Virus record (IMG/VR): IMGVR_UViG_3300024999_000029
Coordinates: 186,001-250,000 of that record
Strand: one strand, 5' to 3'
DNA length: 64,000 nt
DNA from: a virus
Positions 1 to 64,000 of this stretch are shown here, piece after piece; the stretch's first letter is position 1, and each line of letters begins with the position of its first letter. Under the pieces are notes generated by a model. That model ran no database searches. It saw only the letters and a list, made by a program, of their open reading frames with translations, and was not told the DNA's origin. The translations under genes and the position numbers were made by a program.

Positions 1-40
1 CTAAACAATCTTGGTTATATATCTTGTTTAACTCAATCAT
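1..40 (-). CDS. N-terminus of a probable DNA methyltransferase (cut by window edge)
   Basis: Only the first 13 codons are in the window, reading MIELNKIYNQDCL. That opening is typical of phage N6-adenine or N4-cytosine DNA methyltransferases, which usually continue with an EGM...DPPY region. A GAGG ribosome-binding site precedes the ATG, and a TTTTATATTTT box (54-64) lies just upstream. The assignment rests on a very short N-terminus and is tentative. Confidence 0.45.
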   Translation of the reverse strand, partial: MIELNKIYNQDCL

Positions 41-94
41 TTATACCTCGTTATTTTATATTTTATTTAATTAAGACAGAACGAGAATTTGATA

Positions 95-241
95 TTAATT
101 TAAACTATAATGCATAAAACTCATTGCTGAAATTAAAAACGCAACTCCCATTTCAACTTTGTTAGGACAATATCCAAAGAACAACGATACAAATAAAATT
201 AAATAGTATAAACAAAATAGTATATTTAAAACCTTACCCAT
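95..241 (-). CDS. Small membrane protein
   Basis: This 48-residue gene follows an AAAGGAG site 6 bases before its ATG. The product is mostly hydrophobic, with one segment at about residues 5-24 and another at about 33-45 around a short NKVE turn, so two membrane spans are likely. Function unknown. It stands between the methyltransferase start and the next hypothetical gene on the same strand. Confidence 0.6.
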   Translation of the reverse strand: MGKVLNILFCLYYLILFVSLFFGYCPNKVEMGVAFLISAMSFMHYSLN

Positions 242-277
242 AGTTTTCTCCTTTCCATAAAAATCCGATTTTATTAA

Positions 278-649
278 TTATATTATTGATGGAAAATAAA
301 GCTCATTTGCTAATACGCTTTCTAATACTTTAAGATAAACTCCTAATTCACTATCTGAATGAAAATAGTATTCTTTAATCCACCTATCTAATTCTTTGTC
401 ATAGTTTTTAATTATTCCTTGGTACTTTTTATTTTTTGACGGACAAATATCTTTAAGGCTGCCTTTGCATGATTGATAACAATTATATCCTTCTTTACTT
501 TCACATTTATTTATTTCTAATCTTCTTGTATCTGACCTAAGTAATGTATAAACCATTGTCTTAATATCTTCTTCTACTTGCTTTTTAACCGCTTTTTGCT
601 TATAAACTCTTGCTTGATAATAATAATCCTTATTGTCTGTTCCTATCAT
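278..649 (-). CDS. Hypothetical protein with four cysteines
   Basis: A 123-residue, mostly helical and charged protein that I do not recognise. Cysteines at residues 49, 57, 61 and 69 are clustered and could bind a metal. The start is supported by AGGAGG eight bases upstream, itself preceded by the AAAATATAAAA box at 663-673. No neighbour gives a functional hint. Confidence 0.7.
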   Translation of the reverse strand: MIGTDNKDYYYQARVYKQKAVKKQVEEDIKTMVYTLLRSDTRRLEINKCESKEGYNCYQSCKGSLKDICPSKNKKYQGIIKNYDKELDRWIKEYYFHSDSELGVYLKVLESVLANELYFPSII

Positions 650-689
650 GATATCCTCCTTATTTTATATTTTAATTAAAAGTCTTATT

Positions 690-836
690 TTATTTATATT
701 CCCAATTTGCAATATATGGCTGTCTCATTGCCTGTTTTAACCATTCCTGAAAATCTGATTCAATTATGTTTTCTGGAGTTTGTTCAACATAATCCATTTC
801 TTTTTCGACACAACAACATTTAAAAATAATTTTCAT
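690..836 (-). CDS. Small hypothetical protein
   Basis: A 48-residue ORF with a good site (AAAAGGAG, 7 bases before ATG) and an AAAATATAAAA box at 847-857. It begins MKIIFKCCCVEKE; the Cys-Cys-Cys run is its only striking feature, followed by an acidic middle and a Trp-containing tail. Function unknown. It fills the gap between two longer genes, which supports it being real. Confidence 0.6.
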   Translation of the reverse strand: MKIIFKCCCVEKEMDYVEQTPENIIESDFQEWLKQAMRQPYIANWEYK

Positions 837-873
837 AATAAACTCCTTTTATATTTTGAATCAAAATCATATT

Positions 874-1284
874 TTAAAGCATAGACTCAATTTCATTAAG
901 CTCAAGTTCAACCTTTTTACCATCGGATAATAGCTTTAAAAGTTTATCTTCCATCAATTTAAGATTATTTTCTTCTGCTTTTCGTGAAAGAATTGCAATT
1001 CTAGATTTAATATCGGTGATCCAATCTTCTACCTTATATCCACTAATCACATATTCGTCCAATACACCTAAATCTTTTGCGGAAAGCACATAGGAGTTTA
1101 GTTTAATCATAATTGAAATCAAATCTGGTCTTGCCAAAACCTGAATATTATATCTTACAGCATCTACCTCTAGAGAACAATTTGTAACTGGCGAAAACCT
1201 TGTTGATTTACTCAATTGGGCTTTTTTACTTTCTATTTGCTTCTTTAAAAGCATAATCCTTTGGTCATTTGTTTCATTATTCAT
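874..1284 (-). CDS. Hypothetical helical protein
   Basis: A 136-residue protein rich in Lys, Glu and Leu, predicted by eye to be helical, with a likely coiled coil at both ends (about residues 1-30 and 100-136). No motif is recognised. Its start lies three bases downstream of the stop of the 366-residue gene, so the two are probably translated as a unit. Confidence 0.7.
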   Translation of the reverse strand: MNNETNDQRIMLLKKQIESKKAQLSKSTRFSPVTNCSLEVDAVRYNIQVLARPDLISIMIKLNSYVLSAKDLGVLDEYVISGYKVEDWITDIKSRIAILSRKAEENNLKLMEDKLLKLLSDGKKVELELNEIESML

Positions 1285-1286
1285 AA

Positions 1287-2387
1287 TTAACTTTTATCCT
1301 TTCTATATAATTTATTGTTTTTTAAATATTGACACTTCAATGATGGTTTAAAATTATTATAAATTTCTTCTATAGTCCCACTAAATAAAGGCTCTACGAA
1401 AATAGACTTTCTATTACTTCTCCAATAATCACCTTCATAAGTATAATCATTTTGATTTTTAGGACGAACATAAAATCCATTTTTATTTTTGAGTTCTGTG
1501 TCATTTAGTCTGCTATATTTTTTAACTTCAAACTTTTCATATTGCCCATTTATATTTCCATAAAAAATACGATACTGCCAATAAGAATTTTCATCCTTAT
1601 ATTGCAATTCAAAATCTTCTAATGACCTTAATTCAAAAGTATCTTTACTTACATCATAAGGAGAATAATAAGAATTGCATTCTAACTTATCAAATATTTC
1701 TGAATAATTACTTACACATCTATCATCAATACAAGAAATTAATTTCCCGCCAATGCTTTTATGTTCTATAAAACTAATATCCTTATCTTGTTTACAAAAC
1801 CAAAAACGTAATCCTTCATTTTCTCCATAATAGCCATAACTATCAAATCTACCCATATAAATAATTTCTTCATTTTTATTTGTCAGGTATGTTGCTCCAA
1901 TAATTAAATCTTTTGTCTTAATGTAATTTTTAGAATAAATTAATTTATTAAATTCAATAAGTTCTTTATAATCTGGAGAATCTGTTGGAATTAAAATTAA
2001 GTCCTTTCCATCCCAACCATATACGAAATCACCTTCTAACCCCTTACCTTTTGTCGAGGTAGTGTTTTCTAGAATATACAACAAGTTAGGAATAGTAATT
2101 TCAAACTCAAACCCTCTAGGGTCATAAACTCTACAATATGTCTGCCGATGATTCCAGCCAGTATCATACCCACCAGCTTTCTTATTAAGAACAAATCCAG
2201 ATGTCGGCACATTCTTAGCTATAACATTCTCTATTTTGTCATCTCTCCAGCTATTCCATGATGTTTCTTTTCTTAATACTCCTTTCTGGTCATAATAAAT
2301 TATGTAAGCTAACTTTTTTGTATATGTGTCACTTCTGTTTTGAAAGCCTACATTGATTTTTTCTGGAATAAAAATATTACTTTTCAT
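1287..2387 (-). CDS. Conserved large-phage hypothetical protein
   Basis: A 366-residue protein. The N-terminal third contains blocks I associate with an uncharacterised protein found in several large Firmicutes phages: KKLAYIIYYD (about 25-34), SGFVLNKKAGGY (about 63-74) and WNHRQTYCRVYDPRGFEFEI (about 78-97). The rest is rich in Tyr, Trp and charged residues, with no membrane segment. The start has GAGGAG upstream. Function unknown; the resemblance is from memory and unverified. Confidence 0.75.
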   Translation of the reverse strand: MKSNIFIPEKINVGFQNRSDTYTKKLAYIIYYDQKGVLRKETSWNSWRDDKIENVIAKNVPTSGFVLNKKAGGYDTGWNHRQTYCRVYDPRGFEFEITIPNLLYILENTTSTKGKGLEGDFVYGWDGKDLILIPTDSPDYKELIEFNKLIYSKNYIKTKDLIIGATYLTNKNEEIIYMGRFDSYGYYGENEGLRFWFCKQDKDISFIEHKSIGGKLISCIDDRCVSNYSEIFDKLECNSYYSPYDVSKDTFELRSLEDFELQYKDENSYWQYRIFYGNINGQYEKFEVKKYSRLNDTELKNKNGFYVRPKNQNDYTYEGDYWRSNRKSIFVEPLFSGTIEEIYNNFKPSLKCQYLKNNKLYRKDKS

Positions 2388-2426
2388 ATATTCTCCTCTC
2401 TTTTATATTTCAATCAAAAGCACACT

Positions 2427-3107
2427 TTATATAGATTTTGCCTTTTTACAATCATACCTTATCCATAAATAAATCTTATAATATCTTTCATAATTATATT
2501 TTCTATTATCAATATTGTACCAATTGTTTAAACTTGTCGTGTGCTTTTCGCTATTGCATACCCTACAACTCGGAATACAATTTTTAATATCATTTCTACC
2601 ATCATCTATAACATGCTCTTTATGTAATTGTTGTTTGAATTTATTTTTATGTTCTTCTTCTGTAAACCCACAGTACGCGCAAGCATTATTAAAATATTCT
2701 TTACAAGCTTCCCATTGTTCTACAGATAATTTATGATTTTTACTTCTTCTTTTACGACCATATATTTTATATTTTTGTTTTCCATTTTCCGACTGTCTAT
2801 ATTTTTTACGTAAATCTGACACATATTCTATATTTTTATAATAATACTCTTTATTTGTTTCTAATGTAGCTTTTTTATTATTCTTATAATGATTTCTACG
2901 ATATTCTAATGCTTCATTACCACGCTTCTCTTGCCTTTGTTTTGCTTGTTCTATCATTATGTCTTTATGATTTTCATAATATATCTCGTTTATTTCTTTT
3001 TGACATTTCTTACAGATATTATTTAACCCATCTTTAATGTTTGCTCGCTTTCCAAAGTATTCTAAGGTAGCTGGATAATTTTCCTTACATGTTTTGCATG
3101 TTTTCAT
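2427..3107 (-). CDS. HNH homing endonuclease with N-terminal zinc ribbon
   Basis: A 226-residue free-standing HNH nuclease, which would nick or cut phage DNA and spread by homing. The N-terminus has two CxxC pairs (CKTCKENYPATLEYF ... CKKC, about 4-36), the middle is a long basic helix, and the C-terminal HNH core has CAYCGFTEE, LHKEHVIDDGRND and CRVCN (about 142-188). The four cysteines and the His-Asn-His set are intact. Two close paralogues lie at 26246-26914 and 33886-34539. Unlike most genes here it lacks an AAAATATAAAA box upstream, as expected for an inserted gene. Confidence 0.9.
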   Translation of the reverse strand: MKTCKTCKENYPATLEYFGKRANIKDGLNNICKKCQKEINEIYYENHKDIMIEQAKQRQEKRGNEALEYRRNHYKNNKKATLETNKEYYYKNIEYVSDLRKKYRQSENGKQKYKIYGRKRRSKNHKLSVEQWEACKEYFNNACAYCGFTEEEHKNKFKQQLHKEHVIDDGRNDIKNCIPSCRVCNSEKHTTSLNNWYNIDNRKYNYERYYKIYLWIRYDCKKAKSI

Positions 3108-3166
3108 TAATCATTTTACATCTCCAATCTCTACGAAAGAGTTATTTGGTTGAAATTTTATATAAT

Positions 3167-3379
3167 TCATTTAAATTCCAAACCATAGTTTTCTGCAAAT
3201 GTATCTAAATGGGCAGCTAAAAAATCAAGCAATTCTCTGAAAAATGTATCATCATCATGCATTAATTCCACCGCATTATCAATTCCTTCTTGAGTCCATT
3301 CATACTTCTTACCATTTTCTTCTGGCAACCATTCAAATAAAAGTTTTAAAGTTATTTTCATTGCATCTCTTGTACTCAT
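3167..3379 (-). CDS. Small acidic hypothetical protein
   Basis: A 70-residue protein rich in Asp, Glu, Leu and Phe, probably all helix. No cysteines, no membrane segment, no recognised family. The start follows GAGAGGAG by about six bases. Confidence 0.6.
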   Translation of the reverse strand: MSTRDAMKITLKLLFEWLPEENGKKYEWTQEGIDNAVELMHDDDTFFRELLDFLAAHLDTFAENYGLEFK

Positions 3380-3415
3380 ACCTAATCTCCTCTCAATATA
3401 AATTCTCTAATTTAT

Positions 3416-3580
3416 TTACTTTTGTTCAATATACTTCAATTTTTCAAATGTGTCTAAATCAGGATTTATAGTCATCAATACTTCCCATAATACAGTTTGA
3501 TAATCTGAATTATCATCAAAGTATATAACATTATTTGCAATTCTATAAATTTCGTCTAGCTTTTCTTTTACATCTAACAT
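3416..3580 (-). CDS. Small hypothetical protein
   Basis: A 54-residue acidic helical protein starting MLDVKEKLDEIYR, with GGAG upstream. Its first codons overlap the end of the following zinc-finger-like gene by seven bases, which suggests translational coupling. No function can be assigned. Confidence 0.6.
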   Translation of the reverse strand: MLDVKEKLDEIYRIANNVIYFDDNSDYQTVLWEVLMTINPDLDTFEKLKYIEQK

Positions 3581-3906
3581 AACTCCTCCATATCCATGTC
3601 ATAACTAACATAAGCATTAAAAATATCATTATCAAAAAACTTTTCTTCAATTAATCCACCTATAAAACAATTAAACTCATAATCTTCTACATCTGGTTTA
3701 ACATTATGAGAAATATCATAGCAATTTTCTCTTTCAAAGTACTCCCATTGAATTTTAATATCGGAATATTGTGATTTTACTTTTTCAATAAATTCCGCTA
3801 TTACTCTTTCAGTTAACTTATGTTTCTCTTCACACTTAATAGCTTGTTCTTCAGAGTAATACTTTTCTGAACATATATCACATTCATGATAAGTAACTTT
3901 TTTCAT
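3574..3906 (-). CDS. Zinc-finger-like hypothetical protein
   Basis: A 110-residue protein. I place the start at 3906 because GGAGGG lies five bases before that ATG; a longer ORF to 3933 would absorb the ribosome-binding site. Residues about 5-25 hold CDIC followed by a second Cys and a His (a C2CH-type metal site). The rest is acidic with a putative FExEN segment. Small phage DNA- or RNA-binding proteins often have this layout, but the role is unknown. Confidence 0.65.
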   Translation of the reverse strand: MKKVTYHECDICSEKYYSEEQAIKCEEKHKLTERVIAEFIEKVKSQYSDIKIQWEYFERENCYDISHNVKPDVEDYEFNCFIGGLIEEKFFDNDIFNAYVSYDMDMEELC

Positions 3907-3936
3907 ATGCCCTCCAATCTCAATCAAATGCAAGGT

Positions 3937-4164
3937 TTATTTAGTTTTTATAAAGAATATCTTTTTATAATCTAATGGTTTCATTTTCGATGACAAGTCA
4001 ATTAAAAGTAATGTTAAAGGGATTGCAATGTTCATACAGGGTATAAATATTACAAATATTGAAAGTCCCACTGGGGAATACTGAACATTTATCCCATAAA
4101 TAAAATATAATCTAAAAATTAAATAAGAAATTATTATTGATATCAAATAAATAATCGTAAACAT
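3937..4164 (-). CDS. Small membrane protein
   Basis: A 75-residue protein with two clear hydrophobic segments (about 3-23 and 31-54) and a Lys-rich C-terminal tail, so both ends are probably cytoplasmic. A GGGGGAG site precedes the start. It could be a superinfection-exclusion or holin-like protein, but nothing specific supports either. Confidence 0.6.
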   Translation of the reverse strand: MFTIIYLISIIISYLIFRLYFIYGINVQYSPVGLSIFVIFIPCMNIAIPLTLLLIDLSSKMKPLDYKKIFFIKTK

Positions 4165-4202
4165 TTATTTCTCCCCCTCTGTGTTTGATTAAAACACAAT
4201 TT

Positions 4203-4484
4203 TTATTTAGATTTTCTATGTAGATTTTCAATAATTATATTTAAAAAGTTACTATTTCTAATACCAGCGATTGTTTTGCAAATCCATTCTTTAATAAGTT
4301 CACCTCTTGGGTCAGTTAAAGAACTCCATTTCATTGATAACTCTTCTAAAATTTGTGATAAAGGCTTATATTCATTTTCGTTTACTCTTACAGTTATACC
4401 TAAATTAGATAATACAATTTCGCAATTTTTTATATTCTCATTATAATTATTTTCTATATTTTCAAATATTTCATCGTTGTTCAT
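4203..4484 (-). CDS. Hypothetical protein
   Basis: A 93-residue, acidic, Asn-rich and helical protein with no recognised motif. A single Trp-Cys pair sits near residue 75. The start follows GAGGTG. Confidence 0.6.
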   Translation of the reverse strand: MNNDEIFENIENNYNENIKNCEIVLSNLGITVRVNENEYKPLSQILEELSMKWSSLTDPRGELIKEWICKTIAGIRNSNFLNIIIENLHRKSK

Positions 4485-4524
4485 TATTCACACCTCACTT
4501 TTCTCAATAAATCATAAAATTTAT

Positions 4525-4782
4525 TTAAAATCCTTCTTCAATTCTTCCGCCAAAAACCATATCTACTGCAACAATGCTTCTTTCAAAACCATCAATAACT
4601 CCTTTTAGATATTCTGTATCAGATATTTGTTCTCTTGCTAATTCCATAAATTGATATATAAAATTCTTGAAACTTTTAATATCTGCTTCATAAAACTCTA
4701 AAGCATCACTAACCGTAAATAGTTCACAATCAAACTCTTCCTCTAGTGGTATAAGTTTCTCACACAATTCTTTATCCATCAT
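4525..4782 (-). CDS. Acidic hypothetical protein
   Basis: An 85-residue protein with many Glu and Asp residues (two ATG codons in a row open the gene; the first is ten bases from AGGAG). The composition, acidic and helical with few basic residues, resembles phage DNA-mimic or anti-defence proteins, but that is a guess. Confidence 0.6.
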   Translation of the reverse strand: MMDKELCEKLIPLEEEFDCELFTVSDALEFYEADIKSFKNFIYQFMELAREQISDTEYLKGVIDGFERSIVAVDMVFGGRIEEGF

Positions 4783-4818
4783 AAATTAATTTCTCCTTTT
4801 CTATATAAAACCAATTTT

Positions 4819-5007
4819 TTATCTAATTACTTCATTTTCAAACTTTTTTAATTCTTCTAGCATTTTATTGTCTTCGTAATAAAAAGGATCTTTTTCTAAA
4901 TAGTTCAACCAATTGAGCATAAATTGTCCAAATCTCCAGTTAGGGACTTTGTTCCAAACTCTTTCAATCTCACTTAAAAATGGCTTTATTTTTTCTGGAT
5001 TTCTCAA
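4819..5007 (-). CDS. Small hypothetical protein with TTG start
   Basis: A 62-residue protein opening with TTG, seven bases after AAGGAG. The ATG visible just before it is out of frame and followed at once by a stop. Aromatic rich (WRFGQFMLNWLNYLEKDPFYYED), so probably a folded small domain. An AAAATATAAAA box lies at 5024-5034. Confidence 0.55.
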   Translation of the reverse strand: MRNPEKIKPFLSEIERVWNKVPNWRFGQFMLNWLNYLEKDPFYYEDNKMLEELKKFENEVIR

Positions 5008-5111
5008 AACATCACTCCTTAACTTTTATATTTTAGATTGAGAACTATATAAACTCATTACAAGTCATTTTTAAAAGGAAGGGGTAAAATAATACCCCGT
5101 ATAATTACGTT

Positions 5112-5327
5112 TTATGAATGCCCTAATTGCTCCCAATAATCAGTGTCTATTTTTTCTTTCTGTTGAATACTAAAGCCTTTGATGTCATTGAAATTGAATA
5201 CTATAACTATATAGCCATTAGCATCATTAAAATCTGTTTTATTTGATGATAATAGAACACGTAAGGCTTCTACTGCATCCACAATTTGCTGACTATTAAC
5301 TAATAAAGAACAATTCGCTTTAAACAT
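5112..5327 (-). CDS. Small hypothetical protein
   Basis: A 71-residue protein with one Cys, a central hydrophobic strand (YIVIVFNF) and a C-terminal charged helix. AGGAGG precedes the ATG. No recognised family. Confidence 0.6.
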   Translation of the reverse strand: MFKANCSLLVNSQQIVDAVEALRVLLSSNKTDFNDANGYIVIVFNFNDIKGFSIQQKEKIDTDYWEQLGHS

Positions 5328-5343
5328 TTTTTTAACCTCCTTT

Positions 5344-5532
5344 TTAATTAAACGTCATTTCAATATGGCAGTGGTTATCACTGAGCGAAGACACTAAAAT
5401 AGTTGAATTTCCAAACTTTATTCGCCTACAATCTCCGTTGACAACCTCCACTTTCTTTAATTCATTAATCGCTCCCACAATTTTGATTAATTGTCTGGCT
5501 AATTTTCTTTCCACTACATCTTTATCTGTCAT
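5344..5532 (-). CDS. Small hypothetical protein
   Basis: A 62-residue protein. The start at 5532 is chosen because GGAGGTG lies seven bases before its ATG; a GTG three codons earlier overlaps that site. A helical N-terminus is followed by strands ending SDNHCHIEMTF, where Cys-His pairs might bind metal. Function unknown. Confidence 0.55.
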   Translation of the reverse strand: MTDKDVVERKLARQLIKIVGAINELKKVEVVNGDCRRIKFGNSTILVSSLSDNHCHIEMTFN

Positions 5533-5621
5533 ACTTTTCACCTCCTTGAAGTAATAACTTCAATTATTTTAAACGACCCACTTAAAGTGTAATTTATATC
5601 AAAGGTTGTTGTCTGTTAATT

Positions 5622-5768
5622 TTATTGCGACCATTCTGATCCTCTTATTTTTTTCATTGTAGAAATATAATTCTCTATGTATTTTTTATAATCATATGTT
5701 TCTTTTAATATTATTTTTCTTACTGTAAACGGACTTTCTTCCCACATTTTTTCAAAATATGTACTCAT
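5622..5768 (-). CDS. Small hypothetical protein
   Basis: A 48-residue ORF beginning MSTYFEKMWEESPFTV with AAGAGG upstream and an AAAATATAAAA box at 5783-5793. Highly charged, probably helical. No function assigned. Confidence 0.55.
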   Translation of the reverse strand: MSTYFEKMWEESPFTVRKIILKETYDYKKYIENYISTMKKIRGSEWSQ

Positions 5769-5796
5769 TTTTTACCTCTTTATTTTATATTTTAGT

Positions 5797-5970
5797 TCAC
5801 TGAATTATTGCTAAAATTTTATCTACAGCTTTATCTACATCTATATTTCGTAACTGTTTTTGTTTTTGATATTTTAAAATTCCATAAACTTTATCAGCTC
5901 TCGTCGCAAAATTGCTTTTACGTGTTACTTGTTTACCAATCCTAGTAGGATTACGACTTATATTCCTCAT
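5797..5970 (-). CDS. Small basic protein
   Basis: A 57-residue protein with a very basic N-terminal half (many Arg and Lys) and a helical C-terminus, preceded by GGAGGG. The charge suggests nucleic-acid binding; there is no recognised domain. Confidence 0.55.
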   Translation of the reverse strand: MRNISRNPTRIGKQVTRKSNFATRADKVYGILKYQKQKQLRNIDVDKAVDKILAIIQ

Positions 5971-5988
5971 ATTCCCTCCAAAATTACA

Positions 5989-6237
5989 TTAAATACTCAA
6001 ATATTCTACTGAATAATCACTCCAGCCAATTATTTCAATTGCAGAATTTGCTTTTAATTTTAAGTCATCGTCATAAGCATTCATATAATAATCAAGCTTA
6101 AATTGAAAATTATCATATGGATTCACAATAACTTATGGCTTGTTTAGATTTGGTAGTTTAACTCCAATAAAAATGTACTCATTTTCTTTTTTAATGCTCG
6201 CCTCAATGAAACTCTTTAGTCTTTCTTTTTGTGTCAT
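5989..6237 (-). pseudogene. Small conserved phage gene interrupted by an in-frame TAA
   Basis: Reading from the ATG at 6237 (GGAG upstream) gives 34 codons, a TAA at 6135-6133, then 47 more open codons to a second TAA at 5989. The part after the stop (VIVNPYDNFQFKLDYYMNAY ... IIGWSDY) looks like a normal protein tail, and the two halves are in the same frame. The simplest reading is a GAA-to-TAA nonsense change. Either the gene is dead or only the 34-residue fragment is made. I recall similar NP-x-ENF-x-KLEYY proteins in other phages, unverified. Confidence 0.6.
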
Positions 6238-6284
6238 TGTTTATATTCTCCTTTATATTTTTATTAAAACTGCTATTTTAATCT

Positions 6285-6500
6285 AACTTCATATTCTTTG
6301 TTCTATACTTTAAGTTACTTAGTGATAAAGAATCAAATTTATCACAATCCATTCTGGATTTTCATGTTGATTCACTAAAAACTCGCAGGAGGGTGTAGTC
6401 TTAACTAAATCCTATCTGCATTTCAGATTTAGTTACTTTACTAGCTTTTTCATCTGCCCCAATGGATTACACTTAAAGTACAGGATAAAGAATATGAAAT
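6285..6500 (-). ncRNA. Candidate structured RNA of about 210 nt
   Basis: No gene fits here. The block is closed by two consecutive perfect long-range helices: 6288-6299 with 6487-6498 (12 bp) and 6306-6315 with 6471-6480 (10 bp). Inside are perfect hairpins 6322-6329/6338-6345 (8 bp), 6346-6351/6355-6360 (6 bp) and 6403-6411/6426-6434 (9 bp). Such nested pairing marks a folded RNA. The strand is taken from the flanking genes. It could be a riboswitch-like leader or a free RNA; I do not recognise the family. Its 6385-6400 segment resembles 7045-7060 in the larger RNA next door. Confidence 0.65.
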
Positions 6501-6523
6501 TTTCAATAAGTTATTGTTTTGAT

Positions 6524-6772
6524 TTAAACTTTCTTAGCCTTTGAAATATCAATATAGTATTCTTCTCCAACTTCAAATTCTTCGGCTTCTTCAAATTCTT
6601 CTTTTTTATCATATAAATAAATATCTCTTTTACAAGCATTACAAACGCCATATGTATTTATTTTATCATTTTCTTTATGAAAGCAATTTGAACCGCAACC
6701 ACAGGCGTTCCTTTTACCTCTGATAAAAAATGATTCAATTTCACCATCTAATAATTTGATTTTTCTATTCAT
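6524..6772 (-). CDS. Small zinc-ribbon protein
   Basis: An 82-residue protein with CGCGSNCFH (about 23-31) and CNACK (about 44-48), a four-Cys metal site, followed by an acidic Glu-rich stretch and a short basic tail. It lies between the two candidate structured RNAs, so a role with them is conceivable but unproven. The start follows AAGAGG. Confidence 0.65.
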   Translation of the reverse strand: MNRKIKLLDGEIESFFIRGKRNACGCGSNCFHKENDKINTYGVCNACKRDIYLYDKKEEFEEAEEFEVGEEYYIDISKAKKV

Positions 6773-6789
6773 AATTACCTCTTATTAAA

Positions 6790-7265
6790 TTTAAAATAAT
6801 ATAAGCATTTGAACAAAATTATTGTGGCTGGAGGGATTGGCTACCCTCAAAGATGTTACTATGGCTCTAATAATCTACACTAACGCTATAATACGTTACG
6901 CCTGTCACCTAGGACTCTAGCCACCATGTAGGAACATACGGGATGTTCTCACGCCTCGATTATTAGCTTAACCATTACTTCGCATCGGATTATTGTCTTA
7001 ACCGCCTTTAATTTGGCTACAGCCACATGAATAATTTGTAACTAGCAGGGCGGTGTATCCTGCATCTCTTTATCATAGCTCCCTATCTCATTTTATTGAG
7101 CGATTAACGTTTGTTAACGGAAGGGTTGATAGCAACCATTTCTATCCTTAGTTACAAATTTAAGTCCCGACATCTAAACACATTAGCCATTTCCACTATT
7201 CTAATGCCAAACTCAGTCAGGTGTTTCGCTTTTCACAGTGGTTTGTGTCAGCTAGTTTAATAAAA
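6790..7265 (-). ncRNA. Candidate large ornate RNA of about 475 nt
   Basis: This gene-free block is clearly richer in G and C than its surroundings. It contains many perfect helices: 7033-7044 with 7149-7160 (12 bp, long range), 6867-6875 with 6958-6966 (9 bp, long range), and local hairpins 6831-6848, 6881-6898, 6932-6948, 7014-7025, 7045-7063, 7087-7100, 7128-7146, 7181-7206, with 7176-7180 pairing 7222-7226. No ORF of useful size is present. Size, phage location and ornate pairing recall the GOLLD and ROOL classes, but I cannot match either consensus. Co-directional genes and GNRA-like loops favour the minus strand. Confidence 0.75.
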
Positions 7266-7273
7266 TTGTCCTT

Positions 7274-7801
7274 TTATCTTGATATTAAAAACTTATCAAC
7301 AGCTTCTTGCACCTTATCTAATCCTTCTTCTACTGGTATGTAGGCATCAAAGTTATAATAATCCAAATCAATTTCACTTAGATGATTCTGCTGTTCTTTT
7401 GAGAGTGGACTTATTAATCCTTTTCTCACTACTCTTACAGACATTTCTTCAAAATCTGGAGAGTTCATGATATTAATTTCATTCTTAAATCTAGTATCTG
7501 GAATTATGATTACGTCATATTCCCTACCAAAAGTTTTAATAAACTCTCTCACAACATTAACCCATACGTCAGGATTCACATTTCTACCCTCATCAGTGCC
7601 AATGCGCTGCAAGATTGTGCGTCCAATATCATCTTTTTCGCCATTCCAGCCGAAATACTCTTTACATATAAATTTGAGATAATCCGCATAATGAATGATT
7701 AGTACATTTTTATCTTCTTGAAAAAGTTGTTTCTTTATCATTTTAGCTATAGTGTCTTTTCCTGAATTCGCCTTGCCACTAATAAATAATATTAAAGACA
7801 T
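7274..7801 (-). CDS. Deoxynucleoside monophosphate kinase
   Basis: A 175-residue P-loop kinase that would convert dNMPs to dNDPs for phage DNA synthesis, as T4 gp1 does. The Walker A motif GKANSGKDT is at residues 9-17, followed by a lid and substrate region (FGWNGEKDDIGRTILQRIGTDEGR) and PDTRFKNEI, typical of the phage dNMP-kinase family. The length is near the family norm. GGAGG precedes the ATG. The gene is followed by the large structured RNA and preceded two bases upstream by an HNH gene. Confidence 0.85.
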   Translation of the reverse strand: MSLILFISGKANSGKDTIAKMIKKQLFQEDKNVLIIHYADYLKFICKEYFGWNGEKDDIGRTILQRIGTDEGRNVNPDVWVNVVREFIKTFGREYDVIIIPDTRFKNEINIMNSPDFEEMSVRVVRKGLISPLSKEQQNHLSEIDLDYYNFDAYIPVEEGLDKVQEAVDKFLISR

Positions 7802-7802
7802 T

Positions 7803-8459
7803 TTATTTCCTCCTATTTTCTTCTCTTATCACATAAGGTTTAGATAATAACTCTTCATTTTTCCATCCTATTTTTAATCTATATAAAATAGTTTTTGAGT
7901 TTAAGCCATATTCTCTTCCCCACTCTGATGCTGTTTTAGTTACTCCATTTATAGTTATAATGTGATTTGTTCTTCTATTGTTTCCTTGTGTTAAATGGTC
8001 TGCCCATCTGCAATTGCTTGGCTCATAATTTCCATTAACGTTTATTCTGTCAATTTCCAAATCATCTCTATAACCATTTTGTATTGCCCAATTATAAAAA
8101 TTTACAAAGTTAGTCAACCATTCATCACATATTTTTATTCCTCTGTCACCATAGTTTTTATAATTAACGTTATAGTTTTTATAACACCTTTGTCTCATAA
8201 GCCTCCAAATATTATAAATTCTACTATTCGTCATTTTGTGAGTGCCTTGTGTGTTGTTGTGATCATCTAATATCTCTTTTGCTAAACAGCCGCAACTTTT
8301 AGTGTTTTTTGATACCACTTCGTTTGCTCCTATTTTTTTCTCGTTCCCACATTCACATAACCACAGCCATTGAACCCTACCATATTTATTGTTTTCAACT
8401 CTTTTAATAGCCGTTAATCTTGCAAATTTCTGACCTGTCAAATCATTAAATTTAGGTAT
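7803..8459 (-). CDS. HNH-type homing endonuclease, probable AUA start
   Basis: About 218 residues. The N-terminus (PKFNDLTGQKFARLTAI) and WLCECGNEKK...SCGC are the domain that precedes HNH nucleases in many phages. The nuclease core has WRLMRQRCY, NYGDRGIKICDEW and DRINVNGNYEPSNCRWA (about 95-170). A C-terminal helix-turn-helix-like repeat follows (ASEWGREYGLNSKTILYRL). No ATG, GTG or well-placed TTG opens the frame. GGAGG is eight bases before an ATA codon at 8459-8457, which I take as the start; an in-frame TTG at 8474 overlaps the ribosome-binding site. It sits between a cell-wall gene and dNMP kinase. Confidence 0.8.
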   Translation of the reverse strand: MPKFNDLTGQKFARLTAIKRVENNKYGRVQWLWLCECGNEKKIGANEVVSKNTKSCGCLAKEILDDHNNTQGTHKMTNSRIYNIWRLMRQRCYKNYNVNYKNYGDRGIKICDEWLTNFVNFYNWAIQNGYRDDLEIDRINVNGNYEPSNCRWADHLTQGNNRRTNHIITINGVTKTASEWGREYGLNSKTILYRLKIGWKNEELLSKPYVIREENRRK

Positions 8460-8477
8460 ACCTATGACCTCCAAATT

Positions 8478-9116
8478 TTATATTTTATCTTTTAAAATAT
8501 ATACCTCTAATTTCCTTACTCCAAAATCCATTGCATCTGAGTTATTTTTCATATATACATCAATACAATTATTTTTTATTGCTCCGCCTCTATCTTCTGT
8601 AATAAATATACCTTCATTTGGATAATCCTTAAAATATGGTATATATATTTTTGTCCCAAATGGTATTCTTCTTCCAGCTGCTATTGTACGCCATTCCCTA
8701 ACCTTTTCCCCCGATGCAGTAATTCCATATGATGGGCTACTAGGATATTTTTGACAAGATTCATAAGATAAATCATAAGCAGTGACTTTCATTTTACATT
8801 TTTCAATCACTTCGTATCTATCAAATCCACCTCTCGATGCTAATTTTGTTTCTTTTTGTTTTATATTTTGCTTTATTGGAATAGGTTTAATTTCTTCAAC
8901 TTTAGGTGTGTTTACAACTTTTTTAGTTTCAATATTTGACTTAGATTTTGGAATTGCATTTATTTTTTCTATACCACTTTTAATACTTTGGAAAATTAGT
9001 AATAATACTGCTGTTAAAATGAGAATTACTATAAACGAAAATCTTTTCAATTTACGTATGTTGACTTTATATTTTCTGTTTGTTTTGAGAGATTTAAATA
9101 TCAGTTTTTTTAACAT
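8478..9116 (-). CDS. Membrane-anchored 3D-domain protein, probable cell-wall hydrolase
   Basis: A 212-residue protein. A basic N-terminus precedes one membrane span (about 27-46), then a Lys- and Pro-rich linker and a C-terminal 3D domain (about 110-210) with the family's conserved pattern KMKVTAYDLS, GITASGEKVREWRTIAA, PFGTKIYIP and ITEDRGGAIKNNCIDVYM, including its aspartates. The 3D fold is a double-psi barrel found in lytic transglycosylase-like and resuscitation-type proteins; SPbeta carries a comparable protein (YorM, from memory). It has its own consensus promoter at 9143-9171, unusual in this operon, so separate expression is likely. Confidence 0.8.
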   Translation of the reverse strand: MLKKLIFKSLKTNRKYKVNIRKLKRFSFIVILILTAVLLLIFQSIKSGIEKINAIPKSKSNIETKKVVNTPKVEEIKPIPIKQNIKQKETKLASRGGFDRYEVIEKCKMKVTAYDLSYESCQKYPSSPSYGITASGEKVREWRTIAAGRRIPFGTKIYIPYFKDYPNEGIFITEDRGGAIKNNCIDVYMKNNSDAMDFGVRKLEVYILKDKI

Positions 9117-9142
9117 TGATTTTACTCCTTCCTTCGTGTTAA

Positions 9143-9171
9143 ATTATACATGAAACATTTACTAGTGTCAA
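9143..9171 (-). promoter_or_regulatory. SigA-type promoter of the 3D-domain gene
   Basis: TTGACA (9171-9166), a 17-base spacer and TATAAT (9148-9143) are a perfect match to the housekeeping consensus. An AAAATATAAAA box lies at 9178-9188, six bases upstream of the -35, the position of an UP element. Confidence 0.85.
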
Positions 9172-9201
9172 TAACTATTTTATATTTTAGTTTATTGACT
9201 T

Positions 9202-9870
9202 TTAGATTATTATTCTTTCAAAATCTAATGTTTCAGTATCTATTATCCAACCTCTTAATTCATTTCTTTCATGCCTACAAGCACAGTTAAATACCATTGT
9301 ATTACCTATTTTATCAACTCCTGCTGCTTCATGTATATGCCCACATAACCATATTTTAGGTTGTTTTTCTTCTATTAGTTTTCTTATACTCTTGCTGCCA
9401 ACTTCCCGACCATCCGAACACTTATCTAAACATTTATATGGAGGATCGTGAGCAACTACAATTGATTGATTATCTATCTGCAATTTGCTTAATTCATAAG
9501 CTATTTTATTTTCATTAGCTTCTCTATTAGTTGTAAATGGCGTAATATGTACTAACTCAAACGGTACTAAAAATTGTTTTGTATAATGGCAATTTGGTAA
9601 ATATCTTAAATCATAACTATCTGCTTCCATCCAGTCGTCGTTTGATAGGATGAACTGTGTACGATATTTATCTGACTGTAATATATTTAGTATATCGTCT
9701 AAATCTTGTTTTTGTTTTTTACCAAACTCAATCAATGTTCCTCCCCAATTTTTTCCACCAATATCTCCACATATTATTAATTCATCTACGTCTGAGTTTT
9801 CAAGAAATTCTTTAAGATTACGTGCTATTATTTTATTTCCATGTATATCACTTGTCGCAAAAATTTTCAC
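9202..9870 (-). CDS. Metallophosphoesterase (YfcE-like phosphodiesterase)
   Basis: A 222-residue calcineurin-like phosphoesterase. Metal-binding motifs are in order: DIHGN (8-12), CGDIGG (about 35-40), SNDDW (about 74-78, the GNHD-equivalent block), AHDPPY and GHIHEA (about 177-182). Substrate unknown; phage members act on phosphodiesters or nucleotide 2',3'-phosphates. It overlaps no neighbour; the upstream gene ends two bases before its start region. Confidence 0.8.
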   Translation of the reverse strand: MKIFATSDIHGNKIIARNLKEFLENSDVDELIICGDIGGKNWGGTLIEFGKKQKQDLDDILNILQSDKYRTQFILSNDDWMEADSYDLRYLPNCHYTKQFLVPFELVHITPFTTNREANENKIAYELSKLQIDNQSIVVAHDPPYKCLDKCSDGREVGSKSIRKLIEEKQPKIWLCGHIHEAAGVDKIGNTMVFNCACRHERNELRGWIIDTETLDFERIII

Positions 9871-9871
9871 T

Positions 9872-10243
9872 TTATCGCCCCTTCATAGTATTTAAATCGA
9901 AATTATTATAATATGATTCTTTAATTTCTTCAAACTTTTCATTAAATTCTTTTACAAAATCAACATAAGAAAATCTCATTATAGTAAATTCAACATCATT
10001 TAACCAATACTCCCAAACAATAAACAATTTATTCATTACTCTCCATGCAGTAAGATGTAATTCTATACCTTCTCCCTCAAGATAAATTCTGTTTACTTGG
10101 TTATCATTGTATTCTTGCTCAAATGTCAGTAAATTCTTCATATCTTTTATAAAATCAGAAAGATAACTTACTGTAAATGTCTTGTCCTTTATTGTAAAAT
10201 CTAGCCATCCATGTTCTATATTCTCTATTTTTATATTATACAT
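9872..10243 (-). CDS. Hypothetical protein
   Basis: A 123-residue acidic protein, mixed strands then helix, aromatic rich (WRVMNKLFIVWEYWLNDVEF). It is directly upstream of the metallophosphoesterase and very likely in the same transcript. The start follows AAGGAGG. Function unknown. Confidence 0.65.
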   Translation of the reverse strand: MYNIKIENIEHGWLDFTIKDKTFTVSYLSDFIKDMKNLLTFEQEYNDNQVNRIYLEGEGIELHLTAWRVMNKLFIVWEYWLNDVEFTIMRFSYVDFVKEFNEKFEEIKESYYNNFDLNTMKGR

Positions 10244-10265
10244 GCAACCTCCTTAAAACAGGTAT

Positions 10266-10469
10266 TTAATTACAAACTTCTAGCTTTATTTTAACTATCT
10301 CTCCGTCAGATTTTTTATAATCCGCCCACCCCAAATGCATTCTAGCCATATTCTCTTCGTTTTCATTATAGAAATAAGCATCTTTTATATTATTTGTAAA
10401 GTATATTTGATTGCCATTCCAATATAAATATTCTCCTTCTGGATTTTTTATTACTAATAAATTAAGCAT
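10266..10469 (-). CDS. Small hypothetical protein
   Basis: A 67-residue protein beginning MLNLLVIKNPEGEYLYWNGNQ, with a strand-rich N-terminus and a Tyr-rich middle. AAGGAG is upstream. Function unknown. Confidence 0.6.
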   Translation of the reverse strand: MLNLLVIKNPEGEYLYWNGNQIYFTNNIKDAYFYNENEENMARMHLGWADYKKSDGEIVKIKLEVCN

Positions 10470-10494
10470 AAAATTACTCCTTCTCTTAATAAAT

Positions 10495-11124
10495 TCAGTC
10501 TTTTATATGTTCGTTTATACACTCCTTACAAGTTGACCTGCTACATTCACCACAAAAAATTCCTTGAGGATTCCAACCTACTCCACCACCGTGACATCCA
10601 CCCACTTCATCAACAATATCTAATTTATCCGAGTCTTCACCTGCATTTTTACATTCTTTGCATACACTTGAACTTTTTATTGCTTCAGATTCAAAACAAC
10701 ATTGACATATATTCTTCTTATAATAATCATTATACCCATATTTATCTTTACAAGTTTCACATAGTGTTTTTAACCATCTACCCTTAGTTCTTAACTTTCC
10801 ATGTTCACCACAAATTTCACAAACATCATAACTTTTTTCTTCATATTTATGAACTATTTTATTAGCATCACCATAATAAGAACCAATATAAAAACACAAA
10901 GTCCCATACTTTTCTTTAATTTGTAAAACTCTTAGTGTGTTTATATCTTCATAAATACTTTTATAATATTCGTCTAATTCTTTACATAAATCATATATAA
11001 GTTGAAACCAACCATCATTGCACTCACAGGGATAACCAAATCCTAATTTTTCGTCATCCCATGCGTTACGTGCTTCAAACCAAGAAAAGCCTTGCATAAT
11101 TTTATTTTCTAATTTTTGATCCAT
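10495..11124 (-). CDS. Cysteine-rich zinc-binding hypothetical protein
   Basis: A 209-residue protein. An N-terminal half with WFEARNAWDDEK, a CNDGW segment and a regular helical region is followed by a C-terminal half with repeated CxxC pairs (CEICGEHG, CETCKDKYG, CQCC, CKEC, CGECSRSTCKEC). At least two zinc sites are likely. I do not recognise a catalytic motif; an RNA- or DNA-binding or adaptor role is plausible. Confidence 0.7.
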   Translation of the reverse strand: MDQKLENKIMQGFSWFEARNAWDDEKLGFGYPCECNDGWFQLIYDLCKELDEYYKSIYEDINTLRVLQIKEKYGTLCFYIGSYYGDANKIVHKYEEKSYDVCEICGEHGKLRTKGRWLKTLCETCKDKYGYNDYYKKNICQCCFESEAIKSSSVCKECKNAGEDSDKLDIVDEVGGCHGGGVGWNPQGIFCGECSRSTCKECINEHIKD

Positions 11125-11215
11125 TATTGACCTCCAAATAATGCATTCTACAAGCCATTTTAAGCCACTTTTATTTGATAGCCTGTATGATTTAACCTGC
11201 CGAAAATAGTTACAA

Positions 11216-11297
11216 TTAATGATTTATTTCCTTTCTAATTTTTTCAATTAAATCTTTAATAATAACTGCTTTTTTATAGGTTTCATTAAAAATACAT
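11216..11297 (-). pseudogene. Possible frameshifted mini-gene
   Basis: A strong AAAGGAG precedes an ATG at 11297, but the frame stops after three codons (ATG TAT TTT TAA). Removing one base of the TTTTT run restores 26 codons (MYFNETYKKAVIIKDLIEKI...) to a stop at 11216. This may be a single-base insertion in a real small gene, programmed slippage, or chance. The rest of 11125-11331 holds no other gene. Confidence 0.3.
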
Positions 11298-11331
11298 AGA
11301 CTATCTCCTTTTAATCAAAGTAATGTTTTAA

Positions 11332-11481
11332 TTAATTTTCATCTTCTATAAGAACATACCTATAAGATTCAATTATAATTATACCTTCTGAACTTTCTCT
11401 TTCAACTTCTTTTATTATTTTATATTTTGCTTCTTCAATAAGAAGTGTATCTCCTACATTTACAACATGCATTTCATCCAT
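11332..11481 (-). CDS. Small hypothetical protein
   Basis: A 49-residue acidic, strand-rich ORF (MDEMHVVNVGDTLLIEEAKYKII...). An in-frame GTG at 11493 is an alternative start. Ribosome-binding signal only moderate (AGGTG). It resembles a small SH3-like or KOW-like barrel, but that is a guess. Confidence 0.5.
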   Translation of the reverse strand: MDEMHVVNVGDTLLIEEAKYKIIKEVERESSEGIIIIESYRYVLIEDEN

Positions 11482-11521
11482 TTTTCTATTCACCTAACTT
11501 TCAATCAAAGAAATATTTCTT

Positions 11522-11680
11522 TCATATTAATTTTCTACCACACATAGGACAGTAATTAATAATAATATCTCTAATTACATAATCCCTATCGCTAATTATA
11601 AGTTCCTCATTTTCTATTCCTATTTTATTATCCCATAAAAACTTAAAATCTTTATTTTTATCATCGCAATATTTACACAT
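11522..11680 (-). CDS. Small zinc-ribbon protein (MCKYC family)
   Basis: A 52-residue protein with CKYC at the N-terminus and CPMCGRKL at the C-terminus, forming a four-Cys ribbon around an acidic loop. The 106-residue protein at 25893-26213 has the same ends (MCKYC ... CPMCGRKI) and is a longer paralogue. GGAGG is upstream. Function unknown. Confidence 0.65.
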   Translation of the reverse strand: MCKYCDDKNKDFKFLWDNKIGIENEELIISDRDYVIRDIIINYCPMCGRKLI

Positions 11681-11715
11681 AATCCCTCCATATAAAAGCA
11701 ATATTCTATTAGGGT

Positions 11716-11988
11716 TTAAAGTATTTGAAGTCCAAGTCTTTTGTAAAAAGCAATAAGATTTTCAATATTAATACTATCTTCTCTTGGTTGTGCTTCAATT
11801 TGTATTTCTTTATCATATCCAGTTTCTTTGATTTCTTTTATAACCATCTGAATAAGCTTTTTTGCATGTCCTTTTTGTCGGTATTCTGGCTCAACATATA
11901 AATTGAAAATTATAGCAGTATCGTTGGCTTCGATAAAGTAGAAACAATATCCGTATTTATTATGAATAAAGTTTTCGTTTTCTTCCAT
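11716..11988 (-). CDS. GNAT-family N-acetyltransferase
   Basis: A 90-residue compact GNAT domain. The acetyl-CoA pocket is visible as LYVEPEYRQKGHAKKLIQMVI (about 30-51, the RxxGxG/A signature), preceded by a strand and followed by IQIEAQPREDSINIENLIAFYKRLGLQ, the usual C-terminal Asn/Tyr block. It is shorter than most GNATs (about 140) and lacks the first helices. Substrate unknown; phage GNATs can modify host proteins. Confidence 0.75.
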   Translation of the reverse strand: MEENENFIHNKYGYCFYFIEANDTAIIFNLYVEPEYRQKGHAKKLIQMVIKEIKETGYDKEIQIEAQPREDSINIENLIAFYKRLGLQIL

Positions 11989-11991
11989 ACG

Positions 11992-12243
11992 TCATGTCAT
12001 CCATACTTTAAACGAACCTTTTGACGGTCTATTAGCAGTCATATATACGCCTTCACCAGCACCAAATTCTAACTTACTATCATCTGTACCTTTTGGATAG
12101 TATCGCATATTACATTCACTTACTACTTTTACTTCTCTTCCATATTCTTCTCTCACTGCACAAACAAAATCTTCTGTGGTTTTATACTCTGATTGTTTAC
12201 CAACAATCTCATTAGTTGGTTGTAATTGCATTAACCCTTTCAT
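11992..12243 (-). CDS. Hypothetical protein
   Basis: An 83-residue protein immediately upstream of the acetyltransferase (three bases between). It contains MRYYPKGTDDSKLEFGAGEGVYM and a basic C-terminal tail. No family recognised. Confidence 0.6.
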   Translation of the reverse strand: MKGLMQLQPTNEIVGKQSEYKTTEDFVCAVREEYGREVKVVSECNMRYYPKGTDDSKLEFGAGEGVYMTANRPSKGSFKVWMT

Positions 12244-12296
12244 ACTTTACCCCTTCCATGCTTCATATTATTTTAAGTTTCTGATAAAAACTATCT

Positions 12297-12518
12297 TTAT
12301 GCATTAGTAATTAGCTGAACTTTTATGCTAACATAAACGTCAATTGTATCGGCATTCATTTTAACTAAATTATGTATAACGTCATAAACAAAATAAGTTT
12401 CAGAGTCTAGCTTTATTGAATCCTTTATTCTTGGAATACTATTGGCATAATATTCTGCAACTGTTTTTCCTTTATTTGTTTCAATACTTATTTCGGTTAA
12501 ATTATCATAATTTTTCAT
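12297..12518 (-). CDS. Small hypothetical protein
   Basis: A 73-residue protein. The start at 12518 has GGGAGG seven bases upstream; a longer version to 12536 would include the site. Strand-rich, with a C-terminal hydrophobic repeat (IDVYVSIKVQLI). Function unknown. Confidence 0.55.
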   Translation of the reverse strand: MKNYDNLTEISIETNKGKTVAEYYANSIPRIKDSIKLDSETYFVYDVIHNLVKMNADTIDVYVSIKVQLITNA

Positions 12519-12606
12519 ATTAACCTCCCTTTTCATAAAATAGTAATTTTATCGTAAAATACGTTTCTGAACACCTACTCCCGCAAGGGTTTCAAAAATG
12601 AATATT

Positions 12607-13926
12607 TCAAATTAACCCTAATAACTTCTCTTTTATGTTTAATTCTGGGTTTTCAATAACTAACTCCAATAATTTAGTTAAAATTGTGCCTATGTCTTTT
12701 CCTTGCTTGTATCCTAACGCCATTAAATCATGCCCATTGATAGCCAAGTCTTTAACTGTTAGCGGTTGTTTTTCATCAATGATTCTTTTGCATTCTTCTT
12801 TAAGTTTTATTATTTCACTAAAGTCATATGGTGGCTTACTGCCTTTTATATCAGCTATTTGTAATTCGAATAATAAATCTAAGTTCTCAATGCCAACTCT
12901 ATTTATAAATCTTTTTATATTGCCAGTTCTTAAATGCTCAAACCTACTCATATGTTCTTTTACCAGTGTGCTTACTCTACCTATTGTTTCATTGTCAAAT
13001 TTTAGTCTTTTTAGAACTTCTTCTGCTATATCCATACTTCTCATATGATGTTGGTAGAAGTGACCATTTCCATTTTCGTCTATTGAGAATGTTTGTGGCT
13101 TTCCTATATCATGAAACAATGCTACAAGTCTAATTATTAAATTATTAGGAATATTATTAATAACGGCTAAAATGTGGTCAAATACGTTTTTATCATGATG
13201 CTCATTATGCTGATCAAAGTCCACGCAATCATATAGTTCGGGCAAAATTATTTCCAATAGTCCAGATATTTGCAACGTAACTAATCCAAATTTAGGGTGG
13301 TCACTTAATAAAATCTTGCATAATTCATCTCTAATTCTTTCCTGACTAATATTCTTAATTAAATTTTTGTTTGTCTTAATAGCCTCAAATGTCGAATATT
13401 CAATATTAAATCCTAATTGAGACGCAAATCTTATAGCCCTAATCATTCTGAGTGCATCCTCCCCAAATCTTTTATTAGGGCTTCCTACACATTTTATTTC
13501 TTTATTTTTTAAGTCTATTTGTCCTCCAAAATTGTCAACTAGCCCTATTCTTGGATTGTAAGCAATAGCATTAAAAGTAAAATCTCTCCTTGCTAAATCT
13601 TCTACTAAACTCGTTACAAACTTTACAACTTCTGGATGTCTATTGTCAAAATATCCTTCTTCGGTTCTATAAGTGGTTATTTCAAAGGATTCGCCACTAA
13701 TTAATACTGTTACTGTTCCATGTTTTAAACCAGTTGGGATAGTGTTGTCAAAAAGTTCCATTACAACTTCAGGAATAGCATTTGTGGCTATATCCCAGTC
13801 CTTTGGCTCTCTACCTAATAAACTATCTCTTACACAGCCGCCAACTACATAAGCTTCGAACCCACCATTATTCAAAGTTTTAATTATTTCTTCTACTTCT
13901 GCTGGAAGATTTATAATATATTTCAT
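12607..13926 (-). CDS. cca: CCA-adding enzyme (tRNA nucleotidyltransferase)
   Basis: A 439-residue class II nucleotidyltransferase. The N-terminal active site has VVGGCVRDSLLGREPKDWDIAT (27-48) with the DxD metal pair at 43-45, then RRDFTFNA (about 112-119) and GEDALRMIRAIRFASQLGF (about 150-170), all hallmark CCA-enzyme blocks. An HD phosphohydrolase domain follows (ALFHDIGKP), as in bacterial Cca proteins. It would add or repair the CCA end of tRNAs, unusual in a phage and suggestive of tRNA genes or tRNA damage defence elsewhere. It abuts the HNH gene at 13929. Confidence 0.93.
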   Translation of the reverse strand: MKYIINLPAEVEEIIKTLNNGGFEAYVVGGCVRDSLLGREPKDWDIATNAIPEVVMELFDNTIPTGLKHGTVTVLISGESFEITTYRTEEGYFDNRHPEVVKFVTSLVEDLARRDFTFNAIAYNPRIGLVDNFGGQIDLKNKEIKCVGSPNKRFGEDALRMIRAIRFASQLGFNIEYSTFEAIKTNKNLIKNISQERIRDELCKILLSDHPKFGLVTLQISGLLEIILPELYDCVDFDQHNEHHDKNVFDHILAVINNIPNNLIIRLVALFHDIGKPQTFSIDENGNGHFYQHHMRSMDIAEEVLKRLKFDNETIGRVSTLVKEHMSRFEHLRTGNIKRFINRVGIENLDLLFELQIADIKGSKPPYDFSEIIKLKEECKRIIDEKQPLTVKDLAINGHDLMALGYKQGKDIGTILTKLLELVIENPELNIKEKLLGLI

Positions 13927-13928
13927 AT

Positions 13929-14753
13929 TTAAACTTCTCCTTTATATCTAAATTCTTTAAAATACATTACTTCTGCTTCTTTTCTTATTTTAACAGCTTC
14001 TTCAAAACTATTAAAATATCCTAAATGTATTCGTTCACCATCAATACATATTCCTGAGTGCCAATCTCCTCTTTCTTTTACAAAACGAACACCAGTTACA
14101 CCACTTGTATTATGTTTTCTTAATCCTTTATTTTGTTCATTTTGACTTCTGGTTGAAGACCTCAAGTTTTTATACAAGTTGTTTAATTTATTTCCATCTT
14201 TATGATCTACCTCTAATTCTTTTTCATCAATATTTAATATTAATGAATGTAAATGTATAAAATTACCCTTATAGTTATTTGTTGCAACATATCCATTATC
14301 TTTTAAATACCATTTAATATCTTTTATTAAATTAATATATTTTAAGTCTATTTTTGTTCTTGCTATTTCTTGGCTTTGGTAATCATATAAAACAATTTCT
14401 GCATAATTCTCATATGTAATTATTTCATTATTATCATGAATAGTCCTATCGAAGATAAAACCAAATTGGTTCATTTGAGATATATGTTTTTTACATAAAT
14501 ATATAGAATTTTTATATAAATATAAGCTTTTATCTCCACAAATTTCACAAAATTTCCAACTATCATTAAAATTCAGTCTTGCACTTTTTCCTTTTATTTC
14601 AATTGCTTTCTTATCATATTCTTTTGCGGCTTCTAATTCATCCTCAAAATAACCTACATAATATCTTTTATTTTTATAAAAAACATGTACAACCCATTTG
14701 TTATAAGGATAGTACCATGTCACTCCTCTATATTGAGATTTTTTATCACTCAC
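13929..14753 (-). CDS. AP2/HNH homing endonuclease
   Basis: A 274-residue protein with an N-terminal AP2-like DNA-binding domain (YRGVTWYYPYNKWVVHVFYKNK... GYFEDELEAAKEYDKKAIEIKG, about 8-57), a CxxC pair (about 69-72), an HNH nuclease core (HLHSLIL ... LEVDHKDGNKLNNLYKNLR, about 167-200) and a second AP2-like unit (TGVRFVKERGDWHSGICIDG...). This is the standard free-standing homing nuclease plan. It is wedged between cca and the nucleotidyltransferase, sharing one base with the latter's start. Confidence 0.88.
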   Translation of the reverse strand: MSDKKSQYRGVTWYYPYNKWVVHVFYKNKRYYVGYFEDELEAAKEYDKKAIEIKGKSARLNFNDSWKFCEICGDKSLYLYKNSIYLCKKHISQMNQFGFIFDRTIHDNNEIITYENYAEIVLYDYQSQEIARTKIDLKYINLIKDIKWYLKDNGYVATNNYKGNFIHLHSLILNIDEKELEVDHKDGNKLNNLYKNLRSSTRSQNEQNKGLRKHNTSGVTGVRFVKERGDWHSGICIDGERIHLGYFNSFEEAVKIRKEAEVMYFKEFRYKGEV

Positions 14754-15754
14754 TAAAAATACCTTCCTTCATAAATACTAATAATCAAATCATTTATTGC
14801 TTGAAAATCTGGATTATCTGGTAATACTGTATGTTGGCAAGCATATTTAAATTTATTTTCATATTCATCAATTATTTGAAATATTTGATCATAATTATAT
14901 TTTCCATTTCTAATTTCCAATAAAAAATCTTTATCATTTTCCCTGTATGTATTAACACCTTCTCCTTCTAGTATTTCTGAACCCATTATTAATAACCTAA
15001 TTAAATGCATAGAATGTTTCAATAATCCCTCGGTTGATTTCTTCCTATTTCTATGATTTAATTTGGAATAATCCTTAATTACATTACTCATCTCTGAATA
15101 AACGCACTTCAAATCTCTCAAAGGATAATGTTTAAGATCAATATCTATAAAAATCTCAGTTTCAAAGTCTTCTTTTTTTGAATCAGCAATGTATAGATTA
15201 ATTTGCTCTCCTGTAAATTCGGCATAATTTCTTTGTAAATGCTCCATTTGAGTCTTAATGCTGTTCAAAATGTGCTTTTCTTTTTCTGGTTGAGGGTATT
15301 CATCTCTAGCCAACGCATTCTGAAGTCTTCTAAGTTGTGCCATTGCGTATCCACCAAAGCTATGTATTGCTCTTTTAGATAAAAACAAATCGAGATTATC
15401 TCTTAGTAACTTTCCCTCTTCGGTTATCATAAATAAATGTTCTGGTTTAGTACCTAATATTTCAATTGTATTTGGATTACAATTCAATAGTAAGCCAATT
15501 ATTTTTCTCAAAGCATAAATAGTAGTATCAGTAGCTTGGTTTTCAAATACTTCAAAATTAGACAATCCTAAAACATCTTGTTTTCTTTCCAATGTGATGC
15601 CCCTTATGTCTAAATCAGACGTTTCAACGTCAGTTCCATAAGCATGAGAACCACCAACTGTTAGAAGTAATATATTATCTTTTAAATGCTCGTTTGTTCT
15701 CAAAAAATCATATTGTTCAGATATTAATAGTTCCTTTATTTGTTCTGTGTTCAT
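14753..15754 (-). CDS. Predicted nucleotidyltransferase (YcgL-like, COG3541 type)
   Basis: A 333-residue protein of the DNA-polymerase-beta superfamily. The active site is GGSHAYGTDVETSDLDIRG (34-52): a GS motif followed by a DxD pair. The C-terminal part is helical. Stand-alone members of this family are common in large phages; proposed roles include tRNA or protein nucleotidylation, none certain. Its place beside cca suggests an RNA-end or tRNA-related task. Confidence 0.8.
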   Translation of the reverse strand: MNTEQIKELLISEQYDFLRTNEHLKDNILLLTVGGSHAYGTDVETSDLDIRGITLERKQDVLGLSNFEVFENQATDTTIYALRKIIGLLLNCNPNTIEILGTKPEHLFMITEEGKLLRDNLDLFLSKRAIHSFGGYAMAQLRRLQNALARDEYPQPEKEKHILNSIKTQMEHLQRNYAEFTGEQINLYIADSKKEDFETEIFIDIDLKHYPLRDLKCVYSEMSNVIKDYSKLNHRNRKKSTEGLLKHSMHLIRLLIMGSEILEGEGVNTYRENDKDFLLEIRNGKYNYDQIFQIIDEYENKFKYACQHTVLPDNPDFQAINDLIISIYEGRYF

Positions 15755-15792
15755 AATTCACCTCCAAATTTTAAATCAATTAATGTTTTTGC

Positions 15793-16053
15793 TTAAATTT
15801 CTTTTAATATATAAGATTCTATATCATCTAATATTTCAAATTGCCATTCAGAAAAATCATTATGTTTTCCATACCTTCTACATAAATCCACTTTTGCAAG
15901 AACAACATCTCTTTGGAAATCATCAAATTTATATTTTGTTTGCCAATCATTACAAGAAATAATAACTTCATTTATTTTACGTCTATTTCTGTCCCACCAA
16001 TCTATACCTGTAGGAACATCTAATTCTTCAAATAACTTAAATTTTTTTATCAT
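15793..16053 (-). CDS. Hypothetical protein
   Basis: An 86-residue charged protein with several Trp residues (IDWWDRNRRK) and two cysteines, probably helical. AGGAGG precedes the ATG. Not recognised. Confidence 0.6.
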   Translation of the reverse strand: MIKKFKLFEELDVPTGIDWWDRNRRKINEVIISCNDWQTKYKFDDFQRDVVLAKVDLCRRYGKHNDFSEWQFEILDDIESYILKEI

Positions 16054-16093
16054 ACTATCCTCCTAACTTATTAAAATGATGCTTTTATTTAAT

Positions 16094-16234
16094 CTAATCT
16101 TCAAATATTCTTTCAAGAACCACATCGCTACACTCCACGCATTCGTAAACAATACATTCCGCTCCATGACTATCTTGAATTGTTCCTCGCAATTCTATCA
16201 TTGGTATTGGACATCCACATTCTTGACAAATCAT
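16094..16234 (-). CDS. Small zinc-ribbon protein
   Basis: A 46-residue protein with CQECGCP near the start and CIVYECVECSD near the end, an evident four-Cys ribbon. It follows AAGGAG. Function unknown. Confidence 0.6.
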   Translation of the reverse strand: MICQECGCPIPMIELRGTIQDSHGAECIVYECVECSDVVLERIFED

Positions 16235-16270
16235 TTTTTTATCTCCTTAATTTACAATAATATCTACCTT

Positions 16271-16540
16271 TTATCGTTTTACTATATCTGTATAAATAAT
16301 TTCATCAGTATAACACTCATTATAATCATACCTTTTTGTTAAATAATAATCAAAATCACTTTCATTGAAAGCATCAAATAATGATACCGCTTCAAGATAT
16401 TTGAACGGATATTTTTCTTCTAATCGATACATAAATTCCCTTAAATTTTCTCTACCATCCTTCATTTCGGATAATAAATCTATTAAATCTAAAAACTTCA
16501 TAACTTTAATTCCAATTTCTCTACATTCTCTATATGTCAT
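16271..16540 (-). CDS. Hypothetical protein
   Basis: An 89-residue acidic helical protein with a Tyr-rich C-terminus. No motif. AAGGAG site upstream. Confidence 0.6.
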   Translation of the reverse strand: MTYRECREIGIKVMKFLDLIDLLSEMKDGRENLREFMYRLEEKYPFKYLEAVSLFDAFNESDFDYYLTKRYDYNECYTDEIIYTDIVKR

Positions 16541-16568
16541 TTTATCTCCTTATAAACCATTCATTTTA

Positions 16569-17045
16569 TTAAAAACCATATACTCCACGCCTGATTTCTT
16601 TATACATAATATCTTTATTGTTATTATTTTTTGTATAAAATTCTTTAGTCTTTTTAAATTCAGCCAAAGAATAAAAATCATCCGTTTTACAAAACCAAAT
16701 ATCAAAATAAGTATCGCATTTATACACTATGGAAATATCCGTTGATATAAAAAATGTCTGAATCTCTTCATCAGGAAATTTTATCAATATCCCCTCATCT
16801 ACTTCTAAAATCAATAACTTACTCAGTAATTCCTCAAATTCTTCATTGGTTTTATATGGCTCATCATCAATATCAAAGCCCGAAAATCCATACATTACAT
16901 CATTAGTATCTTTCTTTATATTTCTTAAAGCATTTCTCCATACCTCGGCTAATTCTTCTGTTTCACATATAATTACCGTATTTTTAGTTAACTGTGGAGC
17001 TTCGATTTCTAAATTTCCAATATTAAAATCTATTTGTTCTAACAT
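16569..17045 (-). CDS. Hypothetical acidic protein
   Basis: A 158-residue, strongly acidic protein with alternating strands and helices. It contains GFSGFDIDDEPYKTNEEFEELLSKL and a Cys-Asp-Thr-Tyr segment. No known family. GAGG precedes the ATG. Acidic surface might indicate an inhibitor or DNA mimic, which is speculation. Confidence 0.65.
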   Translation of the reverse strand: MLEQIDFNIGNLEIEAPQLTKNTVIICETEELAEVWRNALRNIKKDTNDVMYGFSGFDIDDEPYKTNEEFEELLSKLLILEVDEGILIKFPDEEIQTFFISTDISIVYKCDTYFDIWFCKTDDFYSLAEFKKTKEFYTKNNNNKDIMYKEIRRGVYGF

Positions 17046-17063
17046 AATTTCACCTCTTTTAAT

Positions 17064-17546
17064 TTAATTACTTGCAACTTGATTTATTAGATAAGTCATT
17101 CTATCTAGATGATTATCTGATTTTATTTTAGTCTCAGTTTTATTAACTTTATTAAGATGAAATACATTACGCCCTTTATTTAATACTTTCGGAGTATATT
17201 TTCTGTGTATTTGTCTATCGTTTAATTTTCTGACGCTATATTTCAACTCAGATATTTTTGGTTTTATCACTGTGAGATGATTTATGAAATTCAAAGCTTC
17301 AATTTCATTTTTAACTTTTCTTCTCTCTATCATTATCTCTTGAATTTGTTTTGAATATTTATATCCGCTGCAAGCATCCATCCCAATATGGTTTTCAATA
17401 AAATGTTCAACATCAGATCTCTTTCTATCACAAATACTTAGCTGCTCCCGTAAATCTAATATATTCATATTAATATTTTCTGAAAGTTCTTCGATTCTTA
17501 AAGACAATCTATCTAATACTCCAATAGCAATACACATTTTCTCCAC
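17064..17546 (-). CDS. Coiled-coil hypothetical protein
   Basis: A 160-residue helical protein with heptad-like Leu and Ile spacing through about residues 10-110 and a basic C-terminal third. Four Cys are spread out. A scaffolding or nucleic-acid role is possible; no domain recognised. Confidence 0.65.
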   Translation of the reverse strand: MEKMCIAIGVLDRLSLRIEELSENINMNILDLREQLSICDRKRSDVEHFIENHIGMDACSGYKYSKQIQEIMIERRKVKNEIEALNFINHLTVIKPKISELKYSVRKLNDRQIHRKYTPKVLNKGRNVFHLNKVNKTETKIKSDNHLDRMTYLINQVASN

Positions 17547-17589
17547 CCCTTTTATATTTTATTTTATCATTTGTTTTAAAACCTTAATT

Positions 17590-18096
17590 TTATAGTGTTA
17601 ATTTATTCAACTGTTCCGCTAAACATTTACATTCGTCAATACAATAATCTAACGTTCTGATTATTCCACGTGTAGGATACATCATTTCAATTTTTTTCAC
17701 TTCTTCATTTTCTATCGCACTTAAATCTTTAGCATCATCACAATGAGCGCAATCATATCCAAACCACCATAAGTCAGACTCTATTGGATATGTAGATTTT
17801 TCTCCTCCACCAGAATATGTGATTCCTCCATGCACATCAACGTAACAATCAATACGAACAGAAGAATCATCATTTAAATCTTCAAAAGCTAATGATATAA
17901 TATTTATTGGGTTCATTTTTTCAGTTGATTTATTTTTTATATCTGAGAACTTACCAATCCTATCTGAATAATCTTTTCCGTATAAAACATATTCCTTTGA
18001 TAGTCCCACATATCCGCAACGATGTCCCATAGTTGTCATAACTACAACACATTTTAAGCCTTCGTGTTCAAATTCACTCTCTACTTTGTATCCCAT
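17590..18096 (-). CDS. Conserved phage hypothetical protein (WWFGYDCAH motif)
   Basis: A 168-residue protein. It contains HGGITYSGG (about 101-109) and DLWWFGYDCAHCDDAKD (about 120-136), a pairing I know from uncharacterised proteins of many unrelated phages and plasmids. Conserved His, Asp and Cys suggest a small enzyme or metal site. Function unknown. GGAG precedes the ATG, with an AT box upstream. Confidence 0.75.
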   Translation of the reverse strand: MGYKVESEFEHEGLKCVVVMTTMGHRCGYVGLSKEYVLYGKDYSDRIGKFSDIKNKSTEKMNPINIISLAFEDLNDDSSVRIDCYVDVHGGITYSGGGEKSTYPIESDLWWFGYDCAHCDDAKDLSAIENEEVKKIEMMYPTRGIIRTLDYCIDECKCLAEQLNKLTL

Positions 18097-18133
18097 TATA
18101 AATCTCCTTTGTTTTATATTTTTAATAAAAATT

Positions 18134-18283
18134 CTATTTTATAATATTAAACGTTACAAATATCAAAATAGTTATTGTTGGTATGGTAAACCAACTTTGT
18201 TTTATATTAAGTCTTTCTGGAGATAGTATTAATATGCCAATATGTACAAGAATACTTATTATCGAACACTCTAGCCAGTTCAT
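18134..18283 (-). CDS. Small membrane protein
   Basis: A 49-residue protein with two hydrophobic segments (about 5-21 and 30-46) split by a short PERLNIKQ loop. AAAAGGAGG lies five bases before the ATG. Function unknown. Confidence 0.6.
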   Translation of the reverse strand: MNWLECSIISILVHIGILILSPERLNIKQSWFTIPTITILIFVTFNIIK

Positions 18284-18294
18284 ATTACCTCCTT

Positions 18295-18579
18295 TTAAAA
18301 TCTATTAATTGCCTCTTTTAAATCCTTCATATCTTCCTCTGTTAATATAATTTCTTGAAATCTATGTGTTCCATGTCTTAATATATACCATATAGTTTTA
18401 AATCGGTTCTTTAATTTTGATAAGAATCCTTCTTGTTCAGTATAGTGAGCATCGATACTTATATCCATATAATATTCTAATGGTTCTTCTCCATCGAAAA
18501 GCTTTCCAATTCCTATTGATTCTGTTCCGCAATCACATCTTATTGCTATTCTTGTATTATTTTTGTCTGTTAATATCAT
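18295..18579 (-). CDS. Hypothetical protein
   Basis: A 94-residue protein with an N-terminal CDCG motif after a strand pair, then KNRFKTIWYILRHGTHRFQEIILTEEDMKDL, a helix followed by a strand. It ends just before the small membrane gene starts. Not recognised. Confidence 0.6.
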   Translation of the reverse strand: MILTDKNNTRIAIRCDCGTESIGIGKLFDGEEPLEYYMDISIDAHYTEQEGFLSKLKNRFKTIWYILRHGTHRFQEIILTEEDMKDLKEAINRF

Positions 18580-18602
18580 TTTATTTCTCCATTCTTAGAT
18601 TC

Positions 18603-18977
18603 TTAATCTCCAATAATTTTTATTGCAACTTCAGCAACACCCTTGGCTGGCTCACAAGCACTTATTTTACAATAATCCAATGCTTGTTTTGCTTGTAAAA
18701 GCAGATATTTATATACTGACACTTCATACAGTAGGTAATTTTCTAATGCAATTCCTGCTTCTCTTGTTTTATTAGATTCTTTTTTATTAAATCTACACCA
18801 ATCAGGAGATTTTCTTATATCTTTTCTACATAAACCACGACCCGCTGCTTTAGCAAAATCATTAAAATCAGGATTTTCAGAATCCATACAAAAACCTCTT
18901 ACGCCAAACATTTTATATCTCAAAGATGTACCTTCAAAATTATTTTTCTGAAAAAACATACATTTTTTACAATTCAT
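18603..18977 (-). CDS. Cysteine-rich hypothetical protein
   Basis: A 124-residue protein with CKKCMFF at the start, CMDSE, CRKD, DWCRF, and a C-terminal helical region rich in Ala. The first 60 residues probably bind a metal. GGGGG precedes the ATG. Confidence 0.65.
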   Translation of the reverse strand: MNCKKCMFFQKNNFEGTSLRYKMFGVRGFCMDSENPDFNDFAKAAGRGLCRKDIRKSPDWCRFNKKESNKTREAGIALENYLLYEVSVYKYLLLQAKQALDYCKISACEPAKGVAEVAIKIIGD

Positions 18978-19005
18978 TTATTTCCCCCCTCTTTTCAAAT
19001 AAATC

Positions 19006-19440
19006 TTAGATTTTAATTAATTCTGGATTATCGTATATATTGCCAATTACTTCAATCCCACAACCAACGCTACTATAAAAATGATTTATATCTAATGGAT
19101 ATAACATATCAGCCTTTTTATTTGTCGTACAAAATCCACCTTCTATAAATTGTATTCTAAATATTTGAGGATCCCAATCCTTTGCTTTTACTATGTCATC
19201 CTCAAATATCTTCGCATCATTTTTGTCTTTTAGCCCTATGTATTGCGCTACAGTTTCAGGAATTACTTCATAAACACAGTGATTCATTGAGATACAATGT
19301 CTTTGTTTTCCTGTTAAGAAAAACCATCCGTCTTCTGGGTTTGAACCAGTAGCTTCGTCTGTGAGTGGAGTAATAAAATAATATCCATATACCCACTGAC
19401 CATTATCAACTCTTTTACCTCTAAAAATTTTGTCCCGCAT
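19006..19440 (-). CDS. YopX family protein
   Basis: A 144-residue protein that matches the YopX family from its first residues: MRDKIFRGKRVDNGQWVYGYYF, then VYEVIPETVAQYIGLKDKNDAKIFEDDIVK and a C-terminal VIGNIYDNPEL. YopX is named from SPbeta; its function is unknown. I set the start at 19440, where GGAGGG sits five bases before ATG, because the longer frame to 19488 overlaps the preceding gene's tail. Confidence 0.88.
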   Translation of the reverse strand: MRDKIFRGKRVDNGQWVYGYYFITPLTDEATGSNPEDGWFFLTGKQRHCISMNHCVYEVIPETVAQYIGLKDKNDAKIFEDDIVKAKDWDPQIFRIQFIEGGFCTTNKKADMLYPLDINHFYSSVGCGIEVIGNIYDNPELIKI

Positions 19441-19474
19441 ATACCCTCCAATCTCAATAATACTCGTATTTGAC

Positions 19475-19651
19475 TTAAATATTTTCAAGTGATTTTTTAT
19501 ATTTTTCTATTTGTTCAGTTGTCATTTTATCAAAATCAGGTGTAGGTATTTCTAACTTTCGTGCCATCATCATTGATAACCCTGTTTGTATACTCCTGTG
19601 CAAATCGTCTACTGACATATTCATGTTTTTTAGCTCTAAACTTCTTTTCAT
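19475..19651 (-). CDS. Small hypothetical protein behind a strong promoter
   Basis: A 58-residue protein (MKRSLELKNMNMSVDDLHRS...) that is the first gene after the promoter-operator at 19690-19721. The ATG follows GCGGGG. A 62-codon frame that starts upstream at 19724 reads through the promoter and is rejected. The position, first in an operon under a palindromic operator, fits an early regulatory or anti-host protein; the sequence itself gives no clue. Confidence 0.65.
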   Translation of the reverse strand: MKRSLELKNMNMSVDDLHRSIQTGLSMMMARKLEIPTPDFDKMTTEQIEKYKKSLENI

Positions 19652-19689
19652 TTTGTGCCCCGCTTTTATATTTTGTATTCTTTACAGTT

Positions 19690-19721
19690 ATTATATTACC
19701 AAACTTTGGGTTTGGTGTCAA
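19690..19721 (-). promoter_or_regulatory. Promoter with a perfect palindromic operator as its spacer
   Basis: TTGACA (19721-19716) is followed by CCAAACCCAAAGTTTGG (19715-19699), an inverted repeat of 6-bp arms around 5 bases, then TAATAT (19698-19693), giving 17-base spacing, with an overlapping TATAAT at 19695-19690. The palindrome fills the spacer exactly, so a dimeric repressor bound here would block the promoter. An AAAATATAAAA box lies at 19728-19738, six bases upstream. Confidence 0.8.
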
Positions 19722-19760
19722 CATTTATTTTATATTTTACTTGATTGGAATTTGAGATGA

Positions 19761-22700
19761 TTACTTAATCATCTCAATAAACTCTTCTTCAGTTATTATT
19801 GGCACATTTAATGCTTTGGCTGCTTTATTCTTAGATGAACTAGATGTATTATCATTATTGATTAAGTATGATGTTCTTGCGCTCACCGAGCTAGAGCATT
19901 TGCCACCAAGTTCTTCAATTTTACTTTGTAATTCTTTTCTATTGGTAAAGTGGTTTACATCTCCAGTTATAACAAATATTTTACCTTCTAATTTGTTTGA
20001 AGTATTGGTTTGTATAGGATTATTGATTGAGATATAGTCTAATAATATGTTAACTTGATTCAAATTTTCAGCATTACTGAAGTAATTATTAACAGCTTGA
20101 GCTGTGATATCTCCAAAATCCTCTATTTGAGTTAAGTCATAATGATTATCAATTGCTCCAAAGAACTTATTAATATCATTATTAAAGTGTTTTGATAATC
20201 TTTTTGCTCCACCTAGTCCTATCTGATTAACTCCTAGAGCATAGATTAATCTGTAAAGTTCTATTGTTTTTGATTTTTCAATGGCAGCAATTAGATTATT
20301 ATAAGATTTAACTCCGAACCCATCCATAATGACTATTTCTTTCTTATATTGCTCTAATTTATAGATATCGTGGAAGTCTTTTATGAATCCTTTATCGATA
20401 AACTTTTCAATTGTTGCTTCACTCAATCCTTCAACATCCATCGCATCTTTGGAACAAAAATGTACGAATTTGTTTACTATTTTTGAAGGACAGTTTTCAT
20501 TTTCACAAAATAAAAATTTTGCTTCTTTTGGAGTTTTGATTACAATTTCACTTCCACATGAAGGACATTTCATATCAATTTTATATGTTCCTGAACGTGT
20601 TAGATTTTCTTCAATCTGAGGTATTACTGCATTAGCACGATAAACAGTAACAGTATCACCTATACCTAACTCTAGATATTTAAATATATCATAATTATGC
20701 AAACTTGCCTTTGATACATTTACGCCATCTATATCAACTTCGTCGAAAAATCCTGTTATAGATACCATTCCAGTCCTTGTAGTATTTAATTTAACACCTC
20801 TAAATATTGTTTCACTACTATCATCATTCCATTTTAAGGCGTATAAGGCTTTACTGTGGTGTCCTGTAACCCCTTGTGATTTACCATATTCAATATTATT
20901 AAATTCAATAATTAAACCATCAGTAAGATATGATAACTTTTTAATATTTTTATTAAACAAATTAACCGATTCAACAATAATACTCCTATCTACAATTTGA
21001 TAAAAAACAACATCAATCCCCAACGATTCTAAAAAATGGAATTGGTCATTCTTAAATTCAAAATCCTTATCACATTTAACAATCCCAAAAGCAATAAATA
21101 TTAAATTTCTTTTCTTTGTAATTCTAGCATCTAACTGTCTTACGCTTCCTGCTGCTAGATTTCTAGGGTTCGAATAAGTTTTTTCGCCATTTATAATTAA
21201 ATCATTATTAACTTTTTCAAAATTTTCAAAGGTAACTAACCCTTCTCCTCGAATTTCCAAATATCCGCTATAATCAATTTTAAGCGGAACATTAGCAAAC
21301 GTCTTAACTGTATGCGTTACATCCTCTCCTTCTTCTCCTCCGCCTCTGGTTAAACATTTTTCTAATTTCCCATTATTATATCTTAATACTATTGTGCAAT
21401 TATGAACCGCAAAACCCTCAATAATATATGTATGATCCTTTTCGATTTCAATATCATAAGCTGTAAGATGTTTAGCTAAACCGCTTTCACCTTTTAGTAT
21501 TACAAGTTGTTTATTTTCTTTTACTTCATTTTCAGTTAATCCCATTTTTCCAATGTCTTCCCACCATTTTATTTCTTCGGCATTTTGCCATTTATCTTTT
21601 AATCCTAATTTATAAGGTCTTATTTCTTTTGGGATATATGGAGCAATTAAATCGAAAAATATTTCTGTGCCATCGGTTAAAATGTCTATTACTGCTCCAC
21701 TACCTTCTGTTTTTAATTCTCTTTCAATTCTAATAGTATTATTTATATTGTACTTATTAATTAAAAAATCACTTAATCTTTTTACATCTTCAATCTTGTG
21801 TCTATATGTAGAAAATCCTGCTCTAACTTTAATATTTTTTGTTCTGTCATAGCCATCATCTTGACATGCTGCTTTTGAACCATCATCTTGACATGCTGCT
21901 TTTGAACCATCATCCATATAATATATAGCCAATGCTAAAGGTGTTATTAAACTTAAAATTTCTTCAGTAAAAGTATATCCAGTTCTTAAAATATTATCTT
22001 TATTATCCATTTCTTTAGGAATATTTTTAAGTGTATTTATAAAGATAGTATCTATTTCACTATTATATCCAGAAATACTTTTTCTCGGTTTCCCTAATTT
22101 ATCAACAAACAAACTATTATATTTTTGTAATAATATATTATAAGGATGTTTATTGACTTTACTGTATCTAAACTCTACGCCATTAACGTCCTTATACCTT
22201 TTGATAGCACATCCGTCACCTAGGCAAGTTCCTATCAATACAGATTGTTGACTTGGAGATAATATATAATCATATGTATAAATTTTATCACCTTCTACAA
22301 CATTCTTTACTTCTTTCCATCCATCTATTGTAAGGAATTTATGATTATTAGTTACGTGGACTGAATCACGATTATTTGTTTTGCAGTTATAAATTCCCAG
22401 TCTCCTCCATTGTTCAATAGGTTTTCTACCATTATTATAAATATTTAATACTTTATTATGATCAATTTCTTTTGTATTTTCATTAAATGATAATACTTTA
22501 TCTCCTATTTTAATATCTTTAATTTTTTTCTTTGTGCCATTAGCCATATATACCTTCATATTTCCACTGAAACAACCGTCTAATTTCCATGATAAAATAC
22601 ACTCTTGGTTTCCCATAAATTTAATTACATCATTAATATCTTTTGATTTTTCAGCAGACAACATTGACTCAGAATGTTTTACTTTTTGTAGAAAATCAAC

Positions 22701-22892
22701 TATTTTACCTTGTACTTTTTGAGTCGGTGAATTTGATTGTATGTAACTAGTCTTAGACTCTAACTTTGATAACTCTTCATAAAGCTGGTCGTACTGTTTA
22801 TCAGTCATAATTGGGTTATCATTCACATAATAAGCATTACACGCTTCAATTAAGATGGTAATCAATTCTTTTATTCTTTCAATTTCTTTCAT
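19761..22892 (-). CDS. ligA: NAD+-dependent DNA ligase containing an intein
   Basis: The 1043-codon frame is a ligase of about 651 residues plus a 392-residue intein. Ligase parts in order: Ia domain (AYYVNDNPIMTDKQYDQLYEEL, 20-41), adenylation site KLDG (103-106) where the lysine takes AMP, intein 107-498, resumed nucleotidyltransferase fold (RGGGEEGEDVTHTV, EIRGEGLV), OB fold, a four-Cys zinc finger (CPSCG ... CENENCPSK), helix-hairpin-helix repeats and a C-terminal BRCT domain (KIFVITGDVNHFTNRKEL...). It would seal nicks during phage replication. The length without the intein is normal for LigA. Expression of active ligase requires protein splicing. Confidence 0.95.
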   Translation of the reverse strand: MKEIERIKELITILIEACNAYYVNDNPIMTDKQYDQLYEELSKLESKTSYIQSNSPTQKVQGKIVDFLQKVKHSESMLSAEKSKDINDVIKFMGNQECILSWKLDGCFSGNMKVYMANGTKKKIKDIKIGDKVLSFNENTKEIDHNKVLNIYNNGRKPIEQWRRLGIYNCKTNNRDSVHVTNNHKFLTIDGWKEVKNVVEGDKIYTYDYILSPSQQSVLIGTCLGDGCAIKRYKDVNGVEFRYSKVNKHPYNILLQKYNSLFVDKLGKPRKSISGYNSEIDTIFINTLKNIPKEMDNKDNILRTGYTFTEEILSLITPLALAIYYMDDGSKAACQDDGSKAACQDDGYDRTKNIKVRAGFSTYRHKIEDVKRLSDFLINKYNINNTIRIERELKTEGSGAVIDILTDGTEIFFDLIAPYIPKEIRPYKLGLKDKWQNAEEIKWWEDIGKMGLTENEVKENKQLVILKGESGLAKHLTAYDIEIEKDHTYIIEGFAVHNCTIVLRYNNGKLEKCLTRGGGEEGEDVTHTVKTFANVPLKIDYSGYLEIRGEGLVTFENFEKVNNDLIINGEKTYSNPRNLAAGSVRQLDARITKKRNLIFIAFGIVKCDKDFEFKNDQFHFLESLGIDVVFYQIVDRSIIVESVNLFNKNIKKLSYLTDGLIIEFNNIEYGKSQGVTGHHSKALYALKWNDDSSETIFRGVKLNTTRTGMVSITGFFDEVDIDGVNVSKASLHNYDIFKYLELGIGDTVTVYRANAVIPQIEENLTRSGTYKIDMKCPSCGSEIVIKTPKEAKFLFCENENCPSKIVNKFVHFCSKDAMDVEGLSEATIEKFIDKGFIKDFHDIYKLEQYKKEIVIMDGFGVKSYNNLIAAIEKSKTIELYRLIYALGVNQIGLGGAKRLSKHFNNDINKFFGAIDNHYDLTQIEDFGDITAQAVNNYFSNAENLNQVNILLDYISINNPIQTNTSNKLEGKIFVITGDVNHFTNRKELQSKIEELGGKCSSSVSARTSYLINNDNTSSSSKNKAAKALNVPIITEEEFIEMIK
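21399..22574 (-). other. Intein with LAGLIDADG homing endonuclease, inside the ligase active site
   Basis: The insert starts at Cys107 directly after KLDG and ends with His-Asn, followed by Cys499 as the first residue of the C-extein, the arrangement of a class 1 splicing intein. Splicing blocks seen: CFSGNMKVYMANGTKKKIKDI (block A), TNNHKFLTIDGWKEV (block B with TxxH), DHTYIIEGFAVHN (blocks F and G). Endonuclease motifs are LIGTCLGDG and LAIYYMDDG. A 27-bp tandem duplication follows the second motif. All key residues are present, so splicing should work. Confidence 0.93.
21854..21907 (-). repeat. Two tandem 27-bp units inside the intein
   Basis: Units 21854-21880 and 21881-21907 are identical and duplicate nine residues (DDGSKAACQ), with the first seven bases of a third unit following. 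The duplication begins at the DDG of the second LAGLIDADG motif, so it inserts nine extra residues beside a catalytic aspartate. Exact identity implies a recent event. Confidence 0.95.
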
Positions 22893-22934
22893 TTTAGTCT
22901 CCTTTTATATTTATTTTTAAATAATATTCAGATT

Positions 22935-23294
22935 TTAAAGTAATTCCATTATAAACTCATCTAACTTCTTTTGCATACTTTCTATTTTATTTTTTGTGAA
23001 ATTAGCTGAATAATCTCTATGTACGACTTCTAAGTTTAACATATCTAATGTAATGTCATCTGAATTCTTAAACATACTCTTAGTATAGTTAAGCAATTTT
23101 TCTTCTGAATAATCCTGAATAGCTTCTTCCAATGTTTTTAAAGAGAATTCATTTAGATCTGTATGTATCAACACTTTGTTATTCTTGCAAAAAGATATAC
23201 CTGTCTCTATTCCTTTTGAAAATTCTTTTGCATATTTAAAATCTGATTCAATTTCATACCATTCATAATTATATCCACCAACACAAACTTTCAT
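22935..23294 (-). CDS. Hypothetical protein
   Basis: A 119-residue acidic protein. I take the ATG at 23294, preceded by GAAAGGAAAG, rather than the longer frame to 23348, which overlaps the next gene upstream. Contains a strand pair with CVGGYNYEWYEIE and a helical C-terminus. Unknown function. Confidence 0.65.
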   Translation of the reverse strand: MKVCVGGYNYEWYEIESDFKYAKEFSKGIETGISFCKNNKVLIHTDLNEFSLKTLEEAIQDYSEEKLLNYTKSMFKNSDDITLDMLNLEVVHRDYSANFTKNKIESMQKKLDEFIMELL

Positions 23295-23314
23295 TTTATA
23301 CTTTCCTTTCTTGA

Positions 23315-23569
23315 TTAAAATAGATCTGTAAACTTCATCACTTTGCATTCTTGAAATTCTGCACTCTCTTGTGTCTTAGTTGCTTGCAATTGTTCTTTTT
23401 GTTCAATGAAGAAATAAGGATATTCCAAATACGTTTTATTATCTAGTTCATCAACATTAAAACCCAGTGTATCTGCATAATTAACTACTTGTTGACACTG
23501 ATTTTCATCTGTAACATGTATTGCTATTTCTCCGTTTTTAAAATTTTCTTCTAAAAATCTATTATTCAT
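23315..23569 (-). CDS. Hypothetical protein
   Basis: An 84-residue acidic protein (VTDENQCQQVVNYADTLGF...). GGAGGG precedes the start. No domain recognised. Confidence 0.6.
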   Translation of the reverse strand: MNNRFLEENFKNGEIAIHVTDENQCQQVVNYADTLGFNVDELDNKTYLEYPYFFIEQKEQLQATKTQESAEFQECKVMKFTDLF

Positions 23570-23597
23570 GCAATTCCCTCCAAAATCACTTTAAAAT

Positions 23598-23729
23598 TTA
23601 GTTTTTATTGACTTTTTCATATATTTCCCGAAGTTCTTTAGCGCATTTTTTACAATAACATGGTACTGGATAACCATTCTGCCAAACAATATCTGGAGAT
23701 TCTTCTAGTTTACATCTAGGGCATTTCAT
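23598..23729 (-). CDS. Small zinc-ribbon protein
   Basis: A 43-residue protein with CPRCK at the start and CYCKKC in the middle. It follows GAGAGG. Probably a zinc-binding nucleic-acid or protein adaptor; no closer call is possible. Confidence 0.6.
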   Translation of the reverse strand: MKCPRCKLEESPDIVWQNGYPVPCYCKKCAKELREIYEKVNKN

Positions 23730-23769
23730 ATTACCTCTCCTTTCCAATTAAAACTTAATGTTTATTGCA

Positions 23770-23970
23770 TTATGATCCCATATTAGCTGTTAAAATAATT
23801 TGTTCAATATCTACATCTATTTCAGCAACTCTTAATTTGGCTTTCTTAAAGTCCTCATTATTCACTCTTGAAAATCTTTCTGCGTGTAATTCATCTTTGG
23901 CTATCACTACCATTGTGAAATCTTCACAGTAACTAAATCTATCTGTTCTTTCAATTTTAAAACATTTCAA
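23770..23970 (-). CDS. Small hypothetical protein
   Basis: A 66-residue protein, strand-rich with RTDRFSYCEDFTMVVIAKDELHAERFSR. AAGGAG upstream. The motif order is similar to several small phage proteins of unknown role. Confidence 0.6.
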   Translation of the reverse strand: MKCFKIERTDRFSYCEDFTMVVIAKDELHAERFSRVNNEDFKKAKLRVAEIDVDIEQIILTANMGS

Positions 23971-23994
23971 ATTATCATCTCCTTTTTTATAAAA

Positions 23995-24186
23995 TTAACC
24001 TTCTATTTCACTTCCGCATTTATTACAAACAACTCTAATTTCACCATCATATCCACATGGAGTAAATAACACACCCTCTTTTTCATTCTTTTGTGAAAAC
24101 TCAGTTTCTCCATTAAATAATGGATATTTATCTCCAATTGTAACAATAGATTTATTTCCACAGCTTAAACAAACTAATTTAAACAT
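23995..24186 (-). CDS. Small zinc-ribbon protein
   Basis: A 63-residue protein with CLSCG near residue 6 and CNKCGSEI near the C-terminus, a complete zinc ribbon with a long acidic loop. AAGGAG upstream. Confidence 0.65.
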   Translation of the reverse strand: MFKLVCLSCGNKSIVTIGDKYPLFNGETEFSQKNEKEGVLFTPCGYDGEIRVVCNKCGSEIEG

Positions 24187-24224
24187 ATGCTTCTCCTTTT
24201 ACTATAGAATTCAAATTCTATTGT

Positions 24225-24494
24225 TTATTTATTTGCTAATTTAAATATACCATTCCAATTTTTATATTTAATTAAATCCTCTTGAGAAACTAACAATTCA
24301 TATTCTTGCTCAATTTCTTCTTTAGTTCCGTATCCATTAAAACTTGGGCTACTACCTATTTCAAATTCATTATGTTTTTCTATTCTATTAAAAATAATAA
24401 ACATATCTTTCATAGAATTCATCCTTGTTGCAAAACTTTCAATTTGAATTATTTCATTAGTTTCTTTATTTATATATATATCATTTAATTTCAT
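24225..24494 (-). CDS. Hypothetical protein
   Basis: An 89-residue protein (MKLNDIYINKETNEIIQIESFATRM...). Its strand-rich N-terminal half looks like a small barrel and its C-terminal half is helical with KNWNGIFKLANK. AGGAGG upstream. Unknown function. Confidence 0.6.
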   Translation of the reverse strand: MKLNDIYINKETNEIIQIESFATRMNSMKDMFIIFNRIEKHNEFEIGSSPSFNGYGTKEEIEQEYELLVSQEDLIKYKNWNGIFKLANK

Positions 24495-24538
24495 TATTAT
24501 TTGTCCTCCTTTTTATAAAATTCAAGATTTATTGACTT

Positions 24539-24913
24539 TTAACAATCTCCACATCCATTACATATTTTACCACGATGTATTTGACATTCTATAGGCTTAT
24601 TATAATGAGGATTATTCCAATAATTTTTCTCTTTTGGTATATTAAAATCTTTTAAAATACTTTCTAACCAAATATGAAAATTAGTATAAATACTGCTTTC
24701 TCTGTCTAATGTATTCTTGAATTTATTACTTGAAAATCTTGCTTTTGTGGCTTGATTATATAATTGCTCTATTTCATATTGTTTATTTTGAAGTTCTTCA
24801 ACCAATTTTTGATATTCGGTCATTGATATTATGTAATATTTTTCGCCACATGCAGGACATTTTCCATCATATTCAGTTTCATTAAATTTATTATCACATA
24901 ATTTACATTTCAT
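24539..24913 (-). CDS. Zinc-ribbon and coiled-coil protein
   Basis: A 124-residue protein. The start at 24913 follows TTGGAG; the TTG in that site is not used. CKLCDNKF and CPACGEKYY (about 3-26) form a zinc ribbon, then a coiled coil (about 35-65), and the C-terminus ends CQIHRGKICNGCGDC, a second Cys cluster. Possible adaptor. Unknown function. Confidence 0.65.
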   Translation of the reverse strand: MKCKLCDNKFNETEYDGKCPACGEKYYIISMTEYQKLVEELQNKQYEIEQLYNQATKARFSSNKFKNTLDRESSIYTNFHIWLESILKDFNIPKEKNYWNNPHYNKPIECQIHRGKICNGCGDC

Positions 24914-24950
24914 TACTTTCTCCAATCTTTAATCAAATCTCTCTTTTATT

Positions 24951-25205
24951 TTAATCATCAATAACCATATCTTTTAGAAATAGCATTATTAATTCATTAA
25001 TAAAGCTCTTGTCTTCTTGTGAATCCATATACTCACTACTTCCATGCCACTTCCCCACCTTATCTTTCCATAAATCATATTGTCCAAACCCACTAGAACT
25101 AGACCATGATATTCTTATACAGCCATCATGAATAAATATATTCTCTTCTTTCTGTGTATAAGGTGGAAACACTTCTATATTATCTATATACAAGCCATCA
25201 ATCAT
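24951..25205 (-). CDS. Hypothetical protein
   Basis: An 84-residue protein with many aromatic residues (ISWSSSSGFGQYDLWKDKVGKWHGSSEYM), ending in a hydrophobic helix. It resembles a small strand-rich phage protein family with a conserved WSS..GFG...L pattern, function unknown. Confidence 0.65.
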   Translation of the reverse strand: MIDGLYIDNIEVFPPYTQKEENIFIHDGCIRISWSSSSGFGQYDLWKDKVGKWHGSSEYMDSQEDKSFINELIMLFLKDMVIDD

Positions 25206-25243
25206 TTATCATTCCTCACTTTCAATAAAGGTTTCAATTTAAA

Positions 25244-25846
25244 TTAACTTACCAAACTATCAATCTTTTCTTGCAGCGTGGACAATTCTTCTTTTAAGTT
25301 CTTTAATTTTAATATTTTTTGGTTAATTTCATTATCCAACATATTTTTAACCTCTTCGTTAAACCCATCTTTACTAATTAATTCTTTCAAAAATCCTTTT
25401 ATAATTTCTGTCTGAGGATATCCTCTAGTAATATCTTTAAACTCCCAAGACTTAAAATAATTATTAACAAACATGTTTTCTATTAGCTGATAAACTGCAT
25501 CACATGCTATTGCATTATTAATTTCCTCTTTATTGTCTAAGTAGATCTTTTTTCTAAAAGATTGCTGCTCATAGCCTAATCCAGCTAACCACTTTTCCAA
25601 AGGTTCAACTTTAGTAATACATCTATAATCTTCATCTAATAAATAAGACACAATACCATCAAAATATCTACGTCTTACATTTTCAAATCTTTCAAACATC
25701 CAAGTCTCAACATCGTCGCATATGCTACTAAAAACCTCTTCATTGAACTTTTTCTGTAATGATTCAATAGTTTTTATAGTTTTATCAAGCACTAAATCTT
25801 TTGTTTCTTCCATATTATCCTCAATTTCAAATTGACTCCTGTACAT
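25244..25846 (-). CDS. Helical hypothetical protein
   Basis: A 200-residue protein, acidic, with a long helical N-terminus and a coiled coil at about 165-200. It includes MFERFENVRRRYFDGIVSYLLDEDYRC, a region I have seen in other large-phage proteins but cannot name. AGGAGG upstream. Confidence 0.65.
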   Translation of the reverse strand: MYRSQFEIEDNMEETKDLVLDKTIKTIESLQKKFNEEVFSSICDDVETWMFERFENVRRRYFDGIVSYLLDEDYRCITKVEPLEKWLAGLGYEQQSFRKKIYLDNKEEINNAIACDAVYQLIENMFVNNYFKSWEFKDITRGYPQTEIIKGFLKELISKDGFNEEVKNMLDNEINQKILKLKNLKEELSTLQEKIDSLVS

Positions 25847-25892
25847 AATTCTATCCTCCTAGTTTAATCAAATAATACTTTTATTTTAATCA

Positions 25893-26213
25893 TTACCAAA
25901 ATTTTAAATCTTCATAATAAAACTCTTTAGATATTCTTTTCCCACACATAGGACAAAAATTAATTGAAAATCTGCAACTGACGGGAGCAATAACTACATC
26001 TCCTATTTTATGATAATAGCTAATATCTAAATTATCATTAAATGATGCAATTTTAAAATATTGATTTTCATCTCTACAACCTTCACAATTAGAACAATCT
26101 GCATTCCCAAATTTATCTGCATGAACTTTATCACATATATTATCATCTGACATGCTTGTTCTAATTGGAACAATAATATTTTTATACTCAAGACTATCAC
26201 AGTATTTACACAT
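25893..26213 (-). CDS. Zinc-ribbon protein of the MCKYC family
   Basis: A 106-residue protein beginning MCKYC and ending FCPMCGRKIS, with a middle Cys cluster (CSNCEGCRDE). The ends match the 52-residue protein at 11522-11680, so this is a paralogue with an insertion. GGAG upstream. Function unknown. Confidence 0.65.
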   Translation of the reverse strand: MCKYCDSLEYKNIIVPIRTSMSDDNICDKVHADKFGNADCSNCEGCRDENQYFKIASFNDNLDISYYHKIGDVVIAPVSCRFSINFCPMCGKRISKEFYYEDLKFW

Positions 26214-26245
26214 AATTTTCTCCTGTTATTGTTAAAATTTTTCTT

Positions 26246-26914
26246 TTATACGAATTTCATTAACCATTTAAATATTTTATTATATCTTCTTTTGGTATAT
26301 CTGGGATTGGCTTCATTATACCAATCATCCCAATCTTTGTCACGCTTAGAACAATTACATCCCATACATGCGAGAATACAATTTTCTATTCCATTACCAC
26401 AATCATTATAAGCATGGTCTTTGTGCAACCTTTGATTATATATTTTTATTGCATCTTCCTCAGTCATCCCACAATACATACACCTATATTTTGCATAATC
26501 ATATAATTCCAATAATTCATCTTCAGTCATGTCATGTTTTTTATGCATCATACGAGATTCACGATATTCTTTAACTTTGTCGGCATTATTATCATACCAT
26601 CTCTTTAAATTTTCTCTTAAATAATCTCTTTGTTCTATATTTCTTCTTTGAAAATATTCATTGCGCTTTTTATATTGTTTCTTATCATAATTCCTTGTTC
26701 TTTCGGGATTATCTTGTTTGTTTTTCGTTGCCTTTGTAATTGAACATTTTTTACACCAAGTATTGTAGCCATCCATACTATTGCTTTTGTTCTTATAAAA
26801 ATATTCGTTATTCATCGGTAAAAATTCATTACAAATAGTGCATAATTTGTATTCAATATTATTTACTATTTTATGTATACTTTTATATTTTTGTTGTTTT
26901 AACTCTGAATTCAA
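26246..26914 (-). CDS. HNH homing endonuclease with N-terminal zinc ribbon
   Basis: A 222-residue paralogue of the nuclease at 2427-3107. The N-terminus has CTICNEFLPMNNEYF ... CKKC, then a long basic helix, then the HNH core CMYCGMTEED, LHKDHAYNDCGNG and CMGCNCSKRDKDWDDWYN. The catalytic His-Asn-His residues are present. The start is TTG, nine bases after GGAG. Confidence 0.88.
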   Translation of the reverse strand: MNSELKQQKYKSIHKIVNNIEYKLCTICNEFLPMNNEYFYKNKSNSMDGYNTWCKKCSITKATKNKQDNPERTRNYDKKQYKKRNEYFQRRNIEQRDYLRENLKRWYDNNADKVKEYRESRMMHKKHDMTEDELLELYDYAKYRCMYCGMTEEDAIKIYNQRLHKDHAYNDCGNGIENCILACMGCNCSKRDKDWDDWYNEANPRYTKRRYNKIFKWLMKFV

Positions 26915-26947
26915 TATTTCTCGCTCCTTCCGATTAAAATATCCTTT

Positions 26948-27271
26948 TTATTTACTTTTCGTTAATTTTGCAATTATCCTATCTTGCTCCTCAAGAGCTG
27001 ACCACAACTTTTTAGACGCTAAATTATTTTGCGGGAAACAATCAATATAATACTCGACACCCTCATATTCCACCATTGCTCCATATACAAATCCGCCAAC
27101 TTCTTTAACATATGGAGATTTTGTAATAGATACAATTTTAATAGCATGTTTAGATTTTATAGTAAAGTCTTTATATTGTTCATTCTCTGTGTTGTAATTT
27201 AATATGCCTCTTACTCTCTTACTATTGTTAATGTGGACAATATCGCCAATTTGAAATTCTGATTTACTCAT
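26948..27271 (-). CDS. Hypothetical protein with SH3-like N-terminus
   Basis: A 107-residue protein starting MSKSEFQIGDIVHINNSKRVRGI, which looks like a small beta-barrel (YopX/KOW-like) fold, followed by VYGAMVEYEGVEYYI and a helical basic tail. AAGGAG upstream. Function unknown. Confidence 0.6.
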   Translation of the reverse strand: MSKSEFQIGDIVHINNSKRVRGILNYNTENEQYKDFTIKSKHAIKIVSITKSPYVKEVGGFVYGAMVEYEGVEYYIDCFPQNNLASKKLWSALEEQDRIIAKLTKSK

Positions 27272-27305
27272 TAAACAAACATCTCCTTTCGAGAAAACTA
27301 TAATT

Positions 27306-27371
27306 TCATGTTAAATACTTTATACAATACCAAATCCCTAAAGCTCCAATAATTCCAGTGAATAACTTCAT
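27306..27371 (-). CDS. Possible 21-residue hydrophobic peptide
   Basis: MKLFTGIIGALGIWYCIKYLT is a single likely membrane span, with AAGGAG eight bases before the ATG. Its start codon immediately follows the stop of the 72-residue gene. Small, so moderate confidence. It could be a regulatory or toxin-like peptide. Confidence 0.45.
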   Translation of the reverse strand: MKLFTGIIGALGIWYCIKYLT

Positions 27372-27590
27372 CTATATCTCCTTATTCAGTTTTTCTATCT
27401 TTATTATACCATCACATCCGCTACATAGCTTATAGAAAATTACCATACCTTTTTCAGAATTATATTTAATTGTCTTTGATGGTTCTATATTGCAATCTGG
27501 ACAAACAAATTTTCCATCTTTTAATATAGCTAACTTAGTTGTTCTTGCTTTTGCTGATTTAGTCGTTTTTGACTTTATCTTTTTAACCAT
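27372..27590 (-). CDS. Basic zinc-ribbon protein
   Basis: A 72-residue protein with a strongly basic N-terminus (MVKKIKSKTTKSAKARTTK), then CPDCN and CSGCDG. Likely nucleic-acid binding. It is the first gene after the promoter at 27654-27682. Confidence 0.65.
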   Translation of the reverse strand: MVKKIKSKTTKSAKARTTKLAILKDGKFVCPDCNIEPSKTIKYNSEKGMVIFYKLCSGCDGIIKIEKLNKEI

Positions 27591-27653
27591 TAATTATCTC
27601 CTATCTATTATATTTTTATTTATCGCATTTAGTAAAAATTTACCTTATAGCTT

Positions 27654-27682
27654 ATTATACTTTTATATTTTAATTTTGTCAA
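27654..27682 (-). promoter_or_regulatory. SigA-type promoter with the AT box in its spacer
   Basis: TTGACA (27682-27677), 17-base spacer, TATAAT (27659-27654). The spacer contains the whole AAAATATAAAA box (27661-27671), an arrangement different from the upstream placement seen at the other promoters. Confidence 0.8.
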
Positions 27683-27746
27683 GCAAAAATCCCCTCTTTT
27701 TCCCCTATTATATGTAAGAAGATTCTTGCAATTCTTACTTTTTATA

Positions 27747-28040
27747 TTAATTACAATACAACTTAACATTTGTACCTCTCCCTAAATTTATCTTAACTTC
27801 CTCATCTTCTAAGTCCTCATTAGATTTTACCCATGCCGAAGATATTTTATCTCTTTTAATATGTATATCCTTAGTCTCATCATTATATGCTGACAATCTT
27901 AACACATGCTCATTACCACAAGAATAAAACTCATTTAATTCAACTAATGTAGATACATCTCCATCAATTTCTACAAACATACTTTTGTCTTCATACTGCT
28001 TTAATACTTCACCCAACTGTTCATAGCTAACTTTTTTCAT
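27747..28040 (-). CDS. Hypothetical protein next to the repressor
   Basis: A 97-residue acidic protein. The start at 28040 has AAGGAGGG eight bases upstream; the longer frame to 28097 covers the repressor promoter and is rejected. It is the gene divergent from the CI-like repressor and thus possibly under its control, like a Cro or anti-repressor position, but it has no visible helix-turn-helix. Confidence 0.65.
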   Translation of the reverse strand: MKKVSYEQLGEVLKQYEDKSMFVEIDGDVSTLVELNEFYSCGNEHVLRLSAYNDETKDIHIKRDKISSAWVKSNEDLEDEEVKINLGRGTNVKLYCN

Positions 28041-28077
28041 ACTAAAGCCCTCCTTTTTAATTTTAAATGATTTTTTG

Positions 28078-28106
28078 TTGACATATACTAAAAACAATGC
28101 TAGAAT
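28078..28106 (+). promoter_or_regulatory. SigA-type promoter towards the repressor
   Basis: TTGACA (28078-28083), 17-base spacer, TAGAAT (28101-28106). It points to the repressor gene with a leader of about 160 bases that includes the 18-bp inverted repeat at 28123-28161. Confidence 0.75.
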
Positions 28107-28122
28107 GATAAAGATTTTTAAA

Positions 28123-28161
28123 TTCTACATAAATAATTAAAAATTAATTATTTATGTAGAA
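28123..28161. promoter_or_regulatory. Perfect 18-bp inverted repeat in the repressor leader
   Basis: Arms 28123-28140 and 28144-28161 are exact reverse complements around AAA. The stem is AT-rich and has no T-run after it on either strand, so it is less like a terminator than like an operator or an attenuating hairpin. Its position between the repressor promoter and start codon fits autoregulation. Confidence 0.75.
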
Positions 28162-28270
28162 AATCAAACTCGTTTTCTAAGTCCACTATTATAATAACAA
28201 AAGTTTTAATATTATGCAATATATTTTAAAAATTTTATTAAAATATTAATAAAAACGAAAGGGTGATTTT

Positions 28271-28903
28271 GTGATTTTCTCTCAACGGTTAAAAGAATTG
28301 CGAAAATCTAAAAACATGACTCAACAAGACCTTGCAAACATGTTGAACATATCTCAAGGAACCATCACAAACTATGAAAGAGAGCCTGATACTATTGGTA
28401 TAGAATCTCTGGAAAAATTAGCAGAAATATTTGACACATCTGTAGATTATCTTTTAGGATTAACTAATATTCCACAAAAACCTGAAAATTTTATAGAATT
28501 TAAGAATACAATTAATATTCCAATTCTCGGCATAATAAAAGCAGGAAGCCCCATTTTTGCTCAAGAAAATATTGAAACCTATTTTCCCCTTCCAAAAGAA
28601 TATGTTCCCGAAAATTGTTTTGGACTTAAAGTAAGAGGAGAAAGTATGATTGAAGCTGGCATACATCCCGAAGATATTATTTTGGTTAAAAAACAAGAAT
28701 GGTTTGATAATGATGGAGATATAATAGTGGTTATTGTAAATTCTGACAATGAGGCAACTGTTAAAAGAATATACAAAGATAAAGATGGAATTATCCTTCA
28801 GCCAGCAAATAGAAATTATAAGCCCATCAATATTCCTAAAAATGAATGTAATCATGTTAAAATATTAGGTAAGGTAATAAAAATTATCACAGATGCAAAG
28901 TAG
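28271..28903 (+). CDS. CI/LexA-type lysogeny repressor
   Basis: A 210-residue protein. The N-terminal helix-turn-helix is MTQQDLANMLNISQGTITNYERE (16-38). The C-terminal S24 peptidase domain has the cleavage site Ala91-Gly92 (GIIKAGSPIFA), the catalytic Ser125 (VRGESM) and Lys165 (EATVKRI). So it should self-cleave on RecA filaments and induce the phage, as lambda CI and LexA do. It is the only plus-strand gene between the left edge and 57 kb. The GTG start follows GAAAGGGTG by four bases. Confidence 0.92.
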   Translation: MIFSQRLKELRKSKNMTQQDLANMLNISQGTITNYEREPDTIGIESLEKLAEIFDTSVDYLLGLTNIPQKPENFIEFKNTINIPILGIIKAGSPIFAQENIETYFPLPKEYVPENCFGLKVRGESMIEAGIHPEDIILVKKQEWFDNDGDIIVVIVNSDNEATVKRIYKDKDGIILQPANRNYKPINIPKNECNHVKILGKVIKIITDAK

Positions 28904-28927
28904 TGCAGAATTAATAACCTGCACTAC
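28900..28927. terminator. Bidirectional terminator between convergent genes
   Basis: A 9-bp perfect stem (28900-28908 with 28919-28927, GTAGTGCAG/CTGCACTAC) overlaps the repressor stop codon and ends three bases before the convergent gene. T-runs are short, so efficiency is uncertain. Confidence 0.6.
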
Positions 28928-28929
28928 TT

Positions 28930-29883
28930 TCATATATAATCAATCAATTCCTTTTTTGTAACACTCCAGTATTTTTTATCCCTTCCGTATTGATCATTAA
29001 TTTTTTCGTAATCTTCTCTAGTTAATTCTTTACCATTTAAGGATTTAATTTCTTTTGCCATATTTAACATACCCGACAACCAAATATTTCTTGGATTTAA
29101 ATAAGGATTCCCATACCAATTAACAACTCTTTTAACCCTACTATTAATTACTATAGGCTTAAGTTTTCCTTCATTTTCTGCGTGTTTTGTAGGTCTTAAA
29201 ATATACCCAGTATTTAATAATATATTTGTTTTTTTCTTGCCAGTTGTACTTTTGCCATTGTTCGGGAGATATTCTGTTTCAATTAAAGAATCTTTTATAA
29301 TAGATACAAGCTTGTCCGATATTTTTAACTGTCTTTCATTGCCATCATCTCTAATTAAATTTAAGATATTATTATCAAAATCAACATCTTCTTCTTTTAA
29401 ATTAACTAACTCATCAAATTTTATGCCATATACTCCTTCAAACAATAACAAGGATAACAACTTATCTTGTTTATTGACACAGTCGTCTGTCATTTTTATA
29501 ATTTCATCTTTAGATATAAACTTTTTCTCTTTTGCTATTTGATTCACATATTTTTTACGTCCTTCAACTCCATGCATTCTAAATAAATTAATCATTGTAG
29601 GCACAAAACCTTGTTGTATACAAAAGTCCACATATTTAATCAAACTACTTCTTTGTGTATCAATAGACTTATCAGTTCCTGTCTCTAATACTATAAAAAT
29701 GTTATTTACTTCATCAATATTAAAAGCATATATATCTTTATTTAATTCTTTTTCCATTCTGTAAGTTTTACCAAAAACATATCTAATAGTATTCTTAGTA
29801 CTCTCAGCATATCCTCCAGTATTCATAAATCTTTCTTTTAAATCTTGATTGTAAATTTTTCTTTCTTTGGTTTTGATACTCAT
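28930..29883 (-). CDS. Tyrosine-recombinase-fold protein, SPbeta YopR/MrpR-like
   Basis: A 317-residue protein with the overall plan of a phage integrase: a core-binding region (TKNTIRYVFGKTYRMEKELNKDIYAFNIDEV, about 30-60), then a domain with SKDEIIKMTDDCVNKQDKLLSLLLFEGVYGIKFDELVNLKEEDVDFDNNIL. The usual catalytic Arg (TGxR) is replaced (YGIKFDEL) and no HxxR..Y set is clear, so it is probably catalytically dead. SPbeta's master repressor has exactly this dead-recombinase fold, and the gene sits opposite the CI-like repressor. I infer a lysogeny regulator; a degenerate integrase is the alternative. Confidence 0.65.
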   Translation of the reverse strand: MSIKTKERKIYNQDLKERFMNTGGYAESTKNTIRYVFGKTYRMEKELNKDIYAFNIDEVNNIFIVLETGTDKSIDTQRSSLIKYVDFCIQQGFVPTMINLFRMHGVEGRKKYVNQIAKEKKFISKDEIIKMTDDCVNKQDKLLSLLLFEGVYGIKFDELVNLKEEDVDFDNNILNLIRDDGNERQLKISDKLVSIIKDSLIETEYLPNNGKSTTGKKKTNILLNTGYILRPTKHAENEGKLKPIVINSRVKRVVNWYGNPYLNPRNIWLSGMLNMAKEIKSLNGKELTREDYEKINDQYGRDKKYWSVTKKELIDYI

Positions 29884-29906
29884 TCAATTCACCCTTTCAT
29901 TAATTT

Positions 29907-31211
29907 TTATATTAAATCTTTAAAATAATTTGATATATTTTCAATTATTTTAGGTTTTAATTTTTTGTTATTTAGAATCTGATTTTTTATTTCATTATCT
30001 ATTTCATCAATTAAACTAATAACATCCTTTAGTTTTGAGCTCCATTGTAAATCTCCTTGCAATTTTGAAAATATTGCCATATAGCCTATGAATGTATTTG
30101 GATGATTTATGATACTTTCTTTTCGTATTTTTACAATATTGTCTTTAAATGCAATTGGATTCAAATATACTAATTCATTAAAACATTCAATTAACCAATC
30201 TGCGACATCCATAACTTCTCTTTTCATTTTATACTTATTTTTGAAGTTTTCTTTGATAGCCAAAGACAATATATCCCAGTCTATTAATGCCTTCCCTGAT
30301 TTTATAAGTAAATCATTAGTTGTAATCATTCCTCGTACATCTGAGCTGGATTCATTAATTCTTTTTATAATGTCGTTTTCTAATTTATCGGGATTAATCC
30401 TGTCTAAATAATCTCCATTAATTTTATTCTTTTTGTCTGATTGAATGATAACTCTTTTGGCTTTATCTGTATCAAAATTTGTAATATTTACTCCAAATTT
30501 ATAATCCAAATTTGGATTTTCAATTAAGGCTCTTATCATTCCTAAACATCTATGATAACCATCTACGATATTAAATTTTCCTTTTGTTATTTTTAACATT
30601 CCAGATCTTTCGTCAAATTTATATTCATCATCTCTATCATATAATAAATTAAATGTTATATCATCAGTTGGTATAAATTGATTTTTTAATAATGCATTTT
30701 TTATATCTTCTACCGATTCTTCATTTACATCTGGTTTTTCAAATATTAATCCATCTATTTCTTTTTTTATAGACTCCCTTTGAGTTTCATAATTATATAC
30801 CACAACTAAACGATTATATAATTCTACAATTTGCTGAATTGTTAAAATAACTTTAAAATGGTCATTACTTATTTCAGTTACTTTATCAAAAATCAAAGGG
30901 AATTTTTCTATTTTTTTATTTTTTTCTTCATATTTTTCTGCCCTTTCTATTTCTAATTCAGTAAAATATTTTTCTGGATTTATTATATTTTCTTTTGTTG
31001 TATTAAATAAAGATTTACTCAAAAGATATAGTTTTTCTCCAGATAAATTATTAATTTGCATAACTTTATTTAATATTGCTATTGTATCTCCTGCTAATAT
31101 TCCTTTTCCCGACATTTCTTTTGTAACTTGTTCTTTAGCTTTTTTATCCTTATTATATTTTTCAATTATGAAATATAATCCATTTTCTAATTCACTTCTT
31201 TCTGTTAGCAT
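29907..31211 (-). CDS. ParB/DGQHR-like protein
   Basis: A 434-residue protein. The centre has DGYHRCLGMIRALIENP (about residues 220-236), the DGxHR-type signature shared by ParB-like nucleotidyl-hydrolase folds and DndB-type proteins, followed by a strand. The start at 31211 has AAGGAG eight bases upstream. It follows the recombinase-fold gene and has a consensus promoter at 31259-31287. Partition, DNA modification or regulation are possible; none is shown. Confidence 0.6.
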   Translation of the reverse strand: MLTERSELENGLYFIIEKYNKDKKAKEQVTKEMSGKGILAGDTIAILNKVMQINNLSGEKLYLLSKSLFNTTKENIINPEKYFTELEIERAEKYEEKNKKIEKFPLIFDKVTEISNDHFKVILTIQQIVELYNRLVVVYNYETQRESIKKEIDGLIFEKPDVNEESVEDIKNALLKNQFIPTDDITFNLLYDRDDEYKFDERSGMLKITKGKFNIVDGYHRCLGMIRALIENPNLDYKFGVNITNFDTDKAKRVIIQSDKKNKINGDYLDRINPDKLENDIIKRINESSSDVRGMITTNDLLIKSGKALIDWDILSLAIKENFKNKYKMKREVMDVADWLIECFNELVYLNPIAFKDNIVKIRKESIINHPNTFIGYMAIFSKLQGDLQWSSKLKDVISLIDEIDNEIKNQILNNKKLKPKIIENISNYFKDLI

Positions 31212-31225
31212 CCGTCTCACTCCTT

Positions 31226-31262
31226 AAAATTATATTTATTATTATTATTATTATTATTATTT
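31226..31262. repeat. (ATT)n microsatellite in the 5' leader of the ParB-like gene
   Basis: About nine ATT/TTA repeats lie between the promoter and the ribosome-binding site of the gene starting at 31211. Triplet number could vary by slippage and change leader length. Confidence 0.75.
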
Positions 31263-31287
31263 TATCCTATTCTATCCAGATTGTCAA
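31259..31287 (-). promoter_or_regulatory. SigA-type promoter of the ParB-like gene
   Basis: TTGACA (31287-31282), 17-base spacer, TAAAAT (31264-31259). A TTTTATATTTT box lies 14 bases upstream of the -35 (31302-31312). Confidence 0.75.
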
Positions 31288-31348
31288 TACTTTATGTATA
31301 ATTTTATATTTTTTATTTATAAACTAATTTTCTACTATTTTTACAAAA

Positions 31349-31400
31349 TTTTAGTCAAAAAAAACAACTACTTGTTAGATAGTTGTTTTTTTGACTAAAA
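31349..31400. terminator. Strong bidirectional intrinsic terminator
   Basis: A stem of about 21 bp with an inner ACAACTA/TAGTTGT helix and T7-8 on one side and A8 on the other gives a classical terminator in both directions. It insulates the ParB-like gene's promoter from the operon upstream. Confidence 0.88.
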
Positions 31401-31427
31401 ACCTCGATCAACTTCAGCCATGAGTGT

Positions 31428-31715
31428 TCACGACAAATTGCATAAGTTTTCAAAATAATTAATAAAATTCTGTTTAGATAATAAAGAATCTTCAGGATTA
31501 ATTACTTCACAAATTTTATTCCAAGATGTATTACTATTATTGTTATTATGTAGAACACAATCAATTAGATTTTGCTTACCTTGTTGTGGATTATAAGGAT
31601 TTAATCTTTTTGTTATAGACCACCAAGAGAAATAACTTGTTTGCGGATTATTAAATGTGTTCTGAAGTTCGTTAATTTTTGTAGTTAGCTCTTGATTACT
31701 TTTAAAATTTCGCAT
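31428..31715 (-). CDS. Asn-rich hypothetical protein
   Basis: A 95-residue protein with many Asn and Gln and two Trp (YFSWWSITKRLNPYNPQQG). A repeated pattern, LNPYNPQQGKQNLID and INPEDSLLSKQNFIN, suggests two copies of a small helical unit. AAAGGAG upstream. Function unknown. Confidence 0.6.
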   Translation of the reverse strand: MRNFKSNQELTTKINELQNTFNNPQTSYFSWWSITKRLNPYNPQQGKQNLIDCVLHNNNNSNTSWNKICEVINPEDSLLSKQNFINYFENLCNLS

Positions 31716-31926
31716 ATTAATTCTCCTTTAATAAATTTATACACTAATTATATGATATTATAAATATTTATGGTTATATTTTTGCAAAATGCACGAAAAA
31801 GACTGTAAAATACAATTAGAATGTTGTTCGCATTAAAAAACGTGCAACATGCAATAGTTGTAATATATTAAATGATGTCTAATATTGTCGATTGTATAAT
31901 TATTATATACTTTTATATTTTATTTT
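31716..31926. other. Intergenic gap without a gene
   Basis: No ORF with a ribosome-binding site is seen. The stretch holds partly complementary sequences (GTTGTTCGCATT and AACGTGCAAC) around 31830-31850 and an AAAATATAAAA box near 31910-31920. It may be a leader or weak promoter region. Confidence 0.4.
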
Positions 31927-32136
31927 TTAAGTCAATCCGTGTAATCTTGCGTCTGCTATTTGCTTCTCCAACACTTCCACATAACTAACACCTTTATTGA
32001 TCCGTCTGTGTAATGCATTTTCCACGTAAGGTTGAGTTAATAATAGTTCCCCGTTATATTTTATGAAAGCCGTCAATTGATTCAAAATTGCTACCTCTTG
32101 ATGCCATCTGCTATTTACAAATTCTAATTTAGTCAT
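31927..32136 (-). CDS. Small hypothetical protein
   Basis: A 69-residue helical protein (MTKLEFVNSRWHQEVAILNQ...) with a mixed charge pattern. Start preceded by GAGGTG. Not recognised. Confidence 0.6.
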   Translation of the reverse strand: MTKLEFVNSRWHQEVAILNQLTAFIKYNGELLLTQPYVENALHRRINKGVSYVEVLEKQIADARLHGLT

Positions 32137-32189
32137 TTATTTGCACCTCATTCTGTATTATATTTTAGTCTATAAACCCATTAAAATTG

Positions 32190-32387
32190 TTATTTGATTG
32201 AATTATTCCACTTTTTTATTGCCTCTTCTTTTGTTTCATAGCTCTCCTTCCATCCACAATTACATATGGAGCAATTAGGATTATACCAAACCTCTCCATC
32301 ATAAAATTCTACATGAGTTAAATAAGCCAATTCTCCGCAAAAAGGGCAATGTTTTAATTCTTCATTATATTCCGATGTTATTCCCAT
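32190..32387 (-). CDS. Lar-family restriction alleviation protein
   Basis: A 65-residue zinc-ribbon protein with LKHCPFCGELAYLTH at the start and SICNCGWKESYETKEEAIKKWN at the end, the signature of the Lar (restriction alleviation) family: two Cys pairs and a C-terminal EAIxxWN. Family members are thought to modulate type I restriction of incoming phage DNA. Activity of this copy is inferred only from the family. Confidence 0.8.
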   Translation of the reverse strand: MGITSEYNEELKHCPFCGELAYLTHVEFYDGEVWYNPNCSICNCGWKESYETKEEAIKKWNNSIK

Positions 32388-32409
32388 ATATAAATCCTTT
32401 CAATAAAAT

Positions 32410-32676
32410 CTATTTTTCATATTGTTTTCTTGCTTCTTTTATTTTTTTAGATATATACTCTAACATAGTTTCCATAACACCGCTATTCCACATATAATAA
32501 TTTATATCACTATGAGTTTTGGCATTTGTAAGCCTTGTTAATATACTATATTGTAGCTCGTTCAATCTAACATGGTCATAATAATCACTTAATATCAATT
32601 GCTTAGCCTTTGTTTGTAGCTTTATTAATTCGTTATTTAATTCTTTTGTTTCTTCCTCTGTGTATTTGGTTGCCAC
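32410..32676 (-). CDS. Helical hypothetical protein
   Basis: An 88-residue, all-helical, charged protein (TEEETKELNNELIKLQTKAKQLI...). AGGAGG precedes the ATG. No function assigned. Confidence 0.6.
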   Translation of the reverse strand: MATKYTEEETKELNNELIKLQTKAKQLILSDYYDHVRLNELQYSILTRLTNAKTHSDINYYMWNSGVMETMLEYISKKIKEARKQYEK

Positions 32677-32708
32677 ATTATTACCTCCTTTTGGACAAAA
32701 TACTGGTT

Positions 32709-32909
32709 TTACTTTAATTTTTCTAACATAAGTGTTTCATTTTTTAATCTTTTTACAGTTAATTCATAACTCCCAATTAAAAATTTAAGCGTACTCAATC
32801 TGTCTATAATAGCCTCATTTTTGGTTTTATGATAACCTGGAATATCTTTCTCTGTGTCCATTTCTTTTTCCCGTATTTCACCATCATCAGTTATCTGAAA
32901 ATATAACAT
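32709..32909 (-). CDS. Small hypothetical protein
   Basis: A 66-residue protein beginning MLYFQITDDGEIREKEMDTEKD, with a short strand and then a charged helix. AAAAGGGGAG upstream. Not recognised. Confidence 0.6.
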   Translation of the reverse strand: MLYFQITDDGEIREKEMDTEKDIPGYHKTKNEAIIDRLSTLKFLIGSYELTVKRLKNETLMLEKLK

Positions 32910-32941
32910 TTTTCTCCCCTTTTAAATATTGGATTTAACGT

Positions 32942-33118
32942 TTAATAATATTTATCTTTAATTTTCTGCATAAGTGGCAAATAACTTTCTTTTATATTCT
33001 TAGTAAATTGTAATAAATCGTTAATAGTCATTTCTGGTTTTAAATAACCAAGTTTTAAATTATGTTTTATAAACTCCTCCAATTGTTCAATGTTTTTTAC
33101 TGGTTTTTCAATACTCAT
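32942..33118 (-). CDS. Small hypothetical protein
   Basis: A 58-residue protein (MSIEKPVKNIEQLEEFIKHN...) with AAAGGAG upstream. Helical and basic at the C-terminus. No known family. Confidence 0.6.
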   Translation of the reverse strand: MSIEKPVKNIEQLEEFIKHNLKLGYLKPEMTINDLLQFTKNIKESYLPLMQKIKDKYY

Positions 33119-33150
33119 AATCTTCTCCTTTATGAAATGTTACTTTTGTA

Positions 33151-33381
33151 TTAATTAAGTACAATAACTTCTTTTATATAATCCCAATCTATATTTACTT
33201 CATTATCTATTTCAATCTCATATTCATTTATAAAAGTTAATACTCCTGAATAATCTTCTTCGTACTCAGATTTATCAGTTATAACTTTTACTTTTGTCTC
33301 ATTTTCAATTAAAGTCATTTGTTCCCCATCATTATTTCTAATAATGAGAGCGTTTAAAGAATTTATGCTATCAGTTTTCAT
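33151..33381 (-). CDS. Small hypothetical protein
   Basis: A 76-residue acidic, strand-rich protein (NDGEQMTLIENETKVKVITD). GGAGAG upstream. Not recognised. Confidence 0.6.
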   Translation of the reverse strand: MKTDSINSLNALIIRNNDGEQMTLIENETKVKVITDKSEYEEDYSGVLTFINEYEIEIDNEVNIDWDYIKEVIVLN

Positions 33382-33452
33382 ACTTTACTCTCTCCTTTCG
33401 ACCAAACGTTAGTTTCATCTAAAATCCATTCAAATTCTTTTTTAATGTTGTT

Positions 33453-33710
33453 TTACTGTATATACGGCATATCTTCATCATAAGATATTTCTTTAGATTT
33501 AATTGTTATAATGTTTCCTTTTTGAAACTTATTTTTGTTAAGAAATGCTTCAGAAATAATTATTTTACAACCTACGCTTAAAACAATTTCACAATGTCCT
33601 GTAGATTTATCTTGTTCAATTTTCATTATCTTTCCCTTAATAACTATACCTTCATCATCATTTAAAACAGTATTGTCTATTATTTCAAAATCATTTTTAA
33701 TAAAACCCAT
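33453..33710 (-). CDS. Hypothetical protein with OB-like strands
   Basis: An 85-residue protein whose middle (GIVIKGKIMKIEQDKSTGHCEIVLSVGCKIIISEAFL) has the strand pattern of a small barrel such as an OB fold. A nucleic-acid-binding role would fit but is not shown. AAGGAG upstream. Confidence 0.6.
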   Translation of the reverse strand: MGFIKNDFEIIDNTVLNDDEGIVIKGKIMKIEQDKSTGHCEIVLSVGCKIIISEAFLNKNKFQKGNIITIKSKEISYDEDMPYIQ

Positions 33711-33740
33711 AACAAATCTCCTTTCAATGAAAATCCCATT

Positions 33741-33824
33741 TTAATTACATTCTAAATCATTACGTTCATTGCCATTTTCGTCTATATACCATAAAGGAAT
33801 TATCTCACACCACCATGCCCACAT
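33741..33824 (-). CDS. Possible 27-residue peptide
   Basis: MWAWWCEIIPLWYIDENGNE... is Trp-rich and has AAGGAG nine bases before its ATG. It fills the gap upstream of the 85-residue gene. Short, so moderate confidence. Confidence 0.45.
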   Translation of the reverse strand: MWAWWCEIIPLWYIDENGNERNDLECN

Positions 33825-33885
33825 AGTTATTCTCCTTCCTATTAATTTTACCATACACTTATTTACAATCAAATAGATTTTTGAT

Positions 33886-34539
33886 TTAAATATTTTTATA
33901 ATCTTCTTGTAGCCATTTCATAATTCTGTTATATCTTTTTTTAGAATAGATTTCTTTATTTTTTATGTACCAAAAAACTAATTCATATTTTCTTTTTGAG
34001 CTATTACACGATTTACAAGCAGGTACACAATTACTTAAATCATTTTCTCCGTCATGTACAACATGTTCTTTATGTAAAACGTTTTTATATTTTTGTGTAG
34101 CTTCTATTTCATTAATACCACAATAAGCACAGGAATAATTAAAATATTTTAAACATGCCGACCATTCTTCTTTTGTGATATTGTGATTTTTATTTTGTCT
34201 TATTTCATTATATTCTTTTAATTTATCTGGATTGGTTTGTTGCCATCTCTTCAATAATTCTTTTGGTCTTTCTGGATTATTATTTCTCCATTTTATATCT
34301 TTATTTCTAAAATATTCTGGATCATTTTCAAAAAGTTTATGATTATATTTACTACGTTCTTCTGCATGTTCTTTTTGATATTTCTTTTGTCTTTCAATAT
34401 TACATTTTTTACATTGAGGATGAAAACCATCTTTACTATAATTCCACTTATAAAAATACTCATCTGTTATAGGCAACCATTCAATACATTTAGTGCATTG
34501 TTTATATTCAATATCGTATTCTATTTTATATTGTGCCAT
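33886..34539 (-). CDS. HNH homing endonuclease with N-terminal zinc ribbon
   Basis: A 217-residue paralogue of the nucleases at 2427-3107 and 26246-26914. N-terminal CTKCIEWLPITDEYF ... CKKCN, basic helix, then CAYCGINEIE, LHKEHVVHDGENDL and CKSCNSSKRKYE. All HNH residues are intact. It lies just left of the point (34.8 kb) where the TATAACAG motif becomes dense. Confidence 0.9.
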   Translation of the reverse strand: MAQYKIEYDIEYKQCTKCIEWLPITDEYFYKWNYSKDGFHPQCKKCNIERQKKYQKEHAEERSKYNHKLFENDPEYFRNKDIKWRNNNPERPKELLKRWQQTNPDKLKEYNEIRQNKNHNITKEEWSACLKYFNYSCAYCGINEIEATQKYKNVLHKEHVVHDGENDLSNCVPACKSCNSSKRKYELVFWYIKNKEIYSKKRYNRIMKWLQEDYKNI

Positions 34540-34578
34540 ATTTAAACCTCACTATTATTTTATATTTTATTTCTCTCT

Positions 34579-34779
34579 TTAAAGTTTTTCCATTCTTACA
34601 GTTCCACATTTAGGACAGGAGTACAAACCGACTTCTGTTATGCAACTGTTATAACCATTATCTCTATCTACAACGAAACTACCTTTAATTCTTTCAAAAT
34701 TTTCACCATTTTTATCACTCTCGGCATCATATTCATCATCCCAATAGTAATTCTTTTTGTATCCACATACACACTTCAT
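34579..34779 (-). CDS. Small zinc-ribbon protein
   Basis: A 66-residue protein with CVCG at the start and CPKCGTVRME near the end, and an acidic loop between. I use the ATG at 34779; a TTG three codons upstream overlaps the AAGGGG site. Function unknown. Confidence 0.6.
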   Translation of the reverse strand: MKCVCGYKKNYYWDDEYDAESDKNGENFERIKGSFVVDRDNGYNSCITEVGLYSCPKCGTVRMEKL

Positions 34780-34834
34780 AACCCTCAACCCCTTTCTGTT
34801 ATCTGTTATAATTAAATATCGTTTTTCATTAATT

Positions 34835-35113
34835 TTAATCCCATCTCAAATCCTCTATATATTGAAACGGACGCGCTATTAATTTATAAGCATCTTCCAA
34901 AATTTCCAAATTAGACATCGTATCTATATTAATTATATCTAAAGATTTTATCTCTGCTAAACGAAGTAAAAATGGACTAAACGTGAAAATATTAATATCT
35001 TTATTGTAATTATCTTTTAATAACTCTACTTGTTTGGTAGGGTGAAACCTATCCCAGTTTTCCATATTATTATCTGGTGCATAGTATACGTTTAAAGAAG
35101 TGTATATTTTCAT
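34835..35113 (-). CDS. Hypothetical protein
   Basis: A 92-residue protein starting MKIYTSLNVYYAPDNNMENWDRFHP. The start at 35113 follows GGAGG by eight bases. Mixed strands and helices; contains FSPFLLRLAEIK. Unknown function. Confidence 0.6.
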   Translation of the reverse strand: MKIYTSLNVYYAPDNNMENWDRFHPTKQVELLKDNYNKDINIFTFSPFLLRLAEIKSLDIINIDTMSNLEILEDAYKLIARPFQYIEDLRWD

Positions 35114-35176
35114 AATTAATTCCTCCATATTTTATTTATTGGTCATCTTCTGTTATAATATGAAACACATCTTTCA

Positions 35177-35419
35177 TTAGTTTAAATCAAAAACAATTTC
35201 TCTTGCCAAACTAATCCCATCTGCAATACTTGTACTTGTTTCATACTCTTTTATCTTAACTTCTTTTTGTTTTTGAAGTTCAATAAACTTAACGTGTGAA
35301 ACACTTTTATTTTCTAACTGTTTATTTATTTCCAAAATGCTTTTTTCTATTGCCCCACATTCTTTTATTTTATTCCGATACTCTTCAGATATTTTTTCTA
35401 TTACTAAATTATATTTCAC
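35177..35419 (-). CDS. Coiled-coil hypothetical protein
   Basis: An 80-residue helical protein with heptad spacing through most of its length (about 8-60). No domain recognised. AAGGAG upstream. Confidence 0.6.
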   Translation of the reverse strand: MKYNLVIEKISEEYRNKIKECGAIEKSILEINKQLENKSVSHVKFIELQKQKEVKIKEYETSTSIADGISLAREIVFDLN

Positions 35420-35456
35420 GTTAAACTCCTTAGTGTCATATTATAAAACAGTTCAT

Positions 35457-35600
35457 TTATCTAAATAAGTCTGCGTATTCTTTTAGTCCTAGGGCTTCAC
35501 ATAATGCCTTTTCTGCTAATTCAATTTTAGCTTCATCTATTATTGCAGGATTGTTCAACCAGTGTAATGCTTCTATTACTTTATCTTTGTTCACATACAT
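35457..35600 (-). CDS. Small helical protein
   Basis: A 47-residue Ala- and Glu-rich helical protein (MYVNKDKVIEALHWLNNPA...). AGGAGG upstream. Not recognised. Confidence 0.6.
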   Translation of the reverse strand: MYVNKDKVIEALHWLNNPAIIDEAKIELAEKALCEALGLKEYADLFR

Positions 35601-35641
35601 TTACCTCCTGTTTTATTATATTTTTGATTAAAAATAACCTT

Positions 35642-35851
35642 TTATCTTGATTTACATTTAATACATTTAATAGGTAAACCTGTTTTGAATTTTAAATTAA
35701 CGCATTTTGTTTTATCTAATGGACAATAATTCACATGTGAATTAATCAAATCTTTTATATAAAGTATATTTTCGGACTCTTTACAATTCGGACAAATTAG
35801 TTCTCCTTCAAATTCTGTGTCACAAGTTTTACATAATATCTTATCACTCAA
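35642..35851 (-). CDS. Small zinc-ribbon protein
   Basis: A 69-residue protein with CKTCDTEFEGELICPNCK (7-24), a complete zinc ribbon, and a second Cys set at the C-terminus (CPLDKTKC ... CIKCKS). GGAGG upstream. Function unknown. Confidence 0.65.
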   Translation of the reverse strand: MSDKILCKTCDTEFEGELICPNCKESENILYIKDLINSHVNYCPLDKTKCVNLKFKTGLPIKCIKCKSR

Positions 35852-35908
35852 TTAAATCACCTCCACTATATTTAAAATTCTGCTATAACTTAATATCAAA
35901 TAAACTAT

Positions 35909-36493
35909 TTATCTACTAACAACTACTGGAACAACCTTCAATTCCATAATTCGAGCTACAATATATCTGATATATCCGTCTATTAGTAATCCACTATTAT
36001 TAATTACTACTGGCGCATCAAGTTTATTATTGTTTTTATAATATTCAATACAAGCATCAACTTTTTCTTTTCTTGGCGTTGTTTCTAAGAAACATTTGGG
36101 TATTACTATTTTATCAAATTCTACTGAATCGCTGTTGTTATCAATTTCAATAGCACTTTTAAAACCAACATTTCTGATGAACTCTTTTCTTGATTCTGTT
36201 ATAATAACCACTGGTATTTGCATATGATTTAAAGATTTTGCTATAGAATAACCCCTATATCCGCTAACCAAAGAGTATTTGTCATTTTTCTCTTGTTTAA
36301 CTATTATTGGATTGTTCAGCACTGTTATATTTTTATTTTCAATTCTTTCAACTTCCTTCTTAAAAGTAACTCTGGCATTTTTATGTGTTTGTTCTGTGAG
36401 TATAACATCAACTACATTGATTATTTTTACCTCTTGTGACTTTACAAACTCTTCTCTTTTTAGTTGATTTTCTTTAATTATTTGCTTATTCAT
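35909..36493 (-). CDS. Protein with two ParB-like segments
   Basis: A 194-residue protein. YSLVSGYRGYSIAKSLNHMQIPVVII (about 75-100) and APVVINNSGLLIDGYIRYIVARIMELKVVPVVV (about 160-192) both have the xxxGYxRYxxA...xxVPVVV pattern of ParB/Sulfiredoxin-like domains. So it may be a tandem or duplicated ParB-like fold. It lies in the TATAACAG block, as a possible binder of that motif; that link is speculation. Confidence 0.6.
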   Translation of the reverse strand: MNKQIIKENQLKREEFVKSQEVKIINVVDVILTEQTHKNARVTFKKEVERIENKNITVLNNPIIVKQEKNDKYSLVSGYRGYSIAKSLNHMQIPVVIITESRKEFIRNVGFKSAIEIDNNSDSVEFDKIVIPKCFLETTPRKEKVDACIEYYKNNNKLDAPVVINNSGLLIDGYIRYIVARIMELKVVPVVVSR

Positions 36494-36513
36494 AACCTTA
36501 TCCCCCTTTACTA

Positions 36514-36684
36514 TTATTTTATATTCTTAATTTTATCCCAAACTTTCTGACAAGCTCTATAAAACTTATCATCATCGTTGACAGACCATTCTAGCAACTT
36601 ACTCAATATTTTTTCTTGCTTATGTGATACTTTGGTTTTGTTATACAAATATTTTTCTATCTCATTACTATAATCAATTACCAT
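36514..36684 (-). CDS. Small hypothetical protein
   Basis: A 56-residue basic helical protein (MVIDYSNEIEKYLYNKTK...). Its ATG follows directly on the stop codon of the upstream gene (TAAATG), so translation is probably coupled. GGTGAG upstream. Confidence 0.6.
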   Translation of the reverse strand: MVIDYSNEIEKYLYNKTKVSHKQEKILSKLLEWSVNDDDKFYRACQKVWDKIKNIK

Positions 36685-36894
36685 TTACTTCTCACCTACC
36701 TTTTCAAAAATAATAGTTGTTATAATTTCTGTATCACTTGTAAGTAAATTACTATTCATAAGTGCTGAGTGAGGCTTAGAGATTGCTGTTATAATCATAT
36801 CTCTGTAAATTATATTTGAATTTAATAAAAACTTATTGACATCTTTGTCTTTTGTTGATATATCCTTATTCCTAAATGTTTTTGTTTGGATCAT
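36685..36894 (-). CDS. Small hypothetical protein
   Basis: A 69-residue protein (MIQTKTFRNKDISTKDKDVNKF...). Start ATG at 36894 or an in-frame TTG at 36903; the GAAGGG site does not decide between them. Not recognised. Confidence 0.5.
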   Translation of the reverse strand: MIQTKTFRNKDISTKDKDVNKFLLNSNIIYRDMIITAISKPHSALMNSNLLTSDTEIITTIIFEKVGEK

Positions 36895-36926
36895 ATCAAC
36901 CAATCAACCCTTCTTTTATATTTTAA

Positions 36927-37142
36927 TTATGCTAATCTATACGCATCTGTTATTGATCTGTCATATCCATCCATTTCAGCATTTATTAACGCTTGTTCTT
37001 TGGTTGGAGCAAAATAAATACCTATTACTAATTCTCCTGAAACATCATACCATTCATTGTCATCACAAACCGCATCTGCTTTTTTAACCATTTGTGAATC
37101 TCTTACAAAAGAAGCATTTACCACTATTAAATATTTATTCAT
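36927..37142 (-). CDS. Small hypothetical protein
   Basis: A 71-residue protein (MNKYLIVVNASFVRDSQMVKKA ... GIYFAPTKEQALINAEMDGY), strands then an acidic helix. Start chosen at 37142 with AAGGAGG eight bases upstream. Function unknown. Confidence 0.6.
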   Translation of the reverse strand: MNKYLIVVNASFVRDSQMVKKADAVCDDNEWYDVSGELVIGIYFAPTKEQALINAEMDGYDRSITDAYRLA

Positions 37143-37172
37143 TTTCAATTTCCTCCTTTATATATTTTTATA

Positions 37173-37256
37173 TTAATGCCTATTTAAATATTTGTTCCAG
37201 AAGCATAATTCCATCAAGTAATAACTGGCTGCTGTTATAAGTCCATGGATAAACAT
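37173..37256 (-). CDS. Possible 27-residue peptide
   Basis: MFIHGLITAASYYLMELCFW is hydrophobic and could be one membrane span, ending in basic residues. GAGGAAG lies 10-11 bases before the ATG. Small and weakly supported. Confidence 0.4.
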   Translation of the reverse strand: MFIHGLITAASYYLMELCFWNKYLNRH

Positions 37257-37273
37257 TTAAATCACTTCCTCGC

Positions 37274-37630
37274 TTATATTAGATATATTAATAAATCCTT
37301 ATCAACCTTTTCTTTTGCCTGTTCAATGTTATTTTTAATAATGTATTGCAGTAAACTTCTAATATGAGCTGTCTTGTTGTTTCTTGTTTTCCCTACTGCT
37401 TCGCTTACATACTGTTCAATGTCTGATATAGATACCGTTGCTATATCTCTATTTATACGCTCCATAAATGCTCCAATATCAACTTTATATTGTACCCATG
37501 ATGTAATTTTATCTCCAAACTTTGATTTAAAAGCCTCATAATATGTTTGATTAACTGTAAGTAGATTATATTGCTTAATATGCTCTGCTTTTACCTTTAA
37601 AACCTTTTCACTCATTGTATACTTACCCAT
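37274..37630 (-). CDS. Stand-alone integrase SAM-like (core-binding) domain protein
   Basis: A 118-residue protein with the helical pattern of the tyrosine-recombinase core-binding domain (WVQYKVDIGAFMERINRDIATVSISDIEQYVSEAVGKTRNNKTAHIRSLLQYIIKNN, about 44-101) but no catalytic domain. AGGAGG upstream. It may bind att-like or regulatory sites, or act with the recombinases at 28930 and 56001. Confidence 0.6.
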   Translation of the reverse strand: MGKYTMSEKVLKVKAEHIKQYNLLTVNQTYYEAFKSKFGDKITSWVQYKVDIGAFMERINRDIATVSISDIEQYVSEAVGKTRNNKTAHIRSLLQYIIKNNIEQAKEKVDKDLLIYLI

Positions 37631-37655
37631 TGTTATGACCTCCTTTATAATTTAA

Positions 37656-38030
37656 TTATACTAGTAATAATCTTTTTACGGTATCTTCGCCAAACTTATA
37701 TGCCTTACCGTCACTACATACTGCCTTAACTGGCATTTTATGTGCTTTAAGGTTTAACCCTTTAATTGTAAATGTTTTCCCGTTCATATTAAACTGCTTA
37801 TTATAATCTGTTGGTTTAAATCCAAACAACATACAGTATTTCTCAAATTCCGCTTGTTCAAAAGACTTTCCTGATACTTCTTTCTTATTTACTTGTAAAT
37901 CAAGATTAAAGCTGTTATCCGAATATTTAACTTTCCCTGCTTTGATATTTGCATTATATTTATCAGCTATTTGCTTCAATGCTTCCTCAACTTCCGATCT
38001 GAAATTTATAAATTCTTGCCTTGTTAACAT
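37656..38030 (-). CDS. Conserved phage hypothetical protein
   Basis: A 124-residue protein (MLTRQEFINFRSEVEEALKQIADKYNANIKAGKVKYSDNSF) with a C-terminal AVCSDGKAYKFGEDTVKRLL. I recall this pattern in many Firmicutes phages, without function. Helical then strand-rich. AGGAGG upstream. Confidence 0.7.
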   Translation of the reverse strand: MLTRQEFINFRSEVEEALKQIADKYNANIKAGKVKYSDNSFNLDLQVNKKEVSGKSFEQAEFEKYCMLFGFKPTDYNKQFNMNGKTFTIKGLNLKAHKMPVKAVCSDGKAYKFGEDTVKRLLLV

Positions 38031-38070
38031 TTTTTTATTCCTCCTTTATATTTTCGATAAACTAAGTTTT

Positions 38071-38613
38071 TTATTTAAATATAATATGTTTACTATTCTC
38101 TTTTACAAAATTTTCTGCTCCAGATATTTTTACAAACTTTTTAAAACAATCATCATGTATAAACTTTCTGTGTTTACTGCATTTATAAATGTAGTGCGAA
38201 TCTATATCTGTTAATAAAAATTGACTACATACAGGACAGACCTTACAGGATGCACTTTCATATGTTGTATTTGCATTTTTTATACCTCTAGAAACACAAT
38301 ATATATGTTTATTATTTCTTGTGTTTTTTTGGCTGTTCCTTTGCATTTCATTTATAGTCATTCTTTCTCTGCCACTTATAATCATCTTTTCTTTTCCAAA
38401 GTCCCAATCTGGGAATTTTGTTTTAATTATTATTGCTTTTATCGCCAACATGGTTATTATAGTATCTCTGTTATTATTATCCATTTGCTTCAATGTACTA
38501 TTAATATTTTCAGATACGAATCCATATGCTTCTGGAGTATTAATTGCTAGTATTATGTTATTGCTAAATTCATATATACTTATTTTTTGAGACATATCAT
38601 ATGTTATGGTCAC
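38071..38613 (-). CDS. Hypothetical protein with C-terminal zinc finger
   Basis: A 180-residue protein: helical N-terminus, and a C-terminal Cys/His cluster (SCKVCPVCSQFLLTDIDSHYIYKCSKH...HDDC, about 120-155). The start is a GTG, 11 bases from AGGAG, or an ATG six codons later. Function unknown. Confidence 0.6.
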   Translation of the reverse strand: MTITYDMSQKISIYEFSNNIILAINTPEAYGFVSENINSTLKQMDNNNRDTIITMLAIKAIIIKTKFPDWDFGKEKMIISGRERMTINEMQRNSQKNTRNNKHIYCVSRGIKNANTTYESASCKVCPVCSQFLLTDIDSHYIYKCSKHRKFIHDDCFKKFVKISGAENFVKENSKHIIFK

Positions 38614-38673
38614 AATTTTTTTTACTCCTTTTATTTTATATTTTTCATTAAATCTAATATTTTCTTCAAACTG

Positions 38674-38961
38674 TTATACTACCTTTATAAATTGAACGTA
38701 TCTTTCTGGCTTCCTGCATCTTGGTTTAACTACATTAAATACAACCTCTAGTGCATCTATTTCTCCTTGCAATTCTCTTCTAATTACATCTTCAACCTCT
38801 GTATTCATATCAATTGTTTCTCGTTTCCATAAATCAAAAATTTGGCTTGTCATACAGTTTGAAATTTGACACTTATCAACACTTTTTAATGATGCATCTT
38901 TAAATGTTTTACTATCAACTAATTCCTTACACTTGTTATCAATCCATTCTTGAAGCTTCAT
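38674..38961 (-). CDS. Hypothetical protein
   Basis: A 95-residue helical protein (MKLQEWIDNKCKELVDSK...) with Cys residues at CQISNC. GGAG upstream. Not recognised. Confidence 0.6.
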   Translation of the reverse strand: MKLQEWIDNKCKELVDSKTFKDASLKSVDKCQISNCMTSQIFDLWKRETIDMNTEVEDVIRRELQGEIDALEVVFNVVKPRCRKPERYVQFIKVV

Positions 38962-39034
38962 AATTACATCTCCTTTATTTTATATTTTACTTTAAAATGG
39001 GTAATTTATCAACCTTTTAAACCTTGCTGTTATA

Positions 39035-39274
39035 CTAACCATTGATATTATCTAAGTCAACTCCATAAATATCTTTAGTCCAGTTTTTCAATATGTAATG
39101 ATAATTGATTAATCCTTCCCATTCTAGGCACTCTTCAAATACTTCATCTGGTGACATTTTGTTGAGCTGATCATCATGACTTTTATCACTCTCTATTAAT
39201 CCCTGTCTTTGTCTTAATTTCTTCAAAATATATTCTGGATATTGTTTCACGCTGTCCACCGCTCCTCTCTCCAT
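39035..39274 (-). CDS. Small hypothetical protein
   Basis: A 79-residue charged protein. Its ATG overlaps the stop of the 40-residue gene (TAATG), pointing to translational coupling; a GTG further in, after GAGAGGAG, could be the true start. Unknown function. Confidence 0.5.
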   Translation of the reverse strand: MERGAVDSVKQYPEYILKKLRQRQGLIESDKSHDDQLNKMSPDEVFEECLEWEGLINYHYILKNWTKDIYGVDLDNING

Positions 39275-39396
39275 TATACTAATTGTAAAGATAAAATTAT
39301 ACTTGCAAAACCCTGTATTGTCTTTACTCTCTGGATATCTGCAATTTCTTTATGTATTTTATTATTATGTTTATAAGATATTGCCCACTTATCCAT
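39274..39396 (-). CDS. Small hypothetical protein
   Basis: A 40-residue ORF (MDKWAISYKHNNKIHKEIAD...) with AGGAGG eight bases upstream, coupled to the next gene by TAATG. Not recognised. Confidence 0.5.
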   Translation of the reverse strand: MDKWAISYKHNNKIHKEIADIQRVKTIQGFASIILSLQLV

Positions 39397-39421
39397 ATAA
39401 AATCACCTCCTGTTATACAAT

Positions 39422-39580
39422 TTAATATTTATTAACCACACACCATAAAAATCTTTTTTGAGATTCTTTTAACTTTATATATTCTGAGCTGGGTTTATCT
39501 TGCTTAATTGCTTTTATTGCATTTATACATTCGGCAATTGTAATTGTTTTACTATTTTTAACTACTGGACTAAATTGCAT
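39422..39580 (-). CDS. Small hypothetical protein
   Basis: A 52-residue basic ORF (MQFSPVVKNSKTITIAECINAIKA...) with GGAGG upstream; a polar TATAACAG lies just before that of the following gene. Not recognised. Confidence 0.55.
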   Translation of the reverse strand: MQFSPVVKNSKTITIAECINAIKAIKQDKPSSEYIKLKESQKRFLWCVVNKY

Positions 39581-39595
39581 ATTGACACCTCCCTG

Positions 39596-39778
39596 TTATA
39601 TTAGATTGTGTTCTTTTAGCTTGTTATAAATCATTTTATATTCTTGATTTGTTAAATTTAATATTTCCTTAATTCTTTTTGCCTCTGCTTCTCTTATGTC
39701 TTGCTCCATCATTTTTTGAATTCGTGGTGTTATATTATTTATTTGTATTGCTTTTATAATTTCTTCATTTCTAGTCAC
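39596..39778 (-). CDS. Small helical protein with GTG start
   Basis: A 60-residue helical protein (MTRNEEIIKAIQINNITPRI...). GTG start, seven bases after AGGAGGG. Contains a helix pair resembling a small HTH (AKRIKEILNLTNQEYKMIYNKL). Function unknown. Confidence 0.55.
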   Translation of the reverse strand: MTRNEEIIKAIQINNITPRIQKMMEQDIREAEAKRIKEILNLTNQEYKMIYNKLKEHNLI

Positions 39779-39844
39779 TTTTAATCCCTCCTATTATAGC
39801 CTAACTTACACCTTGAAATGTTTTATGAGATTTTCTTTTGAATC

Positions 39845-40087
39845 TTAAAGTTCTTTTTCAAACATTAACATTGTACTTGCTCTAATAATTTCCGAATTAT
39901 TTTCACCTATTAATTCAATAAGTTCATTTAATAGTAAATCACAATCAGTAAAGCATTCTTTTTCAAGTTTATAATAAAATTCATCAAATTTATTATTTAT
40001 ATTTTGCGCCTTTTCAATATCTAAACCATATTGTAACATTAATAAATACATACTATAAGCCATTGAATTTAATTCTTTCTCGTTCAT
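39845..40087 (-). CDS. Acidic hypothetical protein behind a tandem Shine-Dalgarno array
   Basis: An 80-residue acidic helical protein (MNEKELNSMAYSMYLLMLQYGLDIEKA...). Its own AGGAGG is eight bases before the ATG, and the leader contains a tandem array of further AGGAGGT copies (40108-40240). The array may modulate its translation. Function unknown. Confidence 0.65.
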   Translation of the reverse strand: MNEKELNSMAYSMYLLMLQYGLDIEKAQNINNKFDEFYYKLEKECFTDCDLLLNELIELIGENNSEIIRASTMLMFEKEL

Positions 40088-40107
40088 TATTATACACCTC
40101 CTGTTAT

Positions 40108-40240
40108 ACCTCCTAATACCTTTATGTACCTCCTAATACCTTTATGTACCTCCTAATACCTTTATGTACCTCCTAATACCTTTATGTACCTAATTATACC
40201 TTTATGTACCTCCTAATACCTTTATGTACCTAATTATACT
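40108..40240 (-). repeat. Tandem 20-bp array of Shine-Dalgarno-like units
   Basis: On the plus strand the unit is TCCTAATACCTTTATGTACC, repeated from 40111: copies at 40111, 40131, 40151, 40171 and 40211 are perfect; 40191 is a variant (TAATTATACC...) and 40231 a partial variant. Reversed, the unit junctions read AGGAGGTACATAAAGG, so five extra AGGAGGT sequences lie upstream of the real site of the gene at 39845-40087. Confidence 0.95.
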
Positions 40241-40254
40241 TTGAAATGCTTCTT

Positions 40255-40425
40255 TTATCGGATTATTTTCAAGCATCCATTTTGAATTTTTACTATATTA
40301 CTTTTCCCAAACTTTATTGTATGTCCAATGCCTATTGAACTAATAATTATTCCTTTTACATATGAAAAGCTTTCTACTCTATCACCTTTTTTAATGGGTT
40401 TATATTCTGTTCTTGCTATATTCAT
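40255..40425 (-). CDS. Small beta-rich protein
   Basis: A 56-residue basic protein (MNIARTEYKPIKKGDRVESFSYVKGII...) with an SH3-like strand pattern. Its start overlaps the end of the upstream gene by 26 bases, with GAAGG before the ATG. Function unknown. Confidence 0.55.
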   Translation of the reverse strand: MNIARTEYKPIKKGDRVESFSYVKGIIISSIGIGHTIKFGKSNIVKIQNGCLKIIR

Positions 40426-40627
40426 TCTCTATACCTTCTTCCATATGAAAACTTTTCTTATTCTGTTTTTCAGTCAAGTGTTCAACTTCAATAATATCTT
40501 CCACATCAATATCTATGTCGTTCCATTGACCTTCTTCAATTATCTTTAATGCTTCCTTTTTAGAGTTTGCAATAACAGTTCCTTTTGCTGAACCAGCTAC
40601 TCTCATTATAAAATTAAAAGTTTTCAT
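40400..40627 (-). CDS. Small hypothetical protein
   Basis: A 75-residue protein (MKTFNFIMRVAGSAKGTVIANSKKEALKIIEEGQWND...), resembling small phage proteins that carry a DpnD/PcfM-like fold, which use this FxxxVxGxxxxxVxAxSxxEAxxII pattern. Start at 40627 after GGAGGG. Role unknown. Confidence 0.6.
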   Translation of the reverse strand: MKTFNFIMRVAGSAKGTVIANSKKEALKIIEEGQWNDIDIDVEDIIEVEHLTEKQNKKSFHMEEGIENEYSKNRI

Positions 40628-40673
40628 TCTCAACCCTCCTGTTATAAGTTAAAATACTTTTTTCATGTAATTT

Positions 40674-40937
40674 TTAATTTAATGTAGTTGTTTTTGCCAA
40701 TGGTTCTTCGCTGTTTTTCATATCTTTTATTTTTATAGTTGGTATATATTCAATTAAATCTCCAGCCGAACAAAGTAAAGCTTTACAAATTAGATCAATA
40801 TGTTTTAATGTTATTCTTTCAATTGTTTCATTATAAATTTCACTAATTGTATTCGGTCTAATTTTAGTTAATCTAACTAAATCCGCTTGATTCATTCTTT
40901 TTTCATATAATAAATCAGCTAAATGTAACTTAACCAT
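40674..40937 (-). CDS. XRE-family helix-turn-helix protein
   Basis: An 87-residue Cro/CI-type DNA-binding protein: helix-turn-helix in LLYEKRMNQADLVRLTKIRPNTISEIYNE (about 9-37), followed by LKHIDLICKALLCSAGDLIEYIP, the conserved second helical part of the family. It likely regulates nearby early genes. The tail is short and non-peptidase. Confidence 0.82.
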   Translation of the reverse strand: MVKLHLADLLYEKRMNQADLVRLTKIRPNTISEIYNETIERITLKHIDLICKALLCSAGDLIEYIPTIKIKDMKNSEEPLAKTTTLN

Positions 40938-40964
40938 TTTTAATCACTCCATCAAATTCTAATT

Positions 40965-41099
40965 CTATTGTTTAACCTCTGTTATTATTCCAATAACCGT
41001 TTCCCCATTTTTTAAATGTGCATAAGCTATGCCGTCACTATCCTGCGTTATCCTTACAACGTCTTCAAATATTCTATTGCCTGTAAAAATTACAGTCAT
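40965..41099 (-). CDS. Small hypothetical protein
   Basis: A 44-residue strand-rich ORF (MTVIFTGNRIFEDVVRITQDSDGIA...) with GGTG upstream. Not recognised. A plus-strand frame covering this region is a shadow. Confidence 0.5.
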   Translation of the reverse strand: MTVIFTGNRIFEDVVRITQDSDGIAYAHLKNGETVIGIITEVKQ

Positions 41100-41123
41100 G
41101 TTTTTACACCTCTGTTATATAAT

Positions 41124-41300
41124 TTACTCAAATCTTTGCTTAATATTATTCATAATACAGCCTAATTCACTAACTGTTATATCTTCCTTCTCCTGCTCCA
41201 TATTCCTGCTAATATCTATAAAATTTAATACCTTTTCAAACTCTACCGCCTCAAGTTCTTTAACTGCTATTTTCGCCAGTTCTGTATTTGATATTATCAT
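41124..41300 (-). CDS. Small hypothetical protein
   Basis: A 58-residue acidic helical ORF (MIISNTELAKIAVKELEAVEF...) with AGGAGG upstream; a TATAACAG lies inside it (41174-41181). Not recognised. Confidence 0.55.
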   Translation of the reverse strand: MIISNTELAKIAVKELEAVEFEKVLNFIDISRNMEQEKEDITVSELGCIMNNIKQRFE

Positions 41301-41342
41301 AACTTTCGCCTCCTGTTATATTGAAATACGGATTTTATTTGT

Positions 41343-41678
41343 TTATCTTTCAAATAATATCTCGAAAATTGGTATGCCTTCATTTCTCATTCCGCTTAAT
41401 GTACCTCTTAACTTTTCTAATTGTTTTTTAACCGCTTGACGTTTTTTATCTTCTCCGATAACTCTATCATCTAAATATATTACTGAGAAATTGCCTTTTA
41501 AAATATCATCCTCCATGAATTTATAAATCATTTCATCTATTCCAGCATTTACAATTGCATTTCTAATTGTAGTTAATACATTTATTTCTGTTCCGTAAAA
41601 TGTACAATCAAGCAAGCATTTAAAAGCCGTTTCATTTTCATTATACATTTTCTCTAATCTTATTGTTTTTTCATACAT
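41343..41678 (-). CDS. Hypothetical protein
   Basis: A 111-residue helical protein (MYEKTIRLEKMYNENETAFKCLLDCTFYGTEINVL...). GGAGG upstream. A Lys- and Arg-rich stretch (KKRQAVKKQLEKLRG) near the C-terminus. Unknown function. Confidence 0.6.
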   Translation of the reverse strand: MYEKTIRLEKMYNENETAFKCLLDCTFYGTEINVLTTIRNAIVNAGIDEMIYKFMEDDILKGNFSVIYLDDRVIGEDKKRQAVKKQLEKLRGTLSGMRNEGIPIFEILFER

Positions 41679-41720
41679 GATTAATTCCTCCTTAAATTTT
41701 GTTCAAATGCTGAATTTATT

Positions 41721-41885
41721 TTATTTTAAATTGTTTTCAATTCTTTTTGCCCATTCTATATAATAACCTTGTTTGCTTACTGGAATATCTTTAAACATAC
41801 TCCAAAACATTTCTGTCAAATAAGTATCTCCTATTCTTTCGGCAATTTCTTCAATTTCTTTTAAATTCTTTTCTTTATTAGTCAT
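41721..41885 (-). CDS. Small hypothetical protein
   Basis: A 54-residue helical ORF (MTNKEKNLKEIEEIAERIGD...). Its ATG follows GAAGG. Not recognised. Confidence 0.55.
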   Translation of the reverse strand: MTNKEKNLKEIEEIAERIGDTYLTEMFWSMFKDIPVSKQGYYIEWAKRIENNLK

Positions 41886-41951
41886 TGAATAAAACCTTCT
41901 TTCTATTTGTTTTAGTTGAACTATTTTTCTATTTCTGTTATACTTAAATTG

Positions 41952-42116
41952 TTATATAGCTTTCTAAGCGTTCGAATCGGGATGTGCGGTAAACGTAAAA
42001 GCTATATAGTTTTAACCAATACACAATGTGTATTTAAATTGTAGTAAAATTTGATTTTTAACCAATACACATTGTGTAGGGAATAGGACTGATATAAAAG
42101 CCAGCCCTATTTTTGT
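41952..42116. promoter_or_regulatory. Hairpin plus two copies of a 23-bp palindromic repeat
   Basis: TATATAGCTTT and AAAGCTATATA form an 11-bp stem around a GC-richer loop. Two 23-bp repeats follow (42010-42032 and 42056-42078), identical except for the central base, each with the 13-bp near-palindrome TACACAATGTGTA. A further hairpin (about 42082-42113) ends in T5 on the plus strand. The set looks like a protein-binding or origin/partition site, or a short RNA, between two minus-strand genes. Confidence 0.65.
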
Positions 42117-42121
42117 TCCTG

Positions 42122-42946
42122 TTATATTACTTTGATTAAATCATATTTTCCTAAAAAGTTTTTAACAATTAACGCTTCACAAGGTTCAAACTCATAATAA
42201 CGGTCATCCTCTTCATCCGCTGGAATAGCTCCTTTCGTTAACCAAATTATATCACTATCAAGCACTATCTTACGCAACTCTTTTAATTCGTTAATGGCTT
42301 CTTGAGATGGACTATATTTAATATCCCATTTTGCCCTATCATCATAGTCAAGGATAAAGCCATCAAATTCCTTTTCTGCTCTTTCTAATACATAATTTTT
42401 GTGCGCATATTGCCCTAACTCCAAACAATCTTTTAAATATTGACTTCCATTTTCTAATATCCATTTTTTCTTTTCTTCTTCTCTTGCCAACTTTTCTTCT
42501 TGCTCTTTTCTTTTCTTTTCTGTAATTTCTTGTTCCTTTGCTTTTCTTTCCTGTTCCTTCTTATCTATTCCTTCTTGTTCTTTATCTGCATATTTAGCCA
42601 AAAATGACTTTGATAATTCTGAATTATTGGGAAATATAATTTGATCAAAGCTATGGCTTCCATAATTATTAATTTTTAATTCAAAACTAGTCCAACTATA
42701 CCAAGCACCATATGTTGATATAAAAGGTTTAATGTTGATATCTATTATTTCATATTCTAATTCTTCAGCCTTTTTCAACCATTCTTGATTATTATCTTTT
42801 TGTAATTGTTTGGCAATTTCTTCTTTTCCATTTTCAACAAACCAAGCAGCTTGAGCATATCCTCTCTGTTCTTCTTCTGTTATTTTATCACAAAATTTTA
42901 AAACCTCTACATAAATATGATTTACCAGTTCATTTTGATTTTTCAT
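42122..42946 (-). CDS. Coiled-coil hypothetical protein
   Basis: A 274-residue protein. N-terminus about 1-115 folded (WYSWTSFELKINN, FPNNSELSK), middle about 120-165 a very charged coiled coil (Lys/Glu/Gln repeats), C-terminus with YDDRAKWDIKYSPSQEAINELKELRK and an acidic patch. No enzymatic motif. AAGGAG upstream. Confidence 0.7.
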   Translation of the reverse strand: MKNQNELVNHIYVEVLKFCDKITEEEQRGYAQAAWFVENGKEEIAKQLQKDNNQEWLKKAEELEYEIIDINIKPFISTYGAWYSWTSFELKINNYGSHSFDQIIFPNNSELSKSFLAKYADKEQEGIDKKEQERKAKEQEITEKKRKEQEEKLAREEEKKKWILENGSQYLKDCLELGQYAHKNYVLERAEKEFDGFILDYDDRAKWDIKYSPSQEAINELKELRKIVLDSDIIWLTKGAIPADEEDDRYYEFEPCEALIVKNFLGKYDLIKVI

Positions 42947-43076
42947 AATACTTCTCCTTCTGTCTGCTCATTACAGACATTTCAAAATTCATTAATTTTG
43001 TTATAGTTTCTCATTTCTAGCTACTATAAAACCGTTATGTTATGCTCTTTTATGGCTCATACACAAGCCATATATT

Positions 43077-43478
43077 TTATAGCAGAATTGCTATTTTTTC
43101 AATAAATCCACTCATCGAATTAGTTTTAGCTGTATCAATTTTAGCTTTTCCGCTGGCGGTTATTTGGTAAGCTGTTATATCAGTATTACAAACCTCAACC
43201 AAAATACTACCGATTGGTAATTTATGTTCAAAATTTATATTTAAGAAATCTCCAATAAAAGCATAACCATTTGTTTTCGTAATATCTACACTTTTAATGA
43301 CCTTTACCCAGTGTTTGTATTTTGTTTTATGATGATTTGCTGAATTTTTGCAGTCGTGAGTATAAACTATTAATTTTTCTTCAGGTGGCTTTCTGGATTT
43401 TAATTCAGAATTGATTAATTCATTCAAATTTTTTAATTCTTCAATTGACATATTTTTTAGAGTTTCATTATTAAACAT
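43077..43478 (-). CDS. Hypothetical protein under two consensus promoters
   Basis: A 133-residue protein: a helical N-terminus (MSIEELKNLNELINSELKSRK) then strands. Two perfect SigA promoters lie directly upstream, so it should be strongly expressed early. GGAGG precedes the ATG. The N-terminal helix resembles those of small phage transcription or DNA-binding proteins. Role unknown. Confidence 0.65.
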   Translation of the reverse strand: MFNNETLKNMSIEELKNLNELINSELKSRKPPEEKLIVYTHDCKNSANHHKTKYKHWVKVIKSVDITKTNGYAFIGDFLNINFEHKLPIGSILVEVCNTDITAYQITASGKAKIDTAKTNSMSGFIEKIAILL

Positions 43479-43541
43479 TTTATTTTCCTCCTTGGCTCAT
43501 TAGCCTTGAATTTTGTAACAGCTCATTAACTGTTATATGTA

Positions 43542-43570
43542 ATTATATGTTAGTGTTTATCAACTGTCAA
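43542..43570 (-). promoter_or_regulatory. SigA-type promoter (proximal of a tandem pair)
   Basis: TTGACA (43570-43565), 17-base spacer, TATAAT (43547-43542): perfect consensus, 33 bases downstream of the distal promoter. Confidence 0.85.
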
Positions 43571-43574
43571 TATT

Positions 43575-43603
43575 AGTATAATACTATCATATACGATTGT
43601 CAA
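43575..43603 (-). promoter_or_regulatory. SigA-type promoter (distal of a tandem pair)
   Basis: TTGACA (43603-43598), 17-base spacer, TATACT (43580-43575). A TTTTATATTTT box lies at 43620-43630, 16 bases upstream. Confidence 0.8.
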
Positions 43604-43644
43604 GAATTCTATGCTATTATTTTATATTTTATTTCATTAATTTA

Positions 43645-43908
43645 CTATTGCTCTATTAATTGTGTTATATCAATATTTAATAAGTTCGCAAGTTTTAAAG
43701 CTATTTCAAAGGCTATAGTATGACGTTTTTTGGGCTGTCTATATGCGTATATTGTTTCTATCTTTAAATTCAATTTATCGGCTATATATTGGGTTTCACA
43801 GCTTGACTCATTGATATATTTTACAATATTTTTCTTAATAATTACAGGATCAACACTGTTATAATAATTAATGAGTGCTTCCAATTCTCTTTGTTCTTGT
43901 GTAATCAT
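43645..43908 (-). CDS. Helix-turn-helix regulator
   Basis: An 87-residue protein with a helix-turn-helix (CETQYIADKLNLKIETIYAYRQPKKRHTIAFEIALKLANLL, about 38-78), a Cro-like layout. It ends 42 bases upstream of the tandem promoters and probably controls them. AGGAGG precedes the ATG. Confidence 0.75.
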   Translation of the reverse strand: MITQEQRELEALINYYNSVDPVIIKKNIVKYINESSCETQYIADKLNLKIETIYAYRQPKKRHTIAFEIALKLANLLNIDITQLIEQ

Positions 43909-43943
43909 GGTTTCGCCTCCTGTTATTGTAGAAAATCATGGTT

Positions 43944-44159
43944 TTATCTTAAAATATTATCACATACTCTATAGCCCATTAATGCAATTTCCCTTGATGA
44001 TACAATTTTTGAATTTGAATCTTTAAAGCACTCAGTTTCAAAACTAGCTTTTTTTAGTTTTATATAGCTCTCCTCTTGTTTCGTTTCCCAATTATAAAAA
44101 ACTATTGTTTGCCCTTCTTTTACGGCTTTTAATATTTGTATGACTTCTAAATCTAACAT
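43944..44159 (-). CDS. Small hypothetical protein
   Basis: A 71-residue protein (MLDLEVIQILKAVKEGQTIVFYNWETKQEESY...). Helix then strands. GAGG upstream. Not recognised. Confidence 0.6.
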   Translation of the reverse strand: MLDLEVIQILKAVKEGQTIVFYNWETKQEESYIKLKKASFETECFKDSNSKIVSSREIALMGYRVCDNILR

Positions 44160-44213
44160 TGTAGAGCCTCCTCAATTATATTTTACTTTTTGTTATACGT
44201 TAAAATTGGATTT

Positions 44214-44474
44214 TTATTCATTTATTAATTTTTCTATTGCCCAATCTGTAAAACTATCTCTTTCAATAATAAATAATTGATCATCGATTTTTATTTCAGT
44301 ACCATTTTTTAATGGACAGTCTGGCTCGCCTGTGAAAGTATTCCAATGATTTACATAAATTCCTTTTGAATATCTGTCTTTTATATGTCTACTATAAAAC
44401 CTTTTTGTGTTTTTATCTTGATAAATTACTCTACATTGTCCCGTTTGTTCTTCAATTTTAATTAAGTCTAACAT
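44214..44474 (-). CDS. Hypothetical protein
   Basis: An 86-residue strand-rich protein (MLDLIKIEEQTGQCRVIYQDKNTKRFYSRHIKDRYS...). GGAGG upstream. Not recognised. Confidence 0.6.
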   Translation of the reverse strand: MLDLIKIEEQTGQCRVIYQDKNTKRFYSRHIKDRYSKGIYVNHWNTFTGEPDCPLKNGTEIKIDDQLFIIERDSFTDWAIEKLINE

Positions 44475-44529
44475 TTTTTATTCCTCCATGTAATATATTT
44501 TGGTTCGTGTTATATAATATTTTGGCTTA

Positions 44530-44799
44530 TTAATATAATGTATTCCATTTTTCGGTCAAATAGTATTCTGGTATTTTATATTTACTTTTTAACTTGTTGT
44601 ATGTAGTAACTGTTATATCAATACACTCATCTATTGTTGGTATGCCTATTTTAAAGCCTTTTGGATATTTTTTTAATCTCTTTTCAATCTCTCTTTTACT
44701 CTTAATATAAACCAATCCTCTAAAATTTTCATCCTCATCTAATTTAACATAGATTTTATTACCAAAAGCATCTTTAATTTTTTCGTCAATTAATTCCAT
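44530..44799 (-). CDS. Hypothetical protein
   Basis: An 89-residue protein (MELIDEKIKDAFGNKIYVKLDEDENFRGLVYIK...). Start moved to 44799, eight bases after GGAGG. Contains a TATAACAG at 44610-44617. Unknown function. Confidence 0.6.
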   Translation of the reverse strand: MELIDEKIKDAFGNKIYVKLDEDENFRGLVYIKSKREIEKRLKKYPKGFKIGIPTIDECIDITVTTYNKLKSKYKIPEYYLTEKWNTLY

Positions 44800-44856
44800 T
44801 TTTAAAACCTCCATGTATTATATTTTAGTTTGTGTTATATGATATTGTGAGTTTAT

Positions 44857-45033
44857 CTAATTATCTAAATATAATGATATTCTTTGTTTTAGATAATATT
44901 GATTTAAGTCTAATATTGCAGATAGTTTCATTATGCCTTTATTATTAAATGTAAAATTATAGCCATTAAGTCTAATATATTCATTCCAAAGTTGTTTACC
45001 TTCATACCATAAATTTCTTTGTTCAGTAGTCAT
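44857..45033 (-). CDS. Small hypothetical protein
   Basis: A 58-residue protein (MTTEQRNLWYEGKQLWNEYIRLNGYNF...). Start at 45033 after AAGGAG; the longer frame to 45108 overlaps the methyltransferase gene and lacks a site. Helical. Not recognised. Confidence 0.6.
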   Translation of the reverse strand: MTTEQRNLWYEGKQLWNEYIRLNGYNFTFNNKGIMKLSAILDLNQYYLKQRISLYLDN

Positions 45034-45091
45034 TTTTAAAACTCCTTTCAGATATATTTTGACTTCTGTTATATAAAATAACCATTTTATA

Positions 45092-47794
45092 TTATACTGC
45101 AATTTCATTTGTTTCTTCTTCCTTATTCAATATTATAATTCTTGTTTTAACATTTGTCATTTCAAAAGTTCCACATTCCAGACTTATTGTATCATAGGTT
45201 TTTTCTTCTAGCCATTCTCTAAAATTTTGACTTTCTTTATCATTCGCAAAAGTCCAATGTTCTGAAGTAATTGAGATTAATTTTCCGCCAGTTTTAAGCA
45301 ATTTGTAAGCGTGTTGTAAATGTTTTATATCTTGATTATTGGTGAATGGTGGATTCATTATTATAGCATCATAATAATTATATTTTTGATATTCTAGTAA
45401 GTCATTACCTATTACATTATGATTTTTTAATCTCAATAATTCTGCAAAGCTGCTATTCCACTCTATAATGTCAACATATTCTGTTATAGCTTTTATTTGA
45501 TCTGCAATATTGCCTATTCCTGCTGACGGTTCTAGCACCCTACTGTTATTGTCTATGTTTGCAAATTCAATCATTTGTGAGGCTGTTTCTTTTGGCGTGA
45601 AATTTATATCTCCTTTTTGTCTTAGTTTATATTCATTTTCTAACTTTTTAATTTTTTGTTGTATCGGATTTTTGTATCTGTCTATGCTATTATAAATTAT
45701 ATTATATTCCTCAACGGCTTTCGTTAATTTTTGAATATTTGTTATTCCGTATTTTTTTAATTTGTTTTGTTTCGTTGGTACTTCTTTGTTATACCATCCA
45801 TCCAAGGGTAAGGAATAATCTACTTGCGGAAATTTTAAACCTTGCGTATTCCTTCCATACTTCATTATATAATACTGGTGAATATTTTCCCTAAATGCGC
45901 CAACTATCAAAGCTTTTTCAAGTTCTGTTATTACTGTATTATCAATTAATTTTTGTTGCACATATTCCAATAATTTTATATTAATTTCTAATGATTCTTT
46001 TTTACTATCTCGGCTTTCTTGCTCTCTCATTCTTTTATATGTGTTTGTTTGATAATCTCCTGATAATGCTGCTATCTTGCTCTGCAATGATTCTATATTT
46101 TTATTTATCTTTTCAAGCAAATTATTCTTTTCGGCTTGTTGTCGCTCATGCTGTTCTTTTTGTTCCGCTTCTGCTTTAATTGCTTGTAATACGTTCTTTA
46201 ATCCTTCAAATTCGATATAGTTTAATAACTGTTCTGTTATATTAATATTATGCTTTTGCACGTATTCAGCAATATTATTTTTATATTCTTCATTTGTGAA
46301 ATAGTTTTCACTATTTAAGCCCAATTTGCAAATATTTTCCGTTGATTCATCAATAATATTATCTGCTGTTTCTTGCTCTTTGTTTGTTGTTACTTCTTCA
46401 GATTGTGGAATATTAACACCTTTTAAAGCTTCTGACGGTTCATATCTAAATATAAAACCATGTTTAAATTTAGAATAATAACCTTTTATTTTTTTCATTT
46501 GTTCCGATACTTTTATATATTCATCACTTGTTAGTTTATTAACTATTTTTACTACCCATAAAGCGGAATTGTCGCGCGTGTCTGTATCGGCTGTTATAGT
46601 GTATTCATTATTAATAATATTTGAATTTTCGGTTTGTTTCGTCTGTTCTGTTATAACTTCTTTTGATTTTTTAGATGTTTTTTTTACCTTTTCAATCTTT
46701 ACCCATTTTTCAACCTCTGTTATTTCCTCAACTTCTTTTAGTTCAAATATTTTTATATTTCCTTTTTTTAAGTCTTTTAACATTCTATCTTCATAATCAT
46801 AATATCTTTTAGGGTTTGTTAATTGCATAAATTTTCTTTTTTCGCTTCCTACTATTTCGTAACTAAAAGAATTTTTTTCTTTCCTTATTCCTTGCCATGT
46901 TCCGCTTCTGATTTGTTCGCCTGTTATCTTCCAATATCCGCCATGAGTTGTAAATGTTAAATAGTCGCCAATTTTAAAAGAATTCCTTTCAACTTGAACC
47001 ATTTTTAAAACTTTTTTTACTTCTGTTATTGTCTTTTTTTCATATCCTGCCTTTACTTGTTGGTCTTCTGCTTCTTTTATATTTTCTTTTGTTCCGTCAT
47101 ACATACCACTAAAACCATTTACAATGCTTTCTATTTTAAGAATAAATGTTTTAAAATCATTTACGGTTTTTAACTCTTTTTCTGTTAGTTCTTTCTTTTG
47201 TGGCTGCTCTCCGTTCCATCCTCGCCAGTGTGTATAACCTTCTTTATATTCCATTTTTATAATGTCGAATTCATATTCTTTCGGTAAGTCCGAATATTTT
47301 GTTATTCCTGTTCCTTTATCGTATATTCTACTATCTTTTTCTATGTGCCATTTAGACGTTGAAGGGTTCGCCATAAATAAAGGATATTTATATTTTAATG
47401 TTTTTGTATTTTCTTTTGTTTGTTGTTTCTGTTCTGCTGATTCTTTTATTTTTTTTATTAGTTTTTTAGCGTTTGTTTCTTCTCCTTCTGTTGCTCCGTT
47501 CGCTTGCGTCATTGCTTCAAGTTTTTTGATTTTTTCATAGTCTATATTTGAATTTATAGTGCTGTTATACGAATATACTTCTTTTCCTGAATAGTTTTTT
47601 ACTTGCCATTCCTCAACGTCAACACACAGTAAAAAACCATTTTTTTCTGCTATTCCATCCCAAGAAGCAGGGTCGTAATAATCACTCATAGAGTCGCTTT
47701 TATCTTCTTTATATCCGTATAGCTTCCAGCCTCTATTTCGTAGTTCGTGTGCTATTCTTACTTTTGCATCCCTCATATCATAATAATTACTCAT
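45092..47794 (-). CDS. Large polyvalent protein with C-terminal N6-adenine methyltransferase domain
   Basis: A 900-residue protein (start at 47794, nine bases after GGAG). N-terminus: WKLYGYKEDKSDSMSDYYDPASWDGIAEKNGFLLCVDV, an LPD-type module; middle: Lys/Glu-rich coiled coils and repeated strand modules (for example FKIGDYLTFTTHGGYWKITGEQ); C-terminus: RVLEPSAGIGNIADQI (SAM-binding motif I) and DAIIMNPPFTNN (catalytic NPPF, motif IV). So it is a DNA N6-adenine methyltransferase fused to accessory domains, the layout of phage polyvalent proteins thought to protect DNA on entry. Target unknown. It contains about nine internal TATAACAG-type sites. Confidence 0.8.
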   Translation of the reverse strand: MSNYYDMRDAKVRIAHELRNRGWKLYGYKEDKSDSMSDYYDPASWDGIAEKNGFLLCVDVEEWQVKNYSGKEVYSYNSTINSNIDYEKIKKLEAMTQANGATEGEETNAKKLIKKIKESAEQKQQTKENTKTLKYKYPLFMANPSTSKWHIEKDSRIYDKGTGITKYSDLPKEYEFDIIKMEYKEGYTHWRGWNGEQPQKKELTEKELKTVNDFKTFILKIESIVNGFSGMYDGTKENIKEAEDQQVKAGYEKKTITEVKKVLKMVQVERNSFKIGDYLTFTTHGGYWKITGEQIRSGTWQGIRKEKNSFSYEIVGSEKRKFMQLTNPKRYYDYEDRMLKDLKKGNIKIFELKEVEEITEVEKWVKIEKVKKTSKKSKEVITEQTKQTENSNIINNEYTITADTDTRDNSALWVVKIVNKLTSDEYIKVSEQMKKIKGYYSKFKHGFIFRYEPSEALKGVNIPQSEEVTTNKEQETADNIIDESTENICKLGLNSENYFTNEEYKNNIAEYVQKHNINITEQLLNYIEFEGLKNVLQAIKAEAEQKEQHERQQAEKNNLLEKINKNIESLQSKIAALSGDYQTNTYKRMREQESRDSKKESLEINIKLLEYVQQKLIDNTVITELEKALIVGAFRENIHQYYIMKYGRNTQGLKFPQVDYSLPLDGWYNKEVPTKQNKLKKYGITNIQKLTKAVEEYNIIYNSIDRYKNPIQQKIKKLENEYKLRQKGDINFTPKETASQMIEFANIDNNSRVLEPSAGIGNIADQIKAITEYVDIIEWNSSFAELLRLKNHNVIGNDLLEYQKYNYYDAIIMNPPFTNNQDIKHLQHAYKLLKTGGKLISITSEHWTFANDKESQNFREWLEEKTYDTISLECGTFEMTNVKTRIIILNKEEETNEIAV

Positions 47795-47873
47795 GTTTTG
47801 CATCTCCTTTGATTATATTTTGTTTAATTGGTATGGAGTTTTTGCAGATACTCCAATAAGCTGTTATAAGCTG

Positions 47874-48452
47874 TTAAACGGCATTATCAAATATTTCTTT
47901 AAAATCTTTTTTATAATGATTCCAATGTATTAAACTATATAATTCAGAAAATTTCATATTTAATATATTTTCGCTCGGTTTATTTAAAATATTTTCTATT
48001 ACTTCAACTTTCCAAGGCTTAAAATATTCACCAAGTTTTATATTACATTTTACAATAACTTGCATGGTTGTATGATTTGTTATATCAATATTATTTAAAA
48101 TATGCCTATCTTCTGGATGTTCTTTTTCTGCTATATGATAAGATTCAATATAATTTTCAATAATAAATGTAAACTGTGAATTTATTATCCCATTGCAATA
48201 TATATTTATTTCTGTTTCAATATCTTTTAAAAATTCAATTGCATTATTTGTTGACGTATAATTTTTATATAATAAGGTTTTTGAATGTGTTTCATAAAAT
48301 ATTTTACCATTCCACTTTTTTGCAATTTCCCATAATCCGACAATCTTCAAATATCCATGTTTATAATCATATTCTACATGATAATTTTTTGGTAATCCCT
48401 GCAATATCATTAATCCTGCTGAACCTTGTCTTTTAAAATGTGTTTTAATCAT
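47874..48452 (-). CDS. Hypothetical protein
   Basis: A 192-residue protein (MIKTHFKRQGSAGLMILQGLPKNYHVEYDYKHGYLKIVG...), beta-rich at the N-terminus, helical at the C-terminus. GGAGG upstream. No motif recognised. Confidence 0.65.
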   Translation of the reverse strand: MIKTHFKRQGSAGLMILQGLPKNYHVEYDYKHGYLKIVGLWEIAKKWNGKIFYETHSKTLLYKNYTSTNNAIEFLKDIETEINIYCNGIINSQFTFIIENYIESYHIAEKEHPEDRHILNNIDITNHTTMQVIVKCNIKLGEYFKPWKVEVIENILNKPSENILNMKFSELYSLIHWNHYKKDFKEIFDNAV

Positions 48453-48591
48453 TTTTTCATTACCTCCATTTAATTTATATTTTTGTTATACTACTAAATG
48501 AATTTATTCCATATTTCTTTCAAGTTCAAAAGCAGCTATATCAACTGTTATATCAATTTTATATTGTAGAATTTAACAATAAACAAATATG

Positions 48592-48843
48592 TTAAATTTT
48601 CAATTTTTCCATAAATGCCATCAAATTGACCGCATCGCTAAGATGTTCATTTTCATATTTAAAAAATAACTTGTAGTTTTTCAATTCATTTATTTTATTT
48701 GTTTCAATTTGACATAATTCAGGGTTTTCTGTATAGACCATTACGCTGCCATCTTTTTTTACTTCAATACTGCATAACCCCTTTTTTTCTAAAAAATAGC
48801 ATATTTCTTTACGTACTAGTATTATTTCAATTCTATCAATCAT
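48592..48843 (-). CDS. Small hypothetical protein
   Basis: An 83-residue protein with CYFLEKKGLCSIEVKKDGSVMVYTENPELCQ, strands then helix. GGAGGG upstream. Not recognised. Confidence 0.6.
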   Translation of the reverse strand: MIDRIEIILVRKEICYFLEKKGLCSIEVKKDGSVMVYTENPELCQIETNKINELKNYKLFFKYENEHLSDAVNLMAFMEKLKI

Positions 48844-48873
48844 GTTTAAGCCCTCCTAAAATTCATTTAAAAG

Positions 48874-49230
48874 TTATATTTGATTAAAAAGTTCTTCATC
48901 TTGTAAATCTGCAATTAATATATATATTTCAACTTCAGTCATTTTTTTACTAATTTTCACCATATTGCTTTTTTTAAACATATCAGTTCTAAAATAAAAT
49001 TTAATTTCTTTACTGTCATAGTTTTCTAAATATGGAGTATTACAATTATTCCAATTAATTTCATCATATAATTTTTTATCATCGACAAATTGAACCCCCT
49101 TGACTATATAGTCACAAATATTTTTGCCAAATTTAAATATATTCTTACGTTCGTAAGGATTTTTCCCTCTTATATCTTGATGAATTGCGCGTGATAAATA
49201 TCTTAATTGTTTTTCATTTAACTTAATCAT
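48874..49230 (-). CDS. Hypothetical protein
   Basis: A 118-residue basic protein (MIKLNEKQLRYLSRAIHQDIRGKNPYERKNIFKFG...). The N-terminal helices resemble a DNA-binding unit. AAGGAG upstream. Unknown function. Confidence 0.6.
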   Translation of the reverse strand: MIKLNEKQLRYLSRAIHQDIRGKNPYERKNIFKFGKNICDYIVKGVQFVDDKKLYDEINWNNCNTPYLENYDSKEIKFYFRTDMFKKSNMVKISKKMTEVEIYILIADLQDEELFNQI

Positions 49231-49284
49231 CTTTTAAAATCTCCTTTTATTTTTAGCTGCTGTTATACAATTATATTTTAATTC

Positions 49285-49470
49285 TCACAGCTGCCAAAAG
49301 TTTTTATTTATTAAGTATAAGCATATTAAATTAATTATGATTGATTCTATGAAAATGTATGCTATAATGTTTTTAAGCGAATTTTTTAATTTAGTAGGGT
49401 TAAATTTTAGCTTGTGGGCTTTACATCTCGACAATGTAAAGCTTTTTTCTATTAGTGCGTAGGTAGTCAT
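49285..49470 (-). CDS. Small membrane protein
   Basis: A 61-residue protein: basic N-terminal half, then a hydrophobic segment (about 33-54, IAYIFIESIIINLICLYLI). The GGAG is 13 bases from the ATG, so the start is uncertain. Confidence 0.45.
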   Translation of the reverse strand: MTTYALIEKSFTLSRCKAHKLKFNPTKLKNSLKNIIAYIFIESIIINLICLYLINKNFWQL

Positions 49471-49536
49471 ATTATTTTTATATCTCCTCTCTTTTTGTTA
49501 TCTGGTAGCGAATTTTTAAAGAATCCGCCAAAACTT

Positions 49537-49731
49537 TTATTTTACATTATATGTATATTTGTAGATATTTCCTAACAATTCAATTTCTACAGTTCCAACT
49601 TTCTTTGATTCGCTAACATTATGAATTTTTATATTTTTGATGATTGAATCTAATGTGTATGTTTTAATTCCTGCAAAAACGTTACTGGACATTGTTAAGA
49701 TTAAAACCGTTGTTATTATTACTTTTTTCAT
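49537..49731 (-). CDS. Small secreted protein with a signal peptide
   Basis: A 64-residue protein. The start at 49731 follows AAAGGA by eight bases and gives a clean Sec signal peptide: MKK, hydrophobic core VIITTVLILTMSS, then VFAG with AxA-type cleavage near residue 19-21. The mature part of about 43 residues is strand-rich. A phage gene exporting a small protein suggests a cell-surface or exclusion role; unproven. Confidence 0.65.
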   Translation of the reverse strand: MKKVIITTVLILTMSSNVFAGIKTYTLDSIIKNIKIHNVSESKKVGTVEIELLGNIYKYTYNVK

Positions 49732-49827
49732 ATTCTTATATCCTTTCTTTTTTATTGAGTTTTTACCCTTTATCACTTGCATAATTTTATGTTTTAATTA
49801 TGCAGCATTAGCTTACACAAGTAAAAA

Positions 49828-50028
49828 TTATAAAATATGTGCATTGCCTTTGTTATCTATACCATTCAATTCTCTAACTCCAAATCCTGTTTTAATTTCC
49901 ATCTTTTTAAAATCAATGTTGCTAATCGTTGCTGTTACATACGTTTGATAATTTAACTGACATACTTCAGTTTGTAAAACCGTTACTGTGTCCCCTTCTT
50001 TCAAACTCTTAAATTCTTTTTTAGTCAT
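49828..50028 (-). CDS. Small hypothetical protein
   Basis: A 66-residue protein (MTKKEFKSLKEGDTVTVLQTEVCQ...) with SH3-like strands. GGAGG upstream. Not recognised. Confidence 0.6.
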   Translation of the reverse strand: MTKKEFKSLKEGDTVTVLQTEVCQLNYQTYVTATISNIDFKKMEIKTGFGVRELNGIDNKGNAHIL

Positions 50029-50149
50029 TATTTCAAAAACCTCCTTTTTATTTATTTTACTGCTACCTTGACGGCTGTTATACCGTCAAACGCTTTGAGC
50101 TTAAAGTCTATTTATACACGCTCAAACGTGTTAATACAAAAATATAATT

Positions 50150-50305
50150 TTATTGGCTTTTAGGTGGTGCAATATAACCCATTTTTTGACCTTCAGAACA
50201 TATTTCACATAATTTACTAATTAGATTATATTTCCAGTTTTTTCTGGTAATCAATTTTTTTAAGATTTTATGTGCTTGTATATAATGATATTTGTTATAT
50301 GGCAT
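50150..50305 (-). CDS. Small basic protein
   Basis: A 51-residue very basic protein (MPYNKYHYIQAHKILKKLITRKNW...) with a CEICSEGQK pair. GGAGG upstream. Probably nucleic-acid binding; unknown. Confidence 0.55.
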   Translation of the reverse strand: MPYNKYHYIQAHKILKKLITRKNWKYNLISKLCEICSEGQKMGYIAPPKSQ

Positions 50306-50324
50306 TCTCAAAACCTCCATAAAA

Positions 50325-50777
50325 TTATTTATTCATTGCAACTTCTAATTCACTAATTTTATTATTAAACCATTCAATTTCCTTTTTTAAGTCTGTTATA
50401 TCTTCTTCAGATAATTTTATATTGCTAATGTATAAATATTCTTCATTAGTTTCGAAATTTTCCCTAAAACGGCATTCACAGCCAGACTCCAATTCTTTTT
50501 TTGCAATAACAAGTGCTTTATTTTTTAACCTATTATATTCTTCTAAAAACAAATCTTTAAATTCGGCTGAATATTTATATTTTGATGTCTTGCCAACGCA
50601 CGCATAATATCTTTTGTCTTTACTGTAATACTCATAACCGCCACATCTTGCACTACTATGAGTAAAATTGCAGTTACTTATAAAAGCACTCTCTTGAGCA
50701 TCAGATAAATCTATTCTTGCAATTTCTCGACCTTTTAAAGTTGTTATAATTACATTATCAAACCAAGTTTTTTTCAT
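50325..50777 (-). CDS. Cysteine-containing hypothetical protein
   Basis: A 150-residue protein: CNFTHSSARCGGYEYYSKDKRYYACVGKTSKY (about 36-67) followed by a helical C-terminus with coiled-coil spacing (about 115-150). The Cys set may bind a metal. AGGAGG upstream. Confidence 0.6.
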   Translation of the reverse strand: MKKTWFDNVIITTLKGREIARIDLSDAQESAFISNCNFTHSSARCGGYEYYSKDKRYYACVGKTSKYKYSAEFKDLFLEEYNRLKNKALVIAKKELESGCECRFRENFETNEEYLYISNIKLSEEDITDLKKEIEWFNNKISELEVAMNK

Positions 50778-50834
50778 GTTTTAACCTCCTTTATTCTCCT
50801 TTAAATTTAATATTTTTCCATTAAAATGTCAATT

Positions 50835-50969
50835 TTACTTTATCTTTAACACTTCCCAAATTCCATCAATTCCACTAAATTCATAACAATTTTTTAGTTT
50901 TAAATCCCAAGTAGCTTTTAGTTCTTTTACTTCTTTTGTATCAACATTTTTTAATATAAAAACTTTCAT
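50835..50969 (-). CDS. Small hypothetical protein
   Basis: A 44-residue ORF (MKVFILKNVDTKEVKELKATWDLKLKNCYEF...) with GGAGG upstream; the last gene before the gene-free region. Not recognised. Confidence 0.55.
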   Translation of the reverse strand: MKVFILKNVDTKEVKELKATWDLKLKNCYEFSGIDGIWEVLKIK

Positions 50970-51709
50970 TTTAAAAACCTCCTTTTTATTTAATTACTTA
51001 TCTAATAACATAAGCTGTTATAACAAACTAACATTTTACATTAATTTTATTTCAAATTTAAAAATCACAGTCAAGCAACTTAAAAATTATATATGTATTG
51101 TTTAATATCTTATGTTATTAGTAATTAATCAAAGTTTTTTGGAATTTATTATAATTTCTGCTACGTTTTATAATTGCTACACTATGTGTTATTTACTCTT
51201 ATACGCTCCCGCTAACATTGTGTTGTTAATATGCGTACTATGTATAAGATACAATTATAAACCTTTTAAGGATGGTTATTTCCTGCAATTTTAGGGATAT
51301 GTAATCCTAAAATTTAACTGCTATTTGTTGCAGTCTGCAAATTCAATATTCAATTTTATAATTGATAGATAACGTCAATATTAGCTAAGTCAAGCCAATT
51401 TTATTGGTATGGTTGAACGTCCACAAGTATAGATATAGCTACCGCAAGGTGACTATCAACTTAACTTATAATTAATTATAACATAAGTAAATTGATATTG
51501 CAATACTAATTTTATATTTTACTTTTATAATATTAATATGCAATTACTTATTATATTATACATATTAATTTTACATGTTACGATGGTATTGTGAGGTCGT
51601 GAGAGGCTCATGGTTGAATGTTTATATGGTTTATAGTCAAGTATGTATAAATAGGGTAAAAGCAGCTTAATGGTATTGTATTTTTTAATGTGAGCTATTT
51701 AATATTTAT

Positions 51710-51727
51710 ATAGGACTATAGTCCTAT
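51710..51727. repeat. Perfect 18-bp palindrome
   Basis: ATAGGACTATAGTCCTAT is its own reverse complement. Imperfect copies recur at about 52110-52125, 52130-52150, 52155-52171 and 52178-52190, giving a cluster of iteron-like sites. Confidence 0.85.
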
Positions 51728-52231
51728 CTTTTAAGACTATTTTGTGCTTAGTATCTAGTCATAAAAGTGGTGAGTGTATACTCTATTTAGTATGTTTTTA
51801 TAGTCAAAGTGGTGATTGTTTGAAAACAGTTAATCAATGAGTCAAAATAGGCTATATAATAGACTTTATAGGTTTGTTTATACTATTACCTTTTTATTGT
51901 GTCTATGCAATTTTAGTGCTATTTTAAAGGTAGTTATTTTTATGAATTGTTTATTATTTACATACAATTTAATATAGTAATTTGATATTATGTAAGCATT
52001 AATATATTTAATGTTTTAATTATTATTTATTGATATTGTTAATGTTAGTATTAATTATATTAAGGTGTCAAGTAGTTTGACTTTACAGTTGTTGTATTTA
52101 GATTGTATAGGTCTATAGCACTAATGATATATAGGTATAAAGTCCTAGTGTAATGTAGGTCTATAGTCCTAGTAGTGTATAGGACTGTGGTATTATGTAT
52201 TCACCAAGTCGCACCTTGTTATAACGAAAAA

Positions 52232-52249
52232 AATGAGTGATCACTCATT
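52232..52249. repeat. Perfect 18-bp palindrome
   Basis: AATGAGTGATCACTCATT has no T-run beside it and is unlike the ATAGGACTATAGTCCTAT family. A dimeric protein-binding site is the likeliest explanation. Confidence 0.85.
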
Positions 52250-53272
52250 ATCCAATTAATACCATATTTATTTTTAGCTTTTTATCCTTCTTCTCCAAAC
52301 AGAAATAAAAATAACAATTACCATTTATTCCCATATACAAAATTCAGACTAAATTGAGTATGATAATAAATCAATTATCTATCTGATTTATTCAAATTCA
52401 CATTCAATTTTCGCAAAGTTCCAGATAAGAATATTTATGTAGAACTACTAGAACACTGCTAACCGTAAGCGTAGGGGATAGTTTACAAATTTTAATCAAT
52501 TATTTTTCAAGAAATGCCCCGTAGCACTTCTATTCACACACTAACTCAATTTTCCAATATTTCACTCTAAAATTAACTTTAAAATTACAAAAAATAATCA
52601 TAAATAATTTTACTAATTAATTCCATTCATATTTAAATCTATCAATAAATATTATCAAATATATTATTAAAACTATTAAAAATCACAAAATTTCGTTCGT
52701 AACCTCTGTCGATAAAACTCACTTATATCAACAAAAACTCTGATTTTATAATTCTAAAAATTAACCAATATCTTTACATAATCAACATCAAACCTTACTC
52801 CTACACTACTTAAACGATATAACCACATTCTGGACTAAATATTCTATTATTGGCATCCCTAATTAATCAGAAAATCATCTTCAATTACTACTCTATCTAA
52901 GCTTATATAAGTATTTTAATAATTTTTGACGAAGTAGCTAAATTTTAACAATGATAAAAATGATAAATTTGAACTTTTTTACGTTTTGATTTGTGTAGCG
53001 TAGCGGAACAAAACAAATAAGCAAAACATTCTGATTAGTAATAAATAATTAGTAATTATATAAACACATAAATTTTAAAATTTTGAAAAAGAATACTCAC
53101 ACTATAATCTATTTCTAAGTTATAATATGAGCTTGGATTTGGTGGGAGGAGAGGTTGTATTATTTTGTGGATTATTAGATTAGCTAAAGTCCCAAATCGG
53201 TAATTTATTATTATATGTTTTTCCACCGTTTTGTGACTAAGTTTTATATTTTAGTTTTCTTATCAACTGTTT

Positions 53273-54751
53273 TTATGTCATGTCAAATAATTTCCAATAC
53301 CTTTTACCTTTATTCTCTCCATATGTTTCTTGTATAGATTCCACTCTATATTTTATTTTATTATCTGCAAAATATCCATTAATAGTATTAACGCCTAAAG
53401 ATTTGTGATTCTTATCAACTGTTTTTATAGCATTAGCTTTTATAAATTTTTTAAATACATTTTTTTCATCCTTAAACATTTTAATATCAATAAACTTTAT
53501 TAACTGTTCATTAAAAGTCTCAGTAGTAATAATATCATCCAAACATTTAAATTCTGATATTGGAATCCTGTATCTATCACACAATATCTGGAGATGCCCT
53601 AACTTATTAGTCAACTGTTTATTAGTATCAGTAATCTGTTTTGCTAATTCAATATCTGATTGTAACTTATAATACAGTGCATCATTCAATTTTAGAGCAA
53701 CTGTTTTATCTTCCTGAATATTATATATCAATCCGTTAGTATTCTTCCTGCTATGTACATTTATATAATCCTCTGGAGTACTGTTTAAAAAATACTGCCC
53801 ATACTCAAATATTTTATTCCACTGATTCAAATATGACTGTATGCTATTTTGTTTAAATTTCCTAATATAAATATTTGGTTTATCATTCTCATTCTGGATT
53901 CTTTTTCTACCTATACATTGCTGAATTGTATCAAAATCATATATATCCACAATTATATGTTTTAGCTGTTCATCTTTAATATTAATTCCATTGTCTAGTA
54001 CTTTTGTGGTAAATAAAGTTCTGGAATCAAATTTAGAATCTTCCACAATCTGATATCTGACATTCTTATCTGAAAATTTAAACTTACTATTATTCTCGCT
54101 GCACAAGAATGAAGAATCACTTTTCATTTGTTTATGCATAATTAACGCTTTAGTTGCATCATTACAAAACATAATAATCTTTTCTTCTGGCGGTTGATTA
54201 TTTATCATTTCTATAATTGTTTCATCACTATTGTAATAGTATAAATTCTCATAGACTAATTCATTATTAAGTATGTAAAGTTTTATATTTTTATTTATTA
54301 CTTTCATGTATTCTTTAAATGTCTCGCACGTAGCTGATAAGAATATAGCAATATTATTTTTCAGGTTAATTAAATAGTGTAATGCAATATCTGTTTCAGC
54401 ATTAAAGTTACTATCTGAAAAGAAAAAGTGGCATTCATCTGCAACTACATACTTGAATCTATCTATATTAAATTTACCTCTTTTTAGTATCTCTATTAAC
54501 TGGTGATAACTAAGTGCTGTGATATTTGGCTTTAGTTTAATATCTTCTTCAATTTGCTTCTTTAATAGTTTTCTATTGGTTAAAAATAATATCTTATTGT
54601 GAGTAATTTCAGCATAGTCATTTAATCTAGTAATGACAAAATAACTCTTACCTGCGCCAGTGGGGGCGTTAATTAACACCTTATCTTCCATAACCCATGA
54701 GAGCATATCGGATTCAGGAATAATATCTGATATAGTTACTCTATTTACCAT
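53273..54751 (-). CDS. DECH-box helicase (superfamily 2)
   Basis: A 492-residue protein with Walker A APTGAGKS (about 29-36), motif Ia FLTNRKLLKKQIE, Walker B VADECH (about 107-112), motif III LSATCE, and a C-terminal helicase half with IMFCNDATKALIM, TTKVLDNGINI and QCIGRKR (motif VI, arginine finger). It would unwind DNA or RNA using ATP. The C-terminal extension (about 350-492) may bind a partner or DNA. It overlaps the CoiA-like gene by 11 bases, so they are co-translated. Confidence 0.88.
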   Translation of the reverse strand: MVNRVTISDIIPESDMLSWVMEDKVLINAPTGAGKSYFVITRLNDYAEITHNKILFLTNRKLLKKQIEEDIKLKPNITALSYHQLIEILKRGKFNIDRFKYVVADECHFFFSDSNFNAETDIALHYLINLKNNIAIFLSATCETFKEYMKVINKNIKLYILNNELVYENLYYYNSDETIIEMINNQPPEEKIIMFCNDATKALIMHKQMKSDSSFLCSENNSKFKFSDKNVRYQIVEDSKFDSRTLFTTKVLDNGINIKDEQLKHIIVDIYDFDTIQQCIGRKRIQNENDKPNIYIRKFKQNSIQSYLNQWNKIFEYGQYFLNSTPEDYINVHSRKNTNGLIYNIQEDKTVALKLNDALYYKLQSDIELAKQITDTNKQLTNKLGHLQILCDRYRIPISEFKCLDDIITTETFNEQLIKFIDIKMFKDEKNVFKKFIKANAIKTVDKNHKSLGVNTINGYFADNKIKYRVESIQETYGENKGKRYWKLFDMT

Positions 54752-55853
54752 TTATTAATAATCCTCTCTCATTGATGATGCCATGTGCTTTTAGAATTTT
54801 ATAATACTCTTCAACCACATCTAATCCGCTAAATTTCATCTTTTCTGAAATCCAAGTAGGTTCAATAAACTCAGAATTAATTCTTAGGAATTCTTTAGTT
54901 TTCATATACTTCCACATACTCTTTGGGTATGTATCAAATTTAGTATTCTTTATTGTGTTTATAATAAATGCTTGCCAAATACGCCTATCTACTAAAAATA
55001 TAAAATCACCAAATATAGGATATCCAACATACCAAGGTATTTTTGATGTATTGTGTTTTCTCCAAAAATTATTAGCATACTTCTCATCTATAAGAGCTTC
55101 TGGATAGAATATGTAGTTCTCTGGTAGGAACATATTACAATGTTGTTGGATTAACTCTTGCTGTTTGGTTATGTCTGATTTATTATTTTGTATTATATTA
55201 TCAATATCATTTTTATATTTAGGATCATAAATCCATTTCTTCAATTCCACATCATCAATTAATATATCTGACAGTCTTCTTTTGGTCATAGTATCTATTC
55301 TATCTTTGTATTCAGATAAATTAATCTCAATTGTAGCTATTTTATTTTCTCTAATCTTATTATATTTTACTTCATTGATAAAATTAGTTACTGCAATTTC
55401 AATAAACATTTTGTTCTCACCATACTCGCAAACTAAGTCTGGAACAATATCTTTTCTTGGTTGCTCTAAATAAACATTATCAAATTTTAAAACTTGTTCT
55501 TCTCCATTTAAGTAATCGTATATTAAATTATCCTTATTGATTCTCTCGTCTAGTTCTTTGAATTCTTTCTTTGGTAAAAAAGCAGACTTACTATGTATAG
55601 TATACTTTGGTAGCTTAACAATTTTATATTCAGCTAATATTTCTTTAGCCATTAAGTGTATTGCCGTTTGTTGCGCTATTAAAATATTACATTCAGCAGC
55701 AACGTGAGCAAAATGATGTTCATTAATTTCTCCTTGTCTTGCAATAAGCTTTTCACCACAGTTCGGACATACACATTCACACTTTAATCCCTGCTCAACT
55801 TCATCTACGTGTTTTATATTTCCGTTCTTTACTCCATAAGTTAGTGTTGCCAT
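54741..55853 (-). CDS. CoiA-like competence/nuclease protein
   Basis: A 370-residue protein. The N-terminus has CVCPNCGEKLIARQGEINEHHFAHVAAECNILIAQQTAIHLMAKEILAE, the zinc-containing start of CoiA-like proteins, followed by a restriction-endonuclease-like core (RKDIVPDLVCEYGENKMFIEIAVTNF, about 130-155) with the PD-(D/E)xK order (DLVCE...EIA). CoiA helps transformation DNA processing in streptococci. Here, with an overlapping helicase, a DNA-end-processing pair is likely. Its promoter is at 55892-55919. Confidence 0.82.
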   Translation of the reverse strand: MATLTYGVKNGNIKHVDEVEQGLKCECVCPNCGEKLIARQGEINEHHFAHVAAECNILIAQQTAIHLMAKEILAEYKIVKLPKYTIHSKSAFLPKKEFKELDERINKDNLIYDYLNGEEQVLKFDNVYLEQPRKDIVPDLVCEYGENKMFIEIAVTNFINEVKYNKIRENKIATIEINLSEYKDRIDTMTKRRLSDILIDDVELKKWIYDPKYKNDIDNIIQNNKSDITKQQELIQQHCNMFLPENYIFYPEALIDEKYANNFWRKHNTSKIPWYVGYPIFGDFIFLVDRRIWQAFIINTIKNTKFDTYPKSMWKYMKTKEFLRINSEFIEPTWISEKMKFSGLDVVEEYYKILKAHGIINERGLLINGK

Positions 55854-55891
55854 TTATTTTTCTCCTTATATTCTAATATAGTTCGAGTTAA

Positions 55892-55919
55892 ATTCTACAC
55901 CATTCATTCTATTTGTCAA
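55892..55919 (-). promoter_or_regulatory. SigA-type promoter of the CoiA-helicase operon
   Basis: TTGACA (55919-55914), 16-base spacer, TAGAAT (55897-55892). An AAAATATAAAA box at 55924-55934 begins four bases upstream of the -35. Confidence 0.78.
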
Positions 55920-56000
55920 TATGTTTTATATTTTAGTTCATTAAAACGCTACGTTTCTGTAATATTTTTATAGAAATTACGCTAAACTTAATAATTATCA

Positions 56001-57080
56001 TTATTTTTTAATCTTATTAGATATATTTATAAAAACACCAATATCACATTTTTTAATAGCATCTAATAACTCTTCTTTACTATAATTATCTAATAAACTT
56101 AAATCAATTTCTTCATCCATCCTATAACTTAATTGAGATGTATAATTCCTCTCACCTTTAGCATACTTTTTCATTGTTGTATTAGGATCTCCGTGATGTC
56201 CTTGTTTTTGTGTTTTCAAAACATCTTTTGTCATTTTCCAAGCGGAGTCACATGAGCTTGTTTTAAGAGAATGTATACCTATATTTCTTTCTTCTCTATC
56301 AATATTATATTGCTCACAGAATTTACCAATAATTTTGTATAAAGTTTTATCACTTATATTAAATATCCTCTTTTTATTATCATCATCTTTTTTTAGTTGT
56401 AATAATTTTTCATAAAATTTATCACTTATAGCCGTAGGATCTTCTTTTCCACCTTTATCTATAACTTTTATAACCCAAACCATTGCTCCAGTTTCAACAT
56501 CTTCTTCTCTCTTGATATCTTTCCATGTCATATTTAATACTGCTGATTTTCTAATACCAGTGACGTAACAGGTTTGGAAATATAAAGATGCAATTAATCC
56601 TTTATCTCTATATGTTTGAGATTCTGCGAAACTATATAAATCTTTTCTCTCTTGATTTGAAAATGGGGAGTAGCTGTTTGGATTGTCATCAAGTGAGTCC
56701 ATGTAAAAAATAACTGAATCAATATCATTATTTTTTGTGTGCAAATAATCAAATAGTGATTTTAGTCCCGCTATTTTAGAATTAACTGTACCATTGGAAT
56801 TTTTTATTTTCCCAGTTTTTTTATTTTCCTTTTTTAGTAGATATGTGACAAATAGTTCTACATCGTCACTATTTATTTTTTTTAAATCATCCCATGTTAA
56901 TATACTTAAATCTTTTCCTGTGGCATATTCAAAAAATTCTTTAATATGACCCCTATAACTTGATTTTGTATGTGAACTTTTTCTTTTTTCAAGAAACATA
57001 TTAATGTAACTAAACACTGAGTTATTTTTAAATCCCACCACCATTGATCTTGAATTTTTCATTTCTTGCAATTCTGTCAT
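56001..57080 (-). CDS. Tyrosine recombinase (integrase/XerC type) with Lys for the second Arg
   Basis: A 359-residue protein: core-binding domain (SSHTKSSYRGHIKEFFEYATGKDLS, about 30-60) and catalytic domain with TGIRKSAVLNMTW (first Arg), the catalytic Lys region, HSLKTSSCDSAW (His-x-x-Lys where most have His-x-x-Arg), GHHGDPNTTMKKYAKG (His and nucleophile Tyr). The start at 57080 follows GGAGG. With an otherwise complete active site it is the best candidate integrase, but the HSLK change could lower activity. A promoter precedes it. Confidence 0.82.
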   Translation of the reverse strand: MTELQEMKNSRSMVVGFKNNSVFSYINMFLEKRKSSHTKSSYRGHIKEFFEYATGKDLSILTWDDLKKINSDDVELFVTYLLKKENKKTGKIKNSNGTVNSKIAGLKSLFDYLHTKNNDIDSVIFYMDSLDDNPNSYSPFSNQERKDLYSFAESQTYRDKGLIASLYFQTCYVTGIRKSAVLNMTWKDIKREEDVETGAMVWVIKVIDKGGKEDPTAISDKFYEKLLQLKKDDDNKKRIFNISDKTLYKIIGKFCEQYNIDREERNIGIHSLKTSSCDSAWKMTKDVLKTQKQGHHGDPNTTMKKYAKGERNYTSQLSYRMDEEIDLSLLDNYSKEELLDAIKKCDIGVFINISNKIKK

Positions 57081-57138
57081 AATTATTTCCTCCAATATAT
57101 TTATTGTTAACTTTATATTTAAGTTTCTTCATAAATTT

Positions 57139-57168
57139 ATTATAACCCATATTATAATAATTAGTCAA
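57139..57168 (-). promoter_or_regulatory. SigA-type promoter of the recombinase gene
   Basis: TTGACT (57168-57163), 18-base spacer, TATAAT (57144-57139). No AAAATATAAAA box on its upstream side. Confidence 0.65.
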
Positions 57169-57228
57169 TAGATAAATTTGAAATATTTATAACCTTCTTT
57201 ATTAATATGACTGATAATTTAATGAATT

Positions 57229-57273
57229 AAAATATAAAATAGTATTGACATTTAAAGACATAATGTATATAAT
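57229..57273 (+). promoter_or_regulatory. SigA-type promoter of the rightward operon, with AT box
   Basis: TTGACA (57245-57250), 17-base spacer, TATAAT (57268-57273) is a perfect consensus. AAAATATAAAA at 57229-57239 lies five bases upstream of the -35. This is where transcription switches from leftward to rightward. Confidence 0.85.
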
Positions 57274-57296
57274 TAACACTGAAAAGAGGTATGCAT

Positions 57297-57461
57297 ATGA
57301 CTGATTCAGAAAAAACAGTTAGAAATATTAGTTCAGCTAATGTGTGGAATACATTAATGGATAAATTGGATTTAGATTTAAAGAGTATTCAGAATAATGG
57401 CAAGTGCATAACATTAGGCAAAAAAGAAGCAGAAAAAATTCTAAAAAAGTATAAAAACTAA
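57297..57461 (+). CDS. Small hypothetical protein, first rightward gene
   Basis: A 54-residue charged helical ORF (MTDSEKTVRNISSANVWN...). AAGAGG lies eight bases before the ATG; an in-frame ATG two codons earlier is possible. Its stop (CTAAAATATAA) runs into the AT box of the next gene. Confidence 0.65.
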   Translation: MTDSEKTVRNISSANVWNTLMDKLDLDLKSIQNNGKCITLGKKEAEKILKKYKN

Positions 57462-57482
57462 AATATAAACTAGGAGAAAGTT

Positions 57483-57659
57483 ATGGATTGTAGAAATTGC
57501 GAAAATTACAGTGGCTATTGTGTCATTGAAATTGATATTGACCCATTAGAGATAATGGACGGATATTGTTTTAAGTTTAGATATAAATGTAAATCAAGTT
57601 TTCAGTATGATGAAGATGATATCTACACAAAAGATAATTATAAAGAGAGTGAGGAGTAA
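57483..57659 (+). CDS. Small zinc-binding acidic protein
   Basis: A 58-residue protein with CRNCENYSGYCVIE and CFKFRYKCKSSF, a four-to-five Cys set, then an acidic tail. AGGAG upstream. It ends three bases before the sigma-like gene. Unknown function. Confidence 0.65.
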   Translation: MDCRNCENYSGYCVIEIDIDPLEIMDGYCFKFRYKCKSSFQYDEDDIYTKDNYKESEE

Positions 57660-57661
57660 AA

Positions 57662-58711
57662 ATGGGATCAGTAAAGATTGATATTTATAAAGATGATAGA
57701 AAATATTTTGAAACATCGTATTCCAGTGAAGAGGATATATACGACATATTATGGTTGTTGGATATTATATTGCAAGATGCTCAAAAGGGTAATAAGGAAG
57801 CATTAATCACTTTAATGGATTTGAAAAATTTGATGACAGTTAATAATCCAGTATTTAATGAATATACCAATATTCAAATGGGATTCAAACCTATGAAACT
57901 TGAAGACCAAGGGAAAGAAATAATAGAAGTTGTGGCAAGTAGATTAAACATGCCGAAAAAAGAATGTGAAAAACAAGTGTTGAACGCTGTGCTACATATC
58001 AAGAAAACAAATTTAAATAATTGGTATGATTGTATTAATAAAAATTATAAAAGTCATATAGTTGCTGCGAGAAAAAAGAATTTTGTTGATGCTTTAGTAT
58101 TTTTACCTAGAAGAACTTTGGCTAGTCATGAGGGGAGCAAGATTACTTCTGAGAGCTTGTGGCAGGTCGATTACTGCAAGAAATATGTGGTGGCTAAACA
58201 TATTTATAAGGGAGATACCTATCCTGAAGATTTGCAGGAGTTGATTGAGTTATTAAACAGCAATAAAATTAAGTTAGATAAATTAAAGGCTATAAAATTA
58301 AGAACTGGTAGTGAAAAATCTGAAATGAATAAAAGGATTAAATTGGATATTTCAATTAGAGATGATATCAATATTTTAAAAGATCATTATAAAATACCTA
58401 GAAATCACAACTACACGGAAGGACAAGACGTTAGTAACAATGAGTTAATGTATTATAAAAGAAAACCAATAGAGTTTGAAGAACTTGTAGAGAAAGAATA
58501 TGACAACTCTGAAGCTTTAAATGAATGGCAAGTTGAAAAAATAAAAAATATTGCCAGTAAGATATTAACCAAGAGGCAATTGGTTGTATTTAGTCTTTAT
58601 TATGAGTCTAGATTAACTCAACAGGAGATTGCTAGTATAATAAATGACGACCAAAGGAATGTCGCCGATGCTATAAAAAGAATTATTAAAAAAATAAAAG
58701 AGAAAATTTAG
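57662..58711 (+). CDS. Sigma-factor-like protein with a region 4 helix-turn-helix
   Basis: A 349-residue protein. The C-terminal 55 residues (ASKILTKRQLVVFSLYYESRLTQQEIASIINDDQRNVADAIKRIIKKIK) are a sigma-70 region 4 / LuxR-like helix-turn-helix: LTxRQ, LTQQEIA and VxxAIKR. The N-terminal 280 residues are not recognised. Such proteins are phage late-transcription regulators in Firmicutes. Its place just after the rightward promoter and before late genes supports this, but a non-sigma role for the N-terminal region is possible. Confidence 0.72.
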   Translation: MGSVKIDIYKDDRKYFETSYSSEEDIYDILWLLDIILQDAQKGNKEALITLMDLKNLMTVNNPVFNEYTNIQMGFKPMKLEDQGKEIIEVVASRLNMPKKECEKQVLNAVLHIKKTNLNNWYDCINKNYKSHIVAARKKNFVDALVFLPRRTLASHEGSKITSESLWQVDYCKKYVVAKHIYKGDTYPEDLQELIELLNSNKIKLDKLKAIKLRTGSEKSEMNKRIKLDISIRDDINILKDHYKIPRNHNYTEGQDVSNNELMYYKRKPIEFEELVEKEYDNSEALNEWQVEKIKNIASKILTKRQLVVFSLYYESRLTQQEIASIINDDQRNVADAIKRIIKKIKEKI

Positions 58712-58780
58712 AAAAAGTAATGTATTTTTGCACAACCCTGCCACCTGTGTGTAGGGATAATTAATAATTGGAGGTTATTG

Positions 58781-59584
58781 ATGTATTTAAGATTATACGA
58801 TAATACAAGCATGAAATTAGAATTATTCCCAACATTTAATAAAAGAGTTGAATATATAAATGAAAACTTATTCAACAATGTATTACATGAAACTTATTAT
58901 AATATTTGTTCTAGAAACTTTAAAAATAAAAATCAGATTGAAAATATAGAAAATAGATGGTTGGGTATAAAAGTTGTAAACAAACCTAACAAAGATGAAA
59001 AGCTAAAAGCTACACTAAATTACATAGCTGGATATTTATTGGGAGAAAAAGAATATCCCATAAATATTAAAATTAGAAGATATCTTGAATTGTCAAGATT
59101 GTCTGATCCAACTCAAAATGAGTTGGTGGAATTAAATAGTTTAAAAAACAATGTTTTGTATTGTAAGAGCCAAAAATTTCGAGACAACAGAAAAGATTTT
59201 ATTATTATGATTAACTCTCATATGGAAAATCTTCTAATGCACAACTTAAATAAGCTTGAACAGATAGAAAACAGAGAATATACAGAACAATTTATGTATG
59301 ACTACACTATTGATAGATTAAATGTTTGTAATGATATAAAATATAAAATATCAAGTACTGTAGACACCTTGCATACTAACATAATTAAAAAAGAAAATTT
59401 ATTTAGAGAAATACAGAGTGAATATAAAAATATTCAGAATTCTGATGATACAATAAAATATATTTCTAATATAGTGAAAGATATAAAAAAAATAGATTCA
59501 GATAATATTTACTTAGAAAAGCAGATTGAATATCTAAATGATGAATATTTGATGGCAACAGAACTCATTTATAACAATAATTAA
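58781..59584 (+). CDS. Hypothetical helical protein
   Basis: A 267-residue, Asn- and Lys-rich helical protein with a coiled coil at its C-terminus (about 180-265). Start at 58781 (ATG) after GGAGG; a TTG one codon earlier is possible. No motif recognised. It sits in the rightward operon before the terminase-proximal genes. Confidence 0.65.
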   Translation: MYLRLYDNTSMKLELFPTFNKRVEYINENLFNNVLHETYYNICSRNFKNKNQIENIENRWLGIKVVNKPNKDEKLKATLNYIAGYLLGEKEYPINIKIRRYLELSRLSDPTQNELVELNSLKNNVLYCKSQKFRDNRKDFIIMINSHMENLLMHNLNKLEQIENREYTEQFMYDYTIDRLNVCNDIKYKISSTVDTLHTNIIKKENLFREIQSEYKNIQNSDDTIKYISNIVKDIKKIDSDNIYLEKQIEYLNDEYLMATELIYNNN

Positions 59585-59599
59585 AAACATAAAATATAA

Positions 59600-59783
59600 T
59601 CCATTCTCACAGCCTATTTAAGCGAAATAATTGCTTAAACGTAAAAGTGTTCATGAAAAAAATTTTCGTCTAATCACGGGGTTGTCAGAATTATTTTTGA
59701 TTTTTACGTTTTTGAAACCAGCATGGCTGTAGGGTTTCAAAATAGCAAAAAGTAACTAAATTTAACGACGAGGTGCCGATATT
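59600..59783 (+). other. Leader with a hairpin, no gene
   Basis: A perfect 10-bp stem (59710-59719 with 59733-59742, TTTTGAAACC/GGTTTCAAAA) around AGCATGGCTGTAG, with flanking sequence containing TTAAACGTAAAAG. It could be a structured leader of the small zinc gene at 59784. No T-run, so not an obvious terminator. Confidence 0.5.
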
Positions 59784-59960
59784 ATGGCAAAAGAAACTGA
59801 TCAATTTTTTACACCTGAACGTTGTTTAAATTGTTTAGGAAAATGTAAAAAGGAAATGAATGCAATTTTCAAAGAAGGATTTGAGAATGGTAGAAATGAA
59901 ATACTGTGTGGCAAGCATATAAAAAGCAAAAAGGGGAATAAACTTGAAAAAAATCAGTAA
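59784..59960 (+). CDS. Small zinc-ribbon protein
   Basis: A 58-residue protein with CLNCLGKCKKE (about 14-24) and a further Cys, basic overall. GAGGTG precedes the ATG. The next gene's TTG start overlaps its last codons. Function unknown. Confidence 0.6.
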   Translation: MAKETDQFFTPERCLNCLGKCKKEMNAIFKEGFENGRNEILCGKHIKSKKGNKLEKNQ

Positions 59961-60075
59961 GGATCTATTTCTAAAAGCAATTAAAATTGGCAGAAGAGAT
60001 TTAGTAGCTAGAACAAAGAATAATCATTATGGAATTGACAAAATAGAACATGAATTAAGAAAGTCAATAAACTAA
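59944..60075 (+). CDS. Small basic protein with TTG start
   Basis: A 43-residue protein (MKKISKDLFLKAIKIGRRDL...) with AAAAGGGG and a TTG start seven bases later. It overlaps the previous gene by 17 bases. Its stop is followed by AAAATATAAAA at 60074-60084. Not recognised. Confidence 0.55.
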   Translation: MKKISKDLFLKAIKIGRRDLVARTKNNHYGIDKIEHELRKSIN

Positions 60076-60112
60076 AATATAAAATAATAAATATAAAGGG
60101 GAATTGTAGAAT

Positions 60113-60745
60113 ATGGATATGAGTATTACTAGAGGTTTATCTGAATTGAAATTGCTCAAAGACAGAATAGAAAGAAAAATACAATCATCAAAGTATATAG
60201 TAGGCAATAAGAAAAGCAATAAGAAAATTGATGGCATTTATAGTAAAGAAGATTTAATTACTACAATAAAAGCTGACTATCAAAGTGTACTAGATTTGAT
60301 TAATAGAAGGAAGATAATTAAGTCTGAAATAGTTAAATCAAATGCAAACACAGTAGTTAAAATTTCCGAAAAAGAAATGACTGTTGCAGAAGCTATAGAA
60401 AGAAAAGAATCAATTCAATTTGAAAAAACTCTACTTAACACTATGGAGCAACATTATAGACTTGCAATTGCAAAAGTTGCGAATGAAAATGAAAAAGTAC
60501 AAGCAAATTTAGATAATCTTCTTAATACCACTTTTGGTAAAGAGAATAAAAATAAAACAGCGGAGAATGAGATTAAAATAATTTCAGATCCATATCTTGA
60601 GCAAAATGAGTGGGAAGTAATTAATCCACTAAAATTGCAAGAGGAAATAGAAAAGTTGAAGACTAGTATAGAAGATTTCCTGAACGAAGTGGACTTCAGC
60701 CTTTCGGAATCAAATACAATTACTAAGATTCAAATACCTGATTGA
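60113..60745 (+). CDS. Coiled-coil hypothetical protein
   Basis: A 210-residue, charged, helical protein with heptad-like Leu/Ile spacing in about 10-55 and 90-145. GGGG precedes the ATG. It could be a scaffold- or tail-associated protein; nothing specific. Confidence 0.65.
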   Translation: MDMSITRGLSELKLLKDRIERKIQSSKYIVGNKKSNKKIDGIYSKEDLITTIKADYQSVLDLINRRKIIKSEIVKSNANTVVKISEKEMTVAEAIERKESIQFEKTLLNTMEQHYRLAIAKVANENEKVQANLDNLLNTTFGKENKNKTAENEIKIISDPYLEQNEWEVINPLKLQEEIEKLKTSIEDFLNEVDFSLSESNTITKIQIPD

Positions 60746-61162
60746 GTGGATTAGCGCTCTGGAAACTTATGAAGCCCAGAGCCTTGTAAATAGTTTAATA
60801 TTTTGTAGTTATCCGAAAACTATAGACTTAAATCACCCAATTCTTCAGGGTATATTGAGGAAACAAGAAGGATTAAGTTTATATTCAAATAATGAATATT
60901 GATTTTATTATCTAAAATCTTACGTACATATAGGCGTATAATGCGTAAAAGTTCAAAGGTTAAATTTCAATACTCAAAGTTTAGAATTTAAAGCTCTTTT
61001 TGATTAAAGTTATAAAACATAAGTCTAAAAGCTCGATAAAATCCAAGATAAAAGGTTCAAGTGTTGATTTAATTGGCTTATAGTATTCCTCTTGGCTGGA
61101 TAGTTACAAGTAAGTTTCATAGATGAGTAAAATATAATTAAAATAAAAGGAGATTATAGAAT
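60746..61162 (+). other. 417-bp intergenic region without a gene
   Basis: No ORF with a plausible start. A perfect 7-bp stem (60756-60762 with 60776-60782, GCTCTGG/CCAGAGC) lies just after the coiled-coil gene, and an AT-rich leader with AAAATATAA precedes the next gene. The stretch may contain a structured RNA or promoter; I could not resolve it. Confidence 0.4.
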
Positions 61163-61348
61163 ATGGCGAAGGCAAAAATTAATGAAAGTCACACATTATC
61201 AGCAGAAGGATTTTTGAACATCACTGGTGATAAAATAATGATAGAAGCGGAAGATGTTGGAGAAAAGAATTTGGCAGATTTATTAATAAAATTTAATGGA
61301 GAATTAGTTAAATTTAGCATAAAGAAAAATGATGATATCGTAAAATAA
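61163..61348 (+). CDS. YonK-like protein
   Basis: A 61-residue protein: AEGFLNITGDKIMIEAEDVGEKNLADLLIKFNGELVKFSIKKNDDI. The ending (xxLLxxFNGxxVxxSIKxxxx) is the pattern of the SPbeta YonK family, whose function is unknown. AAGGAG upstream. It lies near the late genes as in SPbeta. Confidence 0.65.
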   Translation: MAKAKINESHTLSAEGFLNITGDKIMIEAEDVGEKNLADLLIKFNGELVKFSIKKNDDIVK

Positions 61349-61560
61349 ATAGTGAAAATATTCGGGCATCAGCTCTCTAATTCTCTGCGACGGAGACGTT
61401 AAATATGAGCCGAAACTTTAAAGCTGGTTTTTATGTTAGTCTTCCGTGAATGACGGGGACATTAAAACGCAGAATATTATTCACGTGTATGTATGTCGGG
61501 ATGGAGACGGAAAACCCATTCTCATTGGTCGGGATGAAAACTTAAAATTCATTTACTATT
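61349..61560 (+). ncRNA. Candidate structured leader/RNA before the HTH-phosphoesterase gene
   Basis: Helix 61384-61389 with 61468-61473 (TCTGCG/CGCAGA) encloses 61390-61397 with 61440-61447 (ACGGAGAC with GTCTTCCGT, one bulge). Repeated GACGGAGACGTTAAA-like units recur at about 61389, 61452, 61502 and 61531. It ends at the terminator at 61561-61592. It may be a regulated leader whose terminator is conditional, or a short RNA. Confidence 0.5.
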
Positions 61561-61592
61561 ACAAGGAGCTAGGTTATATCTCCTTGTTTTTT
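61561..61592 (+). terminator. Intrinsic terminator
   Basis: ACAAGGAG (61561-61568) pairs CTCCTTGT (61580-61587), with T6 after it. It lies 38 bases before the HTH-phosphoesterase start, so it could act as an attenuator of that gene. Confidence 0.85.
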
Positions 61593-61629
61593 GTTGTAAA
61601 AATTTATTGAATTAAAGGGGTGTATTCGC

Positions 61630-62673
61630 ATAGAATCACTAATAGATAAACAAGTTCAAAGAAACTATATAATTGATTTATGGAAGAGTGGAAGTAACTA
61701 TAGACAAGCAAGTATTGTTACAAACCAAAAGTTTAATACTGATTATTGGGATAGCGAAAGAGTTAGAAGTATTACTAGAAAATACAGAAGTAAGATTGAA
61801 AAATTAAGCGTAGGAAATCTAGTCAAAAAATTAGAGCATCCCATAAACACAAATTATAAAATGCTTAAAAATAAAAGAAATAAAATACTTGTATTAAGTG
61901 ATTTACATATTCCTTTTCATAGGAAAGATGTTTTCGATATTGTTACTAGACATAAAGATGAAATAAAAGCTATTGTCTGTGCTGGAGATGTTCTGGACAT
62001 GTTCGAAGTTTCTAAATATCCAACACTTAATCAATATCCAGTTGAGCAAGAATTAATAGACGCTATAGATGTTTTTAAAAAGATGAAAGATATAGTGGGT
62101 AATGAAGTTGAAATAATATTATTCTACGGGAATCATGATGCAAGATGGCGTAAATATATTGCAAATATGCACCAAAAAAAATTATATAAATTCATTAATC
62201 CAAATGTCCTTGAAATGTTAAAATCAGGATTTACACTTTATGACAATGGTGAAGAAAAACGTTATGAAGGTGTTGCAGATTTAAAAATAATAAACTCATG
62301 GTATGTGAATATAAATTCAGAATTAATTATTTGTCATCCAAATAATTTTTCAAGAGGCGAATTAAAGAATGCCAAAACCGCAATAGACCACTTTATTAGT
62401 AGTGGAGAGCATTTTAATGCATTGGCGGTAGCTCATAATCACCATCAATCTGAGTGTCCTAGATATTTAGGTAAATATGCGATTGAAACAGGTTGCATGT
62501 GTCAAGAATTTGATTATTCAAATGGTAATACAGGTACTAGACCACAAGATTATGGGTATGCTCTATTTTCTTTTGATGGTAATAATAAAATAAATAAAAA
62601 TGAAAGTAAAATATACACATTAGACGGAAATTCTGTTGCTGATGAAAAATCTCAAGTAAAAATAATATTTTAA
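61630..62673 (+). CDS. HTH-metallophosphoesterase with probable AUA start
   Basis: The frame runs 347 codons from ATA at 61630. The first 77 residues (NYIIDLWKSGSNYRQASIVTNQKFNTDYWDSERVRSITRKYRSKI) look like a helix-turn-helix. The rest is a metallophosphoesterase: DLHIPFH (about 93-99), GDVLDMFE (about 118-125), YGNHDARW, SWYVN, CHPNNF and AHNHH. No ATG, GTG or TTG opens the frame in this stretch; GGGG sits nine bases before ATA. The internal ATG at 61861 has no ribosome-binding site and would lose the N-terminal domain. Such proteins appear next to terminase genes in phages. Confidence 0.78.
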   Translation: MESLIDKQVQRNYIIDLWKSGSNYRQASIVTNQKFNTDYWDSERVRSITRKYRSKIEKLSVGNLVKKLEHPINTNYKMLKNKRNKILVLSDLHIPFHRKDVFDIVTRHKDEIKAIVCAGDVLDMFEVSKYPTLNQYPVEQELIDAIDVFKKMKDIVGNEVEIILFYGNHDARWRKYIANMHQKKLYKFINPNVLEMLKSGFTLYDNGEEKRYEGVADLKIINSWYVNINSELIICHPNNFSRGELKNAKTAIDHFISSGEHFNALAVAHNHHQSECPRYLGKYAIETGCMCQEFDYSNGNTGTRPQDYGYALFSFDGNNKINKNESKIYTLDGNSVADEKSQVKIIF

Positions 62674-62700
62674 ATATAAAAGGTATAAAAGGAGATTATT

Positions 62701-63057
62701 GTGGAATTAATTGAAAAAACAAATGTTTATGATGATAAAGTAGTAAAAACTTATTATATTAATGGAGTTTTAATACCAGTAGAAGATTATGATGATGTTT
62801 TGGAAGCTTGTGAAAATGAAGTAGATGAAGATTGTAACAGTTGTGATTGTTGTCAAGAATATCCTGAATACATCGAAGAGATGTTGGATGATTGTATTGA
62901 AGCAATATCAGACTCCGAAGGCATTTGCGAAGATTGCTTTAAATCAATTTTACATAGTCTGTATATGGAAGGCTATAAAGAAGGCTCAATAGACACTAGA
63001 TTAGAATTAATTGGTCAACTTAGTGATGAAATAGAAGAAATTGAAGATGACGAATAA
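62701..63057 (+). CDS. Acidic cysteine-rich protein with GTG start
   Basis: A 118-residue acidic protein: CENEVDEDCNSCDCCQEYPE and EGICEDCFKSI. GTG start, eight bases after AAGGAG. Metal binding is likely, otherwise unknown. A strong terminator follows. Confidence 0.65.
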   Translation: MELIEKTNVYDDKVVKTYYINGVLIPVEDYDDVLEACENEVDEDCNSCDCCQEYPEYIEEMLDDCIEAISDSEGICEDCFKSILHSLYMEGYKEGSIDTRLELIGQLSDEIEEIEDDE

Positions 63058-63072
63058 TTTTTAAATATATCG

Positions 63073-63103
63073 TGCTCACCTGAATTTACAGGTGAGCATT
63101 TTT
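63073..63103 (+). terminator. Intrinsic terminator
   Basis: A perfect 10-bp stem TGCTCACCTG/CAGGTGAGCA (63073-63082 with 63089-63098) with a 6-base loop and T5 after it. It closes the operon after the acidic protein and before the terminase-like gene. Confidence 0.9.
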
Positions 63104-63157
63104 ATGTTTAAAAATTATTATCAAATGTAAAAATTTATAGAAAAGGGTGAATATCAG

Positions 63158-64000
63158 ATGCCTAAAGTTGGTAAAAAAACTAGACAGCCTAAGCAGGTGT
63201 CTGGTAATGGTTATTGTAGAAAATGTCAAAGCACACTATCATTGGAAAAATTTTATGAAGCAACTAATCCAATGCTTGATACAAATGGTCGTATTTCAAT
63301 ATGTCGTGAGTGTTGTAATTTATTATATAAAGAATATTTTTCAATTTATAATAATTTAGAAAGAGCATTAGATTTAACTTGTCGAGATTTAGATGTAAGA
63401 TTTGATAGTCGAATATTAATACAGGTACAATCACATATAGAAAAATTATTATCTAGTGGCAAAAAAGCGGAAGCTGTTTTTGGATATTATAAAAGTAAAT
63501 TGGGATCAACTGGTAAAAATAATGAAAAATTTGATTCTTTTAGATATAAAGATAGTAATAATTTAAATTATAATTTAGAAAAAAGATTAATTGGAGAAGA
63601 AAATAAAGAGGTTGATGAAGATTTAGTATTATTTTGGGGAAAAGGATTTAATATTGAAGATTATATTTTTTTAGAAATTGAATTATCAAATTGGCAAAAA
63701 ACTCACAAATGTGACAATCATGCGGAATTAATATTGTTGAAAGAAATATGTATGAAGCAATTAATAATTAGAAACAATCGAGCTGAAAATAAAGATGTGT
63801 CTAAAGATGTAAAGGAATTACAAGAATTGTTTAAAACTTGTTCAGTAGATCCAGCGAAAGCTAATGCTATTGGTAGCGGCCAGTCAGTTGATAGATTTGG
63901 TGTATGGGTAAAAGATATTGAAGCACTTAAACCTGCTGAATGGTGGAATAAACAAGAAAAATATAAAGATATGGATGGTTTTATGCCATATATTAACAAC
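63158..64000 (+). CDS. Probable terminase-associated protein (cut by window edge)
   Basis: At least 281 codons, open to the end of the window. It starts MPKVGKKTRQPKQ and has YCRKCQSTLSLEKFY ... CRECCNLLYKEYF, a zinc ribbon; then SHIEKLLSSGKKAEAVFGYYKSKLGS, and later LSNWQKTHKCDNHAELILLKEICM, a pattern I associate with small-terminase-like proteins of Firmicutes phages. Position at the beginning of the late operon supports this. AAAAGGG precedes the ATG. A 70-codon frame at 63147 is a shadow. Confidence 0.6.
   Translation, partial: MPKVGKKTRQPKQVSGNGYCRKCQSTLSLEKFYEATNPMLDTNGRISICRECCNLLYKEYFSIYNNLERALDLTCRDLDVRFDSRILIQVQSHIEKLLSSGKKAEAVFGYYKSKLGSTGKNNEKFDSFRYKDSNNLNYNLEKRLIGEENKEVDEDLVLFWGKGFNIEDYIFLEIELSNWQKTHKCDNHAELILLKEICMKQLIIRNNRAENKDVSKDVKELQELFKTCSVDPAKANAIGSGQSVDRFGVWVKDIEALKPAEWWNKQEKYKDMDGFMPYINN

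What the first reader, a model, noticed from the sequence alone, without database searches (positions are those of the whole stretch)
34797..51022. Strand-polar 8-mer TATAACAG saturates a 16-kb block
About 45 copies of the ATAACAG core on one strand, found both before ribosome sites and inside genes in several reading phases; almost none elsewhere. Chance expectation in this composition is below one copy of the 8-mer per 16 kb. Polar, frequent and bounded: it could be a Chi-like recombination signal, a priming or pausing site, or an RNA-binding element of a regulon.
Basis: seen in the sequence. Interest (0 to 1): 0.9.

Follow-up and report, generated by a model that had tools for sequence, protein, structure and literature searches.

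The report
Sense-strand ATAACAG tags on phage early genes
A block of early genes in a temperate phage carries dozens of copies of one short word, always on the coding strand, and the same word marks the same early region in a dozen distant relatives, which points to a shared signal, most likely read on the RNA, for switching these genes off.

Summary
TATAACAG occurs 36 times on the coding (minus) strand of window 33,926-51,022 and never on the other strand; about 2 copies are expected. The core is ATAACAG. The block is the early-gene island of an SPbeta-like temperate phage, just upstream of its YopQ-MrpR lysogeny genes. The 349-kb record joins two such phages, and both have the array. The same polar array occurs in about ten other SPbeta-like phages, some sharing no DNA with the window block, including the sequenced phage Perkons, where it was predicted before it was looked for.

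The word is selected in and between genes, beyond amino-acid constraint. It is unlikely to be the site of the fast-diverging repressor MrpR, which differs by half between phages with the same word. It sits in apical RNA loops more often than chance, including the variable loop of three Pistol ribozymes. SPbeta, E3 and Perkons show a parallel sense-strand excess of UACAUA, a known MazF site, which lytic SPO1 avoids.

Best reading: a single-stranded RNA site for a MazF-like endoribonuclease.

The parts
33926..51022 (-). early-gene island saturated with TATAACAG/ATAACAG on the coding strand (36 8-mers, 49 7-mers)
51015..51022 (-). first (5'-most) TATAACAG, in the leader of the first island gene
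50061..50131 (-). Pistol self-cleaving ribozyme; TATAACAG forms the apical part of its variable P3 hairpin
   Evidence: Rfam RF02679, 68.7 bits; fold
45092..47803 (-). DNA methyltransferase-like gene (903 aa) with 10 in-gene ATAACAG copies, 8 of them read as Ile-Thr-x
43523..43570 (-). 12/12 TTGACA-17-TATAAT promoter with ATAACAG 5 nt after the -10 and an inverted partner 8 nt further on; counterpart conserved in the second phage of the record
49260..49297 (-). 11/12 promoter with TATAACAG overlapping the expected start of transcription
40101..40108 (-). example of TATAACAG overlapping a Shine-Dalgarno sequence (TATAACAGGAGGTG)
33886..34539 (-). HNH endonuclease gene, last gene of the island with a site (33,926)
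29907..31220 (-). YopQ-like (DndB-related) gene downstream of the island
28930..29883 (-). MrpR-like master repressor gene (tyrosine-recombinase fold)
   Evidence: Pfam PF22822/PF22823
28271..28903 (+). CI-like repressor with S24 peptidase domain, opposite strand
56001..57095 (-). YopP-like tyrosine recombinase upstream of the island

Best explanation
AUAACAG (best as UAUAACAG) is a single-stranded RNA recognition site that early transcripts of this group of SPbeta-like temperate phages have accumulated, roughly one per gene, so that one sequence-specific endoribonuclease can cut the whole early message at once. Shown: the word is on the sense strand only, is selected in and between genes, is shared by distant relatives in the same early region, and is over-represented in RNA loops.
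For: Polarity and excess. Selection beyond protein sequence: coding copies 14 vs 3.4 (max 8 of 300) after shuffling synonymous codons; intergenic 19 vs 0.2. Same array in phages with no alignable DNA and in G001, G002, G003, G008, G009, G015, G017, G018, more weakly G012, G016 and E3. Perkons predicted from its MazF gene, then found: 27 sense vs 1 antisense, about 4 expected. Loops: ATAACAG lies in the loop of a stem of 7 or more pairs in 7 of 356 sites vs 1.6 expected, P 0.0015; three Pistol ribozymes carry UAUAACAG, UAUAACAG or UAUAACAA in the variable P3 loop on three different stems. Precedent in the same phage family: UACAUA, cut by MazF (PMC10893535), is the top sense 6-mer in SPbeta, E3 and Perkons early genes (61 vs 22 in SPbeta) and is almost absent from sense strands of lytic SPO1 (1 vs 17.8, P 3.5e-7); phi3T routes lysis-lysogeny through host MazF, and its authors suggest preferential cleavage of lytic transcripts (PMC10769878). 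MazF genes lie in or next to the island in G003, G012, G014, G015, G016, G017 and Perkons, and about 9 kb from it in G009.
Against: No MazF was found in the window's own record, G001 or G008. E3 and Perkons have both words, so they probably have two readers. At 9 of 48 strong promoters the site overlaps the start of transcription, where it would be only partly in that RNA. The loop excess is small, and the general accessibility test is weak (P 0.04). Host unknown; no RNA data.
Confidence: 0.4

Rival explanations
1. DNA stoperators: a monomeric repressor bound to asymmetric sites, all pointing along transcription, blocks RNA polymerase at promoters and along the early operon in the lysogen, as in cluster A mycobacteriophages.
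For: Number of sites, orientation with transcription and nearby repressor genes resemble stoperators (20-30 sites oriented with transcription, PMC6550527). Nine of 48 strong promoters carry a site at the start point, mostly in G003. No intrinsic terminator was found on the minus strand of the island. An inverted site pair with an 8-nt spacer sits at a conserved promoter.
Against: MrpR is only 50-53% identical between window, B1 and G002 (37% to G003) and the CI-like protein 58% between window and G002, while many other genes are 80-95% identical, yet the word is identical; stoperator motifs change with their repressor (PMC6550527). The word is 7-8 nt without flanking conservation; stoperators are 13 bp and SPBRE 15 bp. 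E3, Perkons and G015 show no site at promoters. Loop enrichment is not predicted.
Confidence: 0.24
2. A non-cutting RNA element: a phage or host RNA-binding protein binds AUAACAG on early messages to repress translation, stabilise them or prevent termination.
For: Sense strand, loops, and 8 of 45 window sites 18-23 nt before start codons, where they overlap Shine-Dalgarno sequences.
Against: Many copies lie deep inside genes and only a minority near starts; no RNA-binding candidate gene was identified.
Confidence: 0.18
3. Chi-like or other DNA recombination word that drives exchange in the mosaic early island.
For: The island is highly mosaic, and ends of homologous segments lie near a site 6-25% of the time versus 6-8% at random.
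Against: Weak effect, explained by conserved intergenic sites; half the sites are intragenic; not enriched in same-strand genes outside the island; follows a gene block.
Confidence: 0.06
4. By-product of a repeated promoter or leader sequence (-10/start-point/Shine-Dalgarno context) copied through the island.
For: G003 promoters share TATAATTAnnnnAG contexts; some sites overlap Shine-Dalgarno sequences.
Against: About half of the copies are inside genes in varied contexts, with codon choice bent towards the word.
Confidence: 0.04

Closest known systems
MazF mRNA-interferase sites (UACAU/UACAUA; ACA; UUACUCA)
   Same: Short, strict, sense-strand word, irrespective of reading frame; UACAUA shows the same sense-only excess in SPbeta relatives; MazF genes lie in or near the islands of several relatives.
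   Different: AUAACAG is not among the MazF sites I saw listed; 7-8 nt would equal or exceed the longest; no cleavage data.
Stoperators of cluster A mycobacteriophages
   Same: Dozens of asymmetric sites aligned with transcription across a temperate phage.
   Different: 13 bp, co-evolving with the repressor; here a 7-8 nt word shared by phages with divergent repressors, much of it inside genes.
SPBRE, the MrpR operator of SPbeta
   Same: Repeated element of the same phage family, tied to the lysogeny region.
   Different: 15 bp, 9 ChAP-seq peaks in SPbeta (PMC10516654); the version derived here (ACAAAAAATATGTAT) does not contain the word; SPbeta lacks the ATAACAG array.
T4 RegB sites (GGAG in early mRNAs)
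   Same: A phage early-mRNA endonuclease with a short word that overlaps Shine-Dalgarno sequences (from memory).
   Different: Different word; no RegB homologue was sought or found.

Membership tests
SPbeta-like temperate phages | MrpR/YopR with MrpR domains next to YopQ (DndB-like), and YopP-type recombinase | tested here: met
   PF22822 E 2.5e-20, PF22823, DndB PF14072, integrase; order compared with NC_001884, E3 and Perkons
MazF target array | sense-strand-only excess of a short strict word, in and between genes | tested here: met
MazF target array | a MazF enzyme present with this specificity | tested here: inconclusive
   none in the record; MazF in or near islands of 8 relatives, specificity unknown, several B. 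subtilis-like
MazF target array | RNA is cleaved at the site | not testable with these tools
   needs 5'-end mapping or in vitro cleavage
Cluster A-type stoperators | sites aligned with transcription, 20-30 or more per genome | tested here: met
   comparison PMC6550527
Cluster A-type stoperators | motif co-varies with the repressor | tested here: not met
   word identical while MrpR is 50-53% (37% to G003) and CI-like 58% identical; only the distant G008 has a variant, TATAACAA>G
Cluster A-type stoperators | repressor binds the site | not testable with these tools
   needs gel shift
MrpR/SPBRE operators | 15-bp element matching SPBRE | tested here: not met
   no flanking conservation beyond 8 nt; SPBRE derived
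Chi-like signal | spread along the replicon and oriented to DNA ends | tested here: not met
   confined to one island per phage
RegB-type early mRNA processing | phage-encoded RegB homologue | not tested
   no family search was made for RegB

The most novel reading that the evidence does not exclude
A short RNA word, AUAACAG, is a clade-wide, host-independent tag with which SPbeta-like temperate phages mark their own early transcripts for destruction by a sequence-specific endoribonuclease, so that one enzyme's activity sets lysis versus lysogeny; UACAUA is the parallel tag read by B. subtilis-type MazF.
Probability: 0.28. Interest if true: 0.88.

Novelty: new variant of a known kind. Interest (0 to 1): 0.7.

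Why it matters
If read on RNA, the word would show that temperate phages build toxin-cleavage sites into their own early messages, turning a bacterial stress enzyme into a switch. It would also give a sequence-based way to test the open question of how MazF promotes lysogeny in phi3T and SPbeta: the SPbeta-wide UACAUA excess and its avoidance by lytic SPO1, both seen here, can be tested at the bench now. If it is instead a stoperator, it would be a polar elongation-control system in a phage family where none is described in the sources read here.

Tried and rejected
Sigma-70 -10 element: no -35 partner or spacing in the site logo. Promoter by-product: too many in-gene copies. Regular spacing: significant in the window only, not in three other phages. 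Cassette or integron-like boundaries for the YopP recombinase: breakpoints only weakly near sites. Antisense small RNA carrying CUGUUAUA: no conserved source; one inverted pair at a promoter in two phages only. MrpR as reader: diverges while the word does not. PF02452 MazF in the record: none. Host identification: both genome-collection scans found no relative and host-group searches cannot be centred on a virus record. Single-protein viral scans gave nothing. SPP1 was not in the collection under the accessions tried. A terminase search in the record was uninformative.
Full report
WHAT IS THERE. The window is bases 186,001-250,000 of a 349,050-base virus record. On its minus strand, TATAACAG occurs 36 times in 33,926-51,022 and never on the plus strand there; the 7-base core ATAACAG occurs 49 times against 1. 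Markov models built from the block itself predict 1.8-2.5 copies of the 8-mer. No other anagram of the word exceeds 12 copies. The interior bases tolerate almost no change; position 1 prefers T over A or G, position 8 prefers G, then A or C, and never T. Nothing outside the 8 bases is clearly conserved.

THE RECORD HOLDS TWO PHAGES. A second block of the same word lies at 60.9-73.6 kb on the same strand. The surroundings of both blocks are homologous, 65-92% identical in patches, and a ligase-like gene is present twice, 48% identical. IMG/VR holds one phage alone (G001, 154 kb, same site spacing) and a fragment whose YopP-like protein is identical to the window's. I treat them as two related phages, B1 (first half) and B2 (window).

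GENOMIC SETTING. Downstream of the block lie homologues of SPbeta YopQ (29,907-31,220) and MrpR (28,930-29,883; PF22822 E 2.5e-20), the master repressor of SPbeta; next to them, on the other strand, is a CI-like S24 repressor (28,271-28,903). A YopP-like tyrosine recombinase lies upstream (56,001-57,095). In SPbeta, E3 and Perkons YopP, YopQ and MrpR are neighbours; in B1, B2, G002 and G003 the early-gene island sits between YopP and YopQ, while in G008 it lies upstream of YopP. The island holds about 40 small genes, mostly unknown, plus methyltransferase, ParB-like, HNH, HTH and Lar-like genes. A spore-protein (SASP) gene in B1 suggests a spore-forming host.

SELECTION ON THE WORD. In B2 the 8-mer occurs 14 times in predicted coding sequence against 3.4 (maximum 8 of 300) when synonymous codons are shuffled, and 19 times between genes against 0.2; B1, L017 (G002) and L020 (G003) show the same trend. 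Ile-Thr followed by a G-starting codon is written ATA-ACA-G in 19 of 21 cases. One methyltransferase gene carries 10 copies of the 7-mer, 8 in the same frame. Few sites lie in DNA alignable between B1, B2 and G002; those that do are kept more often than neutral identity predicts (8 of 15, 10 of 13, 4 of 6 against 3.4, 2.7, 0.7), and G003 shares the word without any alignable block DNA. The word therefore recurs in unrelated genes and is not a copied repeat.

HOW WIDE IT IS. Whole-record counts on the two strands (island strand/other): G001 19/3, G002 30/2, G003 45/3, G009 20/4, G017 24/3, G015 14/1; weaker clusters in G018, G016 and G012. Regional 7-mer counts against expectation: G017 44 vs 2.7, G015 32 vs 3.9, G009 27 vs 4.8, G018 13 vs 2.0, G012 13 vs 2.7, E3 15 vs 5.0, antisense 0-3. 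SPbeta, Alicyclobacillus phage KKP_3916 and the P. larvae plasmid have no array. G008 prefers TATAACAA over TATAACAG. Perkons was a test: it has a MazF gene in its left arm, so I predicted an array there; 27 sense against 1 antisense copies were then found at 5.4-22.6 kb, about 4 expected.

RNA OR DNA? For RNA: ATAACAG lies in the apical loop of a stem of at least 7 pairs in 7 of 356 sites against 1.6 expected from all positions (P 0.0015). Pistol ribozymes occur in the islands of B2, B1, G009 (two) and G015; three of the five carry UAUAACAG or UAUAACAA in the variable P3 loop on three different stems, and Rfam's consensus loop is different. Site context is slightly more unpaired than random context (P 0.04). 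For DNA: 9 of 48 strong promoters carry the word at the start of transcription, chiefly in G003 and B2, none in E3, Perkons or G015. The number and orientation of sites resemble the stoperators of cluster A mycobacteriophages (PMC6550527). Against a phage repressor as reader: between B2 and G002 many genes are 80-95% identical, but MrpR (50%), YopQ (46%) and the CI-like repressor (58%) have diverged as immunity genes do, and the word is the same; to G003 MrpR is 37% identical.

A PARALLEL IN SPBETA. Without being asked for, TACATA came out as the top sense-strand 6-mer of SPbeta early genes (61 vs 22; antisense 19 vs 16), SPbeta late genes, E3 and Perkons. UACAU(A) is the site of B. subtilis-type MazF (PMC10893535, PMC5408214). 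Other UACAU-N forms are not enriched. The lytic phage SPO1 has 1 TACATA on the sense strand of 50 kb against 17.8 expected, the second most avoided of all 6-mers, and no avoidance on the antisense strand. phi3T, an SPbeta relative, decides lysis or lysogeny through host MazF, and its authors suggest preferential cleavage of lytic transcripts (PMC10769878). A paper search for MazF, SPbeta and UACAU together gave three papers; I did not read all of them for site counts, and the library is partial. This makes a MazF-type reader the natural first guess for the window's word as well.

MAZF IN THE RELATIVES. MazF genes (PF02452, E 1e-28 to 1e-39) lie in or directly downstream of the island on the same strand in G003, G012, G014, G015, G016, G017 and Perkons; G009 has one 9 kb downstream. 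None was found in the window's record, G001, G008, SPbeta, the Alicyclobacillus phage, G011, G019 or G020. Caution: several of these MazFs look close to B. subtilis MazF and may cut UACAU; and the word does not vary with MazF sequence. The neighbourhood may reflect shared early regions rather than enzyme and substrate.

VERDICT. I judge RNA-level reading more likely than DNA-level reading, and a sequence-specific endoribonuclease the single best candidate (0.40), with stoperators next (0.24).

Noticed in passing
L013, L026, L014, L015 (SPbeta, E3, Perkons) and L037 (SPO1): UACAUA, a MazF cleavage word, is the top sense-strand 6-mer in SPbeta-like phages (61 vs 22 in SPbeta early genes) but almost absent from sense strands of lytic SPO1 (1 vs 17.8); phage K shows a milder deficit (6 vs 14).
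   Followed up: partly
L031 (Alicyclobacillus phage KKP_3916, 71,000-120,131), reverse strand: 17 polar copies of an element ending in CAATAAGT, often preceded by ACAAATGCAA, in the early region (1.4 expected, 0 antisense); it resembles SPBRE and could be MrpR stoperators.
   Followed up: no
window 40,107-40,230: Tandem array of 20-base units (GGTATTAGGAGGTACATAAA) holding repeated Shine-Dalgarno-like AGGAGG and TACATA, ending in a TATAACAG before a gene.
   Followed up: no
window 50,061-50,131; L010 2,381-2,454; L071 501-572; L079 8,297-8,367; L072 18,758-18,830: Pistol self-cleaving ribozymes recur in the early islands of these phages.
   Followed up: partly
G000 (349,050 bases): The record appears to join two related phages of roughly 154 and 195 kb.
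   Followed up: partly
window 28,271-31,220: MrpR, YopQ and the CI-like repressor diverge strongly between otherwise close relatives (46-58% versus 80-95% for many other genes), as expected of immunity genes.
   Followed up: partly
window 7,037-7,156: Skipping-rope RNA (RF02924), an RNA of unknown function, on the minus strand.
   Followed up: no
window 42,004-42,080: Two copies of ACACAATGTGTATTGGTTAAAA between genes, an operator-like repeat with a palindrome (ACACAATGTGT-type).
   Followed up: no
L061, L063, L064: TTATTAAA is strongly polar (9-16 copies vs 1-2.4 expected) around yopQ in another group of relatives, possibly a leader sequence before ribosome sites.
   Followed up: no
L037 (SPO1): GAGATG is the most avoided sense-strand 6-mer in SPO1 (3 vs 22.2), unexplained.
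   Followed up: no
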